This document shows, in pieces, positions 1-64,000 of a stretch of DNA of 64,000 bases; the stretch's first letter is position 1; each line of letters opens with the position of its first letter. The position numbers were made by a program, and so were the translations under genes. Origin of the DNA: Nostoc sp. PCC 7524 (lineage in GTDB: Bacteria > Cyanobacteriota > Cyanobacteriia > Cyanobacteriales > Nostocaceae). The DNA lies in assembly GCF_000316645.1 (NCBI RefSeq), contig NC_019684.1, forward strand, positions 806,001-870,000, given 5' to 3'. The notes under the pieces are model-generated. The model searched no databases, had not been told where the DNA came from, and was given only the letters and a program-made list of their open reading frames with translations.

Positions 1-2670
1 ATGCCCCAATCCCCAATCCCCAATCCCCAGTCCCCACTCCCCAGTCCCCACTCCCTGAAGGATTTCCGTAGCTTTATCAGCAGATAGGGGCTTATGGAAC
101 AGGAAACCTTGTACATTTTCACAATGGATAGATTTTAAGAACTCCAGTTCTTCTGGCTTTTCTACACCTTCGGCGGTAAGTTTTAACCCTAAGCTTCTAC
201 CTAAAGTGACGATCGCTTTGACAATATGCGCTACCCTCACATCTGTAGTCAACTCGCGAATGAAAGAACTATCAATTTTGAGATTATGCAGTGGTAAAAG
301 TTGTAACCTTGAGAGGGATGAATGACCTGTACCAAAGTCATCAATTGACAGATGCACACCCATCTGTTCCAAATCATGCAATACCTTTTTGGTGAAATTT
401 ATATCTTCAATAGCGGTTGTTTCTGTAATTTCTAACTCTAAAAATTGCGCTGCTAACCCTGTTTCTGCAAGAATTTCGGCAACAATTACTACTAAATTTG
501 GTTGGCGGAACTGCTTAGGGGAGAGATTCACGGCAATGATTAAAGGGGGAAATCCTGCCTCTTGCCAAGCTCGATTTTGCTTACAGGCTGTCCGCAATAC
601 CCATTCTCCAATCGGGATAATTAATCCACTTTCTTCTGCTAAGGGAATAAAAACATTAGGTGCTACGATTCCCATTTCTGGATGCTGCCAGCGTAACAAG
701 GCTTCCATACCAGTAATTTTTCCGGTGTGAATATTAATTTGGGGCTGATAGTACACCGTGAATTCTTGCTTTTCTAGGGCATAGCGTAAATTCTTCTCTA
801 AATTTAAAATATCAGGAGTCTTGTCACTCAAGGATGTACTATAAAATTGATAGTTATTTCTTCCTTCATCCTTGGCATGATACAAAGCTGTATCTGCGTG
901 CTGGATCAAAGTTTCCGCATCCTGACTATGTTCATCTAGTAAGGCAATCCCTAAACTAGCACTGACATATAATTCATGTCCTTCCAAACAAAAAACTTTC
1001 TCGAAGGCCTTTAATATTCTCCAGGCGACTTGGTTAACTTCTTCCAGATAATTAATGCGGGGTAAGAGGATAGTAAATTCATCTCCCCCCCAACGTGCTA
1101 CCGTGTCTCCGGCTCTCAGAGATGCTTGTAATCTCTGCGCTACGTTTTGGAGTAAGCGATCGCCCAAGGTGTGACCCAAGGTATCATTAATAATCTTAAA
1201 GCGGTCAAGATCCAGGAAGATGACGGCTAGACTTTCGTGATTACGGGCAGCATTGGCTAAAGCTTTAACCAGTAGTTGATCAAACAATAACCGATTGGGC
1301 AGTCCAGTCAGGGAATCATGAAGGGCTTGGTAACGAATCTTTTCTTCTACCTGCTGACGTTGCCAAGCGCCACTGATACTAGCTGCCATTGTTAATAGTG
1401 TAGATTCTTCTTGCTTTGACCAGACACGCTCTTGGTGACAATCCGCTAAACCCAAAGCACCCCAAAATTGGTCTTCTAACCGCAGTGGCACTAACAGCAG
1501 GGATTGAATACTGTCTCGCATCAGGATTTCAGTTTCGGCAACAGGAAATTCCTGAGTCAGTCCCTGAATTGACTGTCCACTAGATAGAACAGTATACCAA
1601 CGTGATAAAGCCGGAGACTGATAAACTTGATTTTGCCAGTGATGTTGTGAGGATTCTAAAGGTGAGCGTGTCCATTCACATTGCAGGCTGACTGCTATTT
1701 CTGCTGTTTGGGGATGGAGATGATTCTTAAATAGATAAGCACGATCTGCTTGGGCTGCTTCACCTAGTACAGCCAGGGCTTTTTCTAGGGCAGTTTCGTA
1801 GTCCATTTCTACAAGCAAATAATTGGCTGCTTCTGCCACTGCTTGCAGTAAGCGATCGCGTTGGCGCAGTTCTGCTTCCGCTTGCTTTTGCTCAGTAATA
1901 TCTCTGATAATATAAGTTCTAATTAAATCACTTTCCGCTAAATGATGGACGGATTGTTCAAAAACTTTTTGACCAAAGGTGACTTCTCGGACAAAAGAAT
2001 TAACTTTACGGCTTTTTACTTCAGTGATGATTTCTTTTAAGATGGGATGGTGTTTTCCCAACTCCCTCAATCTGGGAAACTTCACAGATGCGGCTGGATT
2101 GAGATAAGTTAAGTTACCCTCTAAATCTGTCTCAATGATGGGATTGGGGATGAGTTCAGGAAAAGATGCTAAACGAGCTAGAGCCGTTTCGGTAGCTCCT
2201 TCAAATTCAGGATCAACTATTGCGGTTTGAAAAGGTTGGACAGGACTAGATTGCTCAGATAGAAAATCTGATAAGTCTTCGACGTTAACCGATTCAGAAA
2301 AGGCCTGTTCTGATAGATTGGAAATAGCATAGTATTTAGCCTGAGCTTGGTTGCAACCAAAGGTGATGACATCTCCATGTTGGAGATTATGGGAGACGCA
2401 TCTGTTGCCATTCACAATTAAGCCGTTGGTACTGCCTTGTCCCTTGAAGTTACCATCAATAATCCGAAAGCTATATTGCTCAGTTTTAGGAAGAGTTACC
2501 CGCAATAAAATGGCGTGCTGCCTTGATACTGAGCGAGAATGAAGGACAATGGCGTTACTGCTATGCCGTCCAATAGAATATGTCGCCTCTTGTAAAGGTA
2601 TAGTTCGTTGTCCTTGTAAGTCCTGAACAACTAACAGGTGGCGTATTTTTTCTCGCTCTTTACCAGACAT
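1..2670 (-). CDS. FHA-PAS-GAF-GGDEF-EAL signalling protein (3' end beyond window)
   Basis: Predicted c-di-GMP turnover protein. The frame opens at ATG 2668-2670 and has no stop before base 1, so the C-terminus is missing. Reading the minus strand gives an FHA domain (about residues 15-100, with GRHSSN and the SRQHA-type phosphopeptide loop), a PAS domain (about 165-260), a GAF domain (about 275-440), a GGDEF domain with an intact RWGGDEF motif (diguanylate cyclase) and an EAL domain starting at EALLRW (phosphodiesterase). Both catalytic signatures are present, so either or both activities are possible. The last visible residues (GTGEWGLGIGDWGLG) are encoded by the repeated CCCCAATCC tract at 1-60, an intergenic-type repeat being read as protein; the original stop was probably lost. 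The 1.75 kb upstream is non-coding. The domain calls are strong; the signal sensed is unknown. Confidence 0.9.
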   Translation of the reverse strand, partial: MSGKEREKIRHLLVVQDLQGQRTIPLQEATYSIGRHSSNAIVLHSRSVSRQHAILLRVTLPKTEQYSFRIIDGNFKGQGSTNGLIVNGNRCVSHNLQHGDVITFGCNQAQAKYYAISNLSEQAFSESVNVEDLSDFLSEQSSPVQPFQTAIVDPEFEGATETALARLASFPELIPNPIIETDLEGNLTYLNPAASVKFPRLRELGKHHPILKEIITEVKSRKVNSFVREVTFGQKVFEQSVHHLAESDLIRTYIIRDITEQKQAEAELRQRDRLLQAVAEAANYLLVEMDYETALEKALAVLGEAAQADRAYLFKNHLHPQTAEIAVSLQCEWTRSPLESSQHHWQNQVYQSPALSRWYTVLSSGQSIQGLTQEFPVAETEILMRDSIQSLLLVPLRLEDQFWGALGLADCHQERVWSKQEESTLLTMAASISGAWQRQQVEEKIRYQALHDSLTGLPNRLLFDQLLVKALANAARNHESLAVIFLDLDRFKIINDTLGHTLGDRLLQNVAQRLQASLRAGDTVARWGGDEFTILLPRINYLEEVNQVAWRILKAFEKVFCLEGHELYVSASLGIALLDEHSQDAETLIQHADTALYHAKDEGRNNYQFYSTSLSDKTPDILNLEKNLRYALEKQEFTVYYQPQINIHTGKITGMEALLRWQHPEMGIVAPNVFIPLAEESGLIIPIGEWVLRTACKQNRAWQEAGFPPLIIAVNLSPKQFRQPNLVVIVAEILAETGLAAQFLELEITETTAIEDINFTKKVLHDLEQMGVHLSIDDFGTGHSSLSRLQLLPLHNLKIDSSFIRELTTDVRVAHIVKAIVTLGRSLGLKLTAEGVEKPEELEFLKSIHCENVQGFLFHKPLSADKATEILQGVGTGEWGLGIGDWGLGH

Positions 2671-3080
2671 CGTTTCCTCTCACACACTCATGTCTTTGGA
2701 TCTTTGATTTGCAATATACTCATTACACTAGGCGTTAACTTTTAGCTTTTATCAAGAAAGGCAGAGGGCAGAGGGCAGGAGGCAGAAGGAATACTGGCCT
2801 CTGTCCTCTGCCGCGACCATTCCCCGAAGGGGTTCCCGCAGGGTAGGGAGCAAGGGTTTAAGACCCCCACCAAATTGAAAATTTGGTGGCTCTTGTTTAG
2901 GAGGGGTCGGAATCCCCTTCTAAACAAAACCTTCTGCCCTCTGCCTCCTGCCTCCTGCCTTCTTCAATTTCCACAACAGCTATATTACCCAGATCAATGA
3001 CAATGTATGAGGTTACTGGTGTTCTTCACAATGGACAATCCTCTAGAGGAAGATACTCATTTACCAGTCGGTTCTGCCAT

Positions 3081-3171
3081 TAGACATCTCCAGAAATTAA
3101 ATATGCGTTTTCCAGAAACCTTGTAGAAACGTTCTATAGAACGTCTCTACATTCTTTTTTGGAGATGTCTA
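3081..3171. repeat. MITE-like 91-bp inverted-repeat element
   Basis: The ends are perfect 12-bp inverted repeats (TAGACATCTCCA at 3081-3092 and TGGAGATGTCTA at 3160-3171). Inside is a second palindrome, TGTAGAAACGTTCT at 3122-3135 facing AGAACGTCTCTACA at 3138-3151 with one mismatch. The inner part resembles the GTAGAGACGTTG palindrome at 54620-54653. It has no coding capacity, so it looks like a non-autonomous mobile repeat or a nested pair of them. Confidence 0.6.
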
Positions 3172-3350
3172 TTGTAAATCCTGTTATTTGTTTCCCCTCC
3201 CAAACAAATTAGACAAATCTAGGACTTGCGGCCGCTCTCTTTGACATTAGTCTTCTTAACTACCAAGAATAAATCAAATGCGTAATATTATACTTGGTAT
3301 ATTTGCGGATTTTTGTGTGAAATATCAGAGTGTGATTTTTAGCGTATACA

Positions 3351-3391
3351 TATCTAACTTGTTAAAATTAGGAATTTTAACAAGTTAGATA
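3351..3391. repeat. Perfect 19-bp hairpin with 3-nt loop
   Basis: The arm at 3351-3369 (TATCTAACTTGTTAAAATT) is the exact reverse complement of 3373-3391, with loop AGG. It is AT-rich and far from any gene end, so it is not an obvious terminator; a regulator site, a small-RNA structure or a repeat remnant are possible. Confidence 0.6.
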
Positions 3392-4423
3392 ACGCAAAAT
3401 CATCATGAATGCAAATACTACTTATCTTATGTAAAAAAAGGCATAAGGCGACATTTTTAACACACGATTAACACTGATGATTGATATTTTGAACCATTCT
3501 CAATCATTATAGGGTGGGGAATGCCAACGCCCCTTGGAGCGATTGTGTTGGGCAGGGTAACAGTCCCCGTCCAACACCTTCCCTGTTGCCTCTTGCCTGT
3601 TCCTTGTTCCCTTTTAAGCTGTCCCGTTCGCGGTAGCGTTGCGTATTCAAGGAAAGGGCGATGCGGGGAGTATGCCAGTATTACAGTTTCTATTCATTAA
3701 TTTAGGTTTTGGACAAGTTTTAGTATAATCAGTGGCCAAGCGCAAATAAAAATTTAATTAAAACAATCAAAATTTTGAATAGACCAAGCTAAGTTATTTT
3801 TTTAAAGGTCTTCTGTTGGGGAGCATCCACTTTGGCAAGAAACACCGGACGATTGGCAATCACGCCTATACAAACTAAACCCGCACAGGCGAGTTTTAGA
3901 TAGTCGGCAAAGGCTGACTTCCGTACCAGACGCTACGCAAACGTTTGCGTACCCCCAGACTTCAGTTTGTTAGGGAGGCGGTACTAAGTATGGATCTATT
4001 TTTTCAGTGAGCTTTTTAATGATTGAGGAAAAACAGAAAAATGACAGTAAATTTACGCAAAAACATAAACGATTTTAGTCAAAAAAGCGAAAATTATGTG
4101 ATGTGCTTTTGAAGCAATTAAGCAAAATTATTTATCAACCCTGGGGGGAGATAATGCTTTGAGGTTGCTACCGACCACACTCCGTATCAGTGAATGTAGC
4201 TTCTTTCTTGAGGAGTGGAGTTGCCACATTTTCCGAAATTCCACTGATATGTACGTCTGTACGATAAAATAATAAAAACTTCGCTGAGAACCTAACCGTG
4301 TCGAGACAAACAGACTAATCTGAGGTACTATCACCGCAGAAAGACCGGACTTAGGGAATGAGTAAACTTAAAAAACTTGATATTTCTGTTTTTGTTACTT
4401 CATTTAAAACAAATCTATAATTT

Positions 4424-7400
4424 ATGGACGTTCAACAAGCCTTAGCCTTTGTTGACACTTTAATCTTTGAGAAAAAAGGTAAGCATCTAAGTGATTTGCA
4501 AAGGCTACTTCTGCATTCATCTTGGTCAGATCCGCACTTACGCTACCATGATATCGCCAAAACCTATGGCTATTCAGTGAATTATCTGAAGCAGGATATT
4601 GGTCCGAAGTTATGGCAGCTGCTGTCGGAGGTTTGCGGTGAAAAAGTGAGTAAAAGCAATTTTCGCTCGGCCTTAGAAAGGCGATTGCATCAAACAGATG
4701 TTACTGCTGTTGTTGAGGACAGTTTACCGTTGACAACTTTGAGTGAGCAGGTGATCGACACGCCAGATATAGTCAACACCCCTGTATGCGAGATGACAAG
4801 ATACCAAGACTGGGGAGATGCACCTGATGTTTCCGTGTTCTACAATCGGACTGAAGAACTGGCAACCCTAAAACAATGGATAGTCGGTGATGGCTGTCGC
4901 TTGGTAGTTCTGCTAGGTATGGGAGGAATCGGCAAAACCCATCTCAGCGTTAAGTTGGCCGAAAAAATTCAGGATCATTTTGAATATTTGATTTGGCGAT
5001 CGCTAGTTCCTGCCCCTCCGTTACAACAACTTGCCCTGGAACTCCTGAAATTTTTGACACAAGGAGAAGAAAACAATTTACCCATCAGACTTGAGGAGCA
5101 AATTTCTACTCTGATGCAAATTTTGAAAAAAAAACGGTGTTTATTAATATTAGATAATGTTGAGACAATTTTGAGAGGTGGTGTCTTAGCAGGTCAATAT
5201 CAAGAAGGCTACGAAGACTACAGAATGTTTTTCCAAAGGTTAGGAGAATGCCATCATCACAGTTGCTTGCTCTTGACTACGAGAGAGAAACCGAAAGAAA
5301 TTACCTTCATGCAAGGAGAAACCTTACCAGTTCGCTCTTTAAAAATAGAAGGACTAAATTTTCAAGCAGGACAACAACTTTTACAACTCAAAGGATGTTT
5401 TTTAGAATCCGAAGCATCTTATGAAGAATTTATTACCAACTATGGTGGTAATCCCTTAGCCTTAAAAATTGTTTCGGCAATCGCCAAGGATTTATATAAT
5501 GGCAATATTTCCGAATTTATTAGAAATAAATCATTGATTCTAGGAGAGATTAACGGGATTTTAGATCAACAATTTAATCGCTTGCTTTTTTCAGAAAAGA
5601 GTTTTTTATACTGGCTAACTATCGAACAAGAAGCAATCTATGAGAGCGATTTGAGCGCGGGGATAATTCCCGAAATTTCCCCTGGAATCATCATTGAAAC
5701 TGTTCAATCTCTTTTGCATCGCTCCCTGCTGGAGAAAAAAAACAAAAAGTTCTTCTTACAACCTGTAGTTAGAGAATATTTACAAAATAAGATAGTTGAG
5801 CAAATTTTTGCAGAGATAGAGAGCGAAAATATTCGCTTATTAAACCAATACCCTTTAGTAAAATCAGCAGCTAAAGAATATCTCAAACAAGTTCAGATGA
5901 AGCTATTTATCCAACCTTTAGCAGAGAGGTTGTTAACATCCTATAAAAATCTTGAAAAAATTGCCAGAAAATGCCAAAAAATTCTTGCAGATTTGCGAGA
6001 TAACGTGAACTTAGAACCCGGATATGCGGCGGGAAATATCATTAATATCTTATGTCACTTACAAGTGGAACTCACGGGTTATGACTTCTCTAACTTAACT
6101 GTTTGGTCTGGCTGTTTACAAAAAACCAACCTCCACAATGTTAATTTTACTCACGCCGATCTTAGTCAATCAGTATTTGCCAAACAGTTAACTAGCATTT
6201 TATCTCTAGCCTTTAGTCCCAATGGTAAATTACTGGCTACTGGCGATGTGAATGGGGAAATTCATCTCAGGGAAATTGCCAATGGGCAGCTAATTCTCAG
6301 CTGTAAAGGACACGCCGGGTGGGTACATTCGATTACTTTTAGCGCCGATGGCAAAATGCTTTGTAGTGCTAGCAGCGATCATACTGTGAAACTATGGGAC
6401 GTGTTCGACGGCAGTTGTCTGAAAACACTTGTAGGGCATCATCAGCGAGTGCGTTCAGTCGCCTTTAGTCCCGATGGCAAGCTTGTAGCTAGTGGCGGTA
6501 GTGATGCCACAATTAGGGTTTGGGATGCTAACACTGGTGAATGTCTCCAAGTTTTGTTAGGACATGAAAGTTATGTTTGGTCTGTCGCTTTCTCTCCTGA
6601 TGGCAGAATGATCGCCAGTGGCAGTGAAGATAAGAGTATTAAGCTTTGGGATGTGAATAGGGGTGAATGTCGGCAAACCCTATTAGAACATCATCGTTGG
6701 GTGCGGGCGATCGCCTTTAGCCCCGATGGTAAACTGCTAGCCAGTGGTAGTGGCGATCGCACCCTCAAAATTTGGGAAACCGACACTGGCAAATGTTTAC
6801 GAACCTTAACCGGACATACCCAAAGATTGCGATCGGTCGCCTTTAGTCCCGATGGTAAGCTGGTGGCTAGTGGTAGTGGTGATCACACAGTCAGGCTGTG
6901 GAGTGTTGCTGATGGACAAAGCCTCAAAACTCTACACGGTCACAACAGTCTTTTGACATCTGTTGCCTTTAGCCCCAATGGCACAATCTTAGCTACTGGT
7001 GGAGAAGATCGGTCTGTGCGACTGTGGGAAGTTAGCACGGGTAGCTGCATCGACATTTGGCAAGGTTACGGTAGTTGGATTCAATCAGTCGCCTTCAGTC
7101 CCGACGGCAAAACCCTAGCCAGTGGTAGTGAAGATAAAACCGTCCGCTTGTGGAATCTGGAAAAGGCTGATTCTGTCAAAACTCCCCCCGATTCTATGGT
7201 CTTAGAAGGACATCGCGGATGGGTTTGTTCTGTCGCCTTTAGTCCCGATGGCAAACATCTTGCTAGTGGCAGCAGTGACTATACTATTAAGCTTTGGGAT
7301 GTGAATACGGGTCAATGCCTGAAAACCTTGCAAGGACACAGCCGTTGGATTGGTTCAGTGGCCTTTAGTCCCGATGGACTCACACTAGCTAGTTGCAGTG

Positions 7401-8059
7401 GTGACTACACCATCAAGTTATGGGATATCATTACGGGAAACTGCCTAAAAACTCTCAAGGGACATGAGGGTTGGCTATGGTCTGTGCAATTTAGTCCCGA
7501 TGGAGCTACCTTAGCCAGTGCTTCTGAAGACAAAACTATTAAACTGTGGGATGTTGCCACGGGTAAATGTATCAATACGCTGGTAGGACATACTAGCTGG
7601 GTACAAGGTATCTCTTTTAGTCCCGATGGTAAACTTTTAGCGAGTGGGAGTTGTGATTGTACTATTCGCTTGTGGGATGTCGTTACAGGAGAATGTTTAG
7701 AAACATTACGGGGTCATACAAGTTGGGTACAGTCAGTAGCGTTTAGTCCTCATGGGGAAATTTTGGCTAGTGGTAGTTGCGACCAAACCGTGAAGTTTTG
7801 GAATATCAATACAGGTAAATGTCAGCAAACAATCCCAGCTCATCAAAGTTGGGTATGGTCAGTGGCTTTTAGTCCCAATGGGGAGATTGTGGCAAGCGGT
7901 GGTCAAGATGAAACGATTCAACTGTGGGATATTCATACAGGAAAATGCCTAGATATTTTGAGAACAAAACGACCTTATGAAGGTATGTGTATTACAGGAG
8001 CAAAAGGATTAACAGATGTACAACGAGAAGCCTTAAAATTTTTAGGTGCAGTAGATTAG
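4424..8059 (+). CDS. STAND NTPase: vMAP-like N-terminus, NB-ARC, pentapeptide repeats, 14 WD40 repeats
   Basis: A 1211-residue signal-transduction ATPase. The N-terminal ~100 residues resemble the helical/HTH-like domain of vWA-MoxR-associated (vMAP) cyanobacterial proteins. An NB-ARC NTPase follows, with P-loop GMGGIGKT at about residues 165-172, Walker B LLILDNVE near 240 and a GGNPLAL motif near 345. A short pentapeptide-like stretch (near 550-585) precedes 14 WD40 repeats (about 589-1185) of the form VAFSPDGK-LASGS-D-TIKLWD, enough for two seven-bladed propellers. The C-terminal tail (KGLTDVQREALKFLGA) is one I associate with cyanobacterial repeat proteins of this kind. STAND proteins oligomerise on ligand sensing. 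There is no recognisable catalytic effector, so it may act through partners in regulation, stress response or defence. It converges with the gene ending at 8094. Architecture is certain, role is not. Confidence 0.92.
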   Translation: MDVQQALAFVDTLIFEKKGKHLSDLQRLLLHSSWSDPHLRYHDIAKTYGYSVNYLKQDIGPKLWQLLSEVCGEKVSKSNFRSALERRLHQTDVTAVVEDSLPLTTLSEQVIDTPDIVNTPVCEMTRYQDWGDAPDVSVFYNRTEELATLKQWIVGDGCRLVVLLGMGGIGKTHLSVKLAEKIQDHFEYLIWRSLVPAPPLQQLALELLKFLTQGEENNLPIRLEEQISTLMQILKKKRCLLILDNVETILRGGVLAGQYQEGYEDYRMFFQRLGECHHHSCLLLTTREKPKEITFMQGETLPVRSLKIEGLNFQAGQQLLQLKGCFLESEASYEEFITNYGGNPLALKIVSAIAKDLYNGNISEFIRNKSLILGEINGILDQQFNRLLFSEKSFLYWLTIEQEAIYESDLSAGIIPEISPGIIIETVQSLLHRSLLEKKNKKFFLQPVVREYLQNKIVEQIFAEIESENIRLLNQYPLVKSAAKEYLKQVQMKLFIQPLAERLLTSYKNLEKIARKCQKILADLRDNVNLEPGYAAGNIINILCHLQVELTGYDFSNLTVWSGCLQKTNLHNVNFTHADLSQSVFAKQLTSILSLAFSPNGKLLATGDVNGEIHLREIANGQLILSCKGHAGWVHSITFSADGKMLCSASSDHTVKLWDVFDGSCLKTLVGHHQRVRSVAFSPDGKLVASGGSDATIRVWDANTGECLQVLLGHESYVWSVAFSPDGRMIASGSEDKSIKLWDVNRGECRQTLLEHHRWVRAIAFSPDGKLLASGSGDRTLKIWETDTGKCLRTLTGHTQRLRSVAFSPDGKLVASGSGDHTVRLWSVADGQSLKTLHGHNSLLTSVAFSPNGTILATGGEDRSVRLWEVSTGSCIDIWQGYGSWIQSVAFSPDGKTLASGSEDKTVRLWNLEKADSVKTPPDSMVLEGHRGWVCSVAFSPDGKHLASGSSDYTIKLWDVNTGQCLKTLQGHSRWIGSVAFSPDGLTLASCSGDYTIKLWDIITGNCLKTLKGHEGWLWSVQFSPDGATLASASEDKTIKLWDVATGKCINTLVGHTSWVQGISFSPDGKLLASGSCDCTIRLWDVVTGECLETLRGHTSWVQSVAFSPHGEILASGSCDQTVKFWNINTGKCQQTIPAHQSWVWSVAFSPNGEIVASGGQDETIQLWDIHTGKCLDILRTKRPYEGMCITGAKGLTDVQREALKFLGAVD

Positions 8060-8093
8060 ATCATGTGCTGTCTTCTCTGTCTGCAATCCCCTG

Positions 8094-9524
8094 CTATAAC
8101 TTGATAAGAGTATTACCCATCCGCATCATCACCTTTCTGGGTTCGCTGGGTTTTTCCCCATTGCTATTTTCATGACTCCATTGAGCGATTTCCTGATCTA
8201 ATACCTTCTTTAATATCTGACGGTAAGGAAATTTCAAAGCAAGGGGATCAGACATTTGTTCTTCATCTGGTTTAATGATTCCTTGTGAAGTGGGCAAGTA
8301 TATTTTTTGAAATCTGCGATAGTAACCACCAAGATTAGCATAATCCCAACCTTTAAGTTGTTTTAAAATTCCATAAAGACTGGAAGCAGTCATATAAGTA
8401 AATAGATTTGCTAAAGGATTTCTACCGACTTGAGCTTGAATATTGGGTTCTGAAAAATCAAAATTCCAAATTTTCGAGCCATCAGGAAAAATGATTTCCA
8501 ATTGATAAATCACCTGCCATCGGCAATGCTCTATAAACAGAAACTTTTTATTTTTATTAATAAATTCAGCTAGATTAACACTAATTTCTTGACAAATTAC
8601 CTCCTGCATATAATCGAGATCATAATTATCGGGATTACCATCTATCATTTCATTCCCGACTTGCACTGGTGAAAAATCCAAATCTGCTCTCTGATCAGAA
8701 ATTTTGTTGACAAATTTGCATTGACCTGTTAAATGATTAAATTCGCCATGCTCAAAATTTAAAATATCGCCAGGATCTAACGCAAAAATATTTTCACCTA
8801 TTTCTGGACAAGCAATTTTGATATCATGACAAAACCGTTCTCGCGTTACCGGGAATACAATTTTATTCAGCCATGAAGCACCACCATTACATCTAAAAGC
8901 ATTAGAACCGGGAGCTACGGCTTTGGGCTGAATCGTACTAATCGTCTCGATTAACTTGCCATAAATATAATAGGGAAAAGACAAACTCATATTCATCTGA
9001 TAGTTCATCTCTAACATTGGTTGCCATGTCGCTAAGAGGAAATCTATTTTTTCATAGCGAGATTTAATCAGACGAATAGTATTAAGACTCACAACTGTAT
9101 CAACTTGGTTCCAAAAACATCCTGATTCGTCAGTAAAGATGACACCATATTCAGGTACTCGGTTTTCTGAACGAGTGGTTAACAAACTTGTGGAACCAAA
9201 TTTTACTTGATTAAAATCTTTTAAAGTGTAGATATAAGAATATCCTAATTGACGCAGACAGTCTTCTATCAATTTGTCTTCGGGAATTAGTACATCGACG
9301 TTTTTTGGTAAATAAGCCAGAGAACGAATATGAAAGTGATCTAAGTGTTGATGGGAAATGATTAATACATCAAATTCTGGAATATTTTCATGAATCACTT
9401 CTCTCTGTGGACAAATATCAAATAAGCCTTCTTGGTGTGGGTCCCAGAGAACTGGGTCCATTAAAATTTGACAATCTTGTGTTTTAACGAAAAGAGAGGC
9501 GTGTCCAATTACATGAATTTCCAT
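8094..9524 (-). CDS. Metallo-beta-lactamase-fold protein, RiPP cluster (MBL1)
   Basis: A 476-residue MBL-fold protein. The N-terminal half has the metal motif HQHLDH (near residues 88-93) in the context SHQHLDHFH, typical of UlaG/CMP-Neu5Ac-hydroxylase-like MBL proteins. The C-terminal ~200 residues (with SSLYGILKQLKGWDYANLGG) form an extra domain I cannot name. It is paralogous to the protein at 31845-33164, which has the same N-terminal start and SHIHVDH motif. It lies 17 bp after the arginase-like gene and is probably co-transcribed with it from the 11 kb bidirectional promoter region. MBL-fold enzymes include hydrolases and di-iron oxygenases (PqqB is implicated as a hydroxylase in PQQ synthesis), so a modification step on the peptide is plausible but unproven. 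Confidence 0.85.
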   Translation of the reverse strand: MEIHVIGHASLFVKTQDCQILMDPVLWDPHQEGLFDICPQREVIHENIPEFDVLIISHQHLDHFHIRSLAYLPKNVDVLIPEDKLIEDCLRQLGYSYIYTLKDFNQVKFGSTSLLTTRSENRVPEYGVIFTDESGCFWNQVDTVVSLNTIRLIKSRYEKIDFLLATWQPMLEMNYQMNMSLSFPYYIYGKLIETISTIQPKAVAPGSNAFRCNGGASWLNKIVFPVTRERFCHDIKIACPEIGENIFALDPGDILNFEHGEFNHLTGQCKFVNKISDQRADLDFSPVQVGNEMIDGNPDNYDLDYMQEVICQEISVNLAEFINKNKKFLFIEHCRWQVIYQLEIIFPDGSKIWNFDFSEPNIQAQVGRNPLANLFTYMTASSLYGILKQLKGWDYANLGGYYRRFQKIYLPTSQGIIKPDEEQMSDPLALKFPYRQILKKVLDQEIAQWSHENSNGEKPSEPRKVMMRMGNTLIKL

Positions 9525-9541
9525 ATTCTTAAAAGCTAGAA

Positions 9542-10993
9542 TTAATTTGCTAATTTTTGAACTAACATTGCAGCAGCAAGCTGGATGCGTTGATATTTTT
9601 TAGACATAGCTTGAGAATTAGATTCGTCTCCCATCTGGTGGTAAATTTTGGCGAGTACGTTCACAGGGGGACTAAATGCTGGCATTAGTTCGCTTACCTT
9701 CAAGAAATGCTCGCACGCCTGTTTTAAATTGCCTTGTTTGGCGTAAATTCTGCCGAGTAATGAATGAGCGCCACAGGCCGTCATATCATCTTGTAATGCG
9801 GCGTGCAGAAAGTTGGCTGCACGTTGGGGATATCCTGCTTGTAGAAGCAAATTTCCTAACCTAAAGTTGAGTTGGGGGTGGCGATCGCCTATTTTCTTGT
9901 AAATTTGATGGTGCTTGAACACCGGGCGCAAATCACCCAATTTGCTATACAACAGCCCTAACGTAAAGTGAGCGATCGCCAATTCCTGTTGATTCACTTG
10001 GCTTACTTCTAGACGTTGTTCCAATTCTTCTAAGTTTTGCCGCTCAAATTCTAAATTACGACTTGCTAATTCGCTGATGGAACGTAGAACACTATCCCGA
10101 TAATTAGCATCTAAACTGGCCGCTTGGTTTTGATAGTCTTGGGTAAGTTCAGGATGGGATTCTGCTAGGCTGAGTAGGTAGTAAGTTGCAGCACAGTTAG
10201 GGAACTGTTGTAGTTCCTCCAGGCAACCAGTGACAACAGATCCAGCGTCTCCTTGTCGCAATTTTTTGTCGAGATCGAATAAGCGCGAGTAATGGCTGGA
10301 ATTTTGGCGATCGCCTTGCCACAAAGCAGCAAGATAATCTGCAAAAAACCGATAACGCAATGGTGTGTAGCCACTACTAACTGAACGAGTGATAGTCACA
10401 AAATCGGATGTTAAAGGCAACTGTTGCAAGCTAGTAAATACCTCTTGCGGATCGATCCAAGGTTCGTCAGCAGGCAATTCAATAAAATAGTCGATATCGA
10501 TATCAATTAAGCTGTCTTCTGGCAGCTGCAATTGAGCTAGATCGCGATAGTCGCAAATAACTACATCCAATCCCAGCAATTTGCCTTCTACGATATTACC
10601 AACTAGCTTAAAACTCGCTAAATCTTCCAGGCTGAGTCCTTCCATTGATTGCAACTTGCCGAGAATCTCTTGGGTTTTTCCTTCCTGATTTTGCTCTTGT
10701 TGTTGCGGGGGATTCACCCAAATCAAACGTGAAATCATGCCCAAGCGATAAGCCGGATATAAGAAATCTTCAATACTATAGCTGTAACCGCGATCGGGCA
10801 GCATATGATGGGGCTTATCTAATTTAGCTAATTCCTCAGCCGTCGTACAATTTTCTAGTGCGGCCATGCGCTTCTGGCTGACTACCTGAAGGTCTATATG
10901 TGCATCTAAATAAATTAAAGTCTTACCTTGAATTCTCTGCTGCTTCCACTCTGGTAAGACAGCAGAATGCTCTTCAAATATGATAGTTTTCAT
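9542..10993 (-). CDS. UPF0489/peptide-arginase-like protein with C-terminal TPR repeats
   Basis: The 483-residue protein has an N-terminal arginase/UPF0489-like domain (about 1-235) with H9 in EEHSAVLP, metal-binding D30-A-H32-I-D34 and the second metal motif D164-I-D166-I-D168. About 250-480 is alpha-helical with TPR character (for example HFTLGLLYSKLGDLRPVFKHH). Peptide arginases of this type, such as OspR of the landornamide proteusin pathway, hydrolyse peptidyl arginine to ornithine plus urea with Mn2+. The adjacent divergent precursor has an Arg-rich core (RIRIR), the expected substrate. The TPR part could recruit the precursor or other enzymes. It heads a likely two-gene operon with MBL1. 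The family call rests on motifs and context; activity is inferred. Confidence 0.82.
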   Translation of the reverse strand: MKTIIFEEHSAVLPEWKQQRIQGKTLIYLDAHIDLQVVSQKRMAALENCTTAEELAKLDKPHHMLPDRGYSYSIEDFLYPAYRLGMISRLIWVNPPQQQEQNQEGKTQEILGKLQSMEGLSLEDLASFKLVGNIVEGKLLGLDVVICDYRDLAQLQLPEDSLIDIDIDYFIELPADEPWIDPQEVFTSLQQLPLTSDFVTITRSVSSGYTPLRYRFFADYLAALWQGDRQNSSHYSRLFDLDKKLRQGDAGSVVTGCLEELQQFPNCAATYYLLSLAESHPELTQDYQNQAASLDANYRDSVLRSISELASRNLEFERQNLEELEQRLEVSQVNQQELAIAHFTLGLLYSKLGDLRPVFKHHQIYKKIGDRHPQLNFRLGNLLLQAGYPQRAANFLHAALQDDMTACGAHSLLGRIYAKQGNLKQACEHFLKVSELMPAFSPPVNVLAKIYHQMGDESNSQAMSKKYQRIQLAAAMLVQKLAN

Positions 10994-11318
10994 GATTTTT
11001 TTTGGTTTTATGGGTATTATTTTAGTAAATAACCACTATAAATTGCATTCTAAATGTATTTAAAAAAAAGGTAAGATACGTGTTAAAAAAGTTTACGAAC
11101 TAGAGTTGTAAATCTCAACTCAAAATCAACATCCTGAACTTTCCATAACTTTTATCAACTTGCAAAAAAAAATTGCAACGAACTCCTGAATTTTTAAGAA
11201 CTTATCCAGATTGCGGTTCAATAACGGTTGGATTATAAAAGGATTATGTCTGATTTCTGATGATTTGATTCAGAAAACATAAATTCAATCTGGTTAAATA
11301 ATTACTAGGAGAATTCAA
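10994..11318. other. Divergent intergenic region, arginase operon / precursor A
   Basis: This 325-bp spacer must contain promoters for the leftward arginase-MBL1 operon and the rightward precursor A. It is AT-rich and holds the two cluster-motif copies (11133-11150 and 11185-11198) and a TTGCAAAAAAAAATTGCAA near-palindrome around 11160-11178. The precursor ribosome binding site is AGGAG at 11308-11312. No gene is visible. Confidence 0.6.
11133..11198 (+). promoter_or_regulatory. Two-part cluster motif upstream of precursor A
   Basis: CCTGAACTTTCCATAAC at 11133-11149 and CCTGAATTTTTAAG at 11185-11198, 52 bp apart start to start. Near-identical pairs occur upstream of precursor C (31686-31721) and between MBL2 and tfuA (33228-33266). 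The recurrence only in cluster spacers suggests a regulator binding site; the regulator is not identified. Confidence 0.5.
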
Positions 11319-11594
11319 ATGTCTAAAGAAGCTGTTGAACAAATGTTCCAAGCTGCTAGAGAAGATGCAGCTTTACAACAGAAACTAGAAAGTGCTAGTG
11401 GATATGCAGAAGCTGTGAAAATTGGTGCTGACAATGGTTTTAGCTTTACTGAAGAAGAAGCACAAGCTTTCCTAGCTGAACGTGGCTTAATAGAAGGAGC
11501 CGAAGGAGAATTATCAGAAGAAGCCCTGGAAGCTGTTGCAGGTGGACTGTTCGACAACTGGAGAATTAGGATCAGATGGGGTGGTGGCTGGTAG
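11319..11594 (+). CDS. Nif11-type RiPP precursor A
   Basis: A 91-residue precursor with a 76-residue Nif11/NHLP-like leader and a double-glycine site in EEALEAVAGG. The 15-residue core is LFDNWRIRIRWGGGW. The leader is acidic and Ala-rich as in this family; cleavage after GG would be by the C39 domain of the ABC transporter at 21149. The core offers three alternating Arg residues (RIRIR) for the neighbouring arginase-like protein, aromatic-X-X triplets (FDN, WRI, WGG) suited to radical SAM cyclophane formation, and Trp residues for the FAD halogenases. The start ATG has a good AGGAG 6-7 bases upstream. A stem-loop follows the gene (11697-11742). Which enzymes act on this core rather than on B and C is inferred from proximity only. 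Confidence 0.93.
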   Translation: MSKEAVEQMFQAAREDAALQQKLESASGYAEAVKIGADNGFSFTEEEAQAFLAERGLIEGAEGELSEEALEAVAGGLFDNWRIRIRWGGGW

Positions 11595-11980
11595 TTCCTA
11601 GTTGTGATAACTCTACAGCACGGTGCAGTTTTGACTTGCTAGCTCGATTCATTGAGTAGGTTTTGGTTACGTTAGAGGTAAGTCATACAATAGTCCAAGA
11701 GAAAAGGGTTTATATCATTCCAGTCATGAAACCCTTTCTCTTGCCTAACTTTAAAATTACAATTTTTAATTAAGCTAAAATTTTATCCTTTTTTTTAAGA
11801 TGTTTTTAATTGATATCTCAGACAAAGCTCAAAATTTCAACTAATTTAATTTATTGGTTTAGAGTAATTTAATTAGTCTTTATGAATTCAGCCATGAGTG
11901 TGAGTAATAAACTGAGAGTTAATCATGTTCTCAAATAAAACTCACGCGATCGCCCAACGTTAAGCAAGAGCAAAAATCTG
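11595..11980. other. Intergenic region after precursor A
   Basis: 386 bp of AT-rich sequence with the stem-loop at 11697-11742 and otherwise no gene or clear motif. Two HIP1-like CGATCG sites lie just before the next gene. Confidence 0.5.
11697..11742 (+). terminator. Stem-loop after precursor A (terminator or attenuator)
   Basis: AAGAGAAAAGGGTTT (11697-11711) pairs with AAACCCTTTCTCTT (11729-11742) with one bulged base and a 17-nt loop. The following sequence is AT-rich but has no clean T-run. It lies between the precursor and the downstream enzyme genes, where partial termination would give more precursor mRNA than enzyme mRNA. Confidence 0.5.
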
Positions 11981-13480
11981 ATGGATGTACTGAAAGCTTG
12001 GCAAGAACTCCTACAACCAGAGAATGTTTTAACAGACGAAGCAAATATTGGTGCTGTCCAAACAGCAACATTTGCCACCAAACAGCGAGTGCTGGCAATG
12101 ATTCGTCCAGGCGATCGCACAGAAGTACAAGAATGCGTCAGAATTGCGAATCAATATCAAACTCCCATTTATCCTATCAGTCGGGGCAAAAATTGGGGCT
12201 TGGGTTCACGAGTTCCTGTTCAAGATAACTGTGTAGTGATGGATTTGAGCAGGCTGAACCGCATTGTTGAATATAACGAAAAGCTGGCTTACATCACTGT
12301 AGAACCTGGAGTCACCTTTCAACAAGTATATGAATACTTGCGTGATATTAAGTCCAACTTATTTCTGTCTGTGATTGGCGGTTCTCCCTATGCTAGTTTA
12401 ATCGGCAATGCCCTAGAAAGAGGAGATGGCTTTGGGCCTTATGGCGATCGCGCTAGTTACGTTTGTGGTTTTGAGGTAGTTTTACCAACGGGGGAACTTA
12501 TTCATACTGGATTTGGACGGTTTGCCCACGCCAAAACTACATCTGTGAGTCGTTGGGGAGTCGGCCCTTCCCTAGATGGCATATTTGCTCAGTCTAATTT
12601 GGGAATAGTTACTCAAATGACTGTGTGGTTAACACCCATACCCAAAGATTATCAATCTTTTAATTGTATTGTTAAAGATCATGATTCGTTAGAAAAACTT
12701 ATAGATATTATTCAAAAATTAATACTGCAAGGTACAATTCAGGAAAACTGTTTTAGTTTTTGGAATTGCTACAAAGTTTTAGCCAGAGAAGGGCGATATC
12801 CCTGGCAACTTTTAGGCGGAAAAACACCTTTTTCCCTCAAAGATTTAAAAGGTGTCGAACCTTGGGTTGGCAGTGGAAGTTTATATTGCGCCAGTCGAGA
12901 ACAAGGATTAGCAGTACGAAAAATAATTGAGGAAGCATTAACTGGACAAGTAGCTCAAATATTTTTTAGAGACGATGACGATAGCAGTGAATCATCAGAT
13001 TTAGGCCTTGGTGTTCCTAGTGAACTCAACATTAAAAGCACTTATTGGCGCAAGAAAATCAAAATTCCTTCTCATCTCGATCCCGATAGAGATGCTTGTG
13101 GTGTTCTTTGGCTTTGTCCACTATTTCCTTTCGATGGAAAGCAAATTGTCACAGTCTTAACAACCATTGAATCGACAATTAAATCCTATGGATTTGAGCC
13201 AAATATTGCCATGAGTTGTGCAACAAGTAGAAGTGTCAAAATGTTTATTGCTATTATGTATGATCGCGATGAATCTGACGCAGATCATCGAGCTATGTCA
13301 TGTCACGATCAGCTATTACAATTCTTGCTGCAATCAGGATATATTCCTTATCGGTTAGGGATTCAATCGATGAATTCTTTACCTGTCGCCACAGATGATT
13401 ATGATCAGTTAATTAGAAACTTGAAAAAGCAATTAGACCCTAATAATATCCTGGCTCCCGGTAGATACGATAGTCAATAA
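11981..13480 (+). CDS. FAD-binding oxidoreductase, vanillyl-alcohol oxidase / 4-cresol dehydrogenase type
   Basis: A 499-residue flavoprotein with a PCMH-type FAD domain. The stretch YPISRGKNWGLGSRVP and the following VMDLSRLNRI and YITVEPGVTF closely follow the FAD pyrophosphate loop of the 4-cresol dehydrogenase/VAO subgroup. The second half is the substrate domain, ending LDPNNILAPGRY, also typical. VAO enzymes oxidise para-alkyl phenols at the benzylic carbon, so a Tyr side chain of a precursor (cores B and C contain Tyr; A does not) or another aromatic residue is a plausible substrate. It is transcribed after precursor A and 222 bp before the first halogenase-like gene. Family confident, substrate inferred. 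Confidence 0.88.
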   Translation: MDVLKAWQELLQPENVLTDEANIGAVQTATFATKQRVLAMIRPGDRTEVQECVRIANQYQTPIYPISRGKNWGLGSRVPVQDNCVVMDLSRLNRIVEYNEKLAYITVEPGVTFQQVYEYLRDIKSNLFLSVIGGSPYASLIGNALERGDGFGPYGDRASYVCGFEVVLPTGELIHTGFGRFAHAKTTSVSRWGVGPSLDGIFAQSNLGIVTQMTVWLTPIPKDYQSFNCIVKDHDSLEKLIDIIQKLILQGTIQENCFSFWNCYKVLAREGRYPWQLLGGKTPFSLKDLKGVEPWVGSGSLYCASREQGLAVRKIIEEALTGQVAQIFFRDDDDSSESSDLGLGVPSELNIKSTYWRKKIKIPSHLDPDRDACGVLWLCPLFPFDGKQIVTVLTTIESTIKSYGFEPNIAMSCATSRSVKMFIAIMYDRDESDADHRAMSCHDQLLQFLLQSGYIPYRLGIQSMNSLPVATDDYDQLIRNLKKQLDPNNILAPGRYDSQ

Positions 13481-13585
13481 TCATTACTCATTAGTTTTTA
13501 CCCTATACCCCCATTTCTTATACCATTTCACGCAAAACCTGATACAGATCTAAACCCTGAAAGCTTTGCTGCATCTAAGTTTTTA

Positions 13586-13643
13586 ATTGCGTTAGCGGAG
13601 CGGGGCGTTAGCCCATTGCGTTAGCGGAGCGGGACGTTAGTCC
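13586..13643. repeat. Two tandem copies of a 29-bp repeat
   Basis: Units at 13586-13614 and 13615-13643 both begin ATTGCGTTAGCGGAGCGGG and differ at two positions; partial ATTGCGA copies follow. The TTAGCGGAGC unit is a common style of cyanobacterial intergenic repeat. It lies between the VAO-type gene and halogenase-like gene 1. Confidence 0.7.
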
Positions 13644-13702
13644 ATTGCGAATTGCGAATTGGTATTATTTATAGGACTATTAAATTTGGAGTATAAAATA
13701 CT

Positions 13703-15034
13703 ATGAAAATTGCTGTCATTGGTGGAGGCACAGCAGGATATATTGCAGCATCACATATCAGCAAACATTTTCCTCAGTTTAACCTGTATCATATTTATGA
13801 CTCTACTATTCCCACAATTGGGGTAGGGGAAGGTACAATACCGTACTTTTTAACATGGTTAGATAAAATTACTAACTTGAGCTATGCCGAACTAGAAAAA
13901 CGATGCCATATTACTCGTAAATTTGGTATTAGTTTTGAAAATTGGGGAGTCGAACACGAACAGTTTTTTCATCATTTTTACCCCGTCGGTGAGACGTATG
14001 CTTATCATATTTCTGCCGTTGAAATCGTGAATCTTCTCCAAGAGTATATTTGTGCTACAAAAATTGATTGCCAGGTGATTGATGTTAAAAGTAACGGAAT
14101 TTCAGCCAATATAATCTTCGCAAATAATACTAATCTAGAAGTCGATTTGGCAATTGACGCGCGTGGTTTTCCCAAATCTTTTGATGATGATTACATTCAA
14201 ATGTCTTGGATTCCTACCAATGCAGCTTTAATTCGCCAAACTCCAGGAGATAATGATCATCTGATTGAGCTAAAAATGGGCAGCCATTTGTTGAAGTATC
14301 AATCTGCTACTAGAAGTATCGCTCGACCTCATGGTTGGATTTTTACAATTCCGCTTACCAATCGCACATCTTATGGTTACATTTATAACCGTAATCTTAA
14401 TTCTCTTAGCGAAATAGAAGCAGATTTTGATGAATTTTTTCTGCATGAAAAAATTACCTACAGTGGACAGCCTAAAAATATAAATTTTCCTAATTTTACT
14501 GTACGCAATTGTTTTGATGGCGCTGTTTTTAAAATTGGCAATACATCTGCATTTATTGAACCTTTAGAAGCAACCGCCATCGGATATATTTTGCAACAAG
14601 TAGAAGCAATATCTTGTTGGGTGCTTCGTGCTTTTGCTAAAGTTGATCAGCGAGAGAAATTAGATGAAACCCAGTTGAGAGTATTCAATCAATATTTTCT
14701 CAACTACGCTTATAAGATTTCCATATTTGTTGGCTGGCATTATACGATGGGATCTCGCTTCAATACAAAATTCTGGGAATTTGCTAAAGATAATTTTTAC
14801 CAAGAAATTACCAAATTAGAAAACGATCAGCTGTTAGAAGAATTTTATAGTCTTTTAGAATTGGCAGCCCAATTACCTCATCCAATTGAAAACTTTCCTG
14901 AATTCTCATCAACATTAGCAGAGATCACAAATATTTTCACAGCTTTGCTCGCAGGCTTTACCAAAACATTCGGACAGTGGACTAAGCCAAGTTTTACCGA
15001 AGTCGGATATGGTATTGGATATTTTTCTAATTAG
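13703..15034 (+). CDS. FAD-dependent halogenase-family protein 1 (divergent)
   Basis: A 443-residue member of the tryptophan-halogenase superfamily. It has the FAD motif GGGTAG (residues 7-12), GVGEGT (near 40-45), a Lys at residue 73 in TRKFGISFENW that aligns with the catalytic Lys of PrnA/RebH, and FIEPLEAT with the catalytic-type Glu. The hallmark WxWxIP is altered to GWIFTIP, and the usual EPLEST reads EPLEAT, so it may be a diverged halogenase or a related flavin oxidoreductase. It is about 90 residues shorter than the second halogenase (26544-28145). The start ATG follows GGAG by about 11 bases. It is probably co-transcribed with or close behind the VAO-type gene. Confidence 0.83.
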   Translation: MKIAVIGGGTAGYIAASHISKHFPQFNLYHIYDSTIPTIGVGEGTIPYFLTWLDKITNLSYAELEKRCHITRKFGISFENWGVEHEQFFHHFYPVGETYAYHISAVEIVNLLQEYICATKIDCQVIDVKSNGISANIIFANNTNLEVDLAIDARGFPKSFDDDYIQMSWIPTNAALIRQTPGDNDHLIELKMGSHLLKYQSATRSIARPHGWIFTIPLTNRTSYGYIYNRNLNSLSEIEADFDEFFLHEKITYSGQPKNINFPNFTVRNCFDGAVFKIGNTSAFIEPLEATAIGYILQQVEAISCWVLRAFAKVDQREKLDETQLRVFNQYFLNYAYKISIFVGWHYTMGSRFNTKFWEFAKDNFYQEITKLENDQLLEEFYSLLELAAQLPHPIENFPEFSSTLAEITNIFTALLAGFTKTFGQWTKPSFTEVGYGIGYFSN

Positions 15035-15101
15035 AATTATGGGAAAAATCTACAAACAAACATGAACATGGGTATGGGGCATTTATCCCTATTCCCTTGT
15101 T

Positions 15102-16199
15102 TCAAATAGGATTATTGTTGTTTCTAAGTTGCTCGGCACGTTGCTGCAAATTTTGAAAGAAATCCTGGTTAACAATCTCTGCCACTTCGCTTTCTTTTCT
15201 CGATTGATCAATTTGAATTTGTAATTCCATTACTTGTTGTTTTAGTTTCTGTTCTCGTTTGTGAAATTCGCGAGACATATGAATCGCAGCTGCGGCTTGG
15301 TTAGCCAAAGCACTCAAAAACTCTAAATCTTCCTCTGTATAGCGGACAAGAGGAGATAAATTATCGACGTATAACACCCCGATAGTTTCCTGATAGTTTT
15401 TGAGGGGGACACACATACAATTCTGAATTTTGTCTATAAAAACAGAGACAGAATCAGAAAATCGCTGATCGTGCTTGGGATCTTGAGTAATAATTGCATC
15501 CCCACTTTGATAAGCGACATTGACTATCCGGCGACTGTAAAACTGTTGGTCATGATTAATATAATCTCGTAACTTCACAGCTTTTGGTTCAAGTTGTTGA
15601 GACTCTTCGTCAAGCAAGAGAATTACTGCCCGATCAATTCCCATAGTTTGAAACAGCAAATCCAGGATTTTTTGGAGAATTTGTTCAGGTTCATCAGGAG
15701 AACAGAGCTGTTTGCTAACTTCTAACAGAATTTTGAGTTTGTTAACTGATTTCTGCTCACTATTGTGAGTATTAAATTTGAGAATTGACGCATCTTTAGG
15801 CTGCTGGTTGACTAAATTTTCTAGTTGAACTGCCATTTGAGGCAGAGGAATTTGTTTGAAATTACCGCTTAATACTTCTTTAGCATCGATATGATGCACC
15901 TGGGATGTAGTTAGGTGATGCACAAATTTGAACGGAGCTGTACCGCAACAAATAACATCACCATCACCCAGTTGATAGGTATTGATTGGCACTTGATTGA
16001 CAAAAGTATGATTGCGACTTTGACAATCTTGAATAGTCACTCCGTTGGCGGTGACGTGAATCTGTGCATGGTAACGGGATACGGTTTCTTCTAGTAAGAC
16101 AATAGTATTACCGATTTGGCGACCAATGGTGTTAACCCCTGGCTTTAATTCATAAACTCTCTCACTTGGCGTTCCAGGAGCGTAGATTAAATAAGACAC
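15102..16199 (-). CDS. FHA-GAF domain protein
   Basis: A 365-residue cytoplasmic signalling protein. The FHA domain is at about residues 15-95 (TIGRQIGN, SRYHAQIH, SRNHTFVN), which binds phosphothreonine; a GAF domain is at about 165-315 (ILLLDEESQQLEP, MCVPLKNYQETIGVLYVD); a coiled coil closes the protein. No catalytic output domain is present. The start is a GTG at 16197-16199; I see no strong ribosome binding site. It lies 79 bp after the MinD-like gene and is probably co-transcribed with it. Both sit, in opposite orientation, in the middle of the RiPP region. Confidence 0.87.
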   Translation of the reverse strand: MSYLIYAPGTPSERVYELKPGVNTIGRQIGNTIVLLEETVSRYHAQIHVTANGVTIQDCQSRNHTFVNQVPINTYQLGDGDVICCGTAPFKFVHHLTTSQVHHIDAKEVLSGNFKQIPLPQMAVQLENLVNQQPKDASILKFNTHNSEQKSVNKLKILLEVSKQLCSPDEPEQILQKILDLLFQTMGIDRAVILLLDEESQQLEPKAVKLRDYINHDQQFYSRRIVNVAYQSGDAIITQDPKHDQRFSDSVSVFIDKIQNCMCVPLKNYQETIGVLYVDNLSPLVRYTEEDLEFLSALANQAAAAIHMSREFHKREQKLKQQVMELQIQIDQSRKESEVAEIVNQDFFQNLQQRAEQLRNNNNPI

Positions 16200-16278
16200 G
16201 TTTACTGCTGGGATATTCTGTAGCTATTACTTTACATCAGTGCCAAAAAATAGACACTTAGCTGGTAACTGAAAACAA

Positions 16279-17055
16279 TTAAATTGTAACTGTCTTGCTA
16301 GTAATTTGTTTAGCCATTTTTTGCAGCACTGTACTGATAGGATGGTTACTGTATTTAATTGTAAAGATACCTTGACTAGCTAAACGTAGCATATCTGGAG
16401 AGTCAGGTAGGATACCCAACACTGGCACATTGTAAGTAGCTTGGACTTGTTGACACATTTGCTCAAAGTTGTATTCAGGTAAGGCTTTGTTAACGATGAG
16501 AAACAGATTAGGGACTTTGAGCCGCCGAGCCACATCCACTGTTACAGCTGTTCCCTGAAAATCTTGTTGATCTGGTCTCAAAATTAACAGCACAATCTGG
16601 GAAACTGTTAAGGAAAGTAACGTTTCTTCACTTAGGCCTGGATGGGTATCAACAAATAGATAATCTAGTTTTAACTCCTTAATCAGCTGCTGATAACCTG
16701 CAAATAATAATTCTGCATCAAAACCTTCTCTTAATATCCGAGAAATATCATTGATTTTGACGCTGGCAGGCACTAAATACAGTTTGCTAGTGGGAGTTCC
16801 CTGTCCTTCAAGAACATGACTCACATCACAGGCAACATCGCTAATTTTACTTCTACCCCAGAGAAAATCATTGAGTGTGCCATAGCCGTGCTTATTCCCA
16901 AATCCGAAGAGAATATGAATACCAGGGGAAGGCAAGTCAGTATCAATAATTCCAACGCGATTTCCCTCACGGGCAACCAGGGTAGCAAGATTAGCTGTGG
17001 TGTTAGATTTGCCAGTGCCGCCCCGATAAGAATGAATCGAAATAATTTTTGACAT
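16279..17055 (-). CDS. MinD/ParA-like P-loop ATPase
   Basis: ATPase with a deviant Walker A, SYRGGTGKSNTTANLA, an A'-motif IIDTDLPSPG and a switch region VDTHPGLSEET. The family acts as membrane- or partner-associated dimeric ATPases in positioning or regulation. I prefer the ATG at 17053-17055 (MSKIISIHSYRGG), where family members usually begin; an in-frame ATG seven codons upstream (17076) would add MFSLVNK. It is divergent from the export operon and followed by the FHA-GAF gene. No DNA-partition partner (ParB) is nearby, so plasmid or chromosome segregation is unlikely. Confidence 0.85.
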   Translation of the reverse strand: MSKIISIHSYRGGTGKSNTTANLATLVAREGNRVGIIDTDLPSPGIHILFGFGNKHGYGTLNDFLWGRSKISDVACDVSHVLEGQGTPTSKLYLVPASVKINDISRILREGFDAELLFAGYQQLIKELKLDYLFVDTHPGLSEETLLSLTVSQIVLLILRPDQQDFQGTAVTVDVARRLKVPNLFLIVNKALPEYNFEQMCQQVQATYNVPVLGILPDSPDMLRLASQGIFTIKYSNHPISTVLQKMAKQITSKTVTI

Positions 17056-17164
17056 TTTGTTAACTAAGCTAAACATAACAAAAATAAAACATAGAGTATA
17101 TTTTAAAACATCTTTTTAATTTAATATTATTCCTAACATACCTTTGTTGGCTTCTGCGGTAGTA

Positions 17165-18340
17165 ATGAATTCTTTAAAGTTTTGTGCCGATATTTTGGCA
17201 GATTATGGAGCTAGCGAGTCAGAAATCCTAGAATTACTGACCTACAATCATAATGTCTTCGCTCCCCCTCTGCTAGAGCAACTGCACCAACCGCAGTCAG
17301 AATCCTATCTTGCTACTTGGGAGCAATATGCCAAAAATGCCGCCACCGTTGGGGCTTATGCAGCATTGCAACCGCACTTAGTGCAGTTACAGTTTCCCAT
17401 TATGGCTGGTATCAGCGAAACAGAAGAATATCGCGCCGCAACGCGCAAAGGGAAATCAACCACTCAGATGAAGACTGCCACAGGGTTGACGTTGTTCCAA
17501 CCAGAACAACTCCAACTGTATATTTATCCAACCTTAGCAGGTGGAATTCCAGTCTTAGTGGCAGGCAACCGACCTGATTTTACCAGCTTAGTCCAAGCAC
17601 TGACCAGACGCAACGAACCCCATCCTGTGCCAGATTCAATGGGGGCTTGCATTGTAGCAGGATATAACAATTGGCATCGAGTCCACCAATATCAGCAACA
17701 ATGGCTCCTAGAAAATCAAGATCATCAAGGAGATTGGGCAGCCGAGTTTCAAAGGTTAATTAAGCGTCCAGAACTGTATCAAGATCGGTTTATCTTGCTC
17801 AGTCGGGGGGCATATAGTAACGTTACCGCCACGGATTTAGGACTTGACGAGCAAACATGGCTCGAACTCTCTGGGAAAATTCGCTTAGAACACGAATGTA
17901 CTCATTATGTAACACGGCGTTGGTTCGGCTCGATGCGAAATAACATCCTCGACGAGATCATTGCAGATTATCGAGGGATGATAAATGCGATCGCCACTTA
18001 TCGGGCCGATTGGTTTTTACATTTTGTAGGTTTAGAAGCTTTTCCGACCTATCGTCAAGGGGGCAGATTAGAAAATTATCGAGGCGAACCGCCACTCTCA
18101 GACGGGGCGTTTAAAGTTTTACAAAGATTAGTTAAAAACGCTGCCGAAAATCTAGAAAAGTTTGAGCAAGAATATCGCCACGCAGTCAGAACCAAGCCAG
18201 AAGAGATGGCGATATTAATGGCTTTGACAACACTAAGGCTAGAAGAATTAGCCTCTGAGCAAGGAGTATCTCTGATAGAAACAGCCGTTAATGATCAAAA
18301 AAAACTTATTTTCAACGCCCATGAAATCGAAACTAGGTAA
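17165..18340 (+). CDS. HECTH-motif (gluzincin-like) protein heading the export operon
   Basis: A 391-residue protein with a candidate zinc site H243-E-C-T-H247 followed about 20 residues later by NILDEIIADYRGM, whose acidic residues could supply the third ligand. I do not recognise the family well; I associate it with cyanobacterial NHLM-type peptide clusters as an uncharacterised DUF. ATG 17165 is preferred to an upstream TTG (17144). The gene is the first of a five-gene rightward operon (42 bp to the next gene). A role as a second protease trimming the leader or mature peptide is possible, but a non-catalytic chaperone role cannot be excluded. Confidence 0.72.
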   Translation: MNSLKFCADILADYGASESEILELLTYNHNVFAPPLLEQLHQPQSESYLATWEQYAKNAATVGAYAALQPHLVQLQFPIMAGISETEEYRAATRKGKSTTQMKTATGLTLFQPEQLQLYIYPTLAGGIPVLVAGNRPDFTSLVQALTRRNEPHPVPDSMGACIVAGYNNWHRVHQYQQQWLLENQDHQGDWAAEFQRLIKRPELYQDRFILLSRGAYSNVTATDLGLDEQTWLELSGKIRLEHECTHYVTRRWFGSMRNNILDEIIADYRGMINAIATYRADWFLHFVGLEAFPTYRQGGRLENYRGEPPLSDGAFKVLQRLVKNAAENLEKFEQEYRHAVRTKPEEMAILMALTTLRLEELASEQGVSLIETAVNDQKKLIFNAHEIETR

Positions 18341-18382
18341 AAGGAAACCGTTGAGATATTCCCAATTAAATAGGTGAAATTT

Positions 18383-19489
18383 ATGATAGATATTTTTCTC
18401 AAACAGTTAAGTAATAGTGATATCCAATGGCTCAAGCAAAACGGACACCAGCAGAACCTTCAGTCAGGAGATGTTTTAATTGAACAGGCGCGAACCTCGG
18501 ATTTTTTCTACCTGCTCATTAGCGGCGAACTGACAGCCAGCATTAGTCAAAACCAAGGTGGCAGATTAGGCAATATTTTTGCTGCCCTAGAGGACGATCA
18601 AGATTTAGAACAAGAAATTGCCCGCTTTTCCCCTGGAGAAGTCATAGGCAAGATGCCTGTAGTCGAACTCACCCCAGCCGCAATGACTGTAAGAGCCGTA
18701 GAAAATTCGGCTTTGCTAGCCGTTCCCTATGAGTTACTCCAAGAACAACTAGAAGCGGATTTAGGTTTTGCGGCGCGATTTTATCGAGGCATTGCAGTGT
18801 TACTCTCAGAGCGGTTTGGGCGACTCATCCAACACTTTTTGCGTCACCAAAAAGGCCAAATTCCCCCACTACAGGATGTGCCACTAATTTTTGGCGAACT
18901 CAGCGATAGCGACGTTGACTGGATGCTAGGGGTGGGCAGATTGGAAGAAATATCAGCTGAAACAGTTCTGATCCGAAATGGTGAACAGATTGAAAATCTT
19001 TACATCATCCTCCAAGGTGGAATTGCTGTCTTCGTCAAAGAACAACAATCCAATCGGCTCCTCAGCCTCTTCACTGCACTAGAAAGCAATGAACAAACAG
19101 ATGACTCCCTAGAAAGAGAAATCATGCGCCTCTACCGGGGAGAAATTCTGGGAGAAGCGATCACCTTAGATAACCCCATGTCAACTTACACCTTGAGAGC
19201 CTTAGAAAATTCTATTTTGCTGAAAATTCCCGAACAACAAATGCTAATCAAATTACAGCAGGATATCGGTACCGCAGCTCGCTTCTACCGTGTCGTTGCC
19301 ATGTTGCTTTCAGGAAGATGGCAAGGACTAATTAGCCGTTTGGGATACGGGCGCACTCCCTACCAAATCGGGCAGAGTCTAGAACTAGGAGCAGAGTATG
19401 AAGATGAAATCGATCTCGATATCATGGATAACCTCACCCTCGGCGGAGCAAGATTTGACTGGATGCTCAAACGATTAAAAGTCAGTTAG
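18383..19489 (+). CDS. Protein with two cyclic-nucleotide-binding-like domains
   Basis: About 368 residues with two similar Crp-like sensory domains: about residues 15-145 (GDVLIEQARTSDFFYLLISG ... FSPGEVIGKM) and 170-310 (AETVLIRNGEQIENLYIILQ ... YRGEILGEA). Each ends in a conserved ARFYR-xxA-xLLS segment, showing internal duplication. No DNA-binding HTH follows, so it is not a Crp-type transcription factor. ATG 18383 lies about 8 bases after AGGTG; a GTG at 18374 is an alternative start. It is in the NHLM export operon (30 bp before the HlyD gene). It may gate the transporter by ligand, or simply be a structural partner. Confidence 0.8.
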   Translation: MIDIFLKQLSNSDIQWLKQNGHQQNLQSGDVLIEQARTSDFFYLLISGELTASISQNQGGRLGNIFAALEDDQDLEQEIARFSPGEVIGKMPVVELTPAAMTVRAVENSALLAVPYELLQEQLEADLGFAARFYRGIAVLLSERFGRLIQHFLRHQKGQIPPLQDVPLIFGELSDSDVDWMLGVGRLEEISAETVLIRNGEQIENLYIILQGGIAVFVKEQQSNRLLSLFTALESNEQTDDSLEREIMRLYRGEILGEAITLDNPMSTYTLRALENSILLKIPEQQMLIKLQQDIGTAARFYRVVAMLLSGRWQGLISRLGYGRTPYQIGQSLELGAEYEDEIDLDIMDNLTLGGARFDWMLKRLKVS

Positions 19490-19519
19490 ACCTTTGTCAA
19501 CGAGAAGTGCTTAGTTATT

Positions 19520-21142
19520 ATGTCAGATTCATCAAACAAACTATTTCGTGAAGAAGCTTTAGAACGCCTATCCTCACCAGAGCGGCTCGACCAGCTCATG
19601 AACGTCGTCAATCCCAGAGCTTGGTTGCCTCTAGCTGGATTGGGATCATTAGTGGCTGTGGCTGCCGTTTGGAGCGTAGTCGGTCGGTTGCCCCTTACAG
19701 TCTCAGGACAAGGCGTGTTGCTCTATCCTCGCAGCGTTGTACAATTGCAAGCCCCAAGCGATGGGACAGTAGTCGAACTCAACATTAAATCTGGAGATAA
19801 CATCAAAAAAGGAGATGTGATCGGTCTCATCAGCCAACCCGGACTGGAACAACAACTCCAGCAAGAAGAGAAAAAGCTGAGAGAATTATTAACGCAAGCC
19901 CAAGACAGCAATTCAGTTCTGACAACCAGACTAAATTCAGAACGGGCGAATCTAGCCAAACAGCGAGCTAACCTCAAAGCTAGCTTGCAACGAGAGTCTA
20001 TCATCCCCACATTGCGCCAAAAAAACCTCAGATTACTCGCTCAAAATCGCGCTGCCATCGAAAAAAGACTGCGTAGCGACCAACAACTTTTACCGAGTTT
20101 GCGTCAAAGAAGCCTCGATTCTATTACACAAAAACGAGAAGGTCTTAACGATCGCTTAGAACAAATTAATAAATTACTGCCACAACTACAAACACAGCTA
20201 GAAGCTCGGCGCAAATTGTATGAGGAAAAAATCGTTAGTGCTGATGTGATGTTAAGCGCCCAACGAGAATACTTCGATAGTCTGGCCCAACTGTCTGATC
20301 TGGAAGCCCAACAAAAACAGCTAGAAGTAGAGCAAGCCAATACAGAACGGCAGTATTTAGATAGTCAAAACCAAACTAACGAACTCAACGTTAAAATCCA
20401 AGAAATTCAGGTTCAGCAAGTTGATATTGAAAGGCAATACCAGCAAAGTTTAAATACCCTGGACGAAATTAACTCTAAACTGCAAGACGTTAACAGTCAG
20501 CTGGCCAGGTTAGCTCAAGAAGAATTAGAAGCACAAATTAATAGAACCAATAATATTGAAGAGGTAAGAAGGAGAATAGCCCAATTAAAACGAGAAATAG
20601 AATTAAAAAGCCAAATTATCAGTGATTATGATGGCAAAGTCATTGAACTATCTGTAGTACCAGGGCAGATAGTGTCTGGTGGAACTCGTTTAGGAGCAGT
20701 GAATGCCAAAGGCACCGATGCCAAACTAATGAGCGTCATCTACTTCGCTGATAAAGATGGCAAACAAATCAAACCAGAAATGGAAGTGCAAGTTACCCCC
20801 AGTCTAGTCAAGCGAGAACGATTTGGCGGTATTTTGGGCAAAGTACAAACCGTGACACCTTTCCCGGTGACAGTGCAAGATATGTCAACCATCATCGGCA
20901 ACCAAAATCTCGCTGAAAGTATGGCTGAAAGCTTGGCATCAGGCGGCGGTAAAGCGCCTATACAAGTGTTTGCAGAATTGGCAACCGCCAATACCAGAAG
21001 TGGCTATCAATGGTCGTCCTCCAAAGGACCTGACATCCAGCTGTCGTCGGGAACTACCGTACAGGTTCGCGTCAAAGTAGGAGAAATCGCGCCAATAGCT
21101 TACGTGATTCCGATCTTTAAGTCGATTACGGGGATTTATTAG
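19520..21142 (+). CDS. NHLM-type secretion adaptor (HlyD family)
   Basis: A 540-residue membrane-fusion protein. One N-terminal TM helix (about residues 33-56, LAGLGSLVAVAAVWSVVG), a lipoyl half (VVELNIKSGDNIKKGDVIG), a very long coiled coil (about 100-370), the second lipoyl half (DGKVIELSVVPGQIVSGG) and a beta-barrel segment. It would bridge the inner-membrane ABC transporters at 21149 and 23374 to an outer-membrane channel that is not in this window. This is the adaptor type of nitrile-hydratase-leader microcin (NHLM) systems. It overlaps nothing and is 6 bp from the next gene, a tight operon. Confidence 0.92.
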   Translation: MSDSSNKLFREEALERLSSPERLDQLMNVVNPRAWLPLAGLGSLVAVAAVWSVVGRLPLTVSGQGVLLYPRSVVQLQAPSDGTVVELNIKSGDNIKKGDVIGLISQPGLEQQLQQEEKKLRELLTQAQDSNSVLTTRLNSERANLAKQRANLKASLQRESIIPTLRQKNLRLLAQNRAAIEKRLRSDQQLLPSLRQRSLDSITQKREGLNDRLEQINKLLPQLQTQLEARRKLYEEKIVSADVMLSAQREYFDSLAQLSDLEAQQKQLEVEQANTERQYLDSQNQTNELNVKIQEIQVQQVDIERQYQQSLNTLDEINSKLQDVNSQLARLAQEELEAQINRTNNIEEVRRRIAQLKREIELKSQIISDYDGKVIELSVVPGQIVSGGTRLGAVNAKGTDAKLMSVIYFADKDGKQIKPEMEVQVTPSLVKRERFGGILGKVQTVTPFPVTVQDMSTIIGNQNLAESMAESLASGGGKAPIQVFAELATANTRSGYQWSSSKGPDIQLSSGTTVQVRVKVGEIAPIAYVIPIFKSITGIY

Positions 21143-21148
21143 GAAATT

Positions 21149-23362
21149 ATGTCGATAGCACTGATTGGCAACTTTCTCAAACCCAGCGATCGCGGTCGAG
21201 TGCGAACTCCCACGATGCTGCAAATGGAAGCAGTAGAATGTGGAGCCGCCGCACTCGGCATTATCTTAGGCTACTACGGTCGGACAGTCCCCCTGACAGA
21301 ATTACGGCGAGAGTGTGGCGTGTCTAGGGATGGCAGCAAGGCTTCTAACGTTCTCAAAGCAGCGCGGTTGTATGGTTTAAACGCCAAAGGATTTAAAAAA
21401 TCCTTGGAGGAAGTGCAAACAATTAAACCTCCTTTTATCGTTTTTTGGAACTTCAACCACTTTTTAGTAGTAGAAGGATTTGCTGGTAAAACCGTCTATC
21501 TCAACGATCCCGGCACAGGGCCAAGAAAGGTTTCCTTCGAGGAATTCGACCAAGCATTTACGGGCGTAATCCTATTGATGGAACCGGGGCCGGAATTTCA
21601 AAAAGGCGGCAAAAAAAAGGGGATTATCAACGCTTTAACCTCTCGCTTGCAAACCTCACGTCAAGCATTGATGTTTTGTTTGATTGCCGGGCTGATACTG
21701 ACAATTCCCCGCTTGGCGGTGCCAGCCTTTACGCAAGTGTTTGTCGATGAAGTTTTGGTAGAAAATCGCAGCGATTGGTTGCGTCCCCTACTTTTGGGGA
21801 TGGTGTTCGTAGGGTTAATGAGAGGGTTGCTCGCTCGCCTACGACTGACTTATCTACGACGGTTACTGCTGAAGTTGTCCGTTGCCATGTCAGGGCAGTT
21901 TCTCTGGCACACAATCCGCTTGCCAGTTGGGTTTTATGCCCAACGCTTCGCCGGAGAAATCAGCAGTCGCGCTCAACTCAACAATAAAGTAGCTGAGGTA
22001 CTCTCAGGGCGTTTGGCAACCACCGTAATCGACTCGATCATGATGGTGTTTTATGCCCTGATCATGTTGTTTTATGATCCAGTATTGACCTTGATTGCCA
22101 TTCTCTTTGCTAGTGCCAACTTCGTTGCCTTGCAATCTCTGTCCCGCAACCGCGTGGATGCCAATATCAGACTCTCTCAAGAAACCGGTAAGGTAGCAGG
22201 TATAGCCATTAGCGGGATTCAAACCATTGAAACCGTCAAGGCAAGCGGGTTAGAGTCAGACTTATTTTCTAAGTTTGCTGGTTACTATGCCAAAACCATT
22301 AATGCCCAGCAGGAATTAGGATTACCTACCCGATTGTTAGGAACATTGCCGACAGTATTGACTTCCCTGGCCGTCACCTCGATTTTAGTAGTGGGGGGAT
22401 TGCGAGTCATGCAAGGTTCCCTGAGTATCGGGGGACTGGTTGCTTACCAAGCCCTCACACAAGAATTTCTCAAGCCTGTTAACGACTTGGTGAATTTTGG
22501 TAGTACGCTGCAAGAGTTAGAAGCAGATTTAAATCGTTTAGATGACGTTTTAGAAAACCCAGTTGATCCAGAAGCAGAACGAGAAGTTGATCGTGACAGC
22601 AACAACTTAGAAATCTATAGCCAAGATTCCTTTAAATTGCAAGGATATATCAAGATACATGGACTGACATTTGGCTATAATCGCCTGGATGAACCCCTGA
22701 TTAAAGATTTGAGCTTCAACTTAAAACCCGGTCAAAGAGTTGCTCTTGTCGGTGGTAGTGGTTCAGGCAAGTCTACCGTGGCTAAGTTGCTCACCGGACT
22801 TTATCAATCCTGGTCTGGCGATATCCTCTTAGACGGCATCCCTCGCCATCAAATTCCTCGCCCCATTCTGGCCAGTTCTTTGGCGATGGTAGAGCAGGAA
22901 ATCTTTCTGTTTGCCGGCACTGTGCGGGAAAATCTCACCCTTTGGGACCCCACTGTACCAGAAGAAGATATCATCAGAGCCTGTCAGGATGCAGCCATCC
23001 ACGATCTCATCCTCAATATGCCAGGGGGCTACAATACCCAGCTCAGTGAAGGCGGCAGGAATTTAAGTGGAGGCCAGCGTCAACGGTTAGAGATTGCCCG
23101 TGCTTTAGTGAGAAATCCCTCTGTCTTGGTTCTGGATGAAGCCACCAGTGCGCTCGATGCAGAAACCGAGTTAATTATCGATAGAAACCTCCGACGACGT
23201 GGTTGTTCCTGCGTCATCGTCGCCCACAGACTCAGTACCATTCGTGATTGTGATGAAATTATTGTCTTAGCGCGGGGAAAAGTTGTACAGCGAGGCACCC
23301 ACGAAGAATTACGCAGCAGCCCTGGAGTCTATACCCGCTTAGTTGGTACTCAAGAAGGATAA
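21149..23362 (+). CDS. NHLM peptidase/ABC exporter (C39 peptidase, TM domain, ATPase)
   Basis: A 737-residue bifunctional exporter. The N-terminal C39 peptidase has catalytic Cys31 (VECGAA), His104 (NFNHF) and Asp120 (NDPGTG) and should cut the precursors after their double glycine. A six-helix ABC membrane domain follows (about 165-450), then an ATPase with Walker A GGSGSGKST, signature LSGGQRQR, Walker B VLVLDEATS and the H-loop VAHRLST. All catalytic residues are intact. The three Nif11 precursors of this region, each ending its leader in AGG, are the obvious cargo. Eleven bases separate it from the next ABC gene. Confidence 0.95.
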   Translation: MSIALIGNFLKPSDRGRVRTPTMLQMEAVECGAAALGIILGYYGRTVPLTELRRECGVSRDGSKASNVLKAARLYGLNAKGFKKSLEEVQTIKPPFIVFWNFNHFLVVEGFAGKTVYLNDPGTGPRKVSFEEFDQAFTGVILLMEPGPEFQKGGKKKGIINALTSRLQTSRQALMFCLIAGLILTIPRLAVPAFTQVFVDEVLVENRSDWLRPLLLGMVFVGLMRGLLARLRLTYLRRLLLKLSVAMSGQFLWHTIRLPVGFYAQRFAGEISSRAQLNNKVAEVLSGRLATTVIDSIMMVFYALIMLFYDPVLTLIAILFASANFVALQSLSRNRVDANIRLSQETGKVAGIAISGIQTIETVKASGLESDLFSKFAGYYAKTINAQQELGLPTRLLGTLPTVLTSLAVTSILVVGGLRVMQGSLSIGGLVAYQALTQEFLKPVNDLVNFGSTLQELEADLNRLDDVLENPVDPEAEREVDRDSNNLEIYSQDSFKLQGYIKIHGLTFGYNRLDEPLIKDLSFNLKPGQRVALVGGSGSGKSTVAKLLTGLYQSWSGDILLDGIPRHQIPRPILASSLAMVEQEIFLFAGTVRENLTLWDPTVPEEDIIRACQDAAIHDLILNMPGGYNTQLSEGGRNLSGGQRQRLEIARALVRNPSVLVLDEATSALDAETELIIDRNLRRRGCSCVIVAHRLSTIRDCDEIIVLARGKVVQRGTHEELRSSPGVYTRLVGTQEG

Positions 23363-23373
23363 ATTATTGCACT

Positions 23374-26310
23374 ATGACTATTGCTCGGCAAGGACGCACT
23401 GTTAAAGGTAACGAACCGTTGCTCTTAAATGATCCCCAGACCATCTGGTTCGTGAAATCGGGTTCTCTAGTCTTGCATGGCATCTTAGTAGAAAACGAAG
23501 AGATTAAAGGTAATCGCCGCTTTCTGTTTAACGTGGGTGCAGGAGAGGCCTTGTTTGGAGCTACTTTTGCACCCAGTACCGCAGACAACGAACAAAGAGG
23601 CATTTTGGCAGTAGCCCTGGAAGAAACCGAACTGCTGGAGTTGCCATTAGTGGAGTTGGTAGAGCAACTCAAAGATCGTAACTTGGAAGCGATCGCCCTC
23701 ATTGAAGGCTGGCTTAGTCATTTAGGGGAATGGTTACAAGAGCAGCTAACAGCAGCCAACGCGCCCAATAATAGCATCATCGCCCAAGGCACACACTATT
23801 TATCACTACTCAAAGAGCAAACCCTAGTTCCGTCTCGCTCCTTGGGCAACCCCGAAGAAGTAGGACAAATGGTTTGGGTAGATGTGCGCCAGGGTAATAC
23901 CCATTGGCAGGGTATTGCAGACTTTAAAGTTGATAGTTCTGCCCCACTCATGCCTCTGATGTTCGGCACTTGGTTAGAGGCAGAAAATTCCGTAGAAGTT
24001 TATACAACTCCCACCCTAGAACTAGAACAAGTCGAGCAGATTCCCGCCAGTCTTACCCAGTTACACGCTTATTTTTTCCACTACTTTAATCTCCTAGAGC
24101 AGCAACAAATCGAGTCAGAATTTCGCCGCTTTCAACAAAGGCAAAAACTCAACCGCCAGATGATTGAAAGCTCGATGGGAGAACTAGCATCAGTCTTAGA
24201 CCCCCAAAAAGCAGAGTATTTTCATGAAGGGACTCCCTTACTGATTGCGGCTGGAGCAGTAGGGAGAGCAATGGGAATTCCCATCGTCGCCCCAGCAAAA
24301 TCTGAAGACTTTGATCGCGTTAAAGATCCTGTGGAGGTAATTGCCAGAGCTTCCCAATGTCGTACTCGTCGGGTGTTGCTGATTGGGGACTGGTGGCAAG
24401 AGGAACATGGGGCTTTGTTAGCCTACACGAAAGCTAACCAGCCAGTAGCTTTATTGCCAGATCAAAATCAGCGTTATCTGCTCTTTGATCCCGAATCTTT
24501 GACTCGCAGACCAGTGGATAACGAGGCGATCGCTAACCTCAAACCAGAAGCCTACGTATTTTATCGCCCCTTGACCCACAATGTTACCAACGCGGTAGAG
24601 ATTTTCCGTTTTGGCATCAAGGGCTATGAAAAAGATTTAGCCGCAATCATCATCTTGGGCATCTTAGCATCCTTGCTGGGCATGGTAACGCCCCAAGCCA
24701 CAGCCATCTTAGTCAACGATGCCATTCCCGATAGCGATCGCTCTTTGCTATTCCAACTAGGACTGGGTTTGTTTGCGGCTGCTTTCGGCCAAGCCACCTT
24801 TCAGCTAGCACAGCAGATTATTACCCTGAGAGTCGAGAGTGCGGCTGATGCCTCTCTACAACCAGCCATTTGGGATCGCATCCTCAAATTAAGTCCGGCA
24901 TTTTTCCGCGACTACGCCTCCGGCGATTTGGTGAATCGGCTGTTAGTCGTTAGTCAAATTCGCAGTCAAATCAGTGGTTCTACCCAGCGTACCCTGTTAA
25001 CAGGTGTATTTGCACTCCTCAACCTCGTGCTGATGATCGTCTACAGCTGGAAACTGGCACTTGTAGCTGTTGGTTTGGCCGTTTTAGTCATCATCGTTAC
25101 CGTAGTATCCAGTCGAATGATAGTCTACAAAAAACGCCTCCAAGAAGAATTAGATGGGGATATCAATGGACTGACGGTAGAACTCATCGAAGGCGTAGCC
25201 AAGTTGCGCGTTGCCGCAGCTGAAGAACGAGCATTTGCCTCTTGGGCGAAAAAATACAGCCAACGCTCAAAATTACAATCCGGAATCAAACGCATTGATG
25301 ATAGCATCACGGTTTTTAATGAAGCCGTACCCGTTGTCAGTTCCGTACTCACATTTTGGTTTGCGATTCTATTTATTCAGATGGCTGCACTTGAGAGAAC
25401 CTCCAGTGGACTATCACCAGGAACATTTCTGGCCTTTAATGCGGCTTTTGCTGTGTTTATTAGTGGCGCAACAGAAATCAGCAACACTCTGACTGATATT
25501 TTGGAAATATTTCCCCTGTGGGAAAGAGCCAGACCAATTGTACAATCACCCCTAGAATCCGATCCCAGTAAGGCAGATCCAGGGCGATTGACAGGACGCA
25601 TTTCTCTAGAACACGTCACCTTCCGCTATCGGGAAGACGGTCCTCTCACCCTTGATGATGTCAGTATCCATGCCGAACCCGGAGAATTTATCGCCATAGT
25701 AGGGCCGAGTGGTAGCGGTAAATCCACAGTTTTTCGCTTGTTGTTAGGTTTTGAGACTCCCTTAAGCGGGACAGTGTATTATGACGGACAAGACCTAGCT
25801 GGACTGGATGTGCAAGCAGTGCGTCGGCAGTTGGGTGTAGTGCTACAAAATGTCCGCATTTCTTCTTCCCCCATATTTGACAGCATTTCAGCTGGGGCTT
25901 TAGTCACCTTAGATGAAGCTTGGGAAGCAGCCCGCATGGCAGGATTTGACGCAGATATTAAATCAATGCCAATGGGAATGCACACAGTGATTAGCGAAGG
26001 TGGTACTAATCTTTCGGGCGGACAAAGACAAAGACTTTTGATTGCCCGCGCCTTGGTTTTAAAACCCAAAATTCTCCTGATGGATGAGGCAACTAGCGCC
26101 CTCGATAATCAAACCCAAGCTATTGTCACTGCCAGTTTAGATCGAATGAATGCGACTCGGGTCGTCATTGCCCACCGTCTCAGCACCATTCGCAATGCTG
26201 ATCGGATTTATGTTGTAGAAGCAGGGCGCGTCATGCAAGTAGGAAATTATGATGAATTGATGAAGGAAGAGGGGTTATTTGCTCGCTTAGTAGCTAGACA
26301 GTTGGATTGA
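23374..26310 (+). CDS. NHLM second ABC transporter (no peptidase)
   Basis: A 978-residue ABC exporter. The N-terminal ~400 residues are a large cytoplasmic region lacking the C39 Cys/His pair, beginning with a cupin/cNMP-like segment (FLFNVGAGEALFGATFAPS). The membrane domain follows (about 420-700), then the ATPase with GPSGSGKST, LSGGQRQR, ILLMDEATS and IAHRLST. NHLM systems usually carry such a second, longer transporter, probably paired as a heterodimer with the peptidase-containing one. It is the last gene of the operon; STRR repeats begin at once after its stop. Confidence 0.93.
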   Translation: MTIARQGRTVKGNEPLLLNDPQTIWFVKSGSLVLHGILVENEEIKGNRRFLFNVGAGEALFGATFAPSTADNEQRGILAVALEETELLELPLVELVEQLKDRNLEAIALIEGWLSHLGEWLQEQLTAANAPNNSIIAQGTHYLSLLKEQTLVPSRSLGNPEEVGQMVWVDVRQGNTHWQGIADFKVDSSAPLMPLMFGTWLEAENSVEVYTTPTLELEQVEQIPASLTQLHAYFFHYFNLLEQQQIESEFRRFQQRQKLNRQMIESSMGELASVLDPQKAEYFHEGTPLLIAAGAVGRAMGIPIVAPAKSEDFDRVKDPVEVIARASQCRTRRVLLIGDWWQEEHGALLAYTKANQPVALLPDQNQRYLLFDPESLTRRPVDNEAIANLKPEAYVFYRPLTHNVTNAVEIFRFGIKGYEKDLAAIIILGILASLLGMVTPQATAILVNDAIPDSDRSLLFQLGLGLFAAAFGQATFQLAQQIITLRVESAADASLQPAIWDRILKLSPAFFRDYASGDLVNRLLVVSQIRSQISGSTQRTLLTGVFALLNLVLMIVYSWKLALVAVGLAVLVIIVTVVSSRMIVYKKRLQEELDGDINGLTVELIEGVAKLRVAAAEERAFASWAKKYSQRSKLQSGIKRIDDSITVFNEAVPVVSSVLTFWFAILFIQMAALERTSSGLSPGTFLAFNAAFAVFISGATEISNTLTDILEIFPLWERARPIVQSPLESDPSKADPGRLTGRISLEHVTFRYREDGPLTLDDVSIHAEPGEFIAIVGPSGSGKSTVFRLLLGFETPLSGTVYYDGQDLAGLDVQAVRRQLGVVLQNVRISSSPIFDSISAGALVTLDEAWEAARMAGFDADIKSMPMGMHTVISEGGTNLSGGQRQRLLIARALVLKPKILLMDEATSALDNQTQAIVTASLDRMNATRVVIAHRLSTIRNADRIYVVEAGRVMQVGNYDELMKEEGLFARLVARQLD

Positions 26311-26357
26311 TAGGCAAATAGGCAAATAGGCAATAGGCAATAGGCAATAGGCAATAG
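26311..26357. repeat. AGGCAAT-type short tandem repeat
   Basis: Consecutive ATAGGCAA/ATAGGCA units immediately after the transporter stop. An inverted copy (TTGCCTATTGCC) lies at 26547-26559, inside the 3' end of the halogenase-2 gene, where it encodes the last residues KGNRQ. Confidence 0.8.
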
Positions 26358-26389
26358 GAAAGAAGGGAGAACAGTGTAAATAATTAAAG

Positions 26390-26444
26390 GTTTGTAGTCA
26401 GGACTTTAGTCCTAAAAAAAGGGCTAAAGTCGCTTACTACAAAC
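26390..26444. repeat. GTTTGTAGT...ACTACAAAC palindromic repeat, copy 1
   Basis: Inverted repeat with ends GTTTGTAGT and ACTACAAAC and inner arms GGACTTTAGTCC / GGGCTAAAGTC. A related copy is at 42657-42734. It lies between convergent genes and could also act as a transcription terminator. A CGTTCGCGTAGCGTCTCC tract follows at 26481-26508. Confidence 0.75.
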
Positions 26445-26543
26445 TAATTTTCCATTATTTTATTTTGAATTTTGTTCGCCCTTGGCGTTCCCGTTCGCGT
26501 AGCGTCTCCGATAGGAGAAGGGTATTTTGAATTTTGAATTTAT

Positions 26544-28145
26544 TTATTGCCTATTGCCTTTCACAAAGAGATTTGTCAAGATATCACGCTGATGAATATC
26601 TCTCAGATAATCAACATGATTAGGCAAACATTTTTTCAACTGTTGAGAATAGTTACTTAATTGAGTAAACAACTGTGTAGATAAACCTTGCTGATATGTG
26701 ACAATAGGCAAAACTTTCTCAGGTAAATATCCCATTCCTGCCAAAATACAGACATAAGAATAATCTCCAAATAATGGCTGAGATACTGCCGAAAAATTCT
26801 GACTAGGCCACATGAATCGCCATTGTTCTAATCGCTGTTGCAATGAATCGGGAATCTTCAGGTTATATTTATTAGCTTGCCAAAATGGGGTGTCTTCTCT
26901 TTGAGTTAAGCAATAATGAAGCACAATAAAATCGCGGATATCTTCATATAAATTCTGCATTGTGCGATTGTAATTTTCCCTGAGCATGGGGTCAAATTTT
27001 TGGTCGGGAAAATTTTGGAGTAAATGATACAATCCCGCTTCAATCAGATAGATGCCTGTGGATTCCAAGGGTTCGATAAATCCACTACTTAAGCCAATGC
27101 TGACACAATTTTTTACCCATGTATTACGGGTTTTGCCTACCCTGATTTGGAGATGTCGGGCGGGAGTAGTATATTCTTGTAAGTGCTGTCTTAACTCCAT
27201 TTCGGCTTGTTCAGGAGAAATAAAAGCACTAGCATAAACATAACCGTTGCCGCTTCTCTCTACCAGTGGCGTATTCCATGCCCATCCTGTACTTAAAGCG
27301 GTTGAGGTGGTGTAAGGATTAATGCCGCCCCGCTTTTCGTTATACTTGTCTCCACTTTCATATAATACTGGTAAAGCCACGGCGCGATCGCACAATAAGG
27401 AATCGCTATAAGAAATAAAAGGTTCTTGCAGTGCCTGATTGATGAGTCTGCCACTAAAACCCGAACAATCAATAAATAAATCTCCGGCAACTTCACCATG
27501 ATTTTCTGTGACTAAATGGCGGATAAACCCGTTTTCATCGAAAGCAACATCTAAGACGTGATCAACAATTTGCCTGATACCTTCTGATTTTCCCTTCTGC
27601 TTGAGATAGGTAGCTAGCAATCCGGCATCTAAATGATAGCCATAGTCACCCACTGTAGTGTGAGGGTTGCGATTGTTGACAGACTTGGGTGATTTTTGAG
27701 CTGCACACAACTCGACGGCTGCAAAGCAACTAGCATCAAAAGCTGCCGAATTGCCCTGCAATTTACTTTGCAACCAATAGTGAAATAATGGTATCGATGA
27801 ACCAGGAGTTTCTGGCAATCTAGTTAAGGGATGCCAATACTCATCCTTTCCCGGTAAACCCGACCAATTCACGAATTTAATGGCATTTTTAAAGGTAGCA
27901 TTACATTTCACCATCCATTCACTTTCCGGAATGCCTAATAATTGCAATGTGCCAGGAAAGGTATGAATTGTGGCTTCACCAACACCAATGATGCCAATAT
28001 CGGCAGACTCTATTAAGGTTATCTGACAAGGACTGCCTTGACCACTGTTTAAGATTTGATTTAAATATGTGGCAGATAACCAACCTGCTGAACCGCCACC
28101 CAGAATAACTATGTTTTGGATTTGTTGAGGATTTTGTAATTTCAT
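26544..28145 (-). CDS. FAD-dependent tryptophan-halogenase-family protein 2
   Basis: A 533-residue flavin halogenase of the PrnA/RebH type. It has GGGSAG (residues 16-21), GVGEAT, Lys86 in CNATFKNAIKFVNW aligning with the catalytic Lys, GWAWNTP (near 287-293, the WxWxIP motif with T for I) and FIEPLESTGIY with the catalytic-type Glu near 361. Members that act on peptides exist (MibH chlorinates Trp in NAI-107). All three precursor cores here end in Trp, a natural target. The last residues KGNRQ come from a repeat element. It is last in the leftward operon after the 2OG-oxygenase-like gene (27 bp). A flavin reductase partner is not seen nearby. Confidence 0.92.
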   Translation of the reverse strand: MKLQNPQQIQNIVILGGGSAGWLSATYLNQILNSGQGSPCQITLIESADIGIIGVGEATIHTFPGTLQLLGIPESEWMVKCNATFKNAIKFVNWSGLPGKDEYWHPLTRLPETPGSSIPLFHYWLQSKLQGNSAAFDASCFAAVELCAAQKSPKSVNNRNPHTTVGDYGYHLDAGLLATYLKQKGKSEGIRQIVDHVLDVAFDENGFIRHLVTENHGEVAGDLFIDCSGFSGRLINQALQEPFISYSDSLLCDRAVALPVLYESGDKYNEKRGGINPYTTSTALSTGWAWNTPLVERSGNGYVYASAFISPEQAEMELRQHLQEYTTPARHLQIRVGKTRNTWVKNCVSIGLSSGFIEPLESTGIYLIEAGLYHLLQNFPDQKFDPMLRENYNRTMQNLYEDIRDFIVLHYCLTQREDTPFWQANKYNLKIPDSLQQRLEQWRFMWPSQNFSAVSQPLFGDYSYVCILAGMGYLPEKVLPIVTYQQGLSTQLFTQLSNYSQQLKKCLPNHVDYLRDIHQRDILTNLFVKGNRQ

Positions 28146-28172
28146 AGTTGGTGTGATTTGTTGATGATTTGT

Positions 28173-28787
28173 TTAAGTGCCAATATTAAAAGCAATACAA
28201 ATTCTTTCGTCTGGGGATTGATTGGGATGGACGTAATGATTGATATAAGAAGGAAATAACAGAAGTAGGTCTTGTTTAGGGGAATAAAAATAGCGATCGC
28301 TAGTATAAATACTACTTCTATTAATTAATTCATGAGGCATTGTCAAGCCTTGTTCTGATACTGGATTCAGAAAAACAATTTCTCCTGACTTTTCATCTGC
28401 TTGCAAATAATAAACCCCACTAAAAAAAGCATTAGGATGATTGTGGATGACATTATATCCCCCTGTAGGGTTGACATTAACCCAGGCTTTTTTAACAAAT
28501 AATTGCTGTCTAGCTTCGACATCAATTTGATAATCTTTGCAAACAATCTCACTAAATACCTGCAAAATTACATCAAAAAATTCTTTAAAGAGCGGATGAT
28601 GATTAATATCATCTCGACTTTGAAACGCATCTCTGGTGCTGCGATATTCCTGATAAATTCCCTTATCTAGATAAAGTTGATGAATTTCGTGAATGAGTTC
28701 AGCAATATAACTCTCTGATAAATTTAATTTAAACCCGTATATGGGAGTAAAAAATAAACGATTTTGAAATTTATGTTCAAATACCAT
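28173..28787 (-). CDS. Putative 2OG-Fe(II) oxygenase
   Basis: A 204-residue protein with the pattern of the small 2OG-Fe(II) oxygenase family: VIHNHPNAFFSGVYYL (first metal His), GEIVFLNP, LLLLFPSYINHYVHP (distal His) and ERICIAFNI, where the Arg would bind 2-oxoglutarate. Such enzymes hydroxylate or desaturate C-H bonds. Its position between the radical SAM gene and halogenase 2, in the same direction, suggests that it hydroxylates a precursor residue. The start ATG (28787) has no strong Shine-Dalgarno that I can see. No alternative family fits better. Confidence 0.82.
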   Translation of the reverse strand: MVFEHKFQNRLFFTPIYGFKLNLSESYIAELIHEIHQLYLDKGIYQEYRSTRDAFQSRDDINHHPLFKEFFDVILQVFSEIVCKDYQIDVEARQQLFVKKAWVNVNPTGGYNVIHNHPNAFFSGVYYLQADEKSGEIVFLNPVSEQGLTMPHELINRSSIYTSDRYFYSPKQDLLLLFPSYINHYVHPNQSPDERICIAFNIGT

Positions 28788-28877
28788 ATTTATCGTCGCC
28801 TATAAGTGTGGAAAAAGCCGTCCAGGCTTGATCAGCCTGGAGGCGAAGTTGTAACTATTCAACTCAATTTTTGTCCC

Positions 28878-30401
28878 CTAGCAACTACAGACTGTTTTAT
28901 TTCGCTGCACCAGAGGTTTAGCATCAGAAACATAATTTTGATAAGCCTTGGCTACGTTATCACGGAAACGATTACCAAAACCATCACAATAGTTACTATG
29001 AAAATTACCAGTGTGATTCATCGCTAACACCGCACAACCACCACCACAGTAAAGGGCATAACGACATTTACGACAGGTAGGGTTACTGATCACTGTACGA
29101 TTACGCCAAGTTTGATTTAACTCTTCGTTTAAAACTACTTCACTGTTTTCGGTGATATGACCAATGCGGATTTTTTTATCACCTGTTTTCTCCCAACAAG
29201 CATAGATATCAGCAAAGGGATCAAATACATACATTTTTTTATGTGCTTGACAAAAACTGGCTTTAAAAGGAGGCAGAGATTTTTTATTTTGGGATGGCTC
29301 TTTATATTGTTCAAATATCTCTCTAATCGTGTCAGGTAAAGCATCATCCGGAGGTAAAATAACTTCCATCTGCGGATATTCACGGCGCATTTCCTGTAAA
29401 GCCTTCTGCAAATGCCAGGAATTAAAAGTTGTTTTTACATCTGTGTTTTCATTAGAGGCATGGATGGGAGCAGTATAGGTAGCAAATTTTTCGTAGTTAT
29501 GCCAACCACGCGCCATAATTTCCTCAGCTAACCGAGGCAATTGTTGGATATTGTTGCGGTCAATATTCATCCGCACACTCACCTGCACACCTAAGTCTAA
29601 TGCCATGGTGATATTATCAGCTATTTTGTCAAAGGAACCACTACCATCTGCATAGATGCGGCGTTTGTCGTGTTCCAGTGCTGGCCCATCAAGGGTAATC
29701 TGCACGGATGAAATTTTATCAGGACTGAGTAAATCTTTATAAGCGTGTAACTCAGTTCCGTTACTAATGGCATCGAAACGCGCCTCACCGAGAGATAATG
29801 CCTTGTTAATAATGTATTCAATAATCGAGTGGTTTTCTGCTAGCAACGGTTCGCCGCCAAAGAAGGTGATACCGCGAGGAATATCTGCATCTGCTGGCAC
29901 TCCATGACCTGCCTCAATTCGGGGCATAGCTGCAAAAATCCGATCAGCTATCTCCGGCTGCATTATTTGCAACAAGTGTTTAAAAGCGGGGTTAGTCCGC
30001 ATATGATCTTGAAAACAATAAGCACACCGCAGATTGCAACTATAGGTGGGCATAATGATATAAGCTGGCATCAACAGGCTTTCAATCTGGTGCAGTTTCG
30101 TCGCCATTTTGACGAAAAATGCCTCTTCTTCTTCCTCCGTCATTTCGGTTAAGTAACCCCGCCGTTTAAGTGCGGCGATGGTTGCTGGAGAAGGTGCAAC
30201 AATATCTGACTCCATAGGAGGTTCAGAAACCCATTCTCCGTACAGAGGTTTAGGGCGTTCCTTGACTTCAGCTGAACGTAAATAAGTAGCTATTGGTCGC
30301 TTAACTTTATCAAAAGCACCAGAGTAGCCATGCACAAGCAGAACTTCTTCTGGGTTGTTAGGCAAATCTACATAGATTGTATAACTACTTGTCCGCAGCA
30401 T
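28878..30401 (-). CDS. Radical SAM/SPASM peptide maturase
   Basis: A 507-residue radical SAM enzyme. C121-N-L-R-C125-A-Y-C128 binds the SAM-cleaving [4Fe-4S] cluster, with GGEPLL following. The C-terminal SPASM region has CHKKMYVFD, ACWEK, then CRKCRYALYCGGGC and a final YCDGF, enough Cys for two auxiliary clusters. The ~110-residue N-terminal extension may include the leader-binding part. SPASM enzymes beside Nif11-type precursors in cyanobacteria (OscB-like) make three-residue cyclophanes between an aromatic ring and the beta-carbon two residues on. Cores here contain FDN, YGS and YGN triplets. It is directly downstream of precursors B and C and heads the 2OG/halogenase-2 genes. Crosslink type is inferred. 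Confidence 0.92.
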   Translation of the reverse strand: MLRTSSYTIYVDLPNNPEEVLLVHGYSGAFDKVKRPIATYLRSAEVKERPKPLYGEWVSEPPMESDIVAPSPATIAALKRRGYLTEMTEEEEEAFFVKMATKLHQIESLLMPAYIIMPTYSCNLRCAYCFQDHMRTNPAFKHLLQIMQPEIADRIFAAMPRIEAGHGVPADADIPRGITFFGGEPLLAENHSIIEYIINKALSLGEARFDAISNGTELHAYKDLLSPDKISSVQITLDGPALEHDKRRIYADGSGSFDKIADNITMALDLGVQVSVRMNIDRNNIQQLPRLAEEIMARGWHNYEKFATYTAPIHASNENTDVKTTFNSWHLQKALQEMRREYPQMEVILPPDDALPDTIREIFEQYKEPSQNKKSLPPFKASFCQAHKKMYVFDPFADIYACWEKTGDKKIRIGHITENSEVVLNEELNQTWRNRTVISNPTCRKCRYALYCGGGCAVLAMNHTGNFHSNYCDGFGNRFRDNVAKAYQNYVSDAKPLVQRNKTVCSC

Positions 30402-30513
30402 ATTGTCTTTTCCTCATTGAATAAAGCTATGGAACTTTGGTTTTTTTTTATGAAAAGCTCTGAAAATAACAACCTGAATCGGTAAATATTTAAAATTTAC
30501 AATTACTAATTAA

Positions 30514-30595
30514 TAGACTTCTTGCATAAATATTTTTTGCCTCACGCAAAGACGCAAAGGAAAAAGTGAAAATCATGACTTTTGCAAGAAGTCTA
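30514..30595. repeat. MITE-like 82-bp element
   Basis: Perfect 13-bp terminal inverted repeats, TAGACTTCTTGCA (30514-30526) and TGCAAGAAGTCTA (30583-30595), flank a CACGCAAAGACGCAAAGG core. It is in the spacer between precursor B and the radical SAM gene, so it may also attenuate readthrough. A CCTGAAT half-motif at 30473-30479 lies closer to the radical SAM start. Confidence 0.7.
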
Positions 30596-30677
30596 ATGTA
30601 TTTGTTCTTGGATCATTAAGTAAGGCTGGTAAATCCCACCCTACATCAATGATTCAGAACATATCGCCCCTTATCTG

Positions 30678-31004
30678 TTACCAAGGACCCGGTATCCGAC
30701 GTGACGGCCATCTTGAACCGTAACCACCAGCAATGGCTTCGAGAGCTTCATCTGTAAGTTCGCCCTCTACCCCTACTGTTTCAGATAGACTTTCTAGTTG
30801 ACCATCAGCATTGACGCTGACTCCTAGGGATTCTAGTTCGCGCTGTAACTCTTCAGCAGTAAAATCAAGTCCTCGCTGTTTACCTAACTCTACAGTCAGA
30901 TTAAATGCTGACTCAGAATTGGAAGTGCCACTTGTTATTTGGTTTTGCAGCGCCTCATCTTGCTGAATAGCTTCGATCATTTTTCTGGCATTTTCGGCGG
31001 ACAT
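30678..31004 (-). CDS. Nif11-type RiPP precursor B
   Basis: 108 residues: a 94-residue Nif11-like leader ending EALEAIAGG and a 14-residue core YGSRWPSRRIPGPW. By my count the leader matches that of precursor C at 67 of 94 positions, while the cores share little beyond Tyr-Gly, Ser-Arg and the final Trp, so the pair arose by duplication with a fast-evolving core. The core holds three Arg (possible ornithine sites), aromatic triplets YGS and WPS for cyclophane formation, and Trp. The start has CAGGAG about 12 bases upstream. It lies downstream of C and upstream of the radical SAM gene, all leftward. Confidence 0.93.
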   Translation of the reverse strand: MSAENARKMIEAIQQDEALQNQITSGTSNSESAFNLTVELGKQRGLDFTAEELQRELESLGVSVNADGQLESLSETVGVEGELTDEALEAIAGGYGSRWPSRRIPGPW

Positions 31005-31272
31005 ATCTTCTAAATCTCCTGAATAAAACCGTTCAAGATAGTCTTAACCAGAGCATATGCAGCTTAGATAGAAAATGATAGAAAATATAGTCAATATTCT
31101 ATCCACAGGGAAACAATGGGAGAGTCCAATTTTTGCAAGGATATGTCGAGAACCGACTTAAAGTTCTTGCCATCTTGGGATGCTCTCCCCTGCTAGACTG
31201 ATATTAGAATGCAAATTGATGATGGGCAGATGTGTTGTTTTAGCACTAACCCAACACATTACCCTTCATCTT

Positions 31273-31599
31273 TTACCATTGACCGCATCTTGAACCACGA
31301 CTATTGCCGTAATAAAATCCACCAGCAACGGCTTCGAGAGCTTCTTCTGAAAGTTCACCCTCATCTCCCATAGATGGAGAAAGACTCTCTAGCTGACCAT
31401 CAGTATTAACACCAAATCCCCGTGCTTCTAATTCACGCTGAAATTCTTCAGCAGTGAAATCTAGTCCTTGTTGTTTACCTAACTCTACAGTTAGATTTAG
31501 TGCTGCTTCAGAGCTGGCGCTAGCACTTTCTATCTGATTACGAAGTGCTTCATCTTGTTGGAGAACGTTGATCATTTCTTTTGCATTTTCTGCGGACAT
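31273..31599 (-). CDS. Nif11-type RiPP precursor C
   Basis: 108 residues: a 94-residue leader ending EALEAVAGG and a 14-residue core FYYGNSRGSRCGQW. This is the only core with a Cys, and with Ser residues offers nucleophiles a YcaO could use; the YGN triplet fits radical SAM cyclophane formation and the two Arg fit an arginase. The start has AAGGAG about 12 bases upstream, and the leader/ribosome-site region GGAGATTTA is shared with precursor B. The cluster motif pair lies at 31686-31721, about 90-120 bp upstream, so this gene probably begins the C-B-radical SAM transcript. Confidence 0.93.
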   Translation of the reverse strand: MSAENAKEMINVLQQDEALRNQIESASASSEAALNLTVELGKQQGLDFTAEEFQRELEARGFGVNTDGQLESLSPSMGDEGELSEEALEAVAGGFYYGNSRGSRCGQW

Positions 31600-31685
31600 A
31601 TCTTTTAAATCTCCTTAATACAACTGCTCAATTGACTGTTTTTCAGTCTTGTTAAATCGTATCAAGGTAATAACTATTTGTGTTT

Positions 31686-31721
31686 CTGAAAAATTCAGGT
31701 CTTAGTTATGAAAAGTTCAGG
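31686..31721 (-). promoter_or_regulatory. Two-part cluster motif upstream of precursor C
   Basis: Read on the minus strand, CCTGAACTTTTCATAAC (31721-31705) is followed by CCTGAATTTTTCAG (31699-31686), 22 bp apart start to start, near two helical turns. The order and orientation towards the gene are the same as upstream of precursor A. The second element is an imperfect palindrome (CTGAA-AAA-TTCAG). Confidence 0.55.
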
Positions 31722-31844
31722 AGTTGATAGTACGCACACGGAAAACTATCAATTCCGTAAATGCTTCATAATAAGTAACAATAATTTCATTGATGTTAAT
31801 TTTTGTGAAATATTTGCGAAAAAACGTGATTTTGTTATGTTTCT

Positions 31845-33164
31845 TTACTCTTTATCATCATCTCGATTGTCAAAAATAAATAGTAAAGTTTTAATTAATA
31901 ACCCAAATTTTGCTTTAATAGAAAGGTCTTTATTAGAATTAACTTTTAACGAAACACGATTGGAATACAAAATAAAGTCAATTAGTGATTCATCAAAATT
32001 ATGAAAAATTAGTTGTTCTACAATACTGGCAGGAATTGAGAGTTTTACCAGGTATTCATTAGATATATCTGTTAGTGGTAAATTATTCACAGAAACTTTT
32101 GAATTTTTGAAATCCATTGTGTAGACGATATTATGATGATTGCCCATTACCTCAAGAGCAATAATTTGATTAATAAATATAGCTGGTACTTTTGCAGCTA
32201 AACGTCCTTGTAGATAACTGACAACTTTTTCTCTCTCTTTTTCAGCATTGCCAAAGTTGAATGTGGGGATATTTTCTGCTTGTACATATTCAGTAATATT
32301 TTGCAAATAGTCTTGGAGGGTTTCTCCCCAAAAGTTTTGTTTCTGAGCAAATTTGACCATATCTAGCTCTAAATTAATGATATCTCCTGGTTGTAATATC
32401 CAATGTTTCGCTTGTGGTAAATGAGCTAACAGTTTATTTATAAATATAGTTGGAGTCATTCTCTCAAAGCCATTTAAATGTAAATGATCGAGTTGACAAT
32501 AACTCAACGTCATAGAATAGGGAATGATTTTCTCAGGCTTGAGAATTCTGATCAGGTCAATTTGGTATTGCAAAAACTTTTCTTCATCTTCTGCTACTTG
32601 TCTGCTGATAACTTCAGGCGAAGCATATAGTAAAATTGGTTGATAATTAGCAAAGTTAGTATAAAGCAGAAAAGCATAGTTAATATGAAATTTATCTGCG
32701 ATTTTAGATAAAGTTTTAGGAGTTAATTGACAATCATTCTGATGGAGAATAACTTTATCTTTGATTTTGACTAGCAAAATAGTATCGACTGGATCATCCC
32801 AGTAACTGGTAACTTCTACTGAGTCATTAAGTTTGAGGGTTTCGCCATTCTGCAAAAGAATAATTTTGTCATAGCCTATATCTCGGTATCTTTTTTCTAA
32901 ATCCGGTCTTTTGGCAGGTAAAAGAACTGTATCTACCTGATTTTTGAGTTGTCTGAGAGTTTCGGGATGGCTATGATCTACATGAATATGTGAACTATAA
33001 ACATAGTCCAATTTACCAAACATCTCTGGTGTTAGTTTTCTGGGTGGGAAGTGAAATAAATTTGTAGCGAAAAAGGGTTCGAGAAAGTAACACGGATCAG
33101 TCAACAGGGAAAAATTTTCTGCTCTCAATAATAAAGACGCATGAGTAATATATTCAATATCCAT
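31845..33164 (-). CDS. Metallo-beta-lactamase-fold protein, RiPP cluster (MBL2)
   Basis: A 439-residue paralogue of the protein at 8094-9524: the same MxIxxITHASL start, TDP turn and metal motif SHIHVDHSH (near residues 58-66). A C-terminal extension contains PAIFINQIIALEV and a membrane-unlikely beta-rich tail. It is transcribed leftward towards precursor C and divergent from tfuA. The spacer upstream contains the cluster motif pair, suggesting co-regulation with the precursors. Reaction unknown; MBL-fold enzymes range from hydrolases to di-iron oxygenases. Confidence 0.85.
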   Translation of the reverse strand: MDIEYITHASLLLRAENFSLLTDPCYFLEPFFATNLFHFPPRKLTPEMFGKLDYVYSSHIHVDHSHPETLRQLKNQVDTVLLPAKRPDLEKRYRDIGYDKIILLQNGETLKLNDSVEVTSYWDDPVDTILLVKIKDKVILHQNDCQLTPKTLSKIADKFHINYAFLLYTNFANYQPILLYASPEVISRQVAEDEEKFLQYQIDLIRILKPEKIIPYSMTLSYCQLDHLHLNGFERMTPTIFINKLLAHLPQAKHWILQPGDIINLELDMVKFAQKQNFWGETLQDYLQNITEYVQAENIPTFNFGNAEKEREKVVSYLQGRLAAKVPAIFINQIIALEVMGNHHNIVYTMDFKNSKVSVNNLPLTDISNEYLVKLSIPASIVEQLIFHNFDESLIDFILYSNRVSLKVNSNKDLSIKAKFGLLIKTLLFIFDNRDDDKE

Positions 33165-33227
33165 TGTGGTTAGCTAGTTATGGTGATGAGGAAATAAATA
33201 TTTTATAGCGGCGATCGCCCAAGGAAA

Positions 33228-33266
33228 GTTATGTAAAGTTCAGGTTTTCACTCTGAAAAATTCAGG
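33228..33266. promoter_or_regulatory. Two-part cluster motif between MBL2 and tfuA
   Basis: GTTATGTAAAGTTCAGG (33228-33244) and CTGAAAAATTCAGG (33253-33266) on the plus strand are the reverse complements of the two elements found at the precursor promoters. The start-to-start spacing is again 22 bp but the order is swapped. It could control MBL2 leftward, tfuA-ycaO rightward, or both. Confidence 0.5.
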
Positions 33267-33355
33267 TGATTAATTTCGATATTGGGAATTTTGGCAATTT
33301 CAACTAATATTATCGGTAATAAATCAAACTATATAGTAAGAAGAAAGTATAAGAG

Positions 33356-34774
33356 ATGATTTATGAATCTCTAAATGTAGCTGTATTCTTAGGCCCGTCT
33401 TTACCCAGAAATCAAGCTAGTCAAGTTCTTGATGCTCATTACTATCCCCCAGCCAGCAAGGGTGATATTTACCGTATTATGGCTTCAGGTGTGAAAACAA
33501 TCATTCTTATTGATGGGATTTTTCACGGTAAACCTTCTATTTGGCATCGTGAACTGATTCATGCCATCGAAGAAGGAATTCAAGTATTTGGTGCATCCAG
33601 TATGGGAGCCTTGAGAGCCTCAGAGTTAGAACCTTTTGGGATGGTTGGTCACGGTCAAGTGTTTACATGGTATCGTGATGGGCTACTGGAAAGTGATGAC
33701 GAAGTAGCTCTTTTACACGGCACGGAAGAGTCTGGCTTTGTCTCGATGTCTGAGCCTTTAGTAAATATTCGCTATACATTACTCAAAGCAGTAGAAGCAA
33801 ACTATTTGACGGTTGAACAAGCACACTCTTTAATCGATGAAGCTAAACAACTCTACTATCCACAGCGTTCTTACCAGCAGATACTTGAGAGTCGAGTAAT
33901 TCAAGACTTACCAACAGAGAGCGTAACTAAACTTAAGCATTACTTACTCCACAGCCACACTAACATCAAGCAAATTGATGCTATGGGAGTCTTGAAACTA
34001 TACGCCAACCTGAATCAAGAGCAAATATCAGAACCGAGGGGACGCTTTTGTTCTCCCTCTATAGATTTACAGTTCCAGCGATTAAACATGACTGGATTTG
34101 TGACTCCTACAGGAATGAGAGTTGGCAAAGATATTTTACAACTGCTCAAACAAGATATTAAACTGCAAGAGAGGATGCGATCGCAACTAGCAAAACGCTG
34201 CTTCCTGCTCACTTGGGCTAGACAGAATCAGATATGTTTTCCCACAGCACAATGGCAAACCTATCTTGCACAATGGCAACAAAAATATAACATTGTGAAT
34301 GAGCCTCAATGGTTACAATCCAATGGCCTAACTGCATTAGCCTCCCAAGAAATCTTGGGAGAGTATTTTTTAGTTGATTGGATTATTCAGCAAGGGCCGA
34401 ACTATTTCGGCATTGAGTGGAACTATCAAACAGCCCTGGACGCAGAGTTACGCTTAACTGGTAGTGTTGAATCACAGGTGAATCTGTGGGAACAGTTATC
34501 ACAGCGTCGTTTGATTGTAGAATGGGCGAGACAAAATGGTGTTGTGTGTCCAGAAATAGAACTAAACAGTTATCTAGAAAAATGGCAAACACTCAATAGC
34601 TTGATGGATGCAGAGGAAAATCAAGCTTGGCTAGTAGAGAAAGCCTTGGAAGCCTGGATTGTTGACAAAGAACCGGAGTATTTTGGCATTTCATGGTCTT
34701 TTCCGCAAGCATTATTTCAAGAATGGCAAATTACCGGAAAAGCTGCACAAATGTTGGTAGTCAATAGTCCATAG
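33356..34774 (+). CDS. tfuA: TfuA-like protein with duplicated C-terminal region
   Basis: A 472-residue TfuA-domain protein. Residues about 1-140 carry the TfuA signature (FLGPSLP, PPASKGDIYR, DGIFHGKPSIWHREL, GASSMGALRASEL). TfuA partners a YcaO enzyme, and YcaO-TfuA pairs are linked to backbone thioamidation (thioviridamide-type peptides, methyl-coenzyme M reductase thioglycine). The C-terminal half is unusual: two ~90-residue repeats (about 283-375 and 380-470) share WARQN, YL-xW, EYFGI-W and LTG-type elements. The next gene, ycaO, starts 26 bp after the stop. The sulfur source and target residue are unknown. Confidence 0.9.
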   Translation: MIYESLNVAVFLGPSLPRNQASQVLDAHYYPPASKGDIYRIMASGVKTIILIDGIFHGKPSIWHRELIHAIEEGIQVFGASSMGALRASELEPFGMVGHGQVFTWYRDGLLESDDEVALLHGTEESGFVSMSEPLVNIRYTLLKAVEANYLTVEQAHSLIDEAKQLYYPQRSYQQILESRVIQDLPTESVTKLKHYLLHSHTNIKQIDAMGVLKLYANLNQEQISEPRGRFCSPSIDLQFQRLNMTGFVTPTGMRVGKDILQLLKQDIKLQERMRSQLAKRCFLLTWARQNQICFPTAQWQTYLAQWQQKYNIVNEPQWLQSNGLTALASQEILGEYFLVDWIIQQGPNYFGIEWNYQTALDAELRLTGSVESQVNLWEQLSQRRLIVEWARQNGVVCPEIELNSYLEKWQTLNSLMDAEENQAWLVEKALEAWIVDKEPEYFGISWSFPQALFQEWQITGKAAQMLVVNSP

Positions 34775-34800
34775 TTAATAGTTCATAGTCCATAGTTATT

Positions 34801-35967
34801 ATGAGTCTTGATAAAAATTACACTTATGGGACACATCGTTTAATTCCCCCAGAGCAAACTTTAGCTAATATCAAACCGCACTTGCTAGCGATGGGAATTA
34901 CTCGTTGTGCTGATGTGACAGGATTAGATCGGCTGGGTATCCCTGTATACTGTGCGATTCGACCTACAAGGCCTTGGCTACAAGTCTCTAATGGTAAAGG
35001 CATCTCCCATGAAACGGCTAAGGTTTCGGCGTTAATGGAGGCGATTGAAGTTTTCCATGCCGAAACACCAGATGAGCGTTTGCGGCGCAGCAGTCTCAAA
35101 TCTTTGCAGTCGAGCGGCAGAGAGGTTATAGAGCCTCATATTCTCCCAGAATACTGTTCTCCAGCCTACTTTCATCCCGAATTTATCCTGGACTGGGTAC
35201 CAGGGCAAGAACTCATCACTAACACAGATGTCTGGCTACCCGCCAGTGCTGTTTATGATTGTTCTTCTCGTTATTCCCCTAACTTGTATCGGATTGGAAC
35301 TAATGGTTTAGCCAGTGGTAATCATCTATTAGAAGGGACGATTCATGGTCTTTATGAGGTGATTGAAAGAGATGCGATCGCACACCTTGTAGTCCAAGGG
35401 CGCTTAAATCTGCAAACAAGATGTAAATTTATTGATATTAATACGATAGATGATCCCTTTGTACAACCTTTATTAGAACGCATCAATACTACTGAGTTTA
35501 AGCTTGTTCTCATCTGGGTAAAAAGCTGTATTGCTATCAACACATTTTGGGCTATTCTGCTTGATCAAAATCCCTATAACCCTGCACTCATCGTTAATGT
35601 AGGCTATGGAACCCATCTTAGCCCTAGTGTTGCAGCCACACGAGCTATTACTGAAGCCGCCCAGTCACGATTGACATTTATCCACGGCGCACGGGATGAT
35701 CTCAACGCCGAGCAAATCTTTGAGAAAACTAACACCCATCGCCAACTGTACAATTATTTTGATCGCATCACCAGTACAACCTCCTGGCAAACATTAACTA
35801 ACTTTGCTCAACATGATTTATGGGCAGATTATAACTATGTTGTACAGTCTCTCTCGAAAGCTGGTTACAACAATATTTATCGTGTCGATTTGACAAGAGA
35901 ACCTTTTAATATTCCAGTTGTAAAAGTTTTCGTCCCTGGCTTAATCATGAATCATTCGTTATTTTGA
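34801..35967 (+). CDS. ycaO: YcaO cyclodehydratase-family protein
   Basis: A 388-residue YcaO with the ATP-binding motifs SALMEAIE (S76-E83), EGTIHGLYEVIERD (from E178) and AITEAAQSR (Q288-S289-R290, the classic QSR). YcaO enzymes phosphorylate an amide oxygen with ATP; they then close azoline rings or accept sulfide for thioamides. No E1-like/ocin-ThiF partner or FMN azoline dehydrogenase is nearby, and the C-terminus ends NHSLF without the PxPxP seen in azoline synthases, so with TfuA a thioamide is more likely than an azole. A weakly supported alternative is ring formation on the Cys or Ser of core C. Confidence 0.93.
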   Translation: MSLDKNYTYGTHRLIPPEQTLANIKPHLLAMGITRCADVTGLDRLGIPVYCAIRPTRPWLQVSNGKGISHETAKVSALMEAIEVFHAETPDERLRRSSLKSLQSSGREVIEPHILPEYCSPAYFHPEFILDWVPGQELITNTDVWLPASAVYDCSSRYSPNLYRIGTNGLASGNHLLEGTIHGLYEVIERDAIAHLVVQGRLNLQTRCKFIDINTIDDPFVQPLLERINTTEFKLVLIWVKSCIAINTFWAILLDQNPYNPALIVNVGYGTHLSPSVAATRAITEAAQSRLTFIHGARDDLNAEQIFEKTNTHRQLYNYFDRITSTTSWQTLTNFAQHDLWADYNYVVQSLSKAGYNNIYRVDLTREPFNIPVVKVFVPGLIMNHSLF

Positions 35968-35993
35968 GGGAATAGGTGACAGGTGACAGGTTA

Positions 35994-36141
35994 CCTGACT
36001 TTTCACGGGATCTGGAAAACCCCTCTCCAAACCTCTCCCCTGCAAGGAGAGAGGCTTTAACTTTTCCCCCTTCCCTCGTAGGGAAGGGGGTTAGGGGGTT
36101 AGGTTTCGCGTTAGCTTTTCCACATAGCGTGAAAAGTCAGG
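35994..36141. repeat. 148-bp intergenic inverted repeat element
   Basis: Perfect 14-bp ends, CCTGACTTTTCACG (35994-36007) and CGTGAAAAGTCAGG (36128-36141), enclose a stem CCCCCTTCCCT-cgt-AGGGAAGGGGG (36066-36090) and CCCTCTCC/GGAGAGAGG. A related inverse-orientation copy is near 44122-44192. It ends the tfuA-ycaO unit, where it could also terminate transcription. Confidence 0.8.
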
Positions 36142-36183
36142 CAGGTTACAGGTTACAGGTTTAAAAGCCTCTGATAAATCAGC

Positions 36184-37230
36184 TCAATCAGGCTTGAACC
36201 AACGATGACCAAAAGCTATATAAGCTTTTACTTCTAAAGGGCGACCGGGTTGATAAACTAGCTTGAGATGATTGATTGTTCGCCAAAAAACACTGATGCT
36301 ACCTTGGCTGATCCATGAGTCTAAGTCTTGTAAATTAACAGGCCAAAGTTCTGGGTGATCTTTTTTCTGAATTAACCCAGGCCATTTGAGAAGGGCATCA
36401 CGTTTTTGAGGTGTGCAGCATTCCATTGCTACTAAAAGGTTGAGGAATTCAGTCCAACGGGGTTCTTTTTTGGGTTGTTGATCCAAATAACATTCCAGTC
36501 CGATTCTAGAGCCAATCTGTTCTGCAATATCAAAGCACAAAACTATGCGATCGCTCAAGGGCTGAATCAGGGTGATCATCTCAGCTAAATCTGCCTTGAC
36601 TGGTTCGCCTTGAATTTGAGCTAAGTAAGCGGGAATCATTTGAGCTGATAATCCACTGACATTGATTCGCAGTGGTTCTCCAGAACGCGATCGCATTGCC
36701 CCTATTTGACTGATGCCCACACCATCAGGTAAGGCGTTGACGCACTGCAATACTAAAGCCTGGCGCTGCTGCTCAATCGGACAATTCTGCAACCATGAGA
36801 TGAGTTGGAAAAACTTGGATAAAGCTTCACTACTCTTATCTTTAAAGACTTCTCCCCGCAAACTAAAAAACCAACAACCTACCGTTAACCCATCTGTTTC
36901 GCCATCAAGATCAAATTCCAGCCAAATATCCTCAACTGCTTCCTGGGGTAGAGAATTCACAGTTGTCCATTCTTGACAGAATTGGCGGATTTCTTGCCAG
37001 AAGGGATATGATAAGAGCGATTCGGCGATCGCAATTTTCATAGGCTGTATGCCTACTGATAAATCTACTTGTGGTTGGTCAGCTGCCAAGCGGCATTCTA
37101 ACAGTGTTGGTGACAAAGGTGGTAATAGTTGAGCCACCTGTTGTATAGAAGTTAATTGTTGTGGGGAAACGAGTACATCTGCGAGATAAGGAATAACTAA
37201 GCGCAAGTAATCTTGCAATAAGTAATTCAT
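36184..37230 (-). CDS. Unrecognised 348-residue protein in RiPP cluster
   Basis: I do not recognise this protein. It is acidic, soluble-looking and has no TM helix, P-loop, flavin or metal motif. Alternating amphipathic strands occur (IWLEFDLDG, LRINVSGL, IVLCFDIAE, RIGLECYL, LEVKAYIAFGHRW) and could fit an alpha-beta fold, but no motif supports a specific call such as a prenyltransferase. It lies convergent to ycaO and divergent from the flavoprotein at 37427, so its place in the RiPP cluster is suggested by position only. The start ATG (37230) is the only one near the N-terminus in frame. Confidence 0.7.
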   Translation of the reverse strand: MNYLLQDYLRLVIPYLADVLVSPQQLTSIQQVAQLLPPLSPTLLECRLAADQPQVDLSVGIQPMKIAIAESLLSYPFWQEIRQFCQEWTTVNSLPQEAVEDIWLEFDLDGETDGLTVGCWFFSLRGEVFKDKSSEALSKFFQLISWLQNCPIEQQRQALVLQCVNALPDGVGISQIGAMRSRSGEPLRINVSGLSAQMIPAYLAQIQGEPVKADLAEMITLIQPLSDRIVLCFDIAEQIGSRIGLECYLDQQPKKEPRWTEFLNLLVAMECCTPQKRDALLKWPGLIQKKDHPELWPVNLQDLDSWISQGSISVFWRTINHLKLVYQPGRPLEVKAYIAFGHRWFKPD

Positions 37231-37426
37231 TTTATTAATAAATAATGAAAATTATTGAAAATTATACTTGTTAATTACCAAATTTTATTTTAAATTTTTT
37301 GATAAAAAATATTCTTGCTATGTTACATTTTTTACATTACTTTACATAGTTTGTTTTTTTCAAGTCGTTCTACTTACAATAAAAATCATTCTGAATTTCA
37401 AACTGATAAAAATAAACTGATAAATA

Positions 37427-38572
37427 ATGAATTACGATTACGATCTGATTATAGTTGGTGGAGGACCTGCTGGCTCAACAATGGCTTTATCAGCCGCTAA
37501 ACAGGGACTAAAAGTGTTACTCGTAGACAAAGAAAAATTTCCCCGTGACAAAATTTGTGGCGATGCTTTAACCGTAAGTTCTGTAGAAATTTTGCAGGAA
37601 TTCCATCTCATAGATAAACTGCTGCTAGAACCTCACGGTTGTGCTAATAATATGATTTTTTACTCAGAAACTGAGCGTTTAATGCCTCCCAGTATGAATG
37701 ACGCTCAATATATTTCTACATCAAGAAGATGGATATTCGATAATGTGTTATTTCAAGCAGCAAAAGCCTGTACTGAGACAAAAGAGGGATTTAAAGTTGA
37801 AAACTTGCTGATGCAAAACGGTTGGGTATTTGGCATTCAAGGAACATCTGCGGATGGGGAAAAACAGGAATACACCGCTAAAGTAGTAGCTGGCGCAGAT
37901 GGTTGTAGCTCGGTAGTAGCTAGAAAATTAGGTTTATATCAATCTTTAAAACAGGATGGAGCAGTGGCGACTCGTGCCTACTATCGAAACCTTGATGTTT
38001 CGGGCAGCGAATTAGAATTGTACTATCTGCCAGAATGTAGACCTGGTTATTTTTGGATTTTCCCAGTAGATAAAGAAACTGTCAATGTCGGAGTAATCTT
38101 ATTTGATCAAAACCTCAAAAGTACAGGTATTTTTCCGCCACAAATTCATCGCCAGTTAATCCAATCTCCCTTATTAAAAGCAAGATTTCTCCAAGCAGAA
38201 CCAGTGGGAAATATTCAATGTTGGTATTTACCTTTAGCCAAAACAACCAGAACCATACATGGTAACGGTTTTATTCTATCAGGCGATGCGGCTGGTTTAA
38301 TTGATCCGTTAATTGCTCATGGAATTGATCGAGCTATGGTGTCAGGAAAAATTGCTGGTGAGCTGTTAGGTTCGATTTGCAGAGGTAATGATTACAGTGC
38401 TGAAGCATTGCAGCCTTATGCTGATGCTGTCTGGAAACATTTTGGTTACATATCTCAATTTGCTGTTAAGTTTCGTGATCGTCTTCAGCACCAACCATTA
38501 GAGCCAATCAACTCCTTGTTTTACAAAAGTAAGGGAAAGTTGATTCCACATACTACGGGAGAAAATCTCTAA
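37427..38572 (+). CDS. FAD/NAD(P)-dependent oxidoreductase, geranylgeranyl reductase type
   Basis: A 381-residue flavoprotein with a Rossmann GGGPAGS (residues 11-17), DKEKFPRDKICGDAL (CGDAL is a GGR-family hallmark), ADGCSSVVARKLG and SGDAAGLIDPL near the C-terminus (FAD diphosphate motif). The family reduces prenyl double bonds or acts as monooxygenases/halogenase relatives. It may be part of the RiPP region, or a lipid/chlorophyll-type reductase unrelated to it. A halogenase role is less likely because it lacks the Lys and WxWxIP motifs of the two halogenase-family proteins. Confidence 0.85.
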   Translation: MNYDYDLIIVGGGPAGSTMALSAAKQGLKVLLVDKEKFPRDKICGDALTVSSVEILQEFHLIDKLLLEPHGCANNMIFYSETERLMPPSMNDAQYISTSRRWIFDNVLFQAAKACTETKEGFKVENLLMQNGWVFGIQGTSADGEKQEYTAKVVAGADGCSSVVARKLGLYQSLKQDGAVATRAYYRNLDVSGSELELYYLPECRPGYFWIFPVDKETVNVGVILFDQNLKSTGIFPPQIHRQLIQSPLLKARFLQAEPVGNIQCWYLPLAKTTRTIHGNGFILSGDAAGLIDPLIAHGIDRAMVSGKIAGELLGSICRGNDYSAEALQPYADAVWKHFGYISQFAVKFRDRLQHQPLEPINSLFYKSKGKLIPHTTGENL

Positions 38573-38725
38573 TTACTTCTCTTGTAAAATATCTGGCAAC
38601 CACAATAAGATAAGCATGAACAAGCAAACTACTACTAAGCCAATGCTGTAGCGAAATGCTTCTTTGAGATCAAAGGATTGTTGCATGAGATAGTGTGTCA
38701 CGACTAGAGAAAAGTGGTGTGGCAT
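38573..38725 (-). CDS. Possible small single-TM protein
   Basis: A 50-codon minus frame begins ATG at 38723-38725 and ends TAA at 38573-38575. The product has a polar N-half and a strongly hydrophobic helix, YSIGLVVVCLFMLILLWLP, then DILQEK. No clear ribosome binding site precedes it; an internal ATG (MQQSFDLKEAF) would give 37 residues. It abuts the flavoprotein stop. Its composition looks protein-like, but it is short and unrecognised. Confidence 0.4.
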   Translation of the reverse strand: MPHHFSLVVTHYLMQQSFDLKEAFRYSIGLVVVCLFMLILLWLPDILQEK

Positions 38726-38773
38726 AGTTACACAATGATTAGGTTGATTATGGATACAATACCGTAAGTCACA

Positions 38774-40555
38774 TTAAAAAGGATTATAAACTACAGAAAA
38801 ATATAACCCGTTCTCTTGCCATGTTCTGGCTTGGGAGTCAACAGATACCAGAGGAATACCCCAGTCAAGACGAGCAGTTAAGCGATCGCCTTGTGACCAG
38901 CGTAAACCCAAACCCACGGATGCTAAAGTATTAGGGTCGGGATTAGTTCGAGAATTATTCCAAACCATCCCAAAATCAACAAAAGGGATCACCTGCAATA
39001 CACCACGCGACTGGGATAATCGCAGCACAGGTATTTGTACTTCTGCCGAAGCTAAAGCACCATTATCTGCCAAAAGAAAATCTTGGCGATATCCCCGCAC
39101 ACTATCTAAACCACCTATACCAAACTGTTCTAAAGGTAATAGACTTCTAGATGCTATTTGTGTATTACCACGTACAATTAATAAAGTTTCTGGTGCTAAC
39201 AACCTCGCCCATTGGGCTTGTCCCTGCCAGGATAAAAACCGACTATCGGGAAGGTCATTATTAATCGTGGCATTAAATGCACCGATACCAAGATTAAATT
39301 GCGATCGCACTGCTATTACTTGGCGGCTATTGCGAGTCGTCCATTCTTGGAAAAACCGCAATGCAGATATGCGTGTCCGTCCTTCATCATCGGCACCCAA
39401 GGAAGGGAAAGGTAAGCGTTCTCTTTCTATATAAGTCGCTTCACTTTCCCGTCGGGAAGCCGTCAATCCTAGGGCGAATTCTTGGGTGGGAGTTTGCATC
39501 AGGGGTTGGCGAAGAGTCAATTCATAGTAGCGAGAGGAAGATTGAATATCGAGAATATTAAAAGGCTCCTCAATTACATTGCTAGATGAAGTGCCAAAAT
39601 TAAAGCTGAGTGTACCGTTGCGAGGATTAAGGGGTAACGTGTAGCTGGTATCGAAGGTGTTGCTACCATCGGTGTTAGTATAAGCTAAACTTAATCCATC
39701 TCCCAAACCCAACACATTACCTTCTCTCGCTTGGATACGGCGGCGAAAACTACCCACACTAGGCGAACGACCATTATCTAAAGCTAATTGGCTGCTAAAG
39801 GAATTGGCTTCCCTGACTTGTACTTGTAATACACTCGTCCCAGGACGCGCTCCGGCTGACAGTTCAGCAGATAAATTTTGGATTAACGGATCAAGTTGCA
39901 GTAATTGTAGTGCTTCTAGTAACTTGTCTCGATTTAGCGGTGGGGATGTTGCAATAGCCAAGCGACTACGGACATAATTGGAGTTGAGTTTGCGCGTACC
40001 ACTAATTTGGATATCTTCTAATTTACCTTCAACCACCTGAATTTTGATCACACCCGACTGAATGGTTTGCGGTGGGATATATGCACCAGAAGTAATGTAA
40101 CCCTTACTGACGTAGAGTTCAGTAATTTTAGAGCGAGCCTGAAACAGTTCTGCTAAAGTAATTGGTCTATTGGTAAACTCAGCAGTCACTTTAGCTAACT
40201 CTTCTGGGCTAAATACCGTACTACCCACAACCTCAAACTGTTGGACAGTAATAGTTTGGGGAACATCCTCTGGTGTAGGTAGCTGAGGTTGGATATCTGG
40301 AGAAGAGGGCTGAAGTAGTTCTGCTGGTGGTGGTAGTAGTTGCGGTGGTTGCGGCGTTGGTAAAGGCGAAGGGGCGGGTGGTTGGACATCCTGGGGTGGT
40401 GGTAGTTGTTGTGATAGGCTGAAATTACTATTTGATATTTGTGTATTGTCAACAGTTTGAGCTTTTGAGGGTTGAGAATCGATACTGCTGAGTAATACAA
40501 AAATACCCAGAGTCAACCAAGATATTTTTAGCTTTTTTGGGCATTGATACATCAT
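38774..40555 (-). CDS. TpsB/ShlB-type outer-membrane transporter
   Basis: A 593-residue two-partner-secretion-like outer-membrane protein. A signal peptide (LSSIDSQPSKAQ) is followed by a Pro/Gln-rich linker (about 50-95), POTRA repeats (ITVQQFEVVGSTVFSPEEL; VVEGKLEDIQISG) and a C-terminal beta-barrel ending in an aromatic residue (YNPF). It would export a large TpsA protein, whose gene is not in the window, or may be a general Omp85-superfamily pore. It is downstream of the RiPP region but unlikely to serve NHLM export, which normally uses TolC. Confidence 0.9.
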   Translation of the reverse strand: MMYQCPKKLKISWLTLGIFVLLSSIDSQPSKAQTVDNTQISNSNFSLSQQLPPPQDVQPPAPSPLPTPQPPQLLPPPAELLQPSSPDIQPQLPTPEDVPQTITVQQFEVVGSTVFSPEELAKVTAEFTNRPITLAELFQARSKITELYVSKGYITSGAYIPPQTIQSGVIKIQVVEGKLEDIQISGTRKLNSNYVRSRLAIATSPPLNRDKLLEALQLLQLDPLIQNLSAELSAGARPGTSVLQVQVREANSFSSQLALDNGRSPSVGSFRRRIQAREGNVLGLGDGLSLAYTNTDGSNTFDTSYTLPLNPRNGTLSFNFGTSSSNVIEEPFNILDIQSSSRYYELTLRQPLMQTPTQEFALGLTASRRESEATYIERERLPFPSLGADDEGRTRISALRFFQEWTTRNSRQVIAVRSQFNLGIGAFNATINNDLPDSRFLSWQGQAQWARLLAPETLLIVRGNTQIASRSLLPLEQFGIGGLDSVRGYRQDFLLADNGALASAEVQIPVLRLSQSRGVLQVIPFVDFGMVWNNSRTNPDPNTLASVGLGLRWSQGDRLTARLDWGIPLVSVDSQARTWQENGLYFSVVYNPF

Positions 40556-40951
40556 GCTAGTAGAGTGTTTTTAGCACCAATAAGATAGTTGTACTGCTAA
40601 GACTTCCGATGTAAATATTATTTCATTTATCGATTTCTTATAGGCTAAATACAACACAACATATATAGCAATCCGATTTGATTTGTGAATTTACTTGCGT
40701 AGGTAGGTGACAGATGACAGGTGACAGGTGACAGGGAAGAAAGATTATCAGGTGTACTGAATTTTTATGCGCTAGGGCAGGCTACGCCAACGTGAACGGC
40801 TCGAACTTCTCTCCTTGTCTCCCCTGCTCCCTACTCTGATGCGATCGCCTATCGCCTACCTTACATTGAGGCTAATTACCACTATCATAGAAAGTATCTT
40901 GTCATTATTAATACATCTATGCAGCTTACTATTATTCCCTTAATATTAAAT
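40556..40951. other. Intergenic region, repeats only
   Basis: No gene seen. It contains tandem GGTGACA/AGGTGACAGG units at about 40706-40736 and a CGCTAGGGCAGGCTACGCC tract near 40771. A HIP1-like GCGATCGCC occurs at 40841. Confidence 0.5.
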
Positions 40952-40984
40952 TTAAAGCCCCTGCATTTTATGCAGGGGCTTTAA
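40952..40984 (-). terminator. Strong stem-loop after the PEP-CTERM gene
   Basis: Fifteen perfectly paired bases, TTAAAGCCCCTGCAT (40952-40966) with ATGCAGGGGCTTTAA (40970-40984), loop TTT, followed on the minus strand by an A/T-rich tail. It is 20 bp beyond the stop of the gene at 41004. Confidence 0.8.
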
Positions 40985-41003
40985 GCATCATGTATCGTAA
41001 TAA

Positions 41004-41840
41004 TTAAGCGTTGTGCTGTTTGCGTTTTAAAACTGAACTTGCACCAAACGCACCAAATGCCAAAAGACCTAAAACGGAAGCAGGTTCAGGAACACTTTGA
41101 GTAGCTACAGTATATTTAATATCGCCAATCCCAATCCCATGATTGGCAGGATTTCTCGTTGTCCCGTTGCCATCACCATCGGTAAAGACTAATTCAAAAC
41201 CATCAATAGCACTAGCAAAACTCACTAGCAAACTACCCTGATCTCCGTTGTCATTATCTGACAAACCTCTAACACCATCTAGGGTGTAAGTATTAACTAT
41301 CTGAATAGTATTTTGAGTTAAAACTGGACTAAAAATGGGATTAACAACTTGATTTCCTAAGAATCCTTTGATAATTACTCTGTCTTGCCACGAGTTTCTA
41401 CTAATATCAATGTCATATACCATGAATGAAACATTGGTTAGGGGGCTACTAAAACCCTTAAAGGAAGTAGTCATAGTCATTGAGTTATCCCCTTTAGCCA
41501 AACCCACTCCTTCTGCATCTATTTGTAAATGCAAACTTTTGTTATCGTTTCCCTGGCTACCATTCAGAGTGCTGCTAATAGAGGGAGTTGTACTACCGCC
41601 AAAAGCAACAAACTTGGTTTTTGAACCTAACTCAAACTTGAAGTCAACTGTTCCTTCTCCGACATTAAAGCTGTTAACGTCACCCGACTTTGGAGTTGTC
41701 CATCCACTGGCTAGCTGATCCCAATCTATTAGGGTTTGAGTGTTATCTGCAACAGTTGCTTTGGCTATGCCTGGCATCAAAGTAGCTCCCGCTACAGCTA
41801 GAATACAACCAATGCGTGATACAAAACTTTTGTGGAACAT
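41004..41840 (-). CDS. Secreted PEP-CTERM protein
   Basis: A 278-residue exported protein: a signal peptide (IGCILAVAGATLMPGIAKA), a beta-rich domain (about 30-245) and a C-terminal PEP-CTERM sorting sequence VPEPASVLGLLAFGAFGASSVLKRKQ (motif VPEP, hydrophobic helix, basic tail), whose residues 20 or fewer are quoted as VPEPASVLGL. PEP-CTERM proteins are processed by exosortase and often go to the cell surface. The domain resembles cyanobacterial proteins of unknown function with periodic GDGN/DNDNG stretches. The strong terminator at 40952 follows it. Expected alone or in a mono-cistronic unit. Confidence 0.88.
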   Translation of the reverse strand: MFHKSFVSRIGCILAVAGATLMPGIAKATVADNTQTLIDWDQLASGWTTPKSGDVNSFNVGEGTVDFKFELGSKTKFVAFGGSTTPSISSTLNGSQGNDNKSLHLQIDAEGVGLAKGDNSMTMTTSFKGFSSPLTNVSFMVYDIDISRNSWQDRVIIKGFLGNQVVNPIFSPVLTQNTIQIVNTYTLDGVRGLSDNDNGDQGSLLVSFASAIDGFELVFTDGDGNGTTRNPANHGIGIGDIKYTVATQSVPEPASVLGLLAFGAFGASSVLKRKQHNA

Positions 41841-42324
41841 ATCAGTAGTTAACCTTAATTTTTCGAGGTAATAGATTCAGAACATTGAGCTAACACAGAG
41901 AATTGGAACAATGCAGAGATACAGCAAAGTTCATCAGAAATATCAGTATTACGTTTACAAAAGTTTGTATTTGTTAGCTTAAGTTCATCATGTCACAGCT
42001 AATTACAGATTGCCAGTAGCTTTTTTGTATCTTATTATTCTTAGTAATTATACTTAAAAATTTCAAAAACTAAAGTCTTTTTTTAAACTAACAGTGTAGG
42101 AAGCTGATTATAAAGGCTTTGACGATGATCCCAGCAATTTTTAAATTAGGTAGAGTAAATATGTTGCTGATGACAATTGTAAAATCTGTGTAAAGGCACA
42201 ATTGCTGTAGAGTATTCAAGCGATAGATATGAGTAGGCAGTATAGCTATTTCTCAACTAACATCAGATTATGCCAAGCTAGTATGTTACCTAATCTCCAA
42301 ATTACTTATTAGAGGTAATAAACA
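41841..42324. other. Intergenic region, nothing identified
   Basis: 484 bp of AT-rich sequence between divergent genes, presumably with both promoters. I see no gene, tRNA or clear repeat; the ribosome binding site AGAGG for the 42325 gene is at 42310-42315. Confidence 0.5.
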
Positions 42325-42585
42325 ATGGGTCGAATCAATCCCTACACACTGCAAATGCAAATTACTCGAATGTTTGAGCAAGGACAATCATTCTTTGCTA
42401 TGACCAAAGTGCAAGAATGGTTAAAAGAACGTCAACATAATCCATTAGATTATGAAATTATTTTCCATCAAAAACCTGCTCCCCCTGGTTCTCAAGAGGT
42501 GATGGTAGTAGAAATTGAATTGCGTCGGAAAGATGGGCAACCTGTAGATCCCTGGTTACAAGAACAAGCTAATCTTCATGCTTGA
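42325..42585 (+). CDS. Small conserved-looking hypothetical protein
   Basis: 86 residues with a good AGAGG ribosome site 8-10 bases upstream of ATG. The start MGRINPYTLQMQ and WLKERQHNPLDYEIIF look like a small cyanobacterial protein of unknown function; the linker PAPPGSQ connects a C-terminal beta-strand pair. It has no signal peptide or membrane segment. I do not recognise the family. Confidence 0.65.
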   Translation: MGRINPYTLQMQITRMFEQGQSFFAMTKVQEWLKERQHNPLDYEIIFHQKPAPPGSQEVMVVEIELRRKDGQPVDPWLQEQANLHA

Positions 42586-42656
42586 TTAGGCTGGGGACTG
42601 GGGAATGGCGAGCCAAGTAACTAGGAAGAGGTATATGAGGTTTATTGAGTGTTTTC

Positions 42657-42734
42657 AGTTTGTAGTCAGGACTAAAGTCCTGATGTGGTTCGCCTAGCTT
42701 TTCAGGGAAAGGACTGAAGTCCGTACTACAAACT
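42657..42734. repeat. AGTTTGTAGT...ACTACAAACT palindromic repeat, copy 2
   Basis: Terminal arms AGTTTGTAGT and ACTACAAACT, inner arms AGGACTAAAGTCCT / GGACTGAAGTCC. It belongs to the same family as 26390-26444. It lies between convergent genes and may terminate both. Confidence 0.75.
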
Positions 42735-42739
42735 AGAAA

Positions 42740-43048
42740 TTAATTGTTTTGAATTTCACGCGCCATTTTGATGTAATAGTCCATCTTGGCATTAGGACGG
42801 CGACGATCAGAAGTGGATATGTTGGGTGTGGTATCTGCCTGAGTTATTGTTGGCTGTTTCTCTGAATATTTCTTAACACTTTGGGCTTCTTCAGATTCTA
42901 GAAAATAACTGGGCTTATTAAAGCCAAATAACCTTGCTACAGCATTAAATACGTTTCTTATCAAACCAAAAATGTTTTTGAAGAGAACCGATACAAAAGC
43001 AGTAACACGAATTAAAGTGTTTTGAATGATTTGAGTTAGACGAGCCAT
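42740..43048 (-). CDS. Small protein with amphipathic/hydrophobic N-terminus
   Basis: 102 residues. The N-terminal ~48 residues form an alternating hydrophobic segment (TLIRVTAFVSVLFKNIFGLI) likely to associate with membranes; the rest is polar and Thr/Ser/Pro-rich (TITQADTTPNISTSDRRR) and ends KMAREIQNN. I know similar threonine-rich hypothetical proteins in cyanobacteria but no function. The start ATG is at 43048. Confidence 0.6.
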   Translation of the reverse strand: MARLTQIIQNTLIRVTAFVSVLFKNIFGLIRNVFNAVARLFGFNKPSYFLESEEAQSVKKYSEKQPTITQADTTPNISTSDRRRPNAKMDYYIKMAREIQNN

Positions 43049-43197
43049 AGTAGTAGTTTTTTATATTTATTGGTTATCTTAATATCATTATAATAATGTT
43101 ATATATGATTTTTAAATATCTCTATAGATAGATGTGTTATTGTTAGCATCACCTCTTGGAATTGTGAATTAATTACTTTAAAATTAGAAATATATTG

Positions 43198-43932
43198 TTA
43201 ACAATCATTTTCAAAAAATAACTCCATGCGATCGCCTCGAAATCGAGTTACGCCATATTCAATCACGTTACTTGCTTGATCAATGTTCACTGATTCAGCT
43301 AATAAAATAGGTTGATTGAGGGGGAGTTGTAGCCATTGGGCATCTTGCGGCTGGACTAACCGGGCTGAAACGCACGTACTCCGGCGCATATGGTCGCATC
43401 CATACACTAGATGCAGGAAACCAGAGATTGATTGTTTTTCTTGCAAAATTTGGATGTTTTTTGGGTCTAATATCTCAGGAAATAGCTTTAAAGGGAAATA
43501 GCCTGTACCGATACTAATTGGTTCTTCATCTGCTAAACTCAGACGCTCAATTAAAGCTACTGGCTCACCTAAATTAATTTCTAATCCGTTCGCAACTGCA
43601 CTATCCGCAGGCACTTCTAAAGCACGCAGTAATTGATATCTGACTTGCCAACCTTGGGCTTTGAGGGTTTGGCCGTAACGGACTCGCTTACCAATGGCGT
43701 AGCGAATAGTTTGAGCAGCTACAAATGTTCCCCGTCCCCGATCAACTCTGAGCAATCCCTCATTTTTCAGGAGTGCGATCGCCTGTCTCAATGTATGACG
43801 ATTAACGGCAAATTGTTCTGCTAGCTTACTCTCTGTCGGCAATTGCTCCCCCACTTGATAAACCCCTTGGTGGATATTTTGGCGCAACTGAGCAGCAATT
43901 TGGGCATAGATTGGCATTACGTCTTGGCTCAT
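43198..43932 (-). CDS. phnF: GntR-family regulator, PhnF type
   Basis: 244 residues: an N-terminal winged HTH (about 8-75, GVYQVGEQLPTESKLAEQFA, NRHTLRQAI) and a UTRA effector-binding domain (about 95-240) of the HutC subfamily. It is divergent from phnG and the rest of the C-P lyase genes, so it probably represses them in response to phosphate or phosphonate. A HutC-type operator candidate lies in the intervening spacer (43998-44005). PhnF is the standard name of this regulator in phn operons. Confidence 0.88.
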   Translation of the reverse strand: MSQDVMPIYAQIAAQLRQNIHQGVYQVGEQLPTESKLAEQFAVNRHTLRQAIALLKNEGLLRVDRGRGTFVAAQTIRYAIGKRVRYGQTLKAQGWQVRYQLLRALEVPADSAVANGLEINLGEPVALIERLSLADEEPISIGTGYFPLKLFPEILDPKNIQILQEKQSISGFLHLVYGCDHMRRSTCVSARLVQPQDAQWLQLPLNQPILLAESVNIDQASNVIEYGVTRFRGDRMELFFENDC

Positions 43933-44238
43933 AAATTAATTATCAATATCTGATTGTCAAGTTATCGAAATTGAGTTAATCTAAACATCATCTAGATGTC
44001 TAGACAAATTTAAGAATAGTTTAAGCCATAGCACAGACAAATCAATATGATTGTGTAGGAAATTAATTAATTTTCCCTACACAATCTCCAGTTCATTAAA
44101 GTATCGATTCAGTAGTGAAAAACCTAACCCCCCAACCCCCTTCCCTACGAGGGAAGGGGGAGAAAAAATCCCCTCTCCTTGCAGGGGAGGAGTTCTTCTA
44201 GGAATACTGAATTGGTGTTCTAATCTCCAATCCCCAAT
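43933..44238. promoter_or_regulatory. phnF/phnG divergent spacer with HutC-type operator
   Basis: GTCTAGAC at 43998-44005 matches the HutC-subfamily operator GTnTAnAC; it sits in a TGTCTAGACA palindrome and overlaps CATCTAGATG (43989-43998). It lies about 65 bp before the phnF start, and about 235 bp before phnG. The spacer also holds the repeat element at 44122-44192. Confidence 0.55.
44122..44192. repeat. Stem-forming repeat in phn promoter region
   Basis: CCCCCTTCCCT-acg-AGGGAAGGGGG (44136-44160) is a perfect 11-bp stem, next to CCCCTCTCC/GGGGAGG arms. The element resembles, in inverse orientation, the one at 35994-36141. Lying just upstream of phnG, it could affect leader RNA. Confidence 0.7.
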
Positions 44239-44679
44239 ATGCAAAGACAAACTTGGATGGCAACACTAGCAAAAGCTGAATTACAGCAACTAGAAAAATT
44301 AGTAAACAGATTGGGCAAATTGCCTAGTTATAGTTTTTTACGACCTCCAGAGATTGGTTTAGCGATGGTGCGTGGACGTGCGGGTGGTAGTGGAGAGCCA
44401 TTTAACTTGGGAGAAATAACCATGACTCGCTGTGTGGTACAGCTAGAAAGCCAAGCAGAAAATCCAGGGTTTGGTTATGTCGCTGGGCGATCGCAACGTC
44501 ATGCTGAACTAGCAGCTGTTTGTGATGCTTTACTGCAAACTCCAGATTGGCATGATCAGGTTCAAACCGAAGTCATTCAACCACTGCAACAAACGATCCA
44601 ACAACAGCAAGAACTTAAACAACGTCAAACTGCTGCTACTCAGGTGAACTTCTTCACGATGGTTCGGGGAGAAGGGTAA
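44239..44679 (+). CDS. phnG: PhnG, C-P lyase core complex subunit
   Basis: 146 residues with RQTWMATLAKAELQQLEKL at the N-terminus and RPPEIGLAMVRGRAGGSGEPFNLGE, a typical PhnG block, followed by TRCVVQLE. PhnG, H, I and J form the core complex that converts a ribose-triphosphate phosphonate to methane/alkyl plus cyclic phosphate. It is the first gene of a rightward operon; phnH follows after 26 bp. The length and motifs fit the family. Confidence 0.93.
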   Translation: MQRQTWMATLAKAELQQLEKLVNRLGKLPSYSFLRPPEIGLAMVRGRAGGSGEPFNLGEITMTRCVVQLESQAENPGFGYVAGRSQRHAELAAVCDALLQTPDWHDQVQTEVIQPLQQTIQQQQELKQRQTAATQVNFFTMVRGEG

Positions 44680-44705
44680 AAAATTCAAAATTCAAAATTC
44701 AAAAA

Positions 44706-45299
44706 ATGAATACTATAATTACGCATTTACCAGGATTTAAAGAGCCTATTCATGATGCCCAAAGGACTTTTCGGGGGCTGCTTGATGCTCATGCTCATCC
44801 GGGGAAAGAGTATGCAATCACAGCTAGTATGAATGCGCCTGCTGGGTTAACGGCTGCTTGTGCGGCGGCTTGTTTAACTCTGTTGGATTTAGATGTACGG
44901 GTGTGGATACAGTCGAGTTTTGCTCCGCAGGTGAAAGCTTGGTTGGTGTTTCATACAGGCTGTGGTTTTACGCAGCAACCACATGAGGCTGATTTTGCAT
45001 TGATTCAAGATGTGACTGTTTTACAAGAATTATCTAGTTTCAGTTGGGGGACAGCAGAACAACCAGAAGCCTCAACTACATTGTTAATACAAGTAGCAAG
45101 TTTTATAGGAGGGCAACCTGTAACATTGACAGGCCCAGGAATTTTAGACAAGCAAGAGATTCAACCTACACTTCCTCAGCATTTTTGGGACTTTGGGAAA
45201 AAGAATCATCAAGCTTATCCCTTGGGTGTAGATGTGTTTTTATTTACAGATGATGCGGTTATGGGACTACCGCGTACAGCAAAAGTAGAGGTAGTGTGA
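44706..45299 (+). CDS. phnH: PhnH, C-P lyase core complex subunit
   Basis: 197 residues with the PhnH-like start LPGFKEPIHDAQRTFRGLLDA and later TLTGPGILDKQEIQ. PhnH is a non-catalytic core subunit of the C-P lyase. The GNAT gene starts within its stop codon (TGATG), a translationally coupled junction. Confidence 0.92.
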   Translation: MNTIITHLPGFKEPIHDAQRTFRGLLDAHAHPGKEYAITASMNAPAGLTAACAAACLTLLDLDVRVWIQSSFAPQVKAWLVFHTGCGFTQQPHEADFALIQDVTVLQELSSFSWGTAEQPEASTTLLIQVASFIGGQPVTLTGPGILDKQEIQPTLPQHFWDFGKKNHQAYPLGVDVFLFTDDAVMGLPRTAKVEVV

Positions 45300-45757
45300 T
45301 GAGTTTTGAGATTCGCATTGCTAGCTGTGATGATTTACCATTACTGATTCATCTGTATGCAGAGATGGATGGGGAATTGCCTTTATCAAGCGATCGCGCC
45401 GCCGAAATTTTCGCTCAAATGATGCAAGTTCCTAACTATGACATCTATCTGGCTTATTTGAACCAAGAACCTATAGGCACTTTTAGCCTGTTGTATGTTC
45501 CCACAATGATGCACCGGGGATATCACAAATTTGCAGTGCTAGATGCTGTTACGGTAAGTCCTAAATTTCGGGGACAGGGGATTGGTAACCAAATGATGAA
45601 AGCTGCTATTCAAATGAGTGCTGACGCTGGGTGTTATAAAGTAACGCTGTCTTCAAATCTCAAACGCGATCGCGCTCACCAATTCTATCAATCATTGGGG
45701 TTTGAGCAGCATGGCTGGAGTTTTAAATGTGTCGTAAATCAGGGGAATGGGGAGTAG
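45299..45757 (+). CDS. GNAT-family N-acetyltransferase
   Basis: About 152 residues with the GNAT acetyl-CoA motif VSPKFRGQGIGNQMMKAAI and LAYLNQEPIGTFSLLY. In phn operons, PhnO acetylates aminoalkylphosphonates, which is a plausible role here, but general GNAT specificity cannot be read from sequence. It starts in the phnH stop (ATG 45299) and lies 51 bp before phnI. Confidence 0.8.
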   Translation: MSFEIRIASCDDLPLLIHLYAEMDGELPLSSDRAAEIFAQMMQVPNYDIYLAYLNQEPIGTFSLLYVPTMMHRGYHKFAVLDAVTVSPKFRGQGIGNQMMKAAIQMSADAGCYKVTLSSNLKRDRAHQFYQSLGFEQHGWSFKCVVNQGNGE

Positions 45758-45808
45758 GGAATAGGGAGTAGTGAGTTAACAAGAAACAATAGAGAGAGAT
45801 AAATATTT

Positions 45809-47005
45809 ATGCCGTATGTTGCAGTTAAAGGTGGAGAACAAGCCATCCAGAATGCAGAGAAGTTGTTACAAAGCAGAAGACGCGGTGATACTAGCATTCC
45901 TGAACTAACTATAGACCAGATTGAACAACAACTAACCCTGGCAGTAGAACGGGTAATGTGTGAGGGTAGCCTGTACGATCGCCAATTGGCAGCCCTAGCA
46001 ATTAAACAATCTTGGGGTGATTTAGTCGAAGCGATTTTTTTATTACGAGCTTACCGCACCACACTACCACGCTTTTACTACAGTCAACCTCTAGATACCA
46101 GCAAAATGCAAATTCAACGGCGAATTTCCGCCATATTTAAAGATGTACCAGGAGGACAACGACTAGGGCCGACCTTTGACTACATCCATCGCCTATTAGA
46201 CTTTAAATTAATGGCTGAGGGAGAAGTTCCCACCGCACCAGAAGCCGAAGCCGATACAGAACCAGTTCCCCGCGTCATTGATACGTTAGATCGAGAAGGA
46301 TTAATGCAAGCAGAAGGGGTACAAGAGGAAGAATTATTAACTGCGTCCCCTTCGTCTCCCTCATCCCCCCCATCTTCCTCATCCCCCTCATCCCAACCCT
46401 TCGATCTCACCCGCCAACCCCTAACTTTCCCAGCCGCACGGGATGCGAGACTGCAAAATTTAGCGCGTGCAGATGAGGGTTTTTTACTATCTCTGGCTTA
46501 CTCGACACAACGGGGTTATGGGAGAAATCATCCGTTTGCGGGAGAAATTCGCATGGGGGAAGTAGAGGTAGTAATTTTTCCTGAAGAATTGGGATTTGAA
46601 GTAGCGATCGCAGATATTACAATCACCGAAGTCCAGATGGTGAATCAGTTTAAAGGCAGTAAAGAATTACCTGCTCAATTCACCCGTGGTTATGGACTTA
46701 CCTTTGGTTATAACGAACGCAAAGCGATGTCAATGGCCTTAGTAGATAGGGCAATGCGTGCTGAGGAATTGGGCGAAACTGTAGACAGTCCGGCGCAAAA
46801 TGTTGAGTTTGTCATGTACCACTCGGATAATGTGGAAGCTCAAGGATTTGTGCAGCATCTCAAACTACCCCACTACATCGACTTCCAAGCAGAGTTAAAT
46901 TTAGTTCGTAAAATTCGCCAGCAACAAATCAATAGTCAAGTATCACCAGAAGTAACAGATTGCCCGGACGAGAACCAGGAATTAGTGATGGAGATAGCCA
47001 AATGA
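45809..47005 (+). CDS. phnI: PhnI, C-P lyase nucleosidase subunit
   Basis: 398 residues starting MPYVAVKGGEQAIQNAE, with later blocks RGYGRNHPFAGEIRMGEV and GYGLTFGYNERKAMSMALVD typical of PhnI, which forms the alpha-D-ribose phosphonate with release of adenine. Between about residues 178 and 196 there is a Ser/Pro-rich insertion (TASPSSPSSPPSSSSPSSQ) encoded by a CCCTCATCCCCC-like repeat at 46341-46400. The insertion looks like intergenic repeat DNA in frame and probably forms a loop. The gene overlaps the next by four bases (ATGA). Confidence 0.93.
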   Translation: MPYVAVKGGEQAIQNAEKLLQSRRRGDTSIPELTIDQIEQQLTLAVERVMCEGSLYDRQLAALAIKQSWGDLVEAIFLLRAYRTTLPRFYYSQPLDTSKMQIQRRISAIFKDVPGGQRLGPTFDYIHRLLDFKLMAEGEVPTAPEAEADTEPVPRVIDTLDREGLMQAEGVQEEELLTASPSSPSSPPSSSSPSSQPFDLTRQPLTFPAARDARLQNLARADEGFLLSLAYSTQRGYGRNHPFAGEIRMGEVEVVIFPEELGFEVAIADITITEVQMVNQFKGSKELPAQFTRGYGLTFGYNERKAMSMALVDRAMRAEELGETVDSPAQNVEFVMYHSDNVEAQGFVQHLKLPHYIDFQAELNLVRKIRQQQINSQVSPEVTDCPDENQELVMEIAK

Positions 47006-47421
47006 TCACGGGTATTAATCACATTACCTTATCTGTTTCTGACTTAAATAAGTCCTTTAATTTTTATACCAATGTTCTAGGTTGTATAGCAGTTGCTAAA
47101 TGGAAGAGGGGGGCTTATTTAATTGCAGGTAACTTGTGGTTGTGTCTATCTTTAGATCCCCATACCCGAACCAGTCCCAGCAACGAGTACACTCATATTG
47201 CTTTGAGTGTTGCTGAGGATAAATTTCAGGAATATAGCGATCGCCTGAAAAGTTTGGGTGTAAAGCAGTGGAAGCAAAATAGTAGCGAAGGTGATTCTTT
47301 ATATATTCTCGACCCCGATTACCACAAATTAGAACTTCATCTAGGTGATTTGTTATCCAGAATTTCTGCTGCTAGAAAATGTCCCTATGAAGGGATGGAG
47401 TTTTTCCTCGATATTTTATAA
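47002..47421 (+). CDS. fosA: FosA-type fosfomycin glutathione transferase / VOC enzyme
   Basis: A 139-residue VOC protein. Numbering from M47002, it keeps residues matching FosA metal and substrate positions: H7, T9, H65, E111 and R120, with LWLCLSLD, YTHIALSVAEDKF, LDPDYHKLELHLGDL and YEGMEFF at the end. FosA adds glutathione to fosfomycin, a phosphonate. Lying inside the C-P lyase operon with an ATGA overlap to phnI, it may act in phosphonate detoxification or act on some other phosphonate. Upstream in-frame codons exist, but the ATG at 47002 matches the family start and the overlap. Confidence 0.85.
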   Translation: MITGINHITLSVSDLNKSFNFYTNVLGCIAVAKWKRGAYLIAGNLWLCLSLDPHTRTSPSNEYTHIALSVAEDKFQEYSDRLKSLGVKQWKQNSSEGDSLYILDPDYHKLELHLGDLLSRISAARKCPYEGMEFFLDIL

Positions 47422-47439
47422 ACAGAACTCGAAATTATT

Positions 47440-48627
47440 ATGACAATACAACAAATTACTAGACAAACAACAAAAAAAATCGCTATTCAAGGATTAGATG
47501 TATTAACTCCAGATGGCTGGGTGAAAGATGTCACAGTGTTAATTGCCGATGGGAAATTTATTAGTATTGATCAGGAAATCAGTCCCGATGAATATCAATT
47601 GATCAATGCCCAAGGGCTGCAAATGTTACCGGGGATTATTGATTTACATGGTGATGCTTTTGAAAGGATGATTTGCCCTCGTCCTGGGATTAATTTTCCT
47701 TTACCAATGGCGATCGCAGATAATGATCGCAACTTGTTAGCATCTGGTGTCACCACTTTTTACTGCTCAATCACAGATTCCTATGAACCGGGTTTACGCA
47801 GTCGCGATTCAGCCCGCAATTTAATTAACTTTATTTTGGGTGCAGGAGCGCAGATTTTAAAGTCTAATCATCGCATTCACATTAGACATGAAGAAGCTAA
47901 TACTCAAGGACATCAAGAGTTATGTGATTGGTTAACCTCTGGGAAAGTTCAGCTTTTATCGATTAACGATCACCTTCCACCGCCAGGAAATCAGCAGCGA
48001 TTGCAGCGACATTTGAAAAGTTTGCGCCAACGCTCAACACTATCTGAGTCAGAAGTTGCTGAATTACTCGCCCAAGTTACAGCTAGACGACAGGAAGGTG
48101 ATGCACAAGTCGCACAATTAGTAGAACTAGCTCATACTTACAAAATCCCCTTAGCTTCCCATGATGATGACACCCCGGAAAAAGTCGCACTCAGCCAACA
48201 ACGCCAAGTAGCGATCGCAGAATTTCCCGGTAGTATTTCTTTGGCTGCTCAATCTCGCGCCTATGGTGCAGCCGTGCTGATGGGTGCGCCTAATTTAATT
48301 CGTGGTGGTTCCCATGTCGGCTATATGAGTGTAGCCGAAGCTGTCCAACATGGAGTTGTGGATTGTCTTTGCTCCGATTATCACTATCCTTCCTTATTTG
48401 TAGCTCCCTTTAAGTTGCAGGAACTAGGCTTAATGTCCTTTGAAGACGCTTGGACATTGGTTTCCAGTCGTCCTGCTGCCGCCGTCGGAATTGGCGATCG
48501 CAAAGGTAAAATCGCCCCTGGTTTAGACGCTGACTTTATCTTAATCTCACCTGAACATCCGGTAACTTGTGCGATCGCTTCTGTCTACATAGCAGGACAA
48601 GAAGTTGCTAAATATCCCCTCAAATAA
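47440..48627 (+). CDS. phnM: PhnM-type amidohydrolase, paralogue 1
   Basis: 395 residues of the amidohydrolase superfamily: LPGIIDLHGDAFERMICPRP with the first metal ligands, HIRHEEAN and SHDDDTPEKV with further His/Asp ligands, and GAPNLIRGGSHVG. PhnM hydrolyses 5-triphosphate-ribose-phosphonate. The copy here is distinct from the paralogue at 51757; the active-site block reads HGDAFE here and HTDNLE there. The duplicates may have split roles or substrates. Confidence 0.9.
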   Translation: MTIQQITRQTTKKIAIQGLDVLTPDGWVKDVTVLIADGKFISIDQEISPDEYQLINAQGLQMLPGIIDLHGDAFERMICPRPGINFPLPMAIADNDRNLLASGVTTFYCSITDSYEPGLRSRDSARNLINFILGAGAQILKSNHRIHIRHEEANTQGHQELCDWLTSGKVQLLSINDHLPPPGNQQRLQRHLKSLRQRSTLSESEVAELLAQVTARRQEGDAQVAQLVELAHTYKIPLASHDDDTPEKVALSQQRQVAIAEFPGSISLAAQSRAYGAAVLMGAPNLIRGGSHVGYMSVAEAVQHGVVDCLCSDYHYPSLFVAPFKLQELGLMSFEDAWTLVSSRPAAAVGIGDRKGKIAPGLDADFILISPEHPVTCAIASVYIAGQEVAKYPLK

Positions 48628-48650
48628 CCACACCACTCCCCCTTTCTTTT

Positions 48651-49196
48651 ATGAAACCTATCATCGAAGATATTATTCACCTGTTTAACGAAAAAGGTGC
48701 CGAGTTGTATGGTGCGGAAGCTGTCAGCCAGCTAGAACACGCGCTGCAATGTGCCGCCCTAGCCGAAATCGCCGGGCAAAGTCAGGAATTGATTAGTGCT
48801 TGTTTATTGCATGACGTAGGGCATTTAATTCACAGTTTAGGGGAAGATGCCGCCGCCAAAGGCATTGATGATCGCCATGAGTTTCGAGCCATACCCTTAC
48901 TGCGTCAACTATTTGGCGCAGCTGTCACCGAACCTATACGTCTACACGTCGCCGCCAAACGCTATCTTTGCTCAGTCAACCATGAGTATTGGGACAGCCT
49001 CTCACCTGCATCCAAACGCAGCCTAGAACTACAAGGTGGGAGATTTTCCCCAACAGAAGCAGAACATTTCATCAGTCAACCCTACGCCCAAGATGCAGTG
49101 CAGTTAAGGATTTACGACGACTTAGCAAAAGTTATCAACCTGCAAACCCCCGATTTAACCCACTTTAAAAAGTCTCTTACCGCCTGTTTATTATGA
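48651..49196 (+). CDS. HD-domain phosphonate-operon protein
   Basis: 181 residues with HD-domain metal residues: H in LEHALQCA, HDVGHLIH (HD motif), DRHEFRA and LRLHVAA. Such small HD proteins are repeatedly found in phosphonate operons, and some relatives (PhnZ, TmpB) are mixed-valence di-iron oxygenases acting on hydroxyphosphonates. This one could be an oxygenase or a phosphohydrolase. It overlaps phnJ by four bases (ATGA). Confidence 0.8.
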   Translation: MKPIIEDIIHLFNEKGAELYGAEAVSQLEHALQCAALAEIAGQSQELISACLLHDVGHLIHSLGEDAAAKGIDDRHEFRAIPLLRQLFGAAVTEPIRLHVAAKRYLCSVNHEYWDSLSPASKRSLELQGGRFSPTEAEHFISQPYAQDAVQLRIYDDLAKVINLQTPDLTHFKKSLTACLL

Positions 49197-50143
49197 CTCC
49201 CACTCCCCAATCCCCAGCCCCAGGCTTTAACTTCGCCTACCTAGACGAGCAAACCAAACGCTCAATTCGTCGCGCCTTACTCAAAGCTGTTGCGATTCCA
49301 GGACATCAAATCCCCTTTTCTTCTAGAGAAATGCCCATGTCTTACGGTTGGGGTACTGGGGGGATTCAGGTAACAGCTGCTGTGATTGGTGAGTCTGATG
49401 TTTTGAAAGTGATTGATCAAGGTGCAGACGACACTACCAACGCCGTCAACATTCGCCGCTTTTTTAAAAAAGTGTGTGGCGTGGAAACAACAGAACGCAC
49501 AGAAGACGCAACCCTAATTCAAACTCGTCACCGCATCCCCGAAACACCACTCAAAGCTGGACAGATTTTGGTTTACCAAGTCCCCATTCCTGAGCCTTTG
49601 CGTTGGTTAGAACCTTCGGCGGTGGAGACGAGAAAAATGCACGCCTTGGAAGAATACGGGCCGATGTACGTCAAGCTTTATGAGGATATTACTAAACATG
49701 GACACATTGCCACATCCTACGATTACCCGGTAATGGTGCATGACCGTTATTTGATGAGTCCTAGCCCAATTCCGCGTTTTGATAATCCCAAAATGCAGAT
49801 GAATCCAGCACTGCAATTATTTGGTGCGGGGCGGGAAAAGCGGATTTATGCAATTCCGCCTTATACGAAGGTGAAAAGTCTGGATTTTGAGGATCATCCT
49901 TTTACGGTGGAACGTTGGGATAAGGCTTGTGAGTTGTGTGGTTCTACGGAGAGTTTTTTGGATGAGGTGGTGATTGATGATGCAGGGGGGAGGATGTGGA
50001 TTTGTTCGGATACGGATTATTGTGGTCGGCGAACGCAAAGGGGCGCGGTGAACCAGCGTTGTAGGAGGGTTTCCCTCCGTAGACGACTGGTGAACCCAAA
50101 GGGAGGTTTACGCAAAGGGGCGCGGAGAGTGGAGAGTGAGTGA
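49193..50143 (+). CDS. phnJ: PhnJ, radical SAM C-P lyase catalytic subunit
   Basis: 316 residues. The Cys motif CELCGSTESFLDEVVIDD...CSDTDYC supplies the cluster and catalytic Cys residues of the C-P lyase, which cleaves the ribose-phosphonate C-P bond using SAM. After SDTDYCGRR the protein has a non-family tail (about 35 residues, TQRGAVNQRCRRVSLRRRLVNPKGG...) encoded by the GCAAAGGGGCGCGG-type repeat at about 50027-50138. The original stop was probably lost by repeat insertion; the effect on activity is unknown. Confidence 0.93.
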   Translation: MTPTPQSPAPGFNFAYLDEQTKRSIRRALLKAVAIPGHQIPFSSREMPMSYGWGTGGIQVTAAVIGESDVLKVIDQGADDTTNAVNIRRFFKKVCGVETTERTEDATLIQTRHRIPETPLKAGQILVYQVPIPEPLRWLEPSAVETRKMHALEEYGPMYVKLYEDITKHGHIATSYDYPVMVHDRYLMSPSPIPRFDNPKMQMNPALQLFGAGREKRIYAIPPYTKVKSLDFEDHPFTVERWDKACELCGSTESFLDEVVIDDAGGRMWICSDTDYCGRRTQRGAVNQRCRRVSLRRRLVNPKGGLRKGARRVESE

Positions 50144-50163
50144 TGAGTTGTGAAGGTTTATCT

Positions 50164-50934
50164 ATGAAGTCTCTTTTACGAGTGAATGAGTTGAGTAAGA
50201 GTTATGGTGTGATTCGGGCTTGCGATCGCATTTCTTTTGACCTCTACCCTGGACAGGTTTTGGGGATTGTGGGGGAATCTGGTTCTGGGAAGTCTACTTT
50301 GTTGCGGGCGATCGCTCATCATATCTCTATTGACCAAGGTAATGTTACTTATAGGAGTCGTAGCGGTGAGGACTTGGAAATTACTGAGCTTCCTGAATCG
50401 AAACGGCGTTGGTTGATGCGAACTGAGTGGGGTTTTGTTGAGCAGAATCCTCGTGATGGTTTGCGAATGAAGGTGAGTGCTGGGGCAAATATCGGCGAAC
50501 GCTTGTTAGATGTGGGTGTGAGACACTACGGCAATATTCGCGATGAAGCGGCTCACTGGTTGCGACAGGTAGAAATTGATCCCACAAGGATAGATGATTT
50601 ACCTTCAACTTTCTCTGGGGGGATGCAACAAAGATTACAGCTTGCCCGTGTATTGGTAACACGTCCCCAGTTGATTTTAATGGACGAACCCACCGGGGGG
50701 TTAGATGTTTCCGTACAGGCGCGGTTATTGGACTTGTTGCGATCGCTAGTCCGAAATTTCCATCTCAGTGTAATTTTAGTCACTCATGATATAGGCGTTG
50801 TTCGACTCCTAGCCCATCGTCTCCTAGTCATGCAACAAGGACAAGTAGTGGAATCCGGTTTAACTGATCAAGTTCTCGATGATCCTCAACATCCCTATAC
50901 CCAACTACTTGTCAGTGCGGCTTTAACTCCTTAA
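50164..50934 (+). CDS. phnK: PhnK, ABC-type ATPase of C-P lyase
   Basis: About 256 residues with Walker A GESGSGKST, LRMKVSAGANIGERLLDVGV, the signature FSGGMQQRLQ, Walker B LILMDEPTGG and switch H VTHDIGV. PhnK binds the PhnGHIJ core. I choose ATG 50164 (MKSLLRVNELSKSYG), which has GAAGG about 9 bases upstream; an in-frame GTG/ATG at 50140/50143 overlaps the phnJ stop and would add seven or eight residues. Confidence 0.9.
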   Translation: MKSLLRVNELSKSYGVIRACDRISFDLYPGQVLGIVGESGSGKSTLLRAIAHHISIDQGNVTYRSRSGEDLEITELPESKRRWLMRTEWGFVEQNPRDGLRMKVSAGANIGERLLDVGVRHYGNIRDEAAHWLRQVEIDPTRIDDLPSTFSGGMQQRLQLARVLVTRPQLILMDEPTGGLDVSVQARLLDLLRSLVRNFHLSVILVTHDIGVVRLLAHRLLVMQQGQVVESGLTDQVLDDPQHPYTQLLVSAALTP

Positions 50935-50980
50935 ATCAGTGAACAGTTAAAGAATTCGACACAGAATTTCACTCCCATAT

Positions 50981-51727
50981 ATGAAACAACTATCTTCCCC
51001 CTACACCCCTACACCCTTACACCCTTACACCCCTAAAGAAAGTACACTGTTAGAAGTTGAAAATTTAACCAAAAGCTTTACTCTGCACCAACAAGGCGGT
51101 ATTCGCCTATCAGTCTTAGAAGGACTATCCCTAAGTGTAAATTCTGGCGAATGTGTGGCTTTGTCTGGCGCATCTGGTACAGGGAAATCTTCATTTATGC
51201 GCTGTCTTTACGGTAACTATCGCGTTGATAGTGGTGCCATTTGGGTAAAACATGAGGAAAATTGGCTGGATTTGTGTCAGTTACAGCCCCATGAACTTTT
51301 AGCAGTCAGACAGAAAACCATTGGATATGTCAGTCAGTTTTTACGGGCAATTCCTAGAGTTCCAGCTTTAGAAGTTGCAGCTGAACCGCTTTTAGAATTA
51401 GGCATAGAAACCGAAGCGGCTTTTGATCGAGTCAAAGCCTTATTTCGTCGCCTCAACTTGTCAGAAAGGTTATGGCATCTCTCCCCTACAACCTTTTCTG
51501 GAGGGGAAAAGCAACGGGTAAATATTGCCCGTGCTTTGTCAGTCAACTATCCTATTTTGCTGTTAGATGAACCAACCTCAGCTCTAGATGCTACTAATCG
51601 CCAAGTAGTTATAGAACTTTTAGAAGAACGCAAAGCCGCAGGTTGTGCATTAATCGGCATTTTTCACGATGAGGAAGTGCGATCGCAACTCTGTAACCGG
51701 GAATTAACCTTTGGTGAAGATAATTAG
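50981..51727 (+). CDS. phnL: PhnL, ABC-type ATPase of C-P lyase
   Basis: 248 residues with Walker A GASGTGKSS, signature FSGGEKQRVN and Walker B ILLLDEPTSA. PhnL is needed in phosphonate metabolism and binds the PhnK-containing complex. The first ~20 residues (SSPYTPTPLHPYTPK) are encoded by CTACACCCC/TTACACCC repeats and are not family sequence, so the true functional start may be further in, near TLLEVENLTKSF. Spacing to phnK is 46 bp. Confidence 0.9.
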   Translation: MKQLSSPYTPTPLHPYTPKESTLLEVENLTKSFTLHQQGGIRLSVLEGLSLSVNSGECVALSGASGTGKSSFMRCLYGNYRVDSGAIWVKHEENWLDLCQLQPHELLAVRQKTIGYVSQFLRAIPRVPALEVAAEPLLELGIETEAAFDRVKALFRRLNLSERLWHLSPTTFSGGEKQRVNIARALSVNYPILLLDEPTSALDATNRQVVIELLEERKAAGCALIGIFHDEEVRSQLCNRELTFGEDN

Positions 51728-51756
51728 GCTAATTTACATTTTGAATTCCTACAGTC

Positions 51757-52893
51757 ATGAATGAACAAGTTTATACTAACTATCGCCTACAACTAACAGA
51801 TCAGGAAGTGTTGGGTACTCTCGTTGTTAGAGATGGTTTAATTGCAGATATTCAACCGGGAGTAGTTAATCATGGTGAGGATGGCGAGGGAGATTATCTT
51901 TTACCTGGGTTAATTGAATTACACACCGATAATCTAGAACGGTGTATGTCCCCCCGTCCCGGTATTCGCTGGCCTTTAGCAGCCGCAGCCGTGTATCATG
52001 ATCGCGATTTAGCCAGCGCGGGAGTGACAACTGTCTGTGATGCGATCGCTATTGGTGATGTGTCGCCTCAGTCTTCTCGTTTGACTGACTATGCACCGAT
52101 GATTAATATCATCACCCAAAATCAAGCCGCAGGCAGCTTTTGTGTGGAACATCGCATACACCTACGCTGTGAATTGGCTTATGAACAGGTTTATGAAATC
52201 ACGGAACAATACGCCGACAATCCTCTGTTATCCATGATTTCTTTGATGGATCATACTCCCGGACAACGGCAATTTGTGCATTTAGACAAATTCAAAGAAT
52301 ACTACATGGGTAAACATGGAGTAAAAGCAGACGAAATTGAAGACTTGATCATTACTCGTCAGCAACAACAACAAATATATGCTCAAAAAAATCGTCAAGC
52401 CTTGGTAGAACTCACTCAAGCTAAGGGTATTTCTCTCGCCAGTCATGATGATGCTACTGTCGAACACGTCCAAGAGGCTGTGCAAGATGGTGTAGTCTTA
52501 GCGGAGTTTCCCACTACTTTAGCCGCAGCCACAGCAGCACATAATTCTGGTTTACAAGTCTTGATGGGTGCGCCTAATTTAGTTTTGGGTGGTTCTCATT
52601 CTGGGAATGTTTCAGCAATGGAATTAGTTTTACACAACTTAGTTGATGTTATTTCTTCTGACTACGTGCCGCAAAGTTTGTTACAGTCCATCTTTATCAT
52701 CACTCACAAAACTGGTAAACCGATTTACGAAGCTATGCGATTATTTACCAGTAACCCAGCCAAAGCCATTCATCTATTTAGCGATCGCGGTAGTCTAGAA
52801 GTCGGTAAGAGGGCTGATTTGATCACTGTTCATGATGATGGCATCGTACCCCGTTTGAGTGCAACTATTTGCCAAGGTTGCCGTGTTGCCTAA
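51757..52893 (+). CDS. phnM: PhnM, canonical-type paralogue 2
   Basis: 378 residues of the amidohydrolase superfamily: LPGLIELHTDNLERCMSPRPGIRWP, the standard PhnM active-site block, then HRIHLRCELA, SLMDHTPGQRQF and ASHDDATVEHV. It hydrolyses the alpha-D-ribose-1-phosphonate-5-triphosphate to release pyrophosphate. It ends the operon; phnN, phnO-P and the phnCDE transporter are not seen in this window. Confidence 0.93.
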   Translation: MNEQVYTNYRLQLTDQEVLGTLVVRDGLIADIQPGVVNHGEDGEGDYLLPGLIELHTDNLERCMSPRPGIRWPLAAAAVYHDRDLASAGVTTVCDAIAIGDVSPQSSRLTDYAPMINIITQNQAAGSFCVEHRIHLRCELAYEQVYEITEQYADNPLLSMISLMDHTPGQRQFVHLDKFKEYYMGKHGVKADEIEDLIITRQQQQQIYAQKNRQALVELTQAKGISLASHDDATVEHVQEAVQDGVVLAEFPTTLAAATAAHNSGLQVLMGAPNLVLGGSHSGNVSAMELVLHNLVDVISSDYVPQSLLQSIFIITHKTGKPIYEAMRLFTSNPAKAIHLFSDRGSLEVGKRADLITVHDDGIVPRLSATICQGCRVA

Positions 52894-53350
52894 ATTAAGT
52901 GTTTTTCAATGTGATGAAAAATACCATGTTTCTGATGAGTCTTTTTGAAAATCCCGAAATTTGACAACATTAGGACTCCTACTTGATTGACAAAAAATTC
53001 AGTAGTTGCGGGTTCCCCGAAATAATTATTAATAATTGCTGATATTTTGCAACCCGCACTTCATCAAAAAAGGTTCTTGCCTACACTCTTACACCCCTAT
53101 AACCTTATTAAAGCTAGCAATTAAACAGCCAAAACCTGCTTATAAAGCACTCAAAACAATATTATTGTTACTGTTGTAACACAGTATAAATTTTTGACCT
53201 ATCGAAATAATATTTTTGTTTGCGTATATACTCAATCCCTCGATAATTATGCGTTAAACTTTAACAGATATCGCTCTAGTGTAATTATGTAGAATAACAG
53301 TAGTGCCGAAGCATAATTATTGACTAAAAGTGCTGTTACATCGGGGGAAT
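52894..53350. other. Intergenic region, no gene seen
   Basis: 457 bp, mostly AT-rich. TGCGGGTT (53007-53014) and AACCCGCA (53051-53058) form an interrupted inverted repeat that may terminate the phn operon. A GGGGG ribosome-site candidate precedes the ATG at 53351. Confidence 0.5.
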
Positions 53351-54205
53351 ATGCCTTTAATCAAACTTTTAGAAAATAAACCTAAATCATTTTCAATCAT
53401 ACTAAGTATATTTTTGGTTTGTATTATAGGCTTGATAGACTGTTATATTTCCCCCGATATTTCTATATCATTTATATATTTAGTTCCCATTGGTATTGCT
53501 ACTTGGTTTGCTGATAAATACATCGGGTTGCTAATATCAGTCTTCAGTGATGTCATTATTATCATAGCCAATCAAACTCAAGAGCAGCAGAATTTACATC
53601 CTTTTATTCATTATTGGAATGGACTGGTAACTTTAGCTTTTTTTCTATTTGCTAATTATTTATTAGCAGAGCTTAAATCGACATTGAAACATTTAGAAAC
53701 CCTAGCACAAACTGATAATTTAACGGGGTTAACTAACAGACGATTTTTTTTAGAGATAGTAAATAGTGAAATTGAGAAATCTTGCAGACATGAGGAACCT
53801 TTAACATTAGCTTATGTAGATATTGATGATTTTAAAAAAATCAACGATAAGTTCGGACATGGTTTTGGCGATCGCCTGCTACAATCATTAGCTAACTCAG
53901 CTAAAAGTACCCTGCGTAAAATTGATGTGATTGCCAGAATGGGCGGTGATGAATTTGCTATCTTATTACCTCGTACTGATTATGATGCAGCAGAAGTAGT
54001 GCTGCATAGAGTACAAAAAGTTCTCTCAACATCAATGCGGGAACAAGGTTTATCAGTCACTGTTAGCATCGGGGCTATTACTTTTAGTCATCCTCCACAA
54101 TCGGTTGGCAAAATTATCGATAAAGCAGACTCATTAATGTACACTGCCAAAAAGAAAGGCAAGAACCTATTGCAGCATGAGTTATTAGAAAAGATTGAAA
54201 TTTGA
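53351..54205 (+). CDS. Membrane-bound diguanylate cyclase
   Basis: About 284 residues. Two to four N-terminal TM segments (about residues 15-110, FSIILSIFLVCIIGLIDCYI and others) precede a short linker, then a GGDEF domain with intact RMGGDEFAILLPR and the D-D pocket YVDIDDF, making c-di-GMP. ATG 53351 is 5-6 bases after GGGGG; a GTG at 53330 is an upstream alternative. There is no recognisable sensory domain other than the membrane part. Confidence 0.9.
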   Translation: MPLIKLLENKPKSFSIILSIFLVCIIGLIDCYISPDISISFIYLVPIGIATWFADKYIGLLISVFSDVIIIIANQTQEQQNLHPFIHYWNGLVTLAFFLFANYLLAELKSTLKHLETLAQTDNLTGLTNRRFFLEIVNSEIEKSCRHEEPLTLAYVDIDDFKKINDKFGHGFGDRLLQSLANSAKSTLRKIDVIARMGGDEFAILLPRTDYDAAEVVLHRVQKVLSTSMREQGLSVTVSIGAITFSHPPQSVGKIIDKADSLMYTAKKKGKNLLQHELLEKIEI

Positions 54206-54265
54206 AGCAAAATTCAGGTAATGAGAAATATTCCTACTCCTTTACTACTCAATGTAAACAAAAAA

Positions 54266-54285
54266 CCTCGGCTATGAAACCGAGG
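54266..54285 (+). terminator. Possible terminator after diguanylate cyclase
   Basis: CCTCGG pairs with CCGAGG around an 8-nt loop (CTATGAAA), with a run of A upstream and few T downstream. The stem is only 6 bp, so this is a weak call. Confidence 0.4.
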
Positions 54286-54619
54286 TGATTAGGAGAAGTC
54301 CAAATGTCGATGGAAGATACCGATACTGAAGTCAGCTTGATATGAACTAAATTCACAAGAAACCTTTTTTAAGAGCGTTGACAATTCAGTTGATAATTCC
54401 GCCTAGTCAACTTAAACAACCTTGCTGCTTTACGGAGTGACAGACAACTTGGTTGATTTTTGGTTTGTTAGCTTTATGTAAATGATTGTAACGAATTTGC
54501 AACGAATTGGTCAATAAGACTTGACATAGAAAACCAAATATAAAATATAAGATTTCTTTATAAAATATTTTGATGCTAATAACTAATTTTATGAGAAGCT
54601 GCACCAAATAAATTCTGTA

Positions 54620-54653
54620 GTTGTAGAGACGTTGTATGCAACGTCTCTACAAC
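54620..54653. repeat. Palindromic GTAGAGACGTTG...CAACGTCTCTAC repeat
   Basis: Perfect 15-bp arms, GTTGTAGAGACGTTG (54620-54634) and CAACGTCTCTACAAC (54639-54653), loop TATG. It is related to the inner palindrome at 3122-3151 and to repeats typical of Nostocales. Confidence 0.75.
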
Positions 54654-54761
54654 CTATAAATTGCATCTTCATAAAGAAAAGATAAACGTATAAATCTAGT
54701 GTTATGGTAATCTAATTGACAGATTCATATCAGACAACTAGATCCCAACTAGCTTTCTAGT

Positions 54762-55274
54762 ATGACTTCCTCCGGAATTGAATGGAGCAAATTAGGAGGC
54801 AAATATATCGTGGCAAATAGTTCAGAAGGACTACATCCACAAAATGTGACATATCACTTTTATTCACTAGCTGGATTACATATTCTTGTGGTAGATGATA
54901 ACGATGATAGTCTATTTTTAACTGCTTGCATTCTGGAAAGCTACGGTATTAATGTATCAACTGCTACGTCTGCCTTACAAGCTCTAGAGGCGATCGCTCA
55001 ATTTAAGTTCGATGTTTTAATTTTTGATATTGCTATGCCGGATATAGACGGATATTCATTAATCCGTAAAGTTAGAGAAAATCAGCTGTCAGAAGTCCGA
55101 AATATTCCGGCTATTGCTCTCACGGCTTTAGGTTCGGAAGAAAGTCGCAATATGGCATTAATATCTGGTTTTCAAAGCTATATTAATAAACCCATAGATC
55201 CCAGTATTCTTATAACAGAACTTATGAAAATCATGAAAAGTTCTGCCTCAGAAAATGGAAAAGAATTGGCATAA
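54762..55274 (+). CDS. Single-domain response regulator
   Basis: 170 residues. The receiver domain begins near residue 40 (HILVVDDNDDS), with the phosphoacceptor Asp in FDVLIFDIAMPDIDG and a Thr/Lys pair in ALTALGS and YINKP. The N-terminal ~38 residues are unusual and lack known motifs. There is no output domain. The two histidine kinases near 60285 could be partners, but that is a guess. Confidence 0.88.
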   Translation: MTSSGIEWSKLGGKYIVANSSEGLHPQNVTYHFYSLAGLHILVVDDNDDSLFLTACILESYGINVSTATSALQALEAIAQFKFDVLIFDIAMPDIDGYSLIRKVRENQLSEVRNIPAIALTALGSEESRNMALISGFQSYINKPIDPSILITELMKIMKSSASENGKELA

Positions 55275-55426
55275 TACCAATTAGTTAATAATTCAAAGTC
55301 CAGAGTCCATATTTATTTCCCCTTCCCCCTGCCCCCTTGCCTGATTCAATTACAGCAAATTCGATGTTTATGAGGTACAGCAACTAATTGAAAAAAGTAA
55401 TAAGTAGTGAGTAATAAGTAAATTTC

Positions 55427-55510
55427 TTACTCATTACTCATTACTCATTACTCATTACTCATTACTCATTACTCATTACTCATTACTCATTACTCATTAC
55501 TCATTACTCA
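55427..55510. repeat. Twelve tandem copies of TTACTCA
   Basis: An uninterrupted (TTACTCA)12 array of 84 bp. The preceding 55397-55419 has reverse-strand-type units (AGTAATAAGTAGTGAGTAA). Such heptamer repeats (STRR) are common in Nostocales and vary in copy number between strains. It lies between convergent genes, 13 bp past the stop of the hydrolase gene. Confidence 0.9.
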
Positions 55511-55523
55511 TGATGTACCTCAC

Positions 55524-57170
55524 TTACTTCAAAAGTGCTGTATCCATTGAGAGTAGTCCTGGGGGAATTTCTCTCACTATGCGAAAAGGAAATACCTTTG
55601 TAGAAGCTACTTGAGCATAATCGGGGGTGAGAAAAATAGCGTATTTCTCGGCTTCTGGTGTGAGTTGTGCTGCCATTGCTAAAGCGATCGCCTGGACAAA
55701 TTTGCGAACATCGGCAGCCTGTTCACCAACAACTTCACCCCCAGATAAAGGTGTATTGGGTTGATTGGCTTGATCTAAAGTCGTGCTGGGGTCTTTTACA
55801 CTCAAATGAGTACCACCAATGACACCAACTAACCATTTTGGGGCAGGAATTTTACTAAATCCAATCAATTGTTCAGTTAAAGCTGGAGTAGTTTTATCGG
55901 CAGAACTTGCCACAACTAAAGTAGGTACTTGTACCTTAGTTAAACCAGTTTCACCAAAAATCAAAGAAGTTGTAGGATTGAGTGCGATCGCTTGTTTAAT
56001 TCTGGTATCTCGTAGTTGATAGCTGTTGTCTGGTAGTTCTTGGGCGATACATTGGACAGTTTCCCCAATACTAGAAATAGCCAATTTCTGCTGACAGCGT
56101 TGTTTGAGTCCCGCCAATTGTAACTCACCGCCAGCCACTGCTAAAGCTGTACCACCCCCAAAAGAATAGCCTACAACCATGACATTATTAGTTGCTAGTT
56201 TGCCTTGCAGGGGATTATTTGCAGTTTGATTGAGTGTTGTCAACTCATCCAGGACAAAACTAATATCTTTGGGGCGCTCCAAAAACTCCTGGGGTTTTAA
56301 CAGTCTGGTTTTGCCTTGAAGAGCTAAATCAGCATTGCTTTGATTACTACCAGGATGCTCTAAAGCTGCAACTATATAACCGTGAGAAGCTAGATGTTCT
56401 GCCAAATAACGTAAATCAGTGCGAACTGAACCCAAACCATGAGAAAATACAATAACAGGCTTTTCCCTAGTAGCAGCAGTTGACCAGTAAATATCCACAG
56501 GAATATTACGATTCCGTTTTTGGTCATTGAAACTTAACTTCTGCACTTGTACAGAGGCGCTACCTGATTGGCTAGGATCAAAAGGTAAAGAAATCTGTGC
56601 TTGTCTAGGAGCTAATTGCGGAGCCAGAGCAAACATCAACTGTTGTGTCCGCCAAAAAGCAGTATTTAAACTCCCCATCACAGCCAAAGCTTGGGGTAAA
56701 TTAATTTCTAGGCGTTGACTAGGATAGGCAGAAATAAAGCTGAGGACGGATAACCCTTGGGGAGAACTAGCGCCGAGTACCAATGCAGCTCTGAGGCTTT
56801 GCACACTAGCTTGATCTTTGCGAACTACAGCTGTTGATAAGTCGTTGAGAATAGTTGTACCAATCTGAGTGTTAAGTAATCTGCTCAGAGTCACCACATT
56901 CAAAGGAACTCGCATTCTCAGCATTCCCAACAAAGTACGGCGTTGTTGTTCAGATAATCTCTTCGTAAATAAGTCTAAACTCCTGGGAAATTCGCCAGTT
57001 GCTGCTGCTGTTTTTAAATCAGCCAAGGGAATAGATTCCGCAAACAACCCGTAACGTATCACAATCGTCTCAGCCGCCTTGGCAGACGTGTTTAACCCAA
57101 AAAATTGTGTAAGAGCCAGTGCGCTAAAGAAACTAGCAATTAATTTGAGACTTTTTCTACTTTTTACCAT
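55524..57170 (-). CDS. Secreted alpha/beta hydrolase with N-terminal DUF1400-like domain
   Basis: 548 residues. A signal peptide (LALTQFFGLNTSAKAAE) is followed by a DUF1400-like domain (about 30-190) and an alpha/beta-hydrolase of the PAF-acetylhydrolase/dienelactone-hydrolase type, with the nucleophile elbow VVGYSFGGG, FSHGLGS oxyanion loop and VIGGTHLS near the C-terminal His. The substrate is unknown; lipid ester hydrolysis is the usual guess. The protein is likely periplasmic or outer-membrane associated. Confidence 0.88.
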   Translation of the reverse strand: MVKSRKSLKLIASFFSALALTQFFGLNTSAKAAETIVIRYGLFAESIPLADLKTAAATGEFPRSLDLFTKRLSEQQRRTLLGMLRMRVPLNVVTLSRLLNTQIGTTILNDLSTAVVRKDQASVQSLRAALVLGASSPQGLSVLSFISAYPSQRLEINLPQALAVMGSLNTAFWRTQQLMFALAPQLAPRQAQISLPFDPSQSGSASVQVQKLSFNDQKRNRNIPVDIYWSTAATREKPVIVFSHGLGSVRTDLRYLAEHLASHGYIVAALEHPGSNQSNADLALQGKTRLLKPQEFLERPKDISFVLDELTTLNQTANNPLQGKLATNNVMVVGYSFGGGTALAVAGGELQLAGLKQRCQQKLAISSIGETVQCIAQELPDNSYQLRDTRIKQAIALNPTTSLIFGETGLTKVQVPTLVVASSADKTTPALTEQLIGFSKIPAPKWLVGVIGGTHLSVKDPSTTLDQANQPNTPLSGGEVVGEQAADVRKFVQAIALAMAAQLTPEAEKYAIFLTPDYAQVASTKVFPFRIVREIPPGLLSMDTALLK

Positions 57171-57454
57171 AAAATCTTCACCAATTCCTACTAGGGGAAT
57201 ATAGCGAATATTTAGTGTCTTTAGCTACCCTTTTTAGAAGAAGCAGGGGAGCAGGGGAGTATGTAGCATCAGCTTCTCTTACGATGGCGTAAGCCCACCC
57301 GCAGGGTGCGAGTAAGGAGAGAGACAAGGGAGAATTTCTTCCTAACTCACCAATCCCCAAGCATTCTTTACTTTTGAATTTTGTAGCTTGCTTCTCTAAC
57401 GATGGCGGAAGCCTTGTCGTAGACTATTTTGAATTGATTTGTCTCAGTCCCCAA

Positions 57455-57826
57455 TCAAGATATTGATACAGCTATGAACAAACAGATGAATAACAAACCC
57501 AGTATTAACAGCAAAGCCTGATTTCGTTTGATCCAAGTGTTGACAGTTTCTGCCAAACTACTAGCAGCGCGCTGTTGTTCTAACTGCGATTTCCTTTCCG
57601 CAAGATTTTGGTAAAGGGTACAGTCTTTAGCGTAGGGACGTTGGGGAAAGTTGCAAGTATGATCAGCATGATACGTACAGCTATCACACAGATACTCATT
57701 TTTGTTAGCACGGTGTAGGGGAATACCTGGATGCCCATATGCTTTGAGTGCTGTGCGACAATAGGGACAAGTAAGAACCTGACTATCAATAATTTGCTGA
57801 CAGTGGGGACAAGATACAGTAGCCAC
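57455..57826 (-). CDS. Zinc-ribbon protein with C-terminal TM helix
   Basis: 123 residues. Two Cys pairs at the start (CPHCQQIIDSQVLTCPYC) and more Cys/His (LCDSCTYHADHTC, KDCTLY) suggest two zinc sites. A C-terminal hydrophobic helix, LLLILGLLFICLFIAVSIS, anchors it in a membrane. The function is not known. Confidence 0.8.
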   Translation of the reverse strand: MATVSCPHCQQIIDSQVLTCPYCRTALKAYGHPGIPLHRANKNEYLCDSCTYHADHTCNFPQRPYAKDCTLYQNLAERKSQLEQQRAASSLAETVNTWIKRNQALLLILGLLFICLFIAVSIS

Positions 57827-57879
57827 AACTGAAACCCAATTCAGTAAACACTCTGATTCTAGCTATTTTCCGGAGCTAA

Positions 57880-58380
57880 TTAATCAGCGATCGCCCACCG
57901 TACATAAGGACGAAAAGCTGTCACAGTTTTGTAAACAATCAAGCTGTCTGGGGCATTAATATTCCGCAAATCTACACGAAAATAAGCTTTTTTATGTTTA
58001 AATTCTACGTTGTAAAAAGCATATTCTTGTGAGCTAGCTTTGCCAATACAAGCAGCATAGTTACTGTTTAAATTGGAAACAAATTCTACAAAACGCTGAT
58101 TTTTAGATGGCACTAATTTTGTTTCATCTGCAAAGGCTCTAGTATCTGCAATAACAGTATGTTCTGCACCGCCTTCATAGGGTAGCCCAATCCACCACAG
58201 CCCAACAGTTTTTGGACAACTACCACTGGTGCGTTGTACCTGTAATTGGACATTGGGTGTAAAAATCGGCCCTGGTTCTGACTTTGGCTGTGCAGATGTT
58301 TTAGTTGTGATTGTTCCTACTACAGCTAATGAGCCGAAAATACTGGCAAGAGTGATAATTTGAGTGAGTTTTTTCATCAA
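57880..58380 (-). CDS. Secreted protein of unknown function
   Basis: 166 residues with a signal peptide (LASIFGSLAVVGTITTKTSAQP) and two Cys residues (SCPKT, ACIGK) that could form a disulfide. The rest is beta-rich, with VGLWWIGLPYEGGAEHTVI. I do not recognise the family. The start is ATG 58380. Confidence 0.7.
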   Translation of the reverse strand: MMKKLTQIITLASIFGSLAVVGTITTKTSAQPKSEPGPIFTPNVQLQVQRTSGSCPKTVGLWWIGLPYEGGAEHTVIADTRAFADETKLVPSKNQRFVEFVSNLNSNYAACIGKASSQEYAFYNVEFKHKKAYFRVDLRNINAPDSLIVYKTVTAFRPYVRWAIAD

Positions 58381-58549
58381 CTTAAGTATTTAGTTTAAGC
58401 TATTGTCATGACATTGACTGGATGTTTTGGATAAAAGTGCCAATAGGTGTGGAATTATCGTGTTTTCAGTTACAGTTCTGCTTCCAGGAAGTGAGCCACA
58501 ATGTTGATGAATCAATATGCAGCCCTTGCTAATTAATCATGCTGCTTAC

Positions 58550-60247
58550 ATGAAACCTCGAATTATCGTTTGTGGCTTAGGACTTACAGGATATAAAATC
58601 TTTCGTTTGCTCAGACAGCAGGGCGCGTTCGTGATTGGCATTCATCACAAACCTATTCCCGGTGAAGCAGCAGGCGATGTGATTGTTGGTAATTTATGTG
58701 CAGCTGCTACCTTGACAGCAGCCGGAATTCAACAGACACACACTTTAGTCATAGCCAGTTCAGATGATGAGCTGAATTTATCAATTATGATGCAGGCGCG
58801 GGTGCTAAATCCCCGCATTCGGATTATCAACCGCTTTTATAATACAAACTTGGGTGAACGCCTAGATCAAACTCTCCCAGATCACTTGAGCATGAGTGTT
58901 GTTGGTTTGGCAGCACCATTATTCACTTTCGCAGCTTTGGGAAATCAAGCGATCGGGCAGATCAAGATATATGAGCAGACTTGGCCGATTCAAGAAGAAT
59001 ATATTGATGAAGATCATCCTTGGCTGGGGCGCAAGCTGAGTGATTTGTGGGAAGATCCCACACGGATGCCGATTTATTACTTACCCGTAGAAGGTGAGAT
59101 GAATTTGGTGGCGGCGGTGCTGTCAGGATCAGAATTAAAGGTAGGCGATCGCTTAATTGTGGGCATTCAACCTCGTATCCGTCAAACACGCCGTTCCCTG
59201 ATTAAAAAACTGCTGAAAATCTTGACCAGTATACGGCAGTTTCAGCAACACGGGCAATCGGTCGTAGCGGGTGCGATCGTGCTACTAGCAGTGATTTTGA
59301 CTGCTACTCTCACGTATATGTCTACTGAGTTAAGTTTGTCGATGGTTGATGCCCTATATTTCTCCGTAGGCATGATTACCGGAGCCGGTGGTAACGACCA
59401 AGTTATAGAAAACGCTCCTAACAGTATTAAAGTATTTACCGTGGTGATGATGTTGGTTGGGGCAGTGGTGATTGGTATTTGGTACGCCATGCTCACCGAT
59501 TTTGTCTTAGGTAGCCGCTTTAAGCAATTTTGGGATGTAGCCCGTGTACCACAACGTCATCATTATATCGTCTGTGGTTTAAGCGGCATTGGCAATAGAA
59601 TTGTGCAGCAACTCCATACTAAGGGTTATGAAGTGGTAGTCATTGAAACTGACTGTAATAACAGATACATTAATTCTGTGCGTGGTCAAGGTATTCCGGT
59701 AATTCAAGGTGATGCTAGTTTCCGCACTATCCTGCAAACTAGCAATATTACCTTGGCTGCTGCTGTACTGGCTGTAACTAACAATGATGCCACTAATCTA
59801 GAAATTGCTCTCAAAGCCAAAGGTTTAGCGCCCAGAATCCCGGTAATTGTCCACTATGCCGATCCTGATTTTGCAGGTATGGCACAACAAGTATTTGACT
59901 TTGAGGCTGTACTTAGTTCCGCAGAATTGGCAGCCCCGGCGTTTGCAGCTGCGGCTTTGGGTGGACGCGTCCTTGGCAATGGCATCACCGCAGATCGGCT
60001 ATGGGTAGCTTTCGCTACTTTAATTACACCTTCACATCCTTTTTGCGGCAAGTTAGTCAAAGAAATAGCCATGTCTGCTGACTTTGTACCTTTGTATGTA
60101 GAAACCAATGGTCAAAATATCTACGGATGGGATTTATTAACAAGTTATCTAAGTGACGGTGATGTTTTATATTTGACTATGCCAGCGAACAAGTTATATC
60201 AATTGTGGCGCGATGAGCGAGTCTGTGGTACACAAGCCTATCCTTAG
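58550..60247 (+). CDS. Ion channel protein with two RCK/TrkA-N domains
   Basis: About 565 residues: an N-terminal Rossmann domain GLGLTG (TrkA-N/RCK1, about 1-230), a two-TM pore module (about 237-335, VAGAIVLLAVILTATLTYM and IKVFTVVMMLVGAVVIGIWY) and a C-terminal RCK domain (GLSGIGN, about 345-565). The filter-like segment is MITGAGGND instead of TVGYGD, so K+ selectivity is doubtful. I prefer ATG 58550 (MKPRIIVCGL); an ATG at 58517 would add 11 residues. Confidence 0.88.
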   Translation: MKPRIIVCGLGLTGYKIFRLLRQQGAFVIGIHHKPIPGEAAGDVIVGNLCAAATLTAAGIQQTHTLVIASSDDELNLSIMMQARVLNPRIRIINRFYNTNLGERLDQTLPDHLSMSVVGLAAPLFTFAALGNQAIGQIKIYEQTWPIQEEYIDEDHPWLGRKLSDLWEDPTRMPIYYLPVEGEMNLVAAVLSGSELKVGDRLIVGIQPRIRQTRRSLIKKLLKILTSIRQFQQHGQSVVAGAIVLLAVILTATLTYMSTELSLSMVDALYFSVGMITGAGGNDQVIENAPNSIKVFTVVMMLVGAVVIGIWYAMLTDFVLGSRFKQFWDVARVPQRHHYIVCGLSGIGNRIVQQLHTKGYEVVVIETDCNNRYINSVRGQGIPVIQGDASFRTILQTSNITLAAAVLAVTNNDATNLEIALKAKGLAPRIPVIVHYADPDFAGMAQQVFDFEAVLSSAELAAPAFAAAALGGRVLGNGITADRLWVAFATLITPSHPFCGKLVKEIAMSADFVPLYVETNGQNIYGWDLLTSYLSDGDVLYLTMPANKLYQLWRDERVCGTQAYP

Positions 60248-60284
60248 AGCAGAACAAAAATATCAATGATTTTTAGAGGTTTTC

Positions 60285-61445
60285 TTAATTGGGAATTGAG
60301 AATAGATAATTTTGAATGTTGACTTCCTCTCGCTGGCAAGGAATTGTGACTATAAACTGACTACCAACGTTGACTTCACTTTCAACAGTAATCTTGCCGC
60401 CATGAGCATCGACGCACTTTTTGACAATTGATAAACCTAAACCTGTCCCTGGAATTTTACCGACATTGATGCCGCGATGAAAAGGGGTAAATAGCTTGGC
60501 TAAATCTTGAGGAGTTAATCCAATACCTTGATCTGTAATTTGAAATTCAACATAGTCTGGCTCACACCGTAATCTAAAAGTGACTGTACTATCTTCTGGA
60601 GAATATTTGAGGGCATTTTCTAGTAAATTGCTCAGGATATGTTCCAATAGCTGGGAATCCAGATGATAGAAAAGATGCCCTGTATTGTCACATTCTGCAA
60701 CTGTAAACCCCAGTCTATTAGCAGTTTGAGGACGAGACTGTAAATCTTCTACAAGACTGGAGCAGAAATAATAAATATTTATGGGTATTGGTTGACACTG
60801 AAACTGTTCTTGCTCCAGTTGTCCCACAACTAAGACATCTGTCATCAGTTGTGCCATATGCTTGATAGCTGCTTTACCTCGTTCAATATGAAGCCTTCTT
60901 TTTTCGGGAGTAAGTAAATCCGGCTGTTCCAGAAGTTCGAGGCTCATGAGTAGTGAACTCAACGGGTTGCGAAATTCATGGGAAACAATGGAAATGAATT
61001 GTGATTTGAGTTCGTTGAGTTGTTTTTCTTTTTCTAAAGCTTGCTGTATGGCTTGTTCGGCGCGATGGTTAGCCAAAGCCACCTGGATAGCAATACCGAG
61101 ATCCTGTTCCTCGAAGGGTTTAACAATGTAGCCGTAAGGATGGGCGGCGATCGCTTCCACTAATGTAGACTCATCTGCATGGGCAGTCAGAAACACCACT
61201 GGTAAATTAAACTGTTGGAGAATTTTTTCTGCTGCTGCAATGCCAGTTTGATCACCTTGTAAGTAAATATCCATTAAGACTAAATCTGGTTTAGTTTTGC
61301 CGACTAAATCCAGAGCTTTTTCCGCCGAATTAGCAGTTCCAACGACGTTATAACCTAATTTGTTGAGATGCCGTTTAATATCTAAAGCAATCACCCATTC
61401 ATCTTCAACAATTAGGATACTAGAGTTAGAAGTAGTGCTTGCCAT
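60285..61445 (-). CDS. Response regulator-histidine kinase hybrid
   Basis: About 386 residues: an N-terminal receiver (LIVEDEWVIA, phosphoacceptor in LVLMDIYL), a short coiled linker, then HisKA with H-box SHEFRNPLSS and HATPase_c with NLLENALKY, DQGIGL and GTGLGLSIV. An input receiver fused to a kinase is typical of relay proteins. ATG 61443-61445 (MASTTSNSSILIVEDEW) lies one base past the stop of the upstream kinase, with AAGG 9-10 bases before; an upstream in-frame start would run through that kinase. Confidence 0.88.
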   Translation of the reverse strand: MASTTSNSSILIVEDEWVIALDIKRHLNKLGYNVVGTANSAEKALDLVGKTKPDLVLMDIYLQGDQTGIAAAEKILQQFNLPVVFLTAHADESTLVEAIAAHPYGYIVKPFEEQDLGIAIQVALANHRAEQAIQQALEKEKQLNELKSQFISIVSHEFRNPLSSLLMSLELLEQPDLLTPEKRRLHIERGKAAIKHMAQLMTDVLVVGQLEQEQFQCQPIPINIYYFCSSLVEDLQSRPQTANRLGFTVAECDNTGHLFYHLDSQLLEHILSNLLENALKYSPEDSTVTFRLRCEPDYVEFQITDQGIGLTPQDLAKLFTPFHRGINVGKIPGTGLGLSIVKKCVDAHGGKITVESEVNVGSQFIVTIPCQREEVNIQNYLFSIPN

Positions 61446-61446
61446 A

Positions 61447-64000
61447 CTACAACCTTTTTGGAAAGAGAATTTTAAACTCACTACCTCCTTGCCTATGTAA
61501 TTGGATTGTGCCTCCAATTTGTTCTGTTAATCCATATACAAGTTGCATCCCTAGTGAGGCAGTACACTGAGGATCAATATGGGCGGGAATGCCAACGCCA
61601 TTATCTTTAATCACCAAGCAATAATATCCGCCATCATCCCACCAGAACCTCAGCATAATTTCGCCTTTGTGATCGGGAAAGGCATACTTGAGGGCATTGG
61701 AAACTATTTCATTGATGATTAAGGCGCAGGGAACAGCAGTATCTAAGTCTAGCTCTAAGTCAGCTACTTCTAGTTTTACACGTATTCGTGAATGAGTGGA
61801 GGTATAGGATTGGACTAAATTGTTAACTAATTCTGGAATATAGGTAGCAAAGTTAATGCGAGCTAGGTTTTTAGAACGGTAGAGCCGTTCGTGGATGAGT
61901 GACATTGTTTTGACTCGACGCTGGCTTTCGGTAAGTAATTTCAGGATGGTGGGATCTTCAATGCTGCTGGCTTGCAGGTTGAGGAGGCTGGAAACCATTT
62001 GCATATTGTTTTTAACTCTGTGATAGATCTCCCGTAGTAAAACTTCTTTTTCTTTGAGTGATGCGCGGATCTGTTCTTCAATTTGTCGGCGTTCTTGAAG
62101 TTCAGTTTGCAGTTGCTGATAAAGTTCCGACTGCTGGATGGCGATCGCTAGTTGATTGGCTATCTGTTGCAGCAGTTCTATCTCCCAGGATTCCCAGTGG
62201 CGCGGAGCGGAATTTTGGTAAACTGCTAACAAACCCCAAAGATGATCTCCTAAGAAAATAGGCGCTATGGCATAGGCTTTGGCTTGAAACTTTTCCAAAA
62301 AAGCGATGTGGCAATCCTGGTGTCCAACGGTGTAAATATCTGTGACGGCAAAGGTTTCGTGATTTTTGTAGCGTCCGCCTTCAGTTGCTTGTAAATAGCT
62401 ATCTTCCCAAACTTGTGGAACATCGTTTTCCACCAGTTTCACCCAACCTGCACCAACGGACTCCACAATACAACTGCCACTCCAATCGGGATAGAAGCGA
62501 TACACAACAACCCGATCTGCTAGCAAAGTTTGCCTGACTTCGGTGACAGCCGTTGTGAGGATGGCATCTAGATCTAAAGACTGACGAATTTCCTGGGTAA
62601 TGAGCCGAAGTAATTTTTCCTTTCTGGCTTGTTGCTGTCTGGCTGCTTCTACCTGTTTGCGCTCTGTAATATCATTACCTGTAGTCAGACAACAGGGAAT
62701 TCCATCGACATCAATGTATTCGGCAGAAGCTAGAAAAGTGCGTACCTCTCCAGTTTTGGAACGAATCACACATTCGAGATCACGAACACTGCCATTTGCT
62801 AATACTTGCTCACGGATAATCCCTCTATCCCCAGGATTAGCCAAAAAGGTGAATTCATCTACATGATGGCCAATCAATTCCTCATGGGAATAACCAAAAA
62901 GCCGACAAAACGCGTCGTTAACTTCCATAAAGCATCTTGATTGTAAGGAAGTAATTACAATGGGATAGGGTGAAGCTTGAAAAATTTGCTCAAACCTAGC
63001 CTCGGCTTGCTGGAGTTGTTGGGTACGTTCTTGAACGCGCTGTTCTAGTTCTTGGTTGAGTTGTTGTAAGGCGGCTTCGGCTCGCTGGCGTTCGATCAGT
63101 TCTTGCTGTACTTGTTGATAGAGTTGGGCTTGTTGGATAGCGATCGCTAACTGATCTGCCACTTTTTTGGTAAGTTCTACTTCTTCATTTTTCCAGGGAA
63201 TCTCAGTTGCCGATTTAGTCAGCGACAAGCTGCCCCAAATTGTACCGTTGACTACGATAGGCGTTAACAACCAGACTGGTGGGAAACTCTGGGCGATTTT
63301 TTGGTTAACTGGATCTTGAACCTCATCCATGCCATTAATCCGCACTACTTGGAGTTGCTTCAGTTGGGCAGCATAAAGATTGCCCTCATCGGGAATTTCT
63401 AAACCTGTTGGATCTGGTATTGATTCATTTAAGAGATGAACTGCCACAATCCGCCAGCACTGCTCATCGGGCAAATACTGCACGATAGTAGTTCGTTCTA
63501 CTCCCAATAAATTTGTGACTTCTGCCGTTGCTGTCGAAAAAATAGTTGTTAAATCCAGGGAACTGCGAATACTTTGTACAACTCGATTTAAAGCTTGCTC
63601 TTGCTGTGCCTGACGCTGTAAAGCAATTTCGGCAGCTTTACGTTCAGTCACATCCCGCGAAATACACAGTATCGACTCAATCACGTTCTCATGAGTCAAC
63701 TCAGGTGCGATCGCCATCTCAAAAGCACGCAGTCCTTGGAGTGTCTCTACTTCAAATTCAATAATCTGTTTTTGTCCGGTTGACAACAGCAATTGGGCGG
63801 CATTTTCCCAGGTGTTAACCATCGCCTCAGACATTCCGAGTTCCCGACAACTTTTCCCCAAAAATACCTCCGAGGAAATGCCTGTAATTTGGGTAAGGGC
63901 TGGACTAACGTAAAGATGCCGCAATTGGGGATCGAAACGTTCGATAATGTCAGGAGAATTTTCTACTAGGGTTTGATACTGTTGTTGTGACTTTTGTAAT
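61447..64000 (-). CDS. PAS/GAF histidine kinase with cyanobacteriochrome-like GAF (5' end beyond window)
   Basis: The frame is open to base 64000 (ending in YQTLVENSPDIIERFDPQLRH), so the N-terminus is missing; a TTG at 63922-63924 is not the real start. Visible order: PAS, GAF1 (no chromophore Cys), PAS, GAF2 and a HisKA_2-type kinase (LREIYHRVKNNMQMVSSLL, HATPase IINEIVSNALKYA). GAF2 has WEDSYLQATEGGRYKNHETFAV, GHQDCHIAFLEKFQAKA and WGLLAVYQN, matching the red/green cyanobacteriochrome pattern with a Cys-His bilin attachment pair at about 62308-62313 on the plus strand. It overlaps closely with the following hybrid kinase (stop at 61447), so both form a light-signalling operon. The downstream relay target is unknown. 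Confidence 0.88.
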   Translation of the reverse strand, partial: LQKSQQQYQTLVENSPDIIERFDPQLRHLYVSPALTQITGISSEVFLGKSCRELGMSEAMVNTWENAAQLLLSTGQKQIIEFEVETLQGLRAFEMAIAPELTHENVIESILCISRDVTERKAAEIALQRQAQQEQALNRVVQSIRSSLDLTTIFSTATAEVTNLLGVERTTIVQYLPDEQCWRIVAVHLLNESIPDPTGLEIPDEGNLYAAQLKQLQVVRINGMDEVQDPVNQKIAQSFPPVWLLTPIVVNGTIWGSLSLTKSATEIPWKNEEVELTKKVADQLAIAIQQAQLYQQVQQELIERQRAEAALQQLNQELEQRVQERTQQLQQAEARFEQIFQASPYPIVITSLQSRCFMEVNDAFCRLFGYSHEELIGHHVDEFTFLANPGDRGIIREQVLANGSVRDLECVIRSKTGEVRTFLASAEYIDVDGIPCCLTTGNDITERKQVEAARQQQARKEKLLRLITQEIRQSLDLDAILTTAVTEVRQTLLADRVVVYRFYPDWSGSCIVESVGAGWVKLVENDVPQVWEDSYLQATEGGRYKNHETFAVTDIYTVGHQDCHIAFLEKFQAKAYAIAPIFLGDHLWGLLAVYQNSAPRHWESWEIELLQQIANQLAIAIQQSELYQQLQTELQERRQIEEQIRASLKEKEVLLREIYHRVKNNMQMVSSLLNLQASSIEDPTILKLLTESQRRVKTMSLIHERLYRSKNLARINFATYIPELVNNLVQSYTSTHSRIRVKLEVADLELDLDTAVPCALIINEIVSNALKYAFPDHKGEIMLRFWWDDGGYYCLVIKDNGVGIPAHIDPQCTASLGMQLVYGLTEQIGGTIQLHRQGGSEFKILFPKRL

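What the first reader, a model, noticed from the sequence alone, without database searches (positions are those of the whole stretch)
8094..38572. RiPP region combining arginase-, radical SAM-, YcaO/TfuA-, halogenase- and VAO-type enzymes with Nif11 precursors
The region holds three Nif11-type precursors, an NHLM exporter, and enzyme families tied to ornithine formation, cyclophane formation, thioamidation, halogenation and aromatic oxidation. I know clusters with some of these pairings, but not this full combination. If all act on the same peptides, the product would be a heavily modified cationic peptide (or family). Inclusion of the genes at the right end (36184-38572) is weaker.
Basis: partly seen in the sequence, partly recalled or inferred. 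Interest (0 to 1): 0.9.

Follow-up and report, generated by a model that had tools for sequence, protein, structure and literature searches.

The report
Two joined cyanobacterial peptide-tailoring gene clusters
A filamentous cyanobacterium carries two neighbouring gene sets, apparently sharing one export pump, that look built to decorate two different families of small peptides, one of them with an unusually long list of chemical changes that may include an overlooked lipid-type attachment.

The parts
4424..8059 (+). WD40-repeat protein flanking module A; role unknown, conserved neighbour
   Evidence: Pfam WD40; 82% identical and in the same place in Anabaena 4-3
8094..9524 (-). MBL1, long MBL-fold protein (module A), possible oxygenase
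   Evidence: PF13483; weak PDB matches to diiron monooxygenases, E 0.003-0.009; also beside arginase in G001 and G030
9542..10993 (-). ARG, peptide arginase domain (UPF0489) fused to TPR repeats (module A)
   Evidence: PF12640; motifs EEH, DAHID, DIDIDYF against the published motifs
11319..11594 (+). PREC1, Nif11 precursor, core LFDNWRIRIRWGGGW (module A)
   Evidence: PF07862, TIGR03798 over cut-off
11981..13480 (+). VAO, VAO/p-cresol methylhydroxylase-type FAD oxidase
   Evidence: PF01565; PDB E 6.5e-67; beside HAL2 in Goleter and Nodularia
13703..15034 (+). HAL1, divergent Trp-halogenase homologue (monooxygenase or halogenase)
   Evidence: PF04820; altered motifs WIFTIP and EPLEAT, middle insert missing, in 2 of 2 orthologues
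15102..17076 (-). FHA-GAF protein and ParA/MinD-type ATPase, conserved accessory genes
   Evidence: Pfam; same order in G007, also near module B in G014
17144..19489 (+). DUF7005 protein and TIGR03896 cyclic-nucleotide-binding transport-associated protein
   Evidence: beside the exporter in G007, G014 and G001
19520..26310 (+). NHLM exporter: HlyD, ABC1 with C39 peptidase, ABC2
   Evidence: TIGR03794, TIGR03796, TIGR03797 all over cut-off; PF03412
26544..28145 (-). HAL2, PrnA-like flavin-dependent tryptophan halogenase (module B)
   Evidence: PF04820 486 bits; PrnA E 7e-122 with key motifs kept
28173..28787 (-). 2OG-Fe(II) oxygenase (module B)
   Evidence: PF13759 and TIGR02466 over cut-off
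28878..30401 (-). radical SAM/SPASM peptide maturase (module B), probably thioether-forming
   Evidence: PF04055, TIGR04085; best PDB 5wgg E 3e-17; relatives beside Cys-containing small ORFs
30678..31004 (-). PREC2, Nif11 precursor, core YGSRWPSRRIPGPW, no Cys (module B leader)
   Evidence: PF07862; tandem copy of PREC3, 78% over 300 nt
31273..31599 (-). PREC3, Nif11 precursor, core FYYGNSRGSRCGQW (module B)
   Evidence: PF07862; orthologues in G007, G014, L021 and databases
31845..33164 (-). MBL2, long MBL-fold protein (module B), possible diiron oxygenase
   Evidence: PF13483; profile match to diiron monooxygenases 8a90 E 7e-11 and CmlA E 7e-7
33356..34774 (+). TfuA (module B)
   Evidence: PF07812 E 4e-45; NF033432 234.2 bits, cut-off 235.2
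34801..35967 (+). YcaO (module B), probable thioamidation enzyme
   Evidence: PF02624; best PDB MJ1094 6pe3 E 8e-39
36184..37230 (-). X36, ABBA-fold (DMATS-like) putative peptide prenyltransferase (module B)
37427..38572 (+). GGR, geranylgeranyl-reductase-family flavoprotein, possible prenyl reductase
   Evidence: TIGR02032 190.2 bits, cut-off 158.8; intact in G007, decayed fragments in G014, not found in the 21.5 kb held of L021

Best explanation
Two adjacent but separable Nif11 RiPP pathways share one NHLM exporter. Module A (8094-15034) makes ornithine-containing peptides from short-leader Arg-bearing precursors, using a TPR-fused peptide arginase plus MBL1, VAO and a divergent halogenase homologue. 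Module B (26544-38572) acts on a longer-leader precursor with a core of mostly 10-14 residues. Proposed steps, all inferred from enzyme families: the leader guides the enzymes; YcaO/TfuA installs a backbone thioamide; the radical SAM enzyme makes a thioether from the single Cys; the 2OG oxygenase (and perhaps MBL2) hydroxylates; HAL2 halogenates Trp, most likely the terminal one (22 of 23 cores hold a single Trp, last or, in P0101, last but one; counted by hand); X36 prenylates Trp or Tyr and GGR may reduce the prenyl chain; the C39 domain of ABC1 then cuts after the double Gly and exports. Shown here: gene content, conservation, separability, purifying selection, motifs, and the predicted fold of X36. 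Not shown: any reaction or product.
For: Module B's eight genes (X36, YcaO, TfuA, MBL2, Nif11, radical SAM, 2OG, HAL2) occur together in the four loci whose radical SAM protein is 86% or more identical, window included. Module A is collinear from the WD40 gene to ABC2 in Anabaena 4-3, on another contig. G007 has one NHLM ABC1 over the family cut-off, on the module A contig, so B there would export in trans if it uses an NHLM pump. dN/dS 0.07-0.24 for 15 of 15 pairs compared. HAL2 keeps the PrnA-like motifs. YcaO is nearest the thioamidation enzyme MJ1094 among solved structures. Radical SAM scores best against CefB, TIGR04463 and PapB models and 5wgg, and 4 of 4 loci with 66-71% relatives have Cys-containing small ORFs beside it. 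Cys in 20 of 23 and C-terminal Trp in 22 of 23 module B cores. X36 has the ABBA prenyltransferase fold. Precedent: MppC geranylates and MppI brominates a Trp of a Nif11 precursor.
Against: No product or assay exists. Loci with 66-71% radical SAM relatives (G000 second copy, L023, L024, L093) show no YcaO, TfuA, 2OG or HAL2 relative in the stretch held, so that enzyme type also occurs without module B. PREC2 and database cores P0099 and P0100 lack Cys, so a thioether cannot be universal. The radical SAM gene misses the cut-offs of the maturase models shown (best 142 of 600 bits), and the dynobactin maturase model DynA (101.7 bits), recalled as making non-thioether crosslinks, outscores SCIFF (82.8). 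TfuA misses its cut-off by 1 bit and YcaO falls short (249.9 of 365). A shared ABBA fold shows no activity. GGR is missing or broken in 2 of 4 module B loci. C-terminal Trp also ends 8 of 15 other Nif11 cores in fetched loci, so it is weak as a halogenation mark. Distant long-MBL relatives also sit in loci that look non-RiPP.
Confidence: 0.6

Rival explanations
1. One pathway: all enzymes act on the same peptides, giving a single ornithine-, cyclophane-, thioamide- and halogen-bearing product.
For: Both halves lie together here and flank one exporter; PREC2 joins a module B leader to a core with three Arg, so arginase could act on it.
Against: Halves occur apart in Anabaena 4-3, and the right half occurs without the left in the stretches examined of Goleter and Nodularia; leaders differ (42% identity) and follow their module in every locus seen; 21 of 23 B cores have 0-2 Arg.
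Confidence: 0.12
2. The radical SAM enzyme makes a carbon-carbon crosslink (cyclophane or other) or another modification rather than a thioether.
For: Three of 23 cores lack Cys; FYY opens 16 of 23 cores as the script counted, 17 with P0089, whose core it parsed too long; DynA scores 101.7 bits, and cyclophane families YhhB 57.8 and FxsB 47.7.
Against: The thioether model PapB scores higher (117.6; PapB is called thioether-forming in PMC12703449); best solved relative 5wgg, recalled as thioether-forming CteB; relatives next to Cys-containing ORFs in 4 of 4 loci.
Confidence: 0.35
3. X36 is a non-catalytic ABBA-fold protein or uses another donor, and GGR is an unrelated neighbour.
For: Fold alone shows no function; no sequence match to any prenyltransferase family; GGR missing or broken in 2 of 4 loci.
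Against: Residues E45, R182, K276, K323, K335 and Y337 are invariant in 41 of 41 homologues; a Nif11-type ORF was found beside X36 in 9 of 14 loci examined; MppC shows that Nif11-guided ABBA prenylation exists.
Confidence: 0.3
4. YcaO/TfuA makes an azoline or other change at the conserved Cys rather than a thioamide.
For: One Cys in most cores; YcaO and TfuA both fall below the curated McrA-thioamidation cut-offs.
Against: Nearest solved structure is MJ1094, recalled as the methanogen thioamidation YcaO; the literature reads adjacent YcaO-TfuA as thioamidation.
Confidence: 0.25

Closest known systems
mpp cluster of Moorena producens (PMC11791876, PMC12715784)
   Same: Nif11 precursor, flavin halogenase acting on Trp, ABBA prenyltransferase (MppC), arginases, oxygenase
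   Different: mpp is built on a LanM lanthionine ring and has a terpene synthase; here no LanM, but radical SAM, YcaO/TfuA, VAO, MBL and a separate Cys/Trp core family; whether X36 and MppC are homologous in sequence could not be tested
Landornamide-type and other peptide-arginase RiPPs (OspR, FlmR, OhkR; PMC12703449)
   Same: UPF0489 peptide arginase with EEH, DXHXD and DIDxDYF; N11P (Nif11) precursors are among the known partners
   Different: arginase here is fused to TPR repeats and scores 35.9 of 350 bits on the FlmR/OhkR model
Thioamidated RiPP clusters with YcaO-TfuA (PMC8120280)
   Same: adjacent YcaO-TfuA; that survey already lists 18 cyanobacterial TfuA clusters, with Nif11-like precursors in Anabaena, and its Figure 4 legend lists an indole prenyltransferase among the extra genes of the drawn clusters (which cluster cannot be told from the legend)
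   Different: the main text never uses the word halogenase; the combination of radical SAM, halogenase, 2OG oxygenase and MBL with YcaO-TfuA is not described in what I read; its supplement was not readable, so overlap with module B cannot be excluded
ABBA/DMATS aromatic prenyltransferases (FunA, MpnD, PriB, CymD)
   Same: fold of X36 over about 280-300 of 348 residues
   Different: 9-13% identity; no sequence-family match

Membership tests
Nif11/NHLM RiPP cluster | Nif11 leader precursors ending in a double-Gly site | tested here: met
   PREC2 and PREC3 pass Pfam but are 1-3 bits under the TIGR03798 cut-off
Nif11/NHLM RiPP cluster | NHLM exporter with C39 peptidase domain | tested here: met
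   three TIGR models over cut-off, PF03412
Peptide arginase (pfam12640) | conserved metal-binding motifs | tested here: met
   EEH, DAHID, DIDIDYF; rest of EEH(N/H)EAF is altered to EEHSAVL
Peptide arginase (pfam12640) | Arg to Orn conversion on the precursor | not testable with these tools
   needs co-expression and MS
Thioamidated RiPP | adjacent YcaO and TfuA with a precursor | tested here: met
   the four module B loci
Thioamidated RiPP | reaches curated McrA-thioamidation models | tested here: not met
   TfuA 234.2 of 235.2, YcaO 249.9 of 365; these models are for McrA, so this lowers only that label
Cyclophane-forming radical SAM (YhhB, FxsB) | over the curated model cut-offs | tested here: not met
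   57.8 of 445 and 47.7 of 370 bits
Ranthipeptide/thioether radical SAM | over a curated model cut-off | tested here: not met
   PapB 117.6 of 340, SCIFF 82.8 of 425; may work like one, membership unproven
Flavin-dependent Trp halogenase: HAL2 | GxGxxG, catalytic Lys, WxWxxP and EPLEST motifs (roles recalled) | tested here: met
Flavin-dependent Trp halogenase: HAL1 | the same motifs | tested here: not met
   WIFTIP and EPLEAT in 2 of 2 orthologues; Lys kept
ABBA prenyltransferase: X36 | ABBA fold | tested here: met
ABBA prenyltransferase: X36 | prenyl transfer to a peptide side chain | not testable with these tools
   no assay
Cyanobactin prenyltransferase (LynF/TruF, TIGR04445) | sequence match to the family | tested here: not met
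   0 NCBIfam families for X36 at E 0.01; one search also empty but its control genomes did not ring
Lanthipeptide | lanthionine synthetase gene | tested here: not met
   none among the proteins of 8094-38572 scanned
Single combined pathway | halves always found together | tested here: not met

The most novel reading that the evidence does not exclude
Module B makes a new class of hypermodified Nif11 RiPP: one short core carrying backbone thioamide, Cys thioether, hydroxyl, halogenated Trp and a prenyl group that a dedicated reductase then saturates; and X36 founds an unrecognised family of Nif11-associated ABBA peptide prenyltransferases (relatives in 42 of 291 genomes of the order), at least one fused to a methyltransferase.
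Probability: 0.3. Interest if true: 0.82.

Novelty: new variant of a known kind. Interest (0 to 1): 0.6.

Why it matters
It corrects a one-product reading into two testable pathways with defined substrates, and it gives a function-level hypothesis for a widespread protein with no Pfam family. If module B works as proposed, one short peptide would be a substrate for at least six different modifying enzymes (radical SAM, YcaO/TfuA, 2OG oxygenase, halogenase, prenyltransferase, MBL protein), useful for leader-guided peptide engineering and for asking how enzyme order is set.

Tried and rejected
Rejected: single pathway; cyclophane label as the leading reading; HAL1 as a proven halogenase. Defence-system reading: PADLOC gave no match for four of five proteins tested, and for the WD40 protein a match to one model (HEAT-ARM_XIII), which I take for repeat similarity.

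Led nowhere: arginase search with the whole protein was swamped by TPR matches and was repeated with the arginase domain. A DNA pattern for the MppE core found nothing in 11 genomes, nor a shortened one in the 125 fetched loci, so X36 could not be compared with MppC. MBL2 fold could not be modelled, so only a profile search was made. Distant MBL2 relatives in L090, L091, L094 and L095 lie in loci that look non-RiPP, the last three with sugar-pathway-like genes, judged by eye from translations. Strain identity (I recall Nostoc sp. PCC 7524 from replicon sizes) was not confirmed; a paper search on it was uninformative. A search for MBL-fold diiron oxygenases in RiPPs listed nothing. In one search the core of P0089 was parsed too long by the script; the distinct-core count is 14, not 15, and the 16 'other' precursors listed include one module B precursor (L021), so 15 are others.

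Full report
Gene content. ORF calling and Pfam/NCBIfam scans give, left to right, 22 genes: MBL1, ARG (UPF0489 plus TPR), PREC1, VAO, HAL1, FHA-GAF, ParA, DUF7005, TIGR03896 protein, NHLM exporter (HlyD, ABC1, ABC2), HAL2, 2OG oxygenase, radical SAM, PREC2, PREC3, MBL2, TfuA, YcaO, X36, GGR. The genome is held as G000, 6.72 Mb in 3 contigs; the window is C2:806001-870000.

Two modules. The radical SAM protein has full-length relatives (68% or more) in 3 of 59 genomes searched, the own genome (with a second copy) included; a scan of genome contigs confirmed 6 loci among 84 pattern matches, five at 68-94% and one partial at 34%. Four loci (window, G007, G014, and L021 of an uncultured Nodularia), those with 86% or more, share X36, YcaO, TfuA, MBL2, Nif11, radical SAM, 2OG and HAL2, 4 of 4 each. 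VAO is beside HAL2 in 2 of 4; the NHLM exporter is beside the module in 3 of 4. The four loci with 66-71% relatives (G000 second copy, L023, L024, L093) show no YcaO, TfuA, 2OG or HAL2 relative in the stretch held, though L024 and L093 have an X36 relative. The arginase half is not seen in the 40 kb examined of G014 or the 21.5 kb held of L021; G014 also gave only a TPR match to the whole arginase protein. In G007 the arginase half lies on contig C17, collinear with the window from the WD40 gene to ABC2 (four Nif11 genes in place of one), while module B is on C26. From contig lengths and positions the two are at least about 268 kb apart (my arithmetic). G007 has one NHLM ABC1 over the curated cut-off, on the module A contig; G000 and G014 have two each. 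Sharing of one exporter is plausible but inferred.

Arginase. With the arginase domain as query, 5 of 291 genomes of the order match at E 0.001 or better, three of them (own genome included) at 50% identity or more. In G001 and G030 the arginase sits with MBL1, an X36 relative and an NHLM exporter in other RiPP clusters; in G030 the arginase frame is short (192 aa) and lacks the middle. Metal-binding motifs are kept in the window, G007 and G001 against those listed in PMC12703449 (parts 1 and 2 of 5 and a term search read).

Halogenases. HAL2 matches PrnA at E 7e-122 and keeps the Lys, WxWxxP and EPLESTG motifs (catalytic roles recalled). HAL1 has W-F for W-W, Ala for Ser in EPLES, and lacks about 55 residues, in 2 of 2 orthologues. 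I treat it as a flavoenzyme of unproven halogenase activity.

Radical SAM. Of the 25 NCBIfam families shown (65 matched), only the general SPASM domain model TIGR04085 is over its cut-off; best scores are CefB 142, TIGR04463 140, PapB 118, geopeptide 115, DynA 102, SCIFF 83; YhhB 58 and FxsB 48. DynA is recalled as making non-thioether crosslinks, so the thioether reading is a preference, not a result. Best PDB match is 5wgg (E 3e-17), which I recall as CteB. The four loci with 66-71% relatives all have small Cys-containing ORFs beside the gene, found by eye except for one flagged by profile.

YcaO/TfuA. YcaO matches MJ1094 (E 8e-39) before the cyanobactin cyclodehydratases. TfuA homologues occur in 15 of 291 genomes of the order. 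PMC8120280 (sections 12 and 13 and passages read) reports 18 cyanobacterial TfuA clusters, Nif11-like precursors in Anabaena, and in the Figure 4 legend an indole prenyltransferase among extra genes; so those pairings are not new.

GGR. TIGR02032 190 bits, cut-off 158.8. Of ten genomes searched by handle, only G000 and G007 hold a close full copy; G014 holds two broken fragments beside its X36. None in the 21.5 kb of L021. This placement suggests, but does not show, a role with X36.

MBL1 and MBL2. They are 26% identical over 275 columns. A profile of 37 MBL2 relatives matches diiron monooxygenases (8a90 E 7e-11, CmlA E 7e-7) well ahead of other MBL proteins (0.26 and above), over the MBL domain only. 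One source names 4 of 39 relatives 'UDP-MurNAc hydroxylase' and 2 UlaG. Relatives at 22-31% lie in loci that look non-RiPP. An oxygenase role is a guess.

Precursors. Of 24 database hits, 22 carry a module B leader by eye (P0081-P0102, which include those of the window, G007 and G014). With PREC2 that makes 23 cores: Cys in 20, C-terminal Trp in 22, Gln/Asn before the final Trp in 21, 14 distinct; 22 are 10-14 residues long and one (P0101) is 21. The orthologue in L021 is a further case that fits. Module A-type cores: 7 of 7 end in Trp, 1-3 Arg, none with Cys (five from the two loci and two database proteins of A-type leader whose loci were not seen). Other Nif11 cores in fetched loci, picked by a motif: 8 of 15 end in Trp, all eight from three loci with X36 relatives, so terminal Trp is not specific to halogenase clusters.

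Literature. mpp (PMC11791876, passages read; PMC12715784, parts 1 and 2 of 3 and passages read): Nif11 MppE, LanM, halogenase MppI, ABBA prenyltransferase MppC that geranylates Trp82 and needs the leader, two arginases. A 2024 paper on polycyclic isoprenoid ribosomal peptides (Hubrich et al.) was seen only in a reference list and is not held. PMC4603692 was seen in passages. Ten paper searches listed no paper that I recognised, from title and start of abstract, as describing this gene set; only the papers named here were opened, and most subscription papers and all supplements were out of reach.

Verdict. Real, conserved and under selection; two pathways, not one; module B has the richer chemistry and an overlooked putative prenyltransferase. 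Interest 0.60, new variant of a known kind.

Noticed in passing
window 43198-52893: GntR/UTRA regulator followed by PhnG, PhnH, PhnI, PhnJ and amidohydrolase-type genes: a carbon-phosphorus lyase (phosphonate) operon.
   Followed up: partly
window 54261-54341 (- strand): PsrR1 photosynthesis-regulating small RNA, 68 bits against a gathering score of 42.
   Followed up: no
G000 C2:6124602-6126098 (L013/L014): A second copy of the radical SAM gene (68%) in the same genome, next to a 65-aa ORF holding GWGGSCGSNCDGF and near a gene that looks by eye like a glycosyltransferase.
   Followed up: partly
L048, with similar long frames in L049, L050, L054: X36-type proteins of about 610-640 aa beside a Nif11-domain ORF; L048, the one tested, has a SAM methyltransferase domain at its C-terminus.
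   Followed up: partly
window 30724-31618: PREC2 and PREC3 are a tandem duplication, 78% identical over 300 nt, with strongly diverged cores.
   Followed up: partly
L045 9282-9860 (G030): Arginase homologue with a short frame lacking the middle part, beside MBL1 and X36 relatives of normal length.
   Followed up: no
L086 11377-13191 and similar frames in L087, L093: A protein of about 600 aa near X36 relatives in other Nif11 loci; the L086 copy has no Pfam match.
   Followed up: no
window 38774-41840: ShlB/FhaC-type outer-membrane secretion protein and a PEP-CTERM protein just right of the cluster.
   Followed up: no
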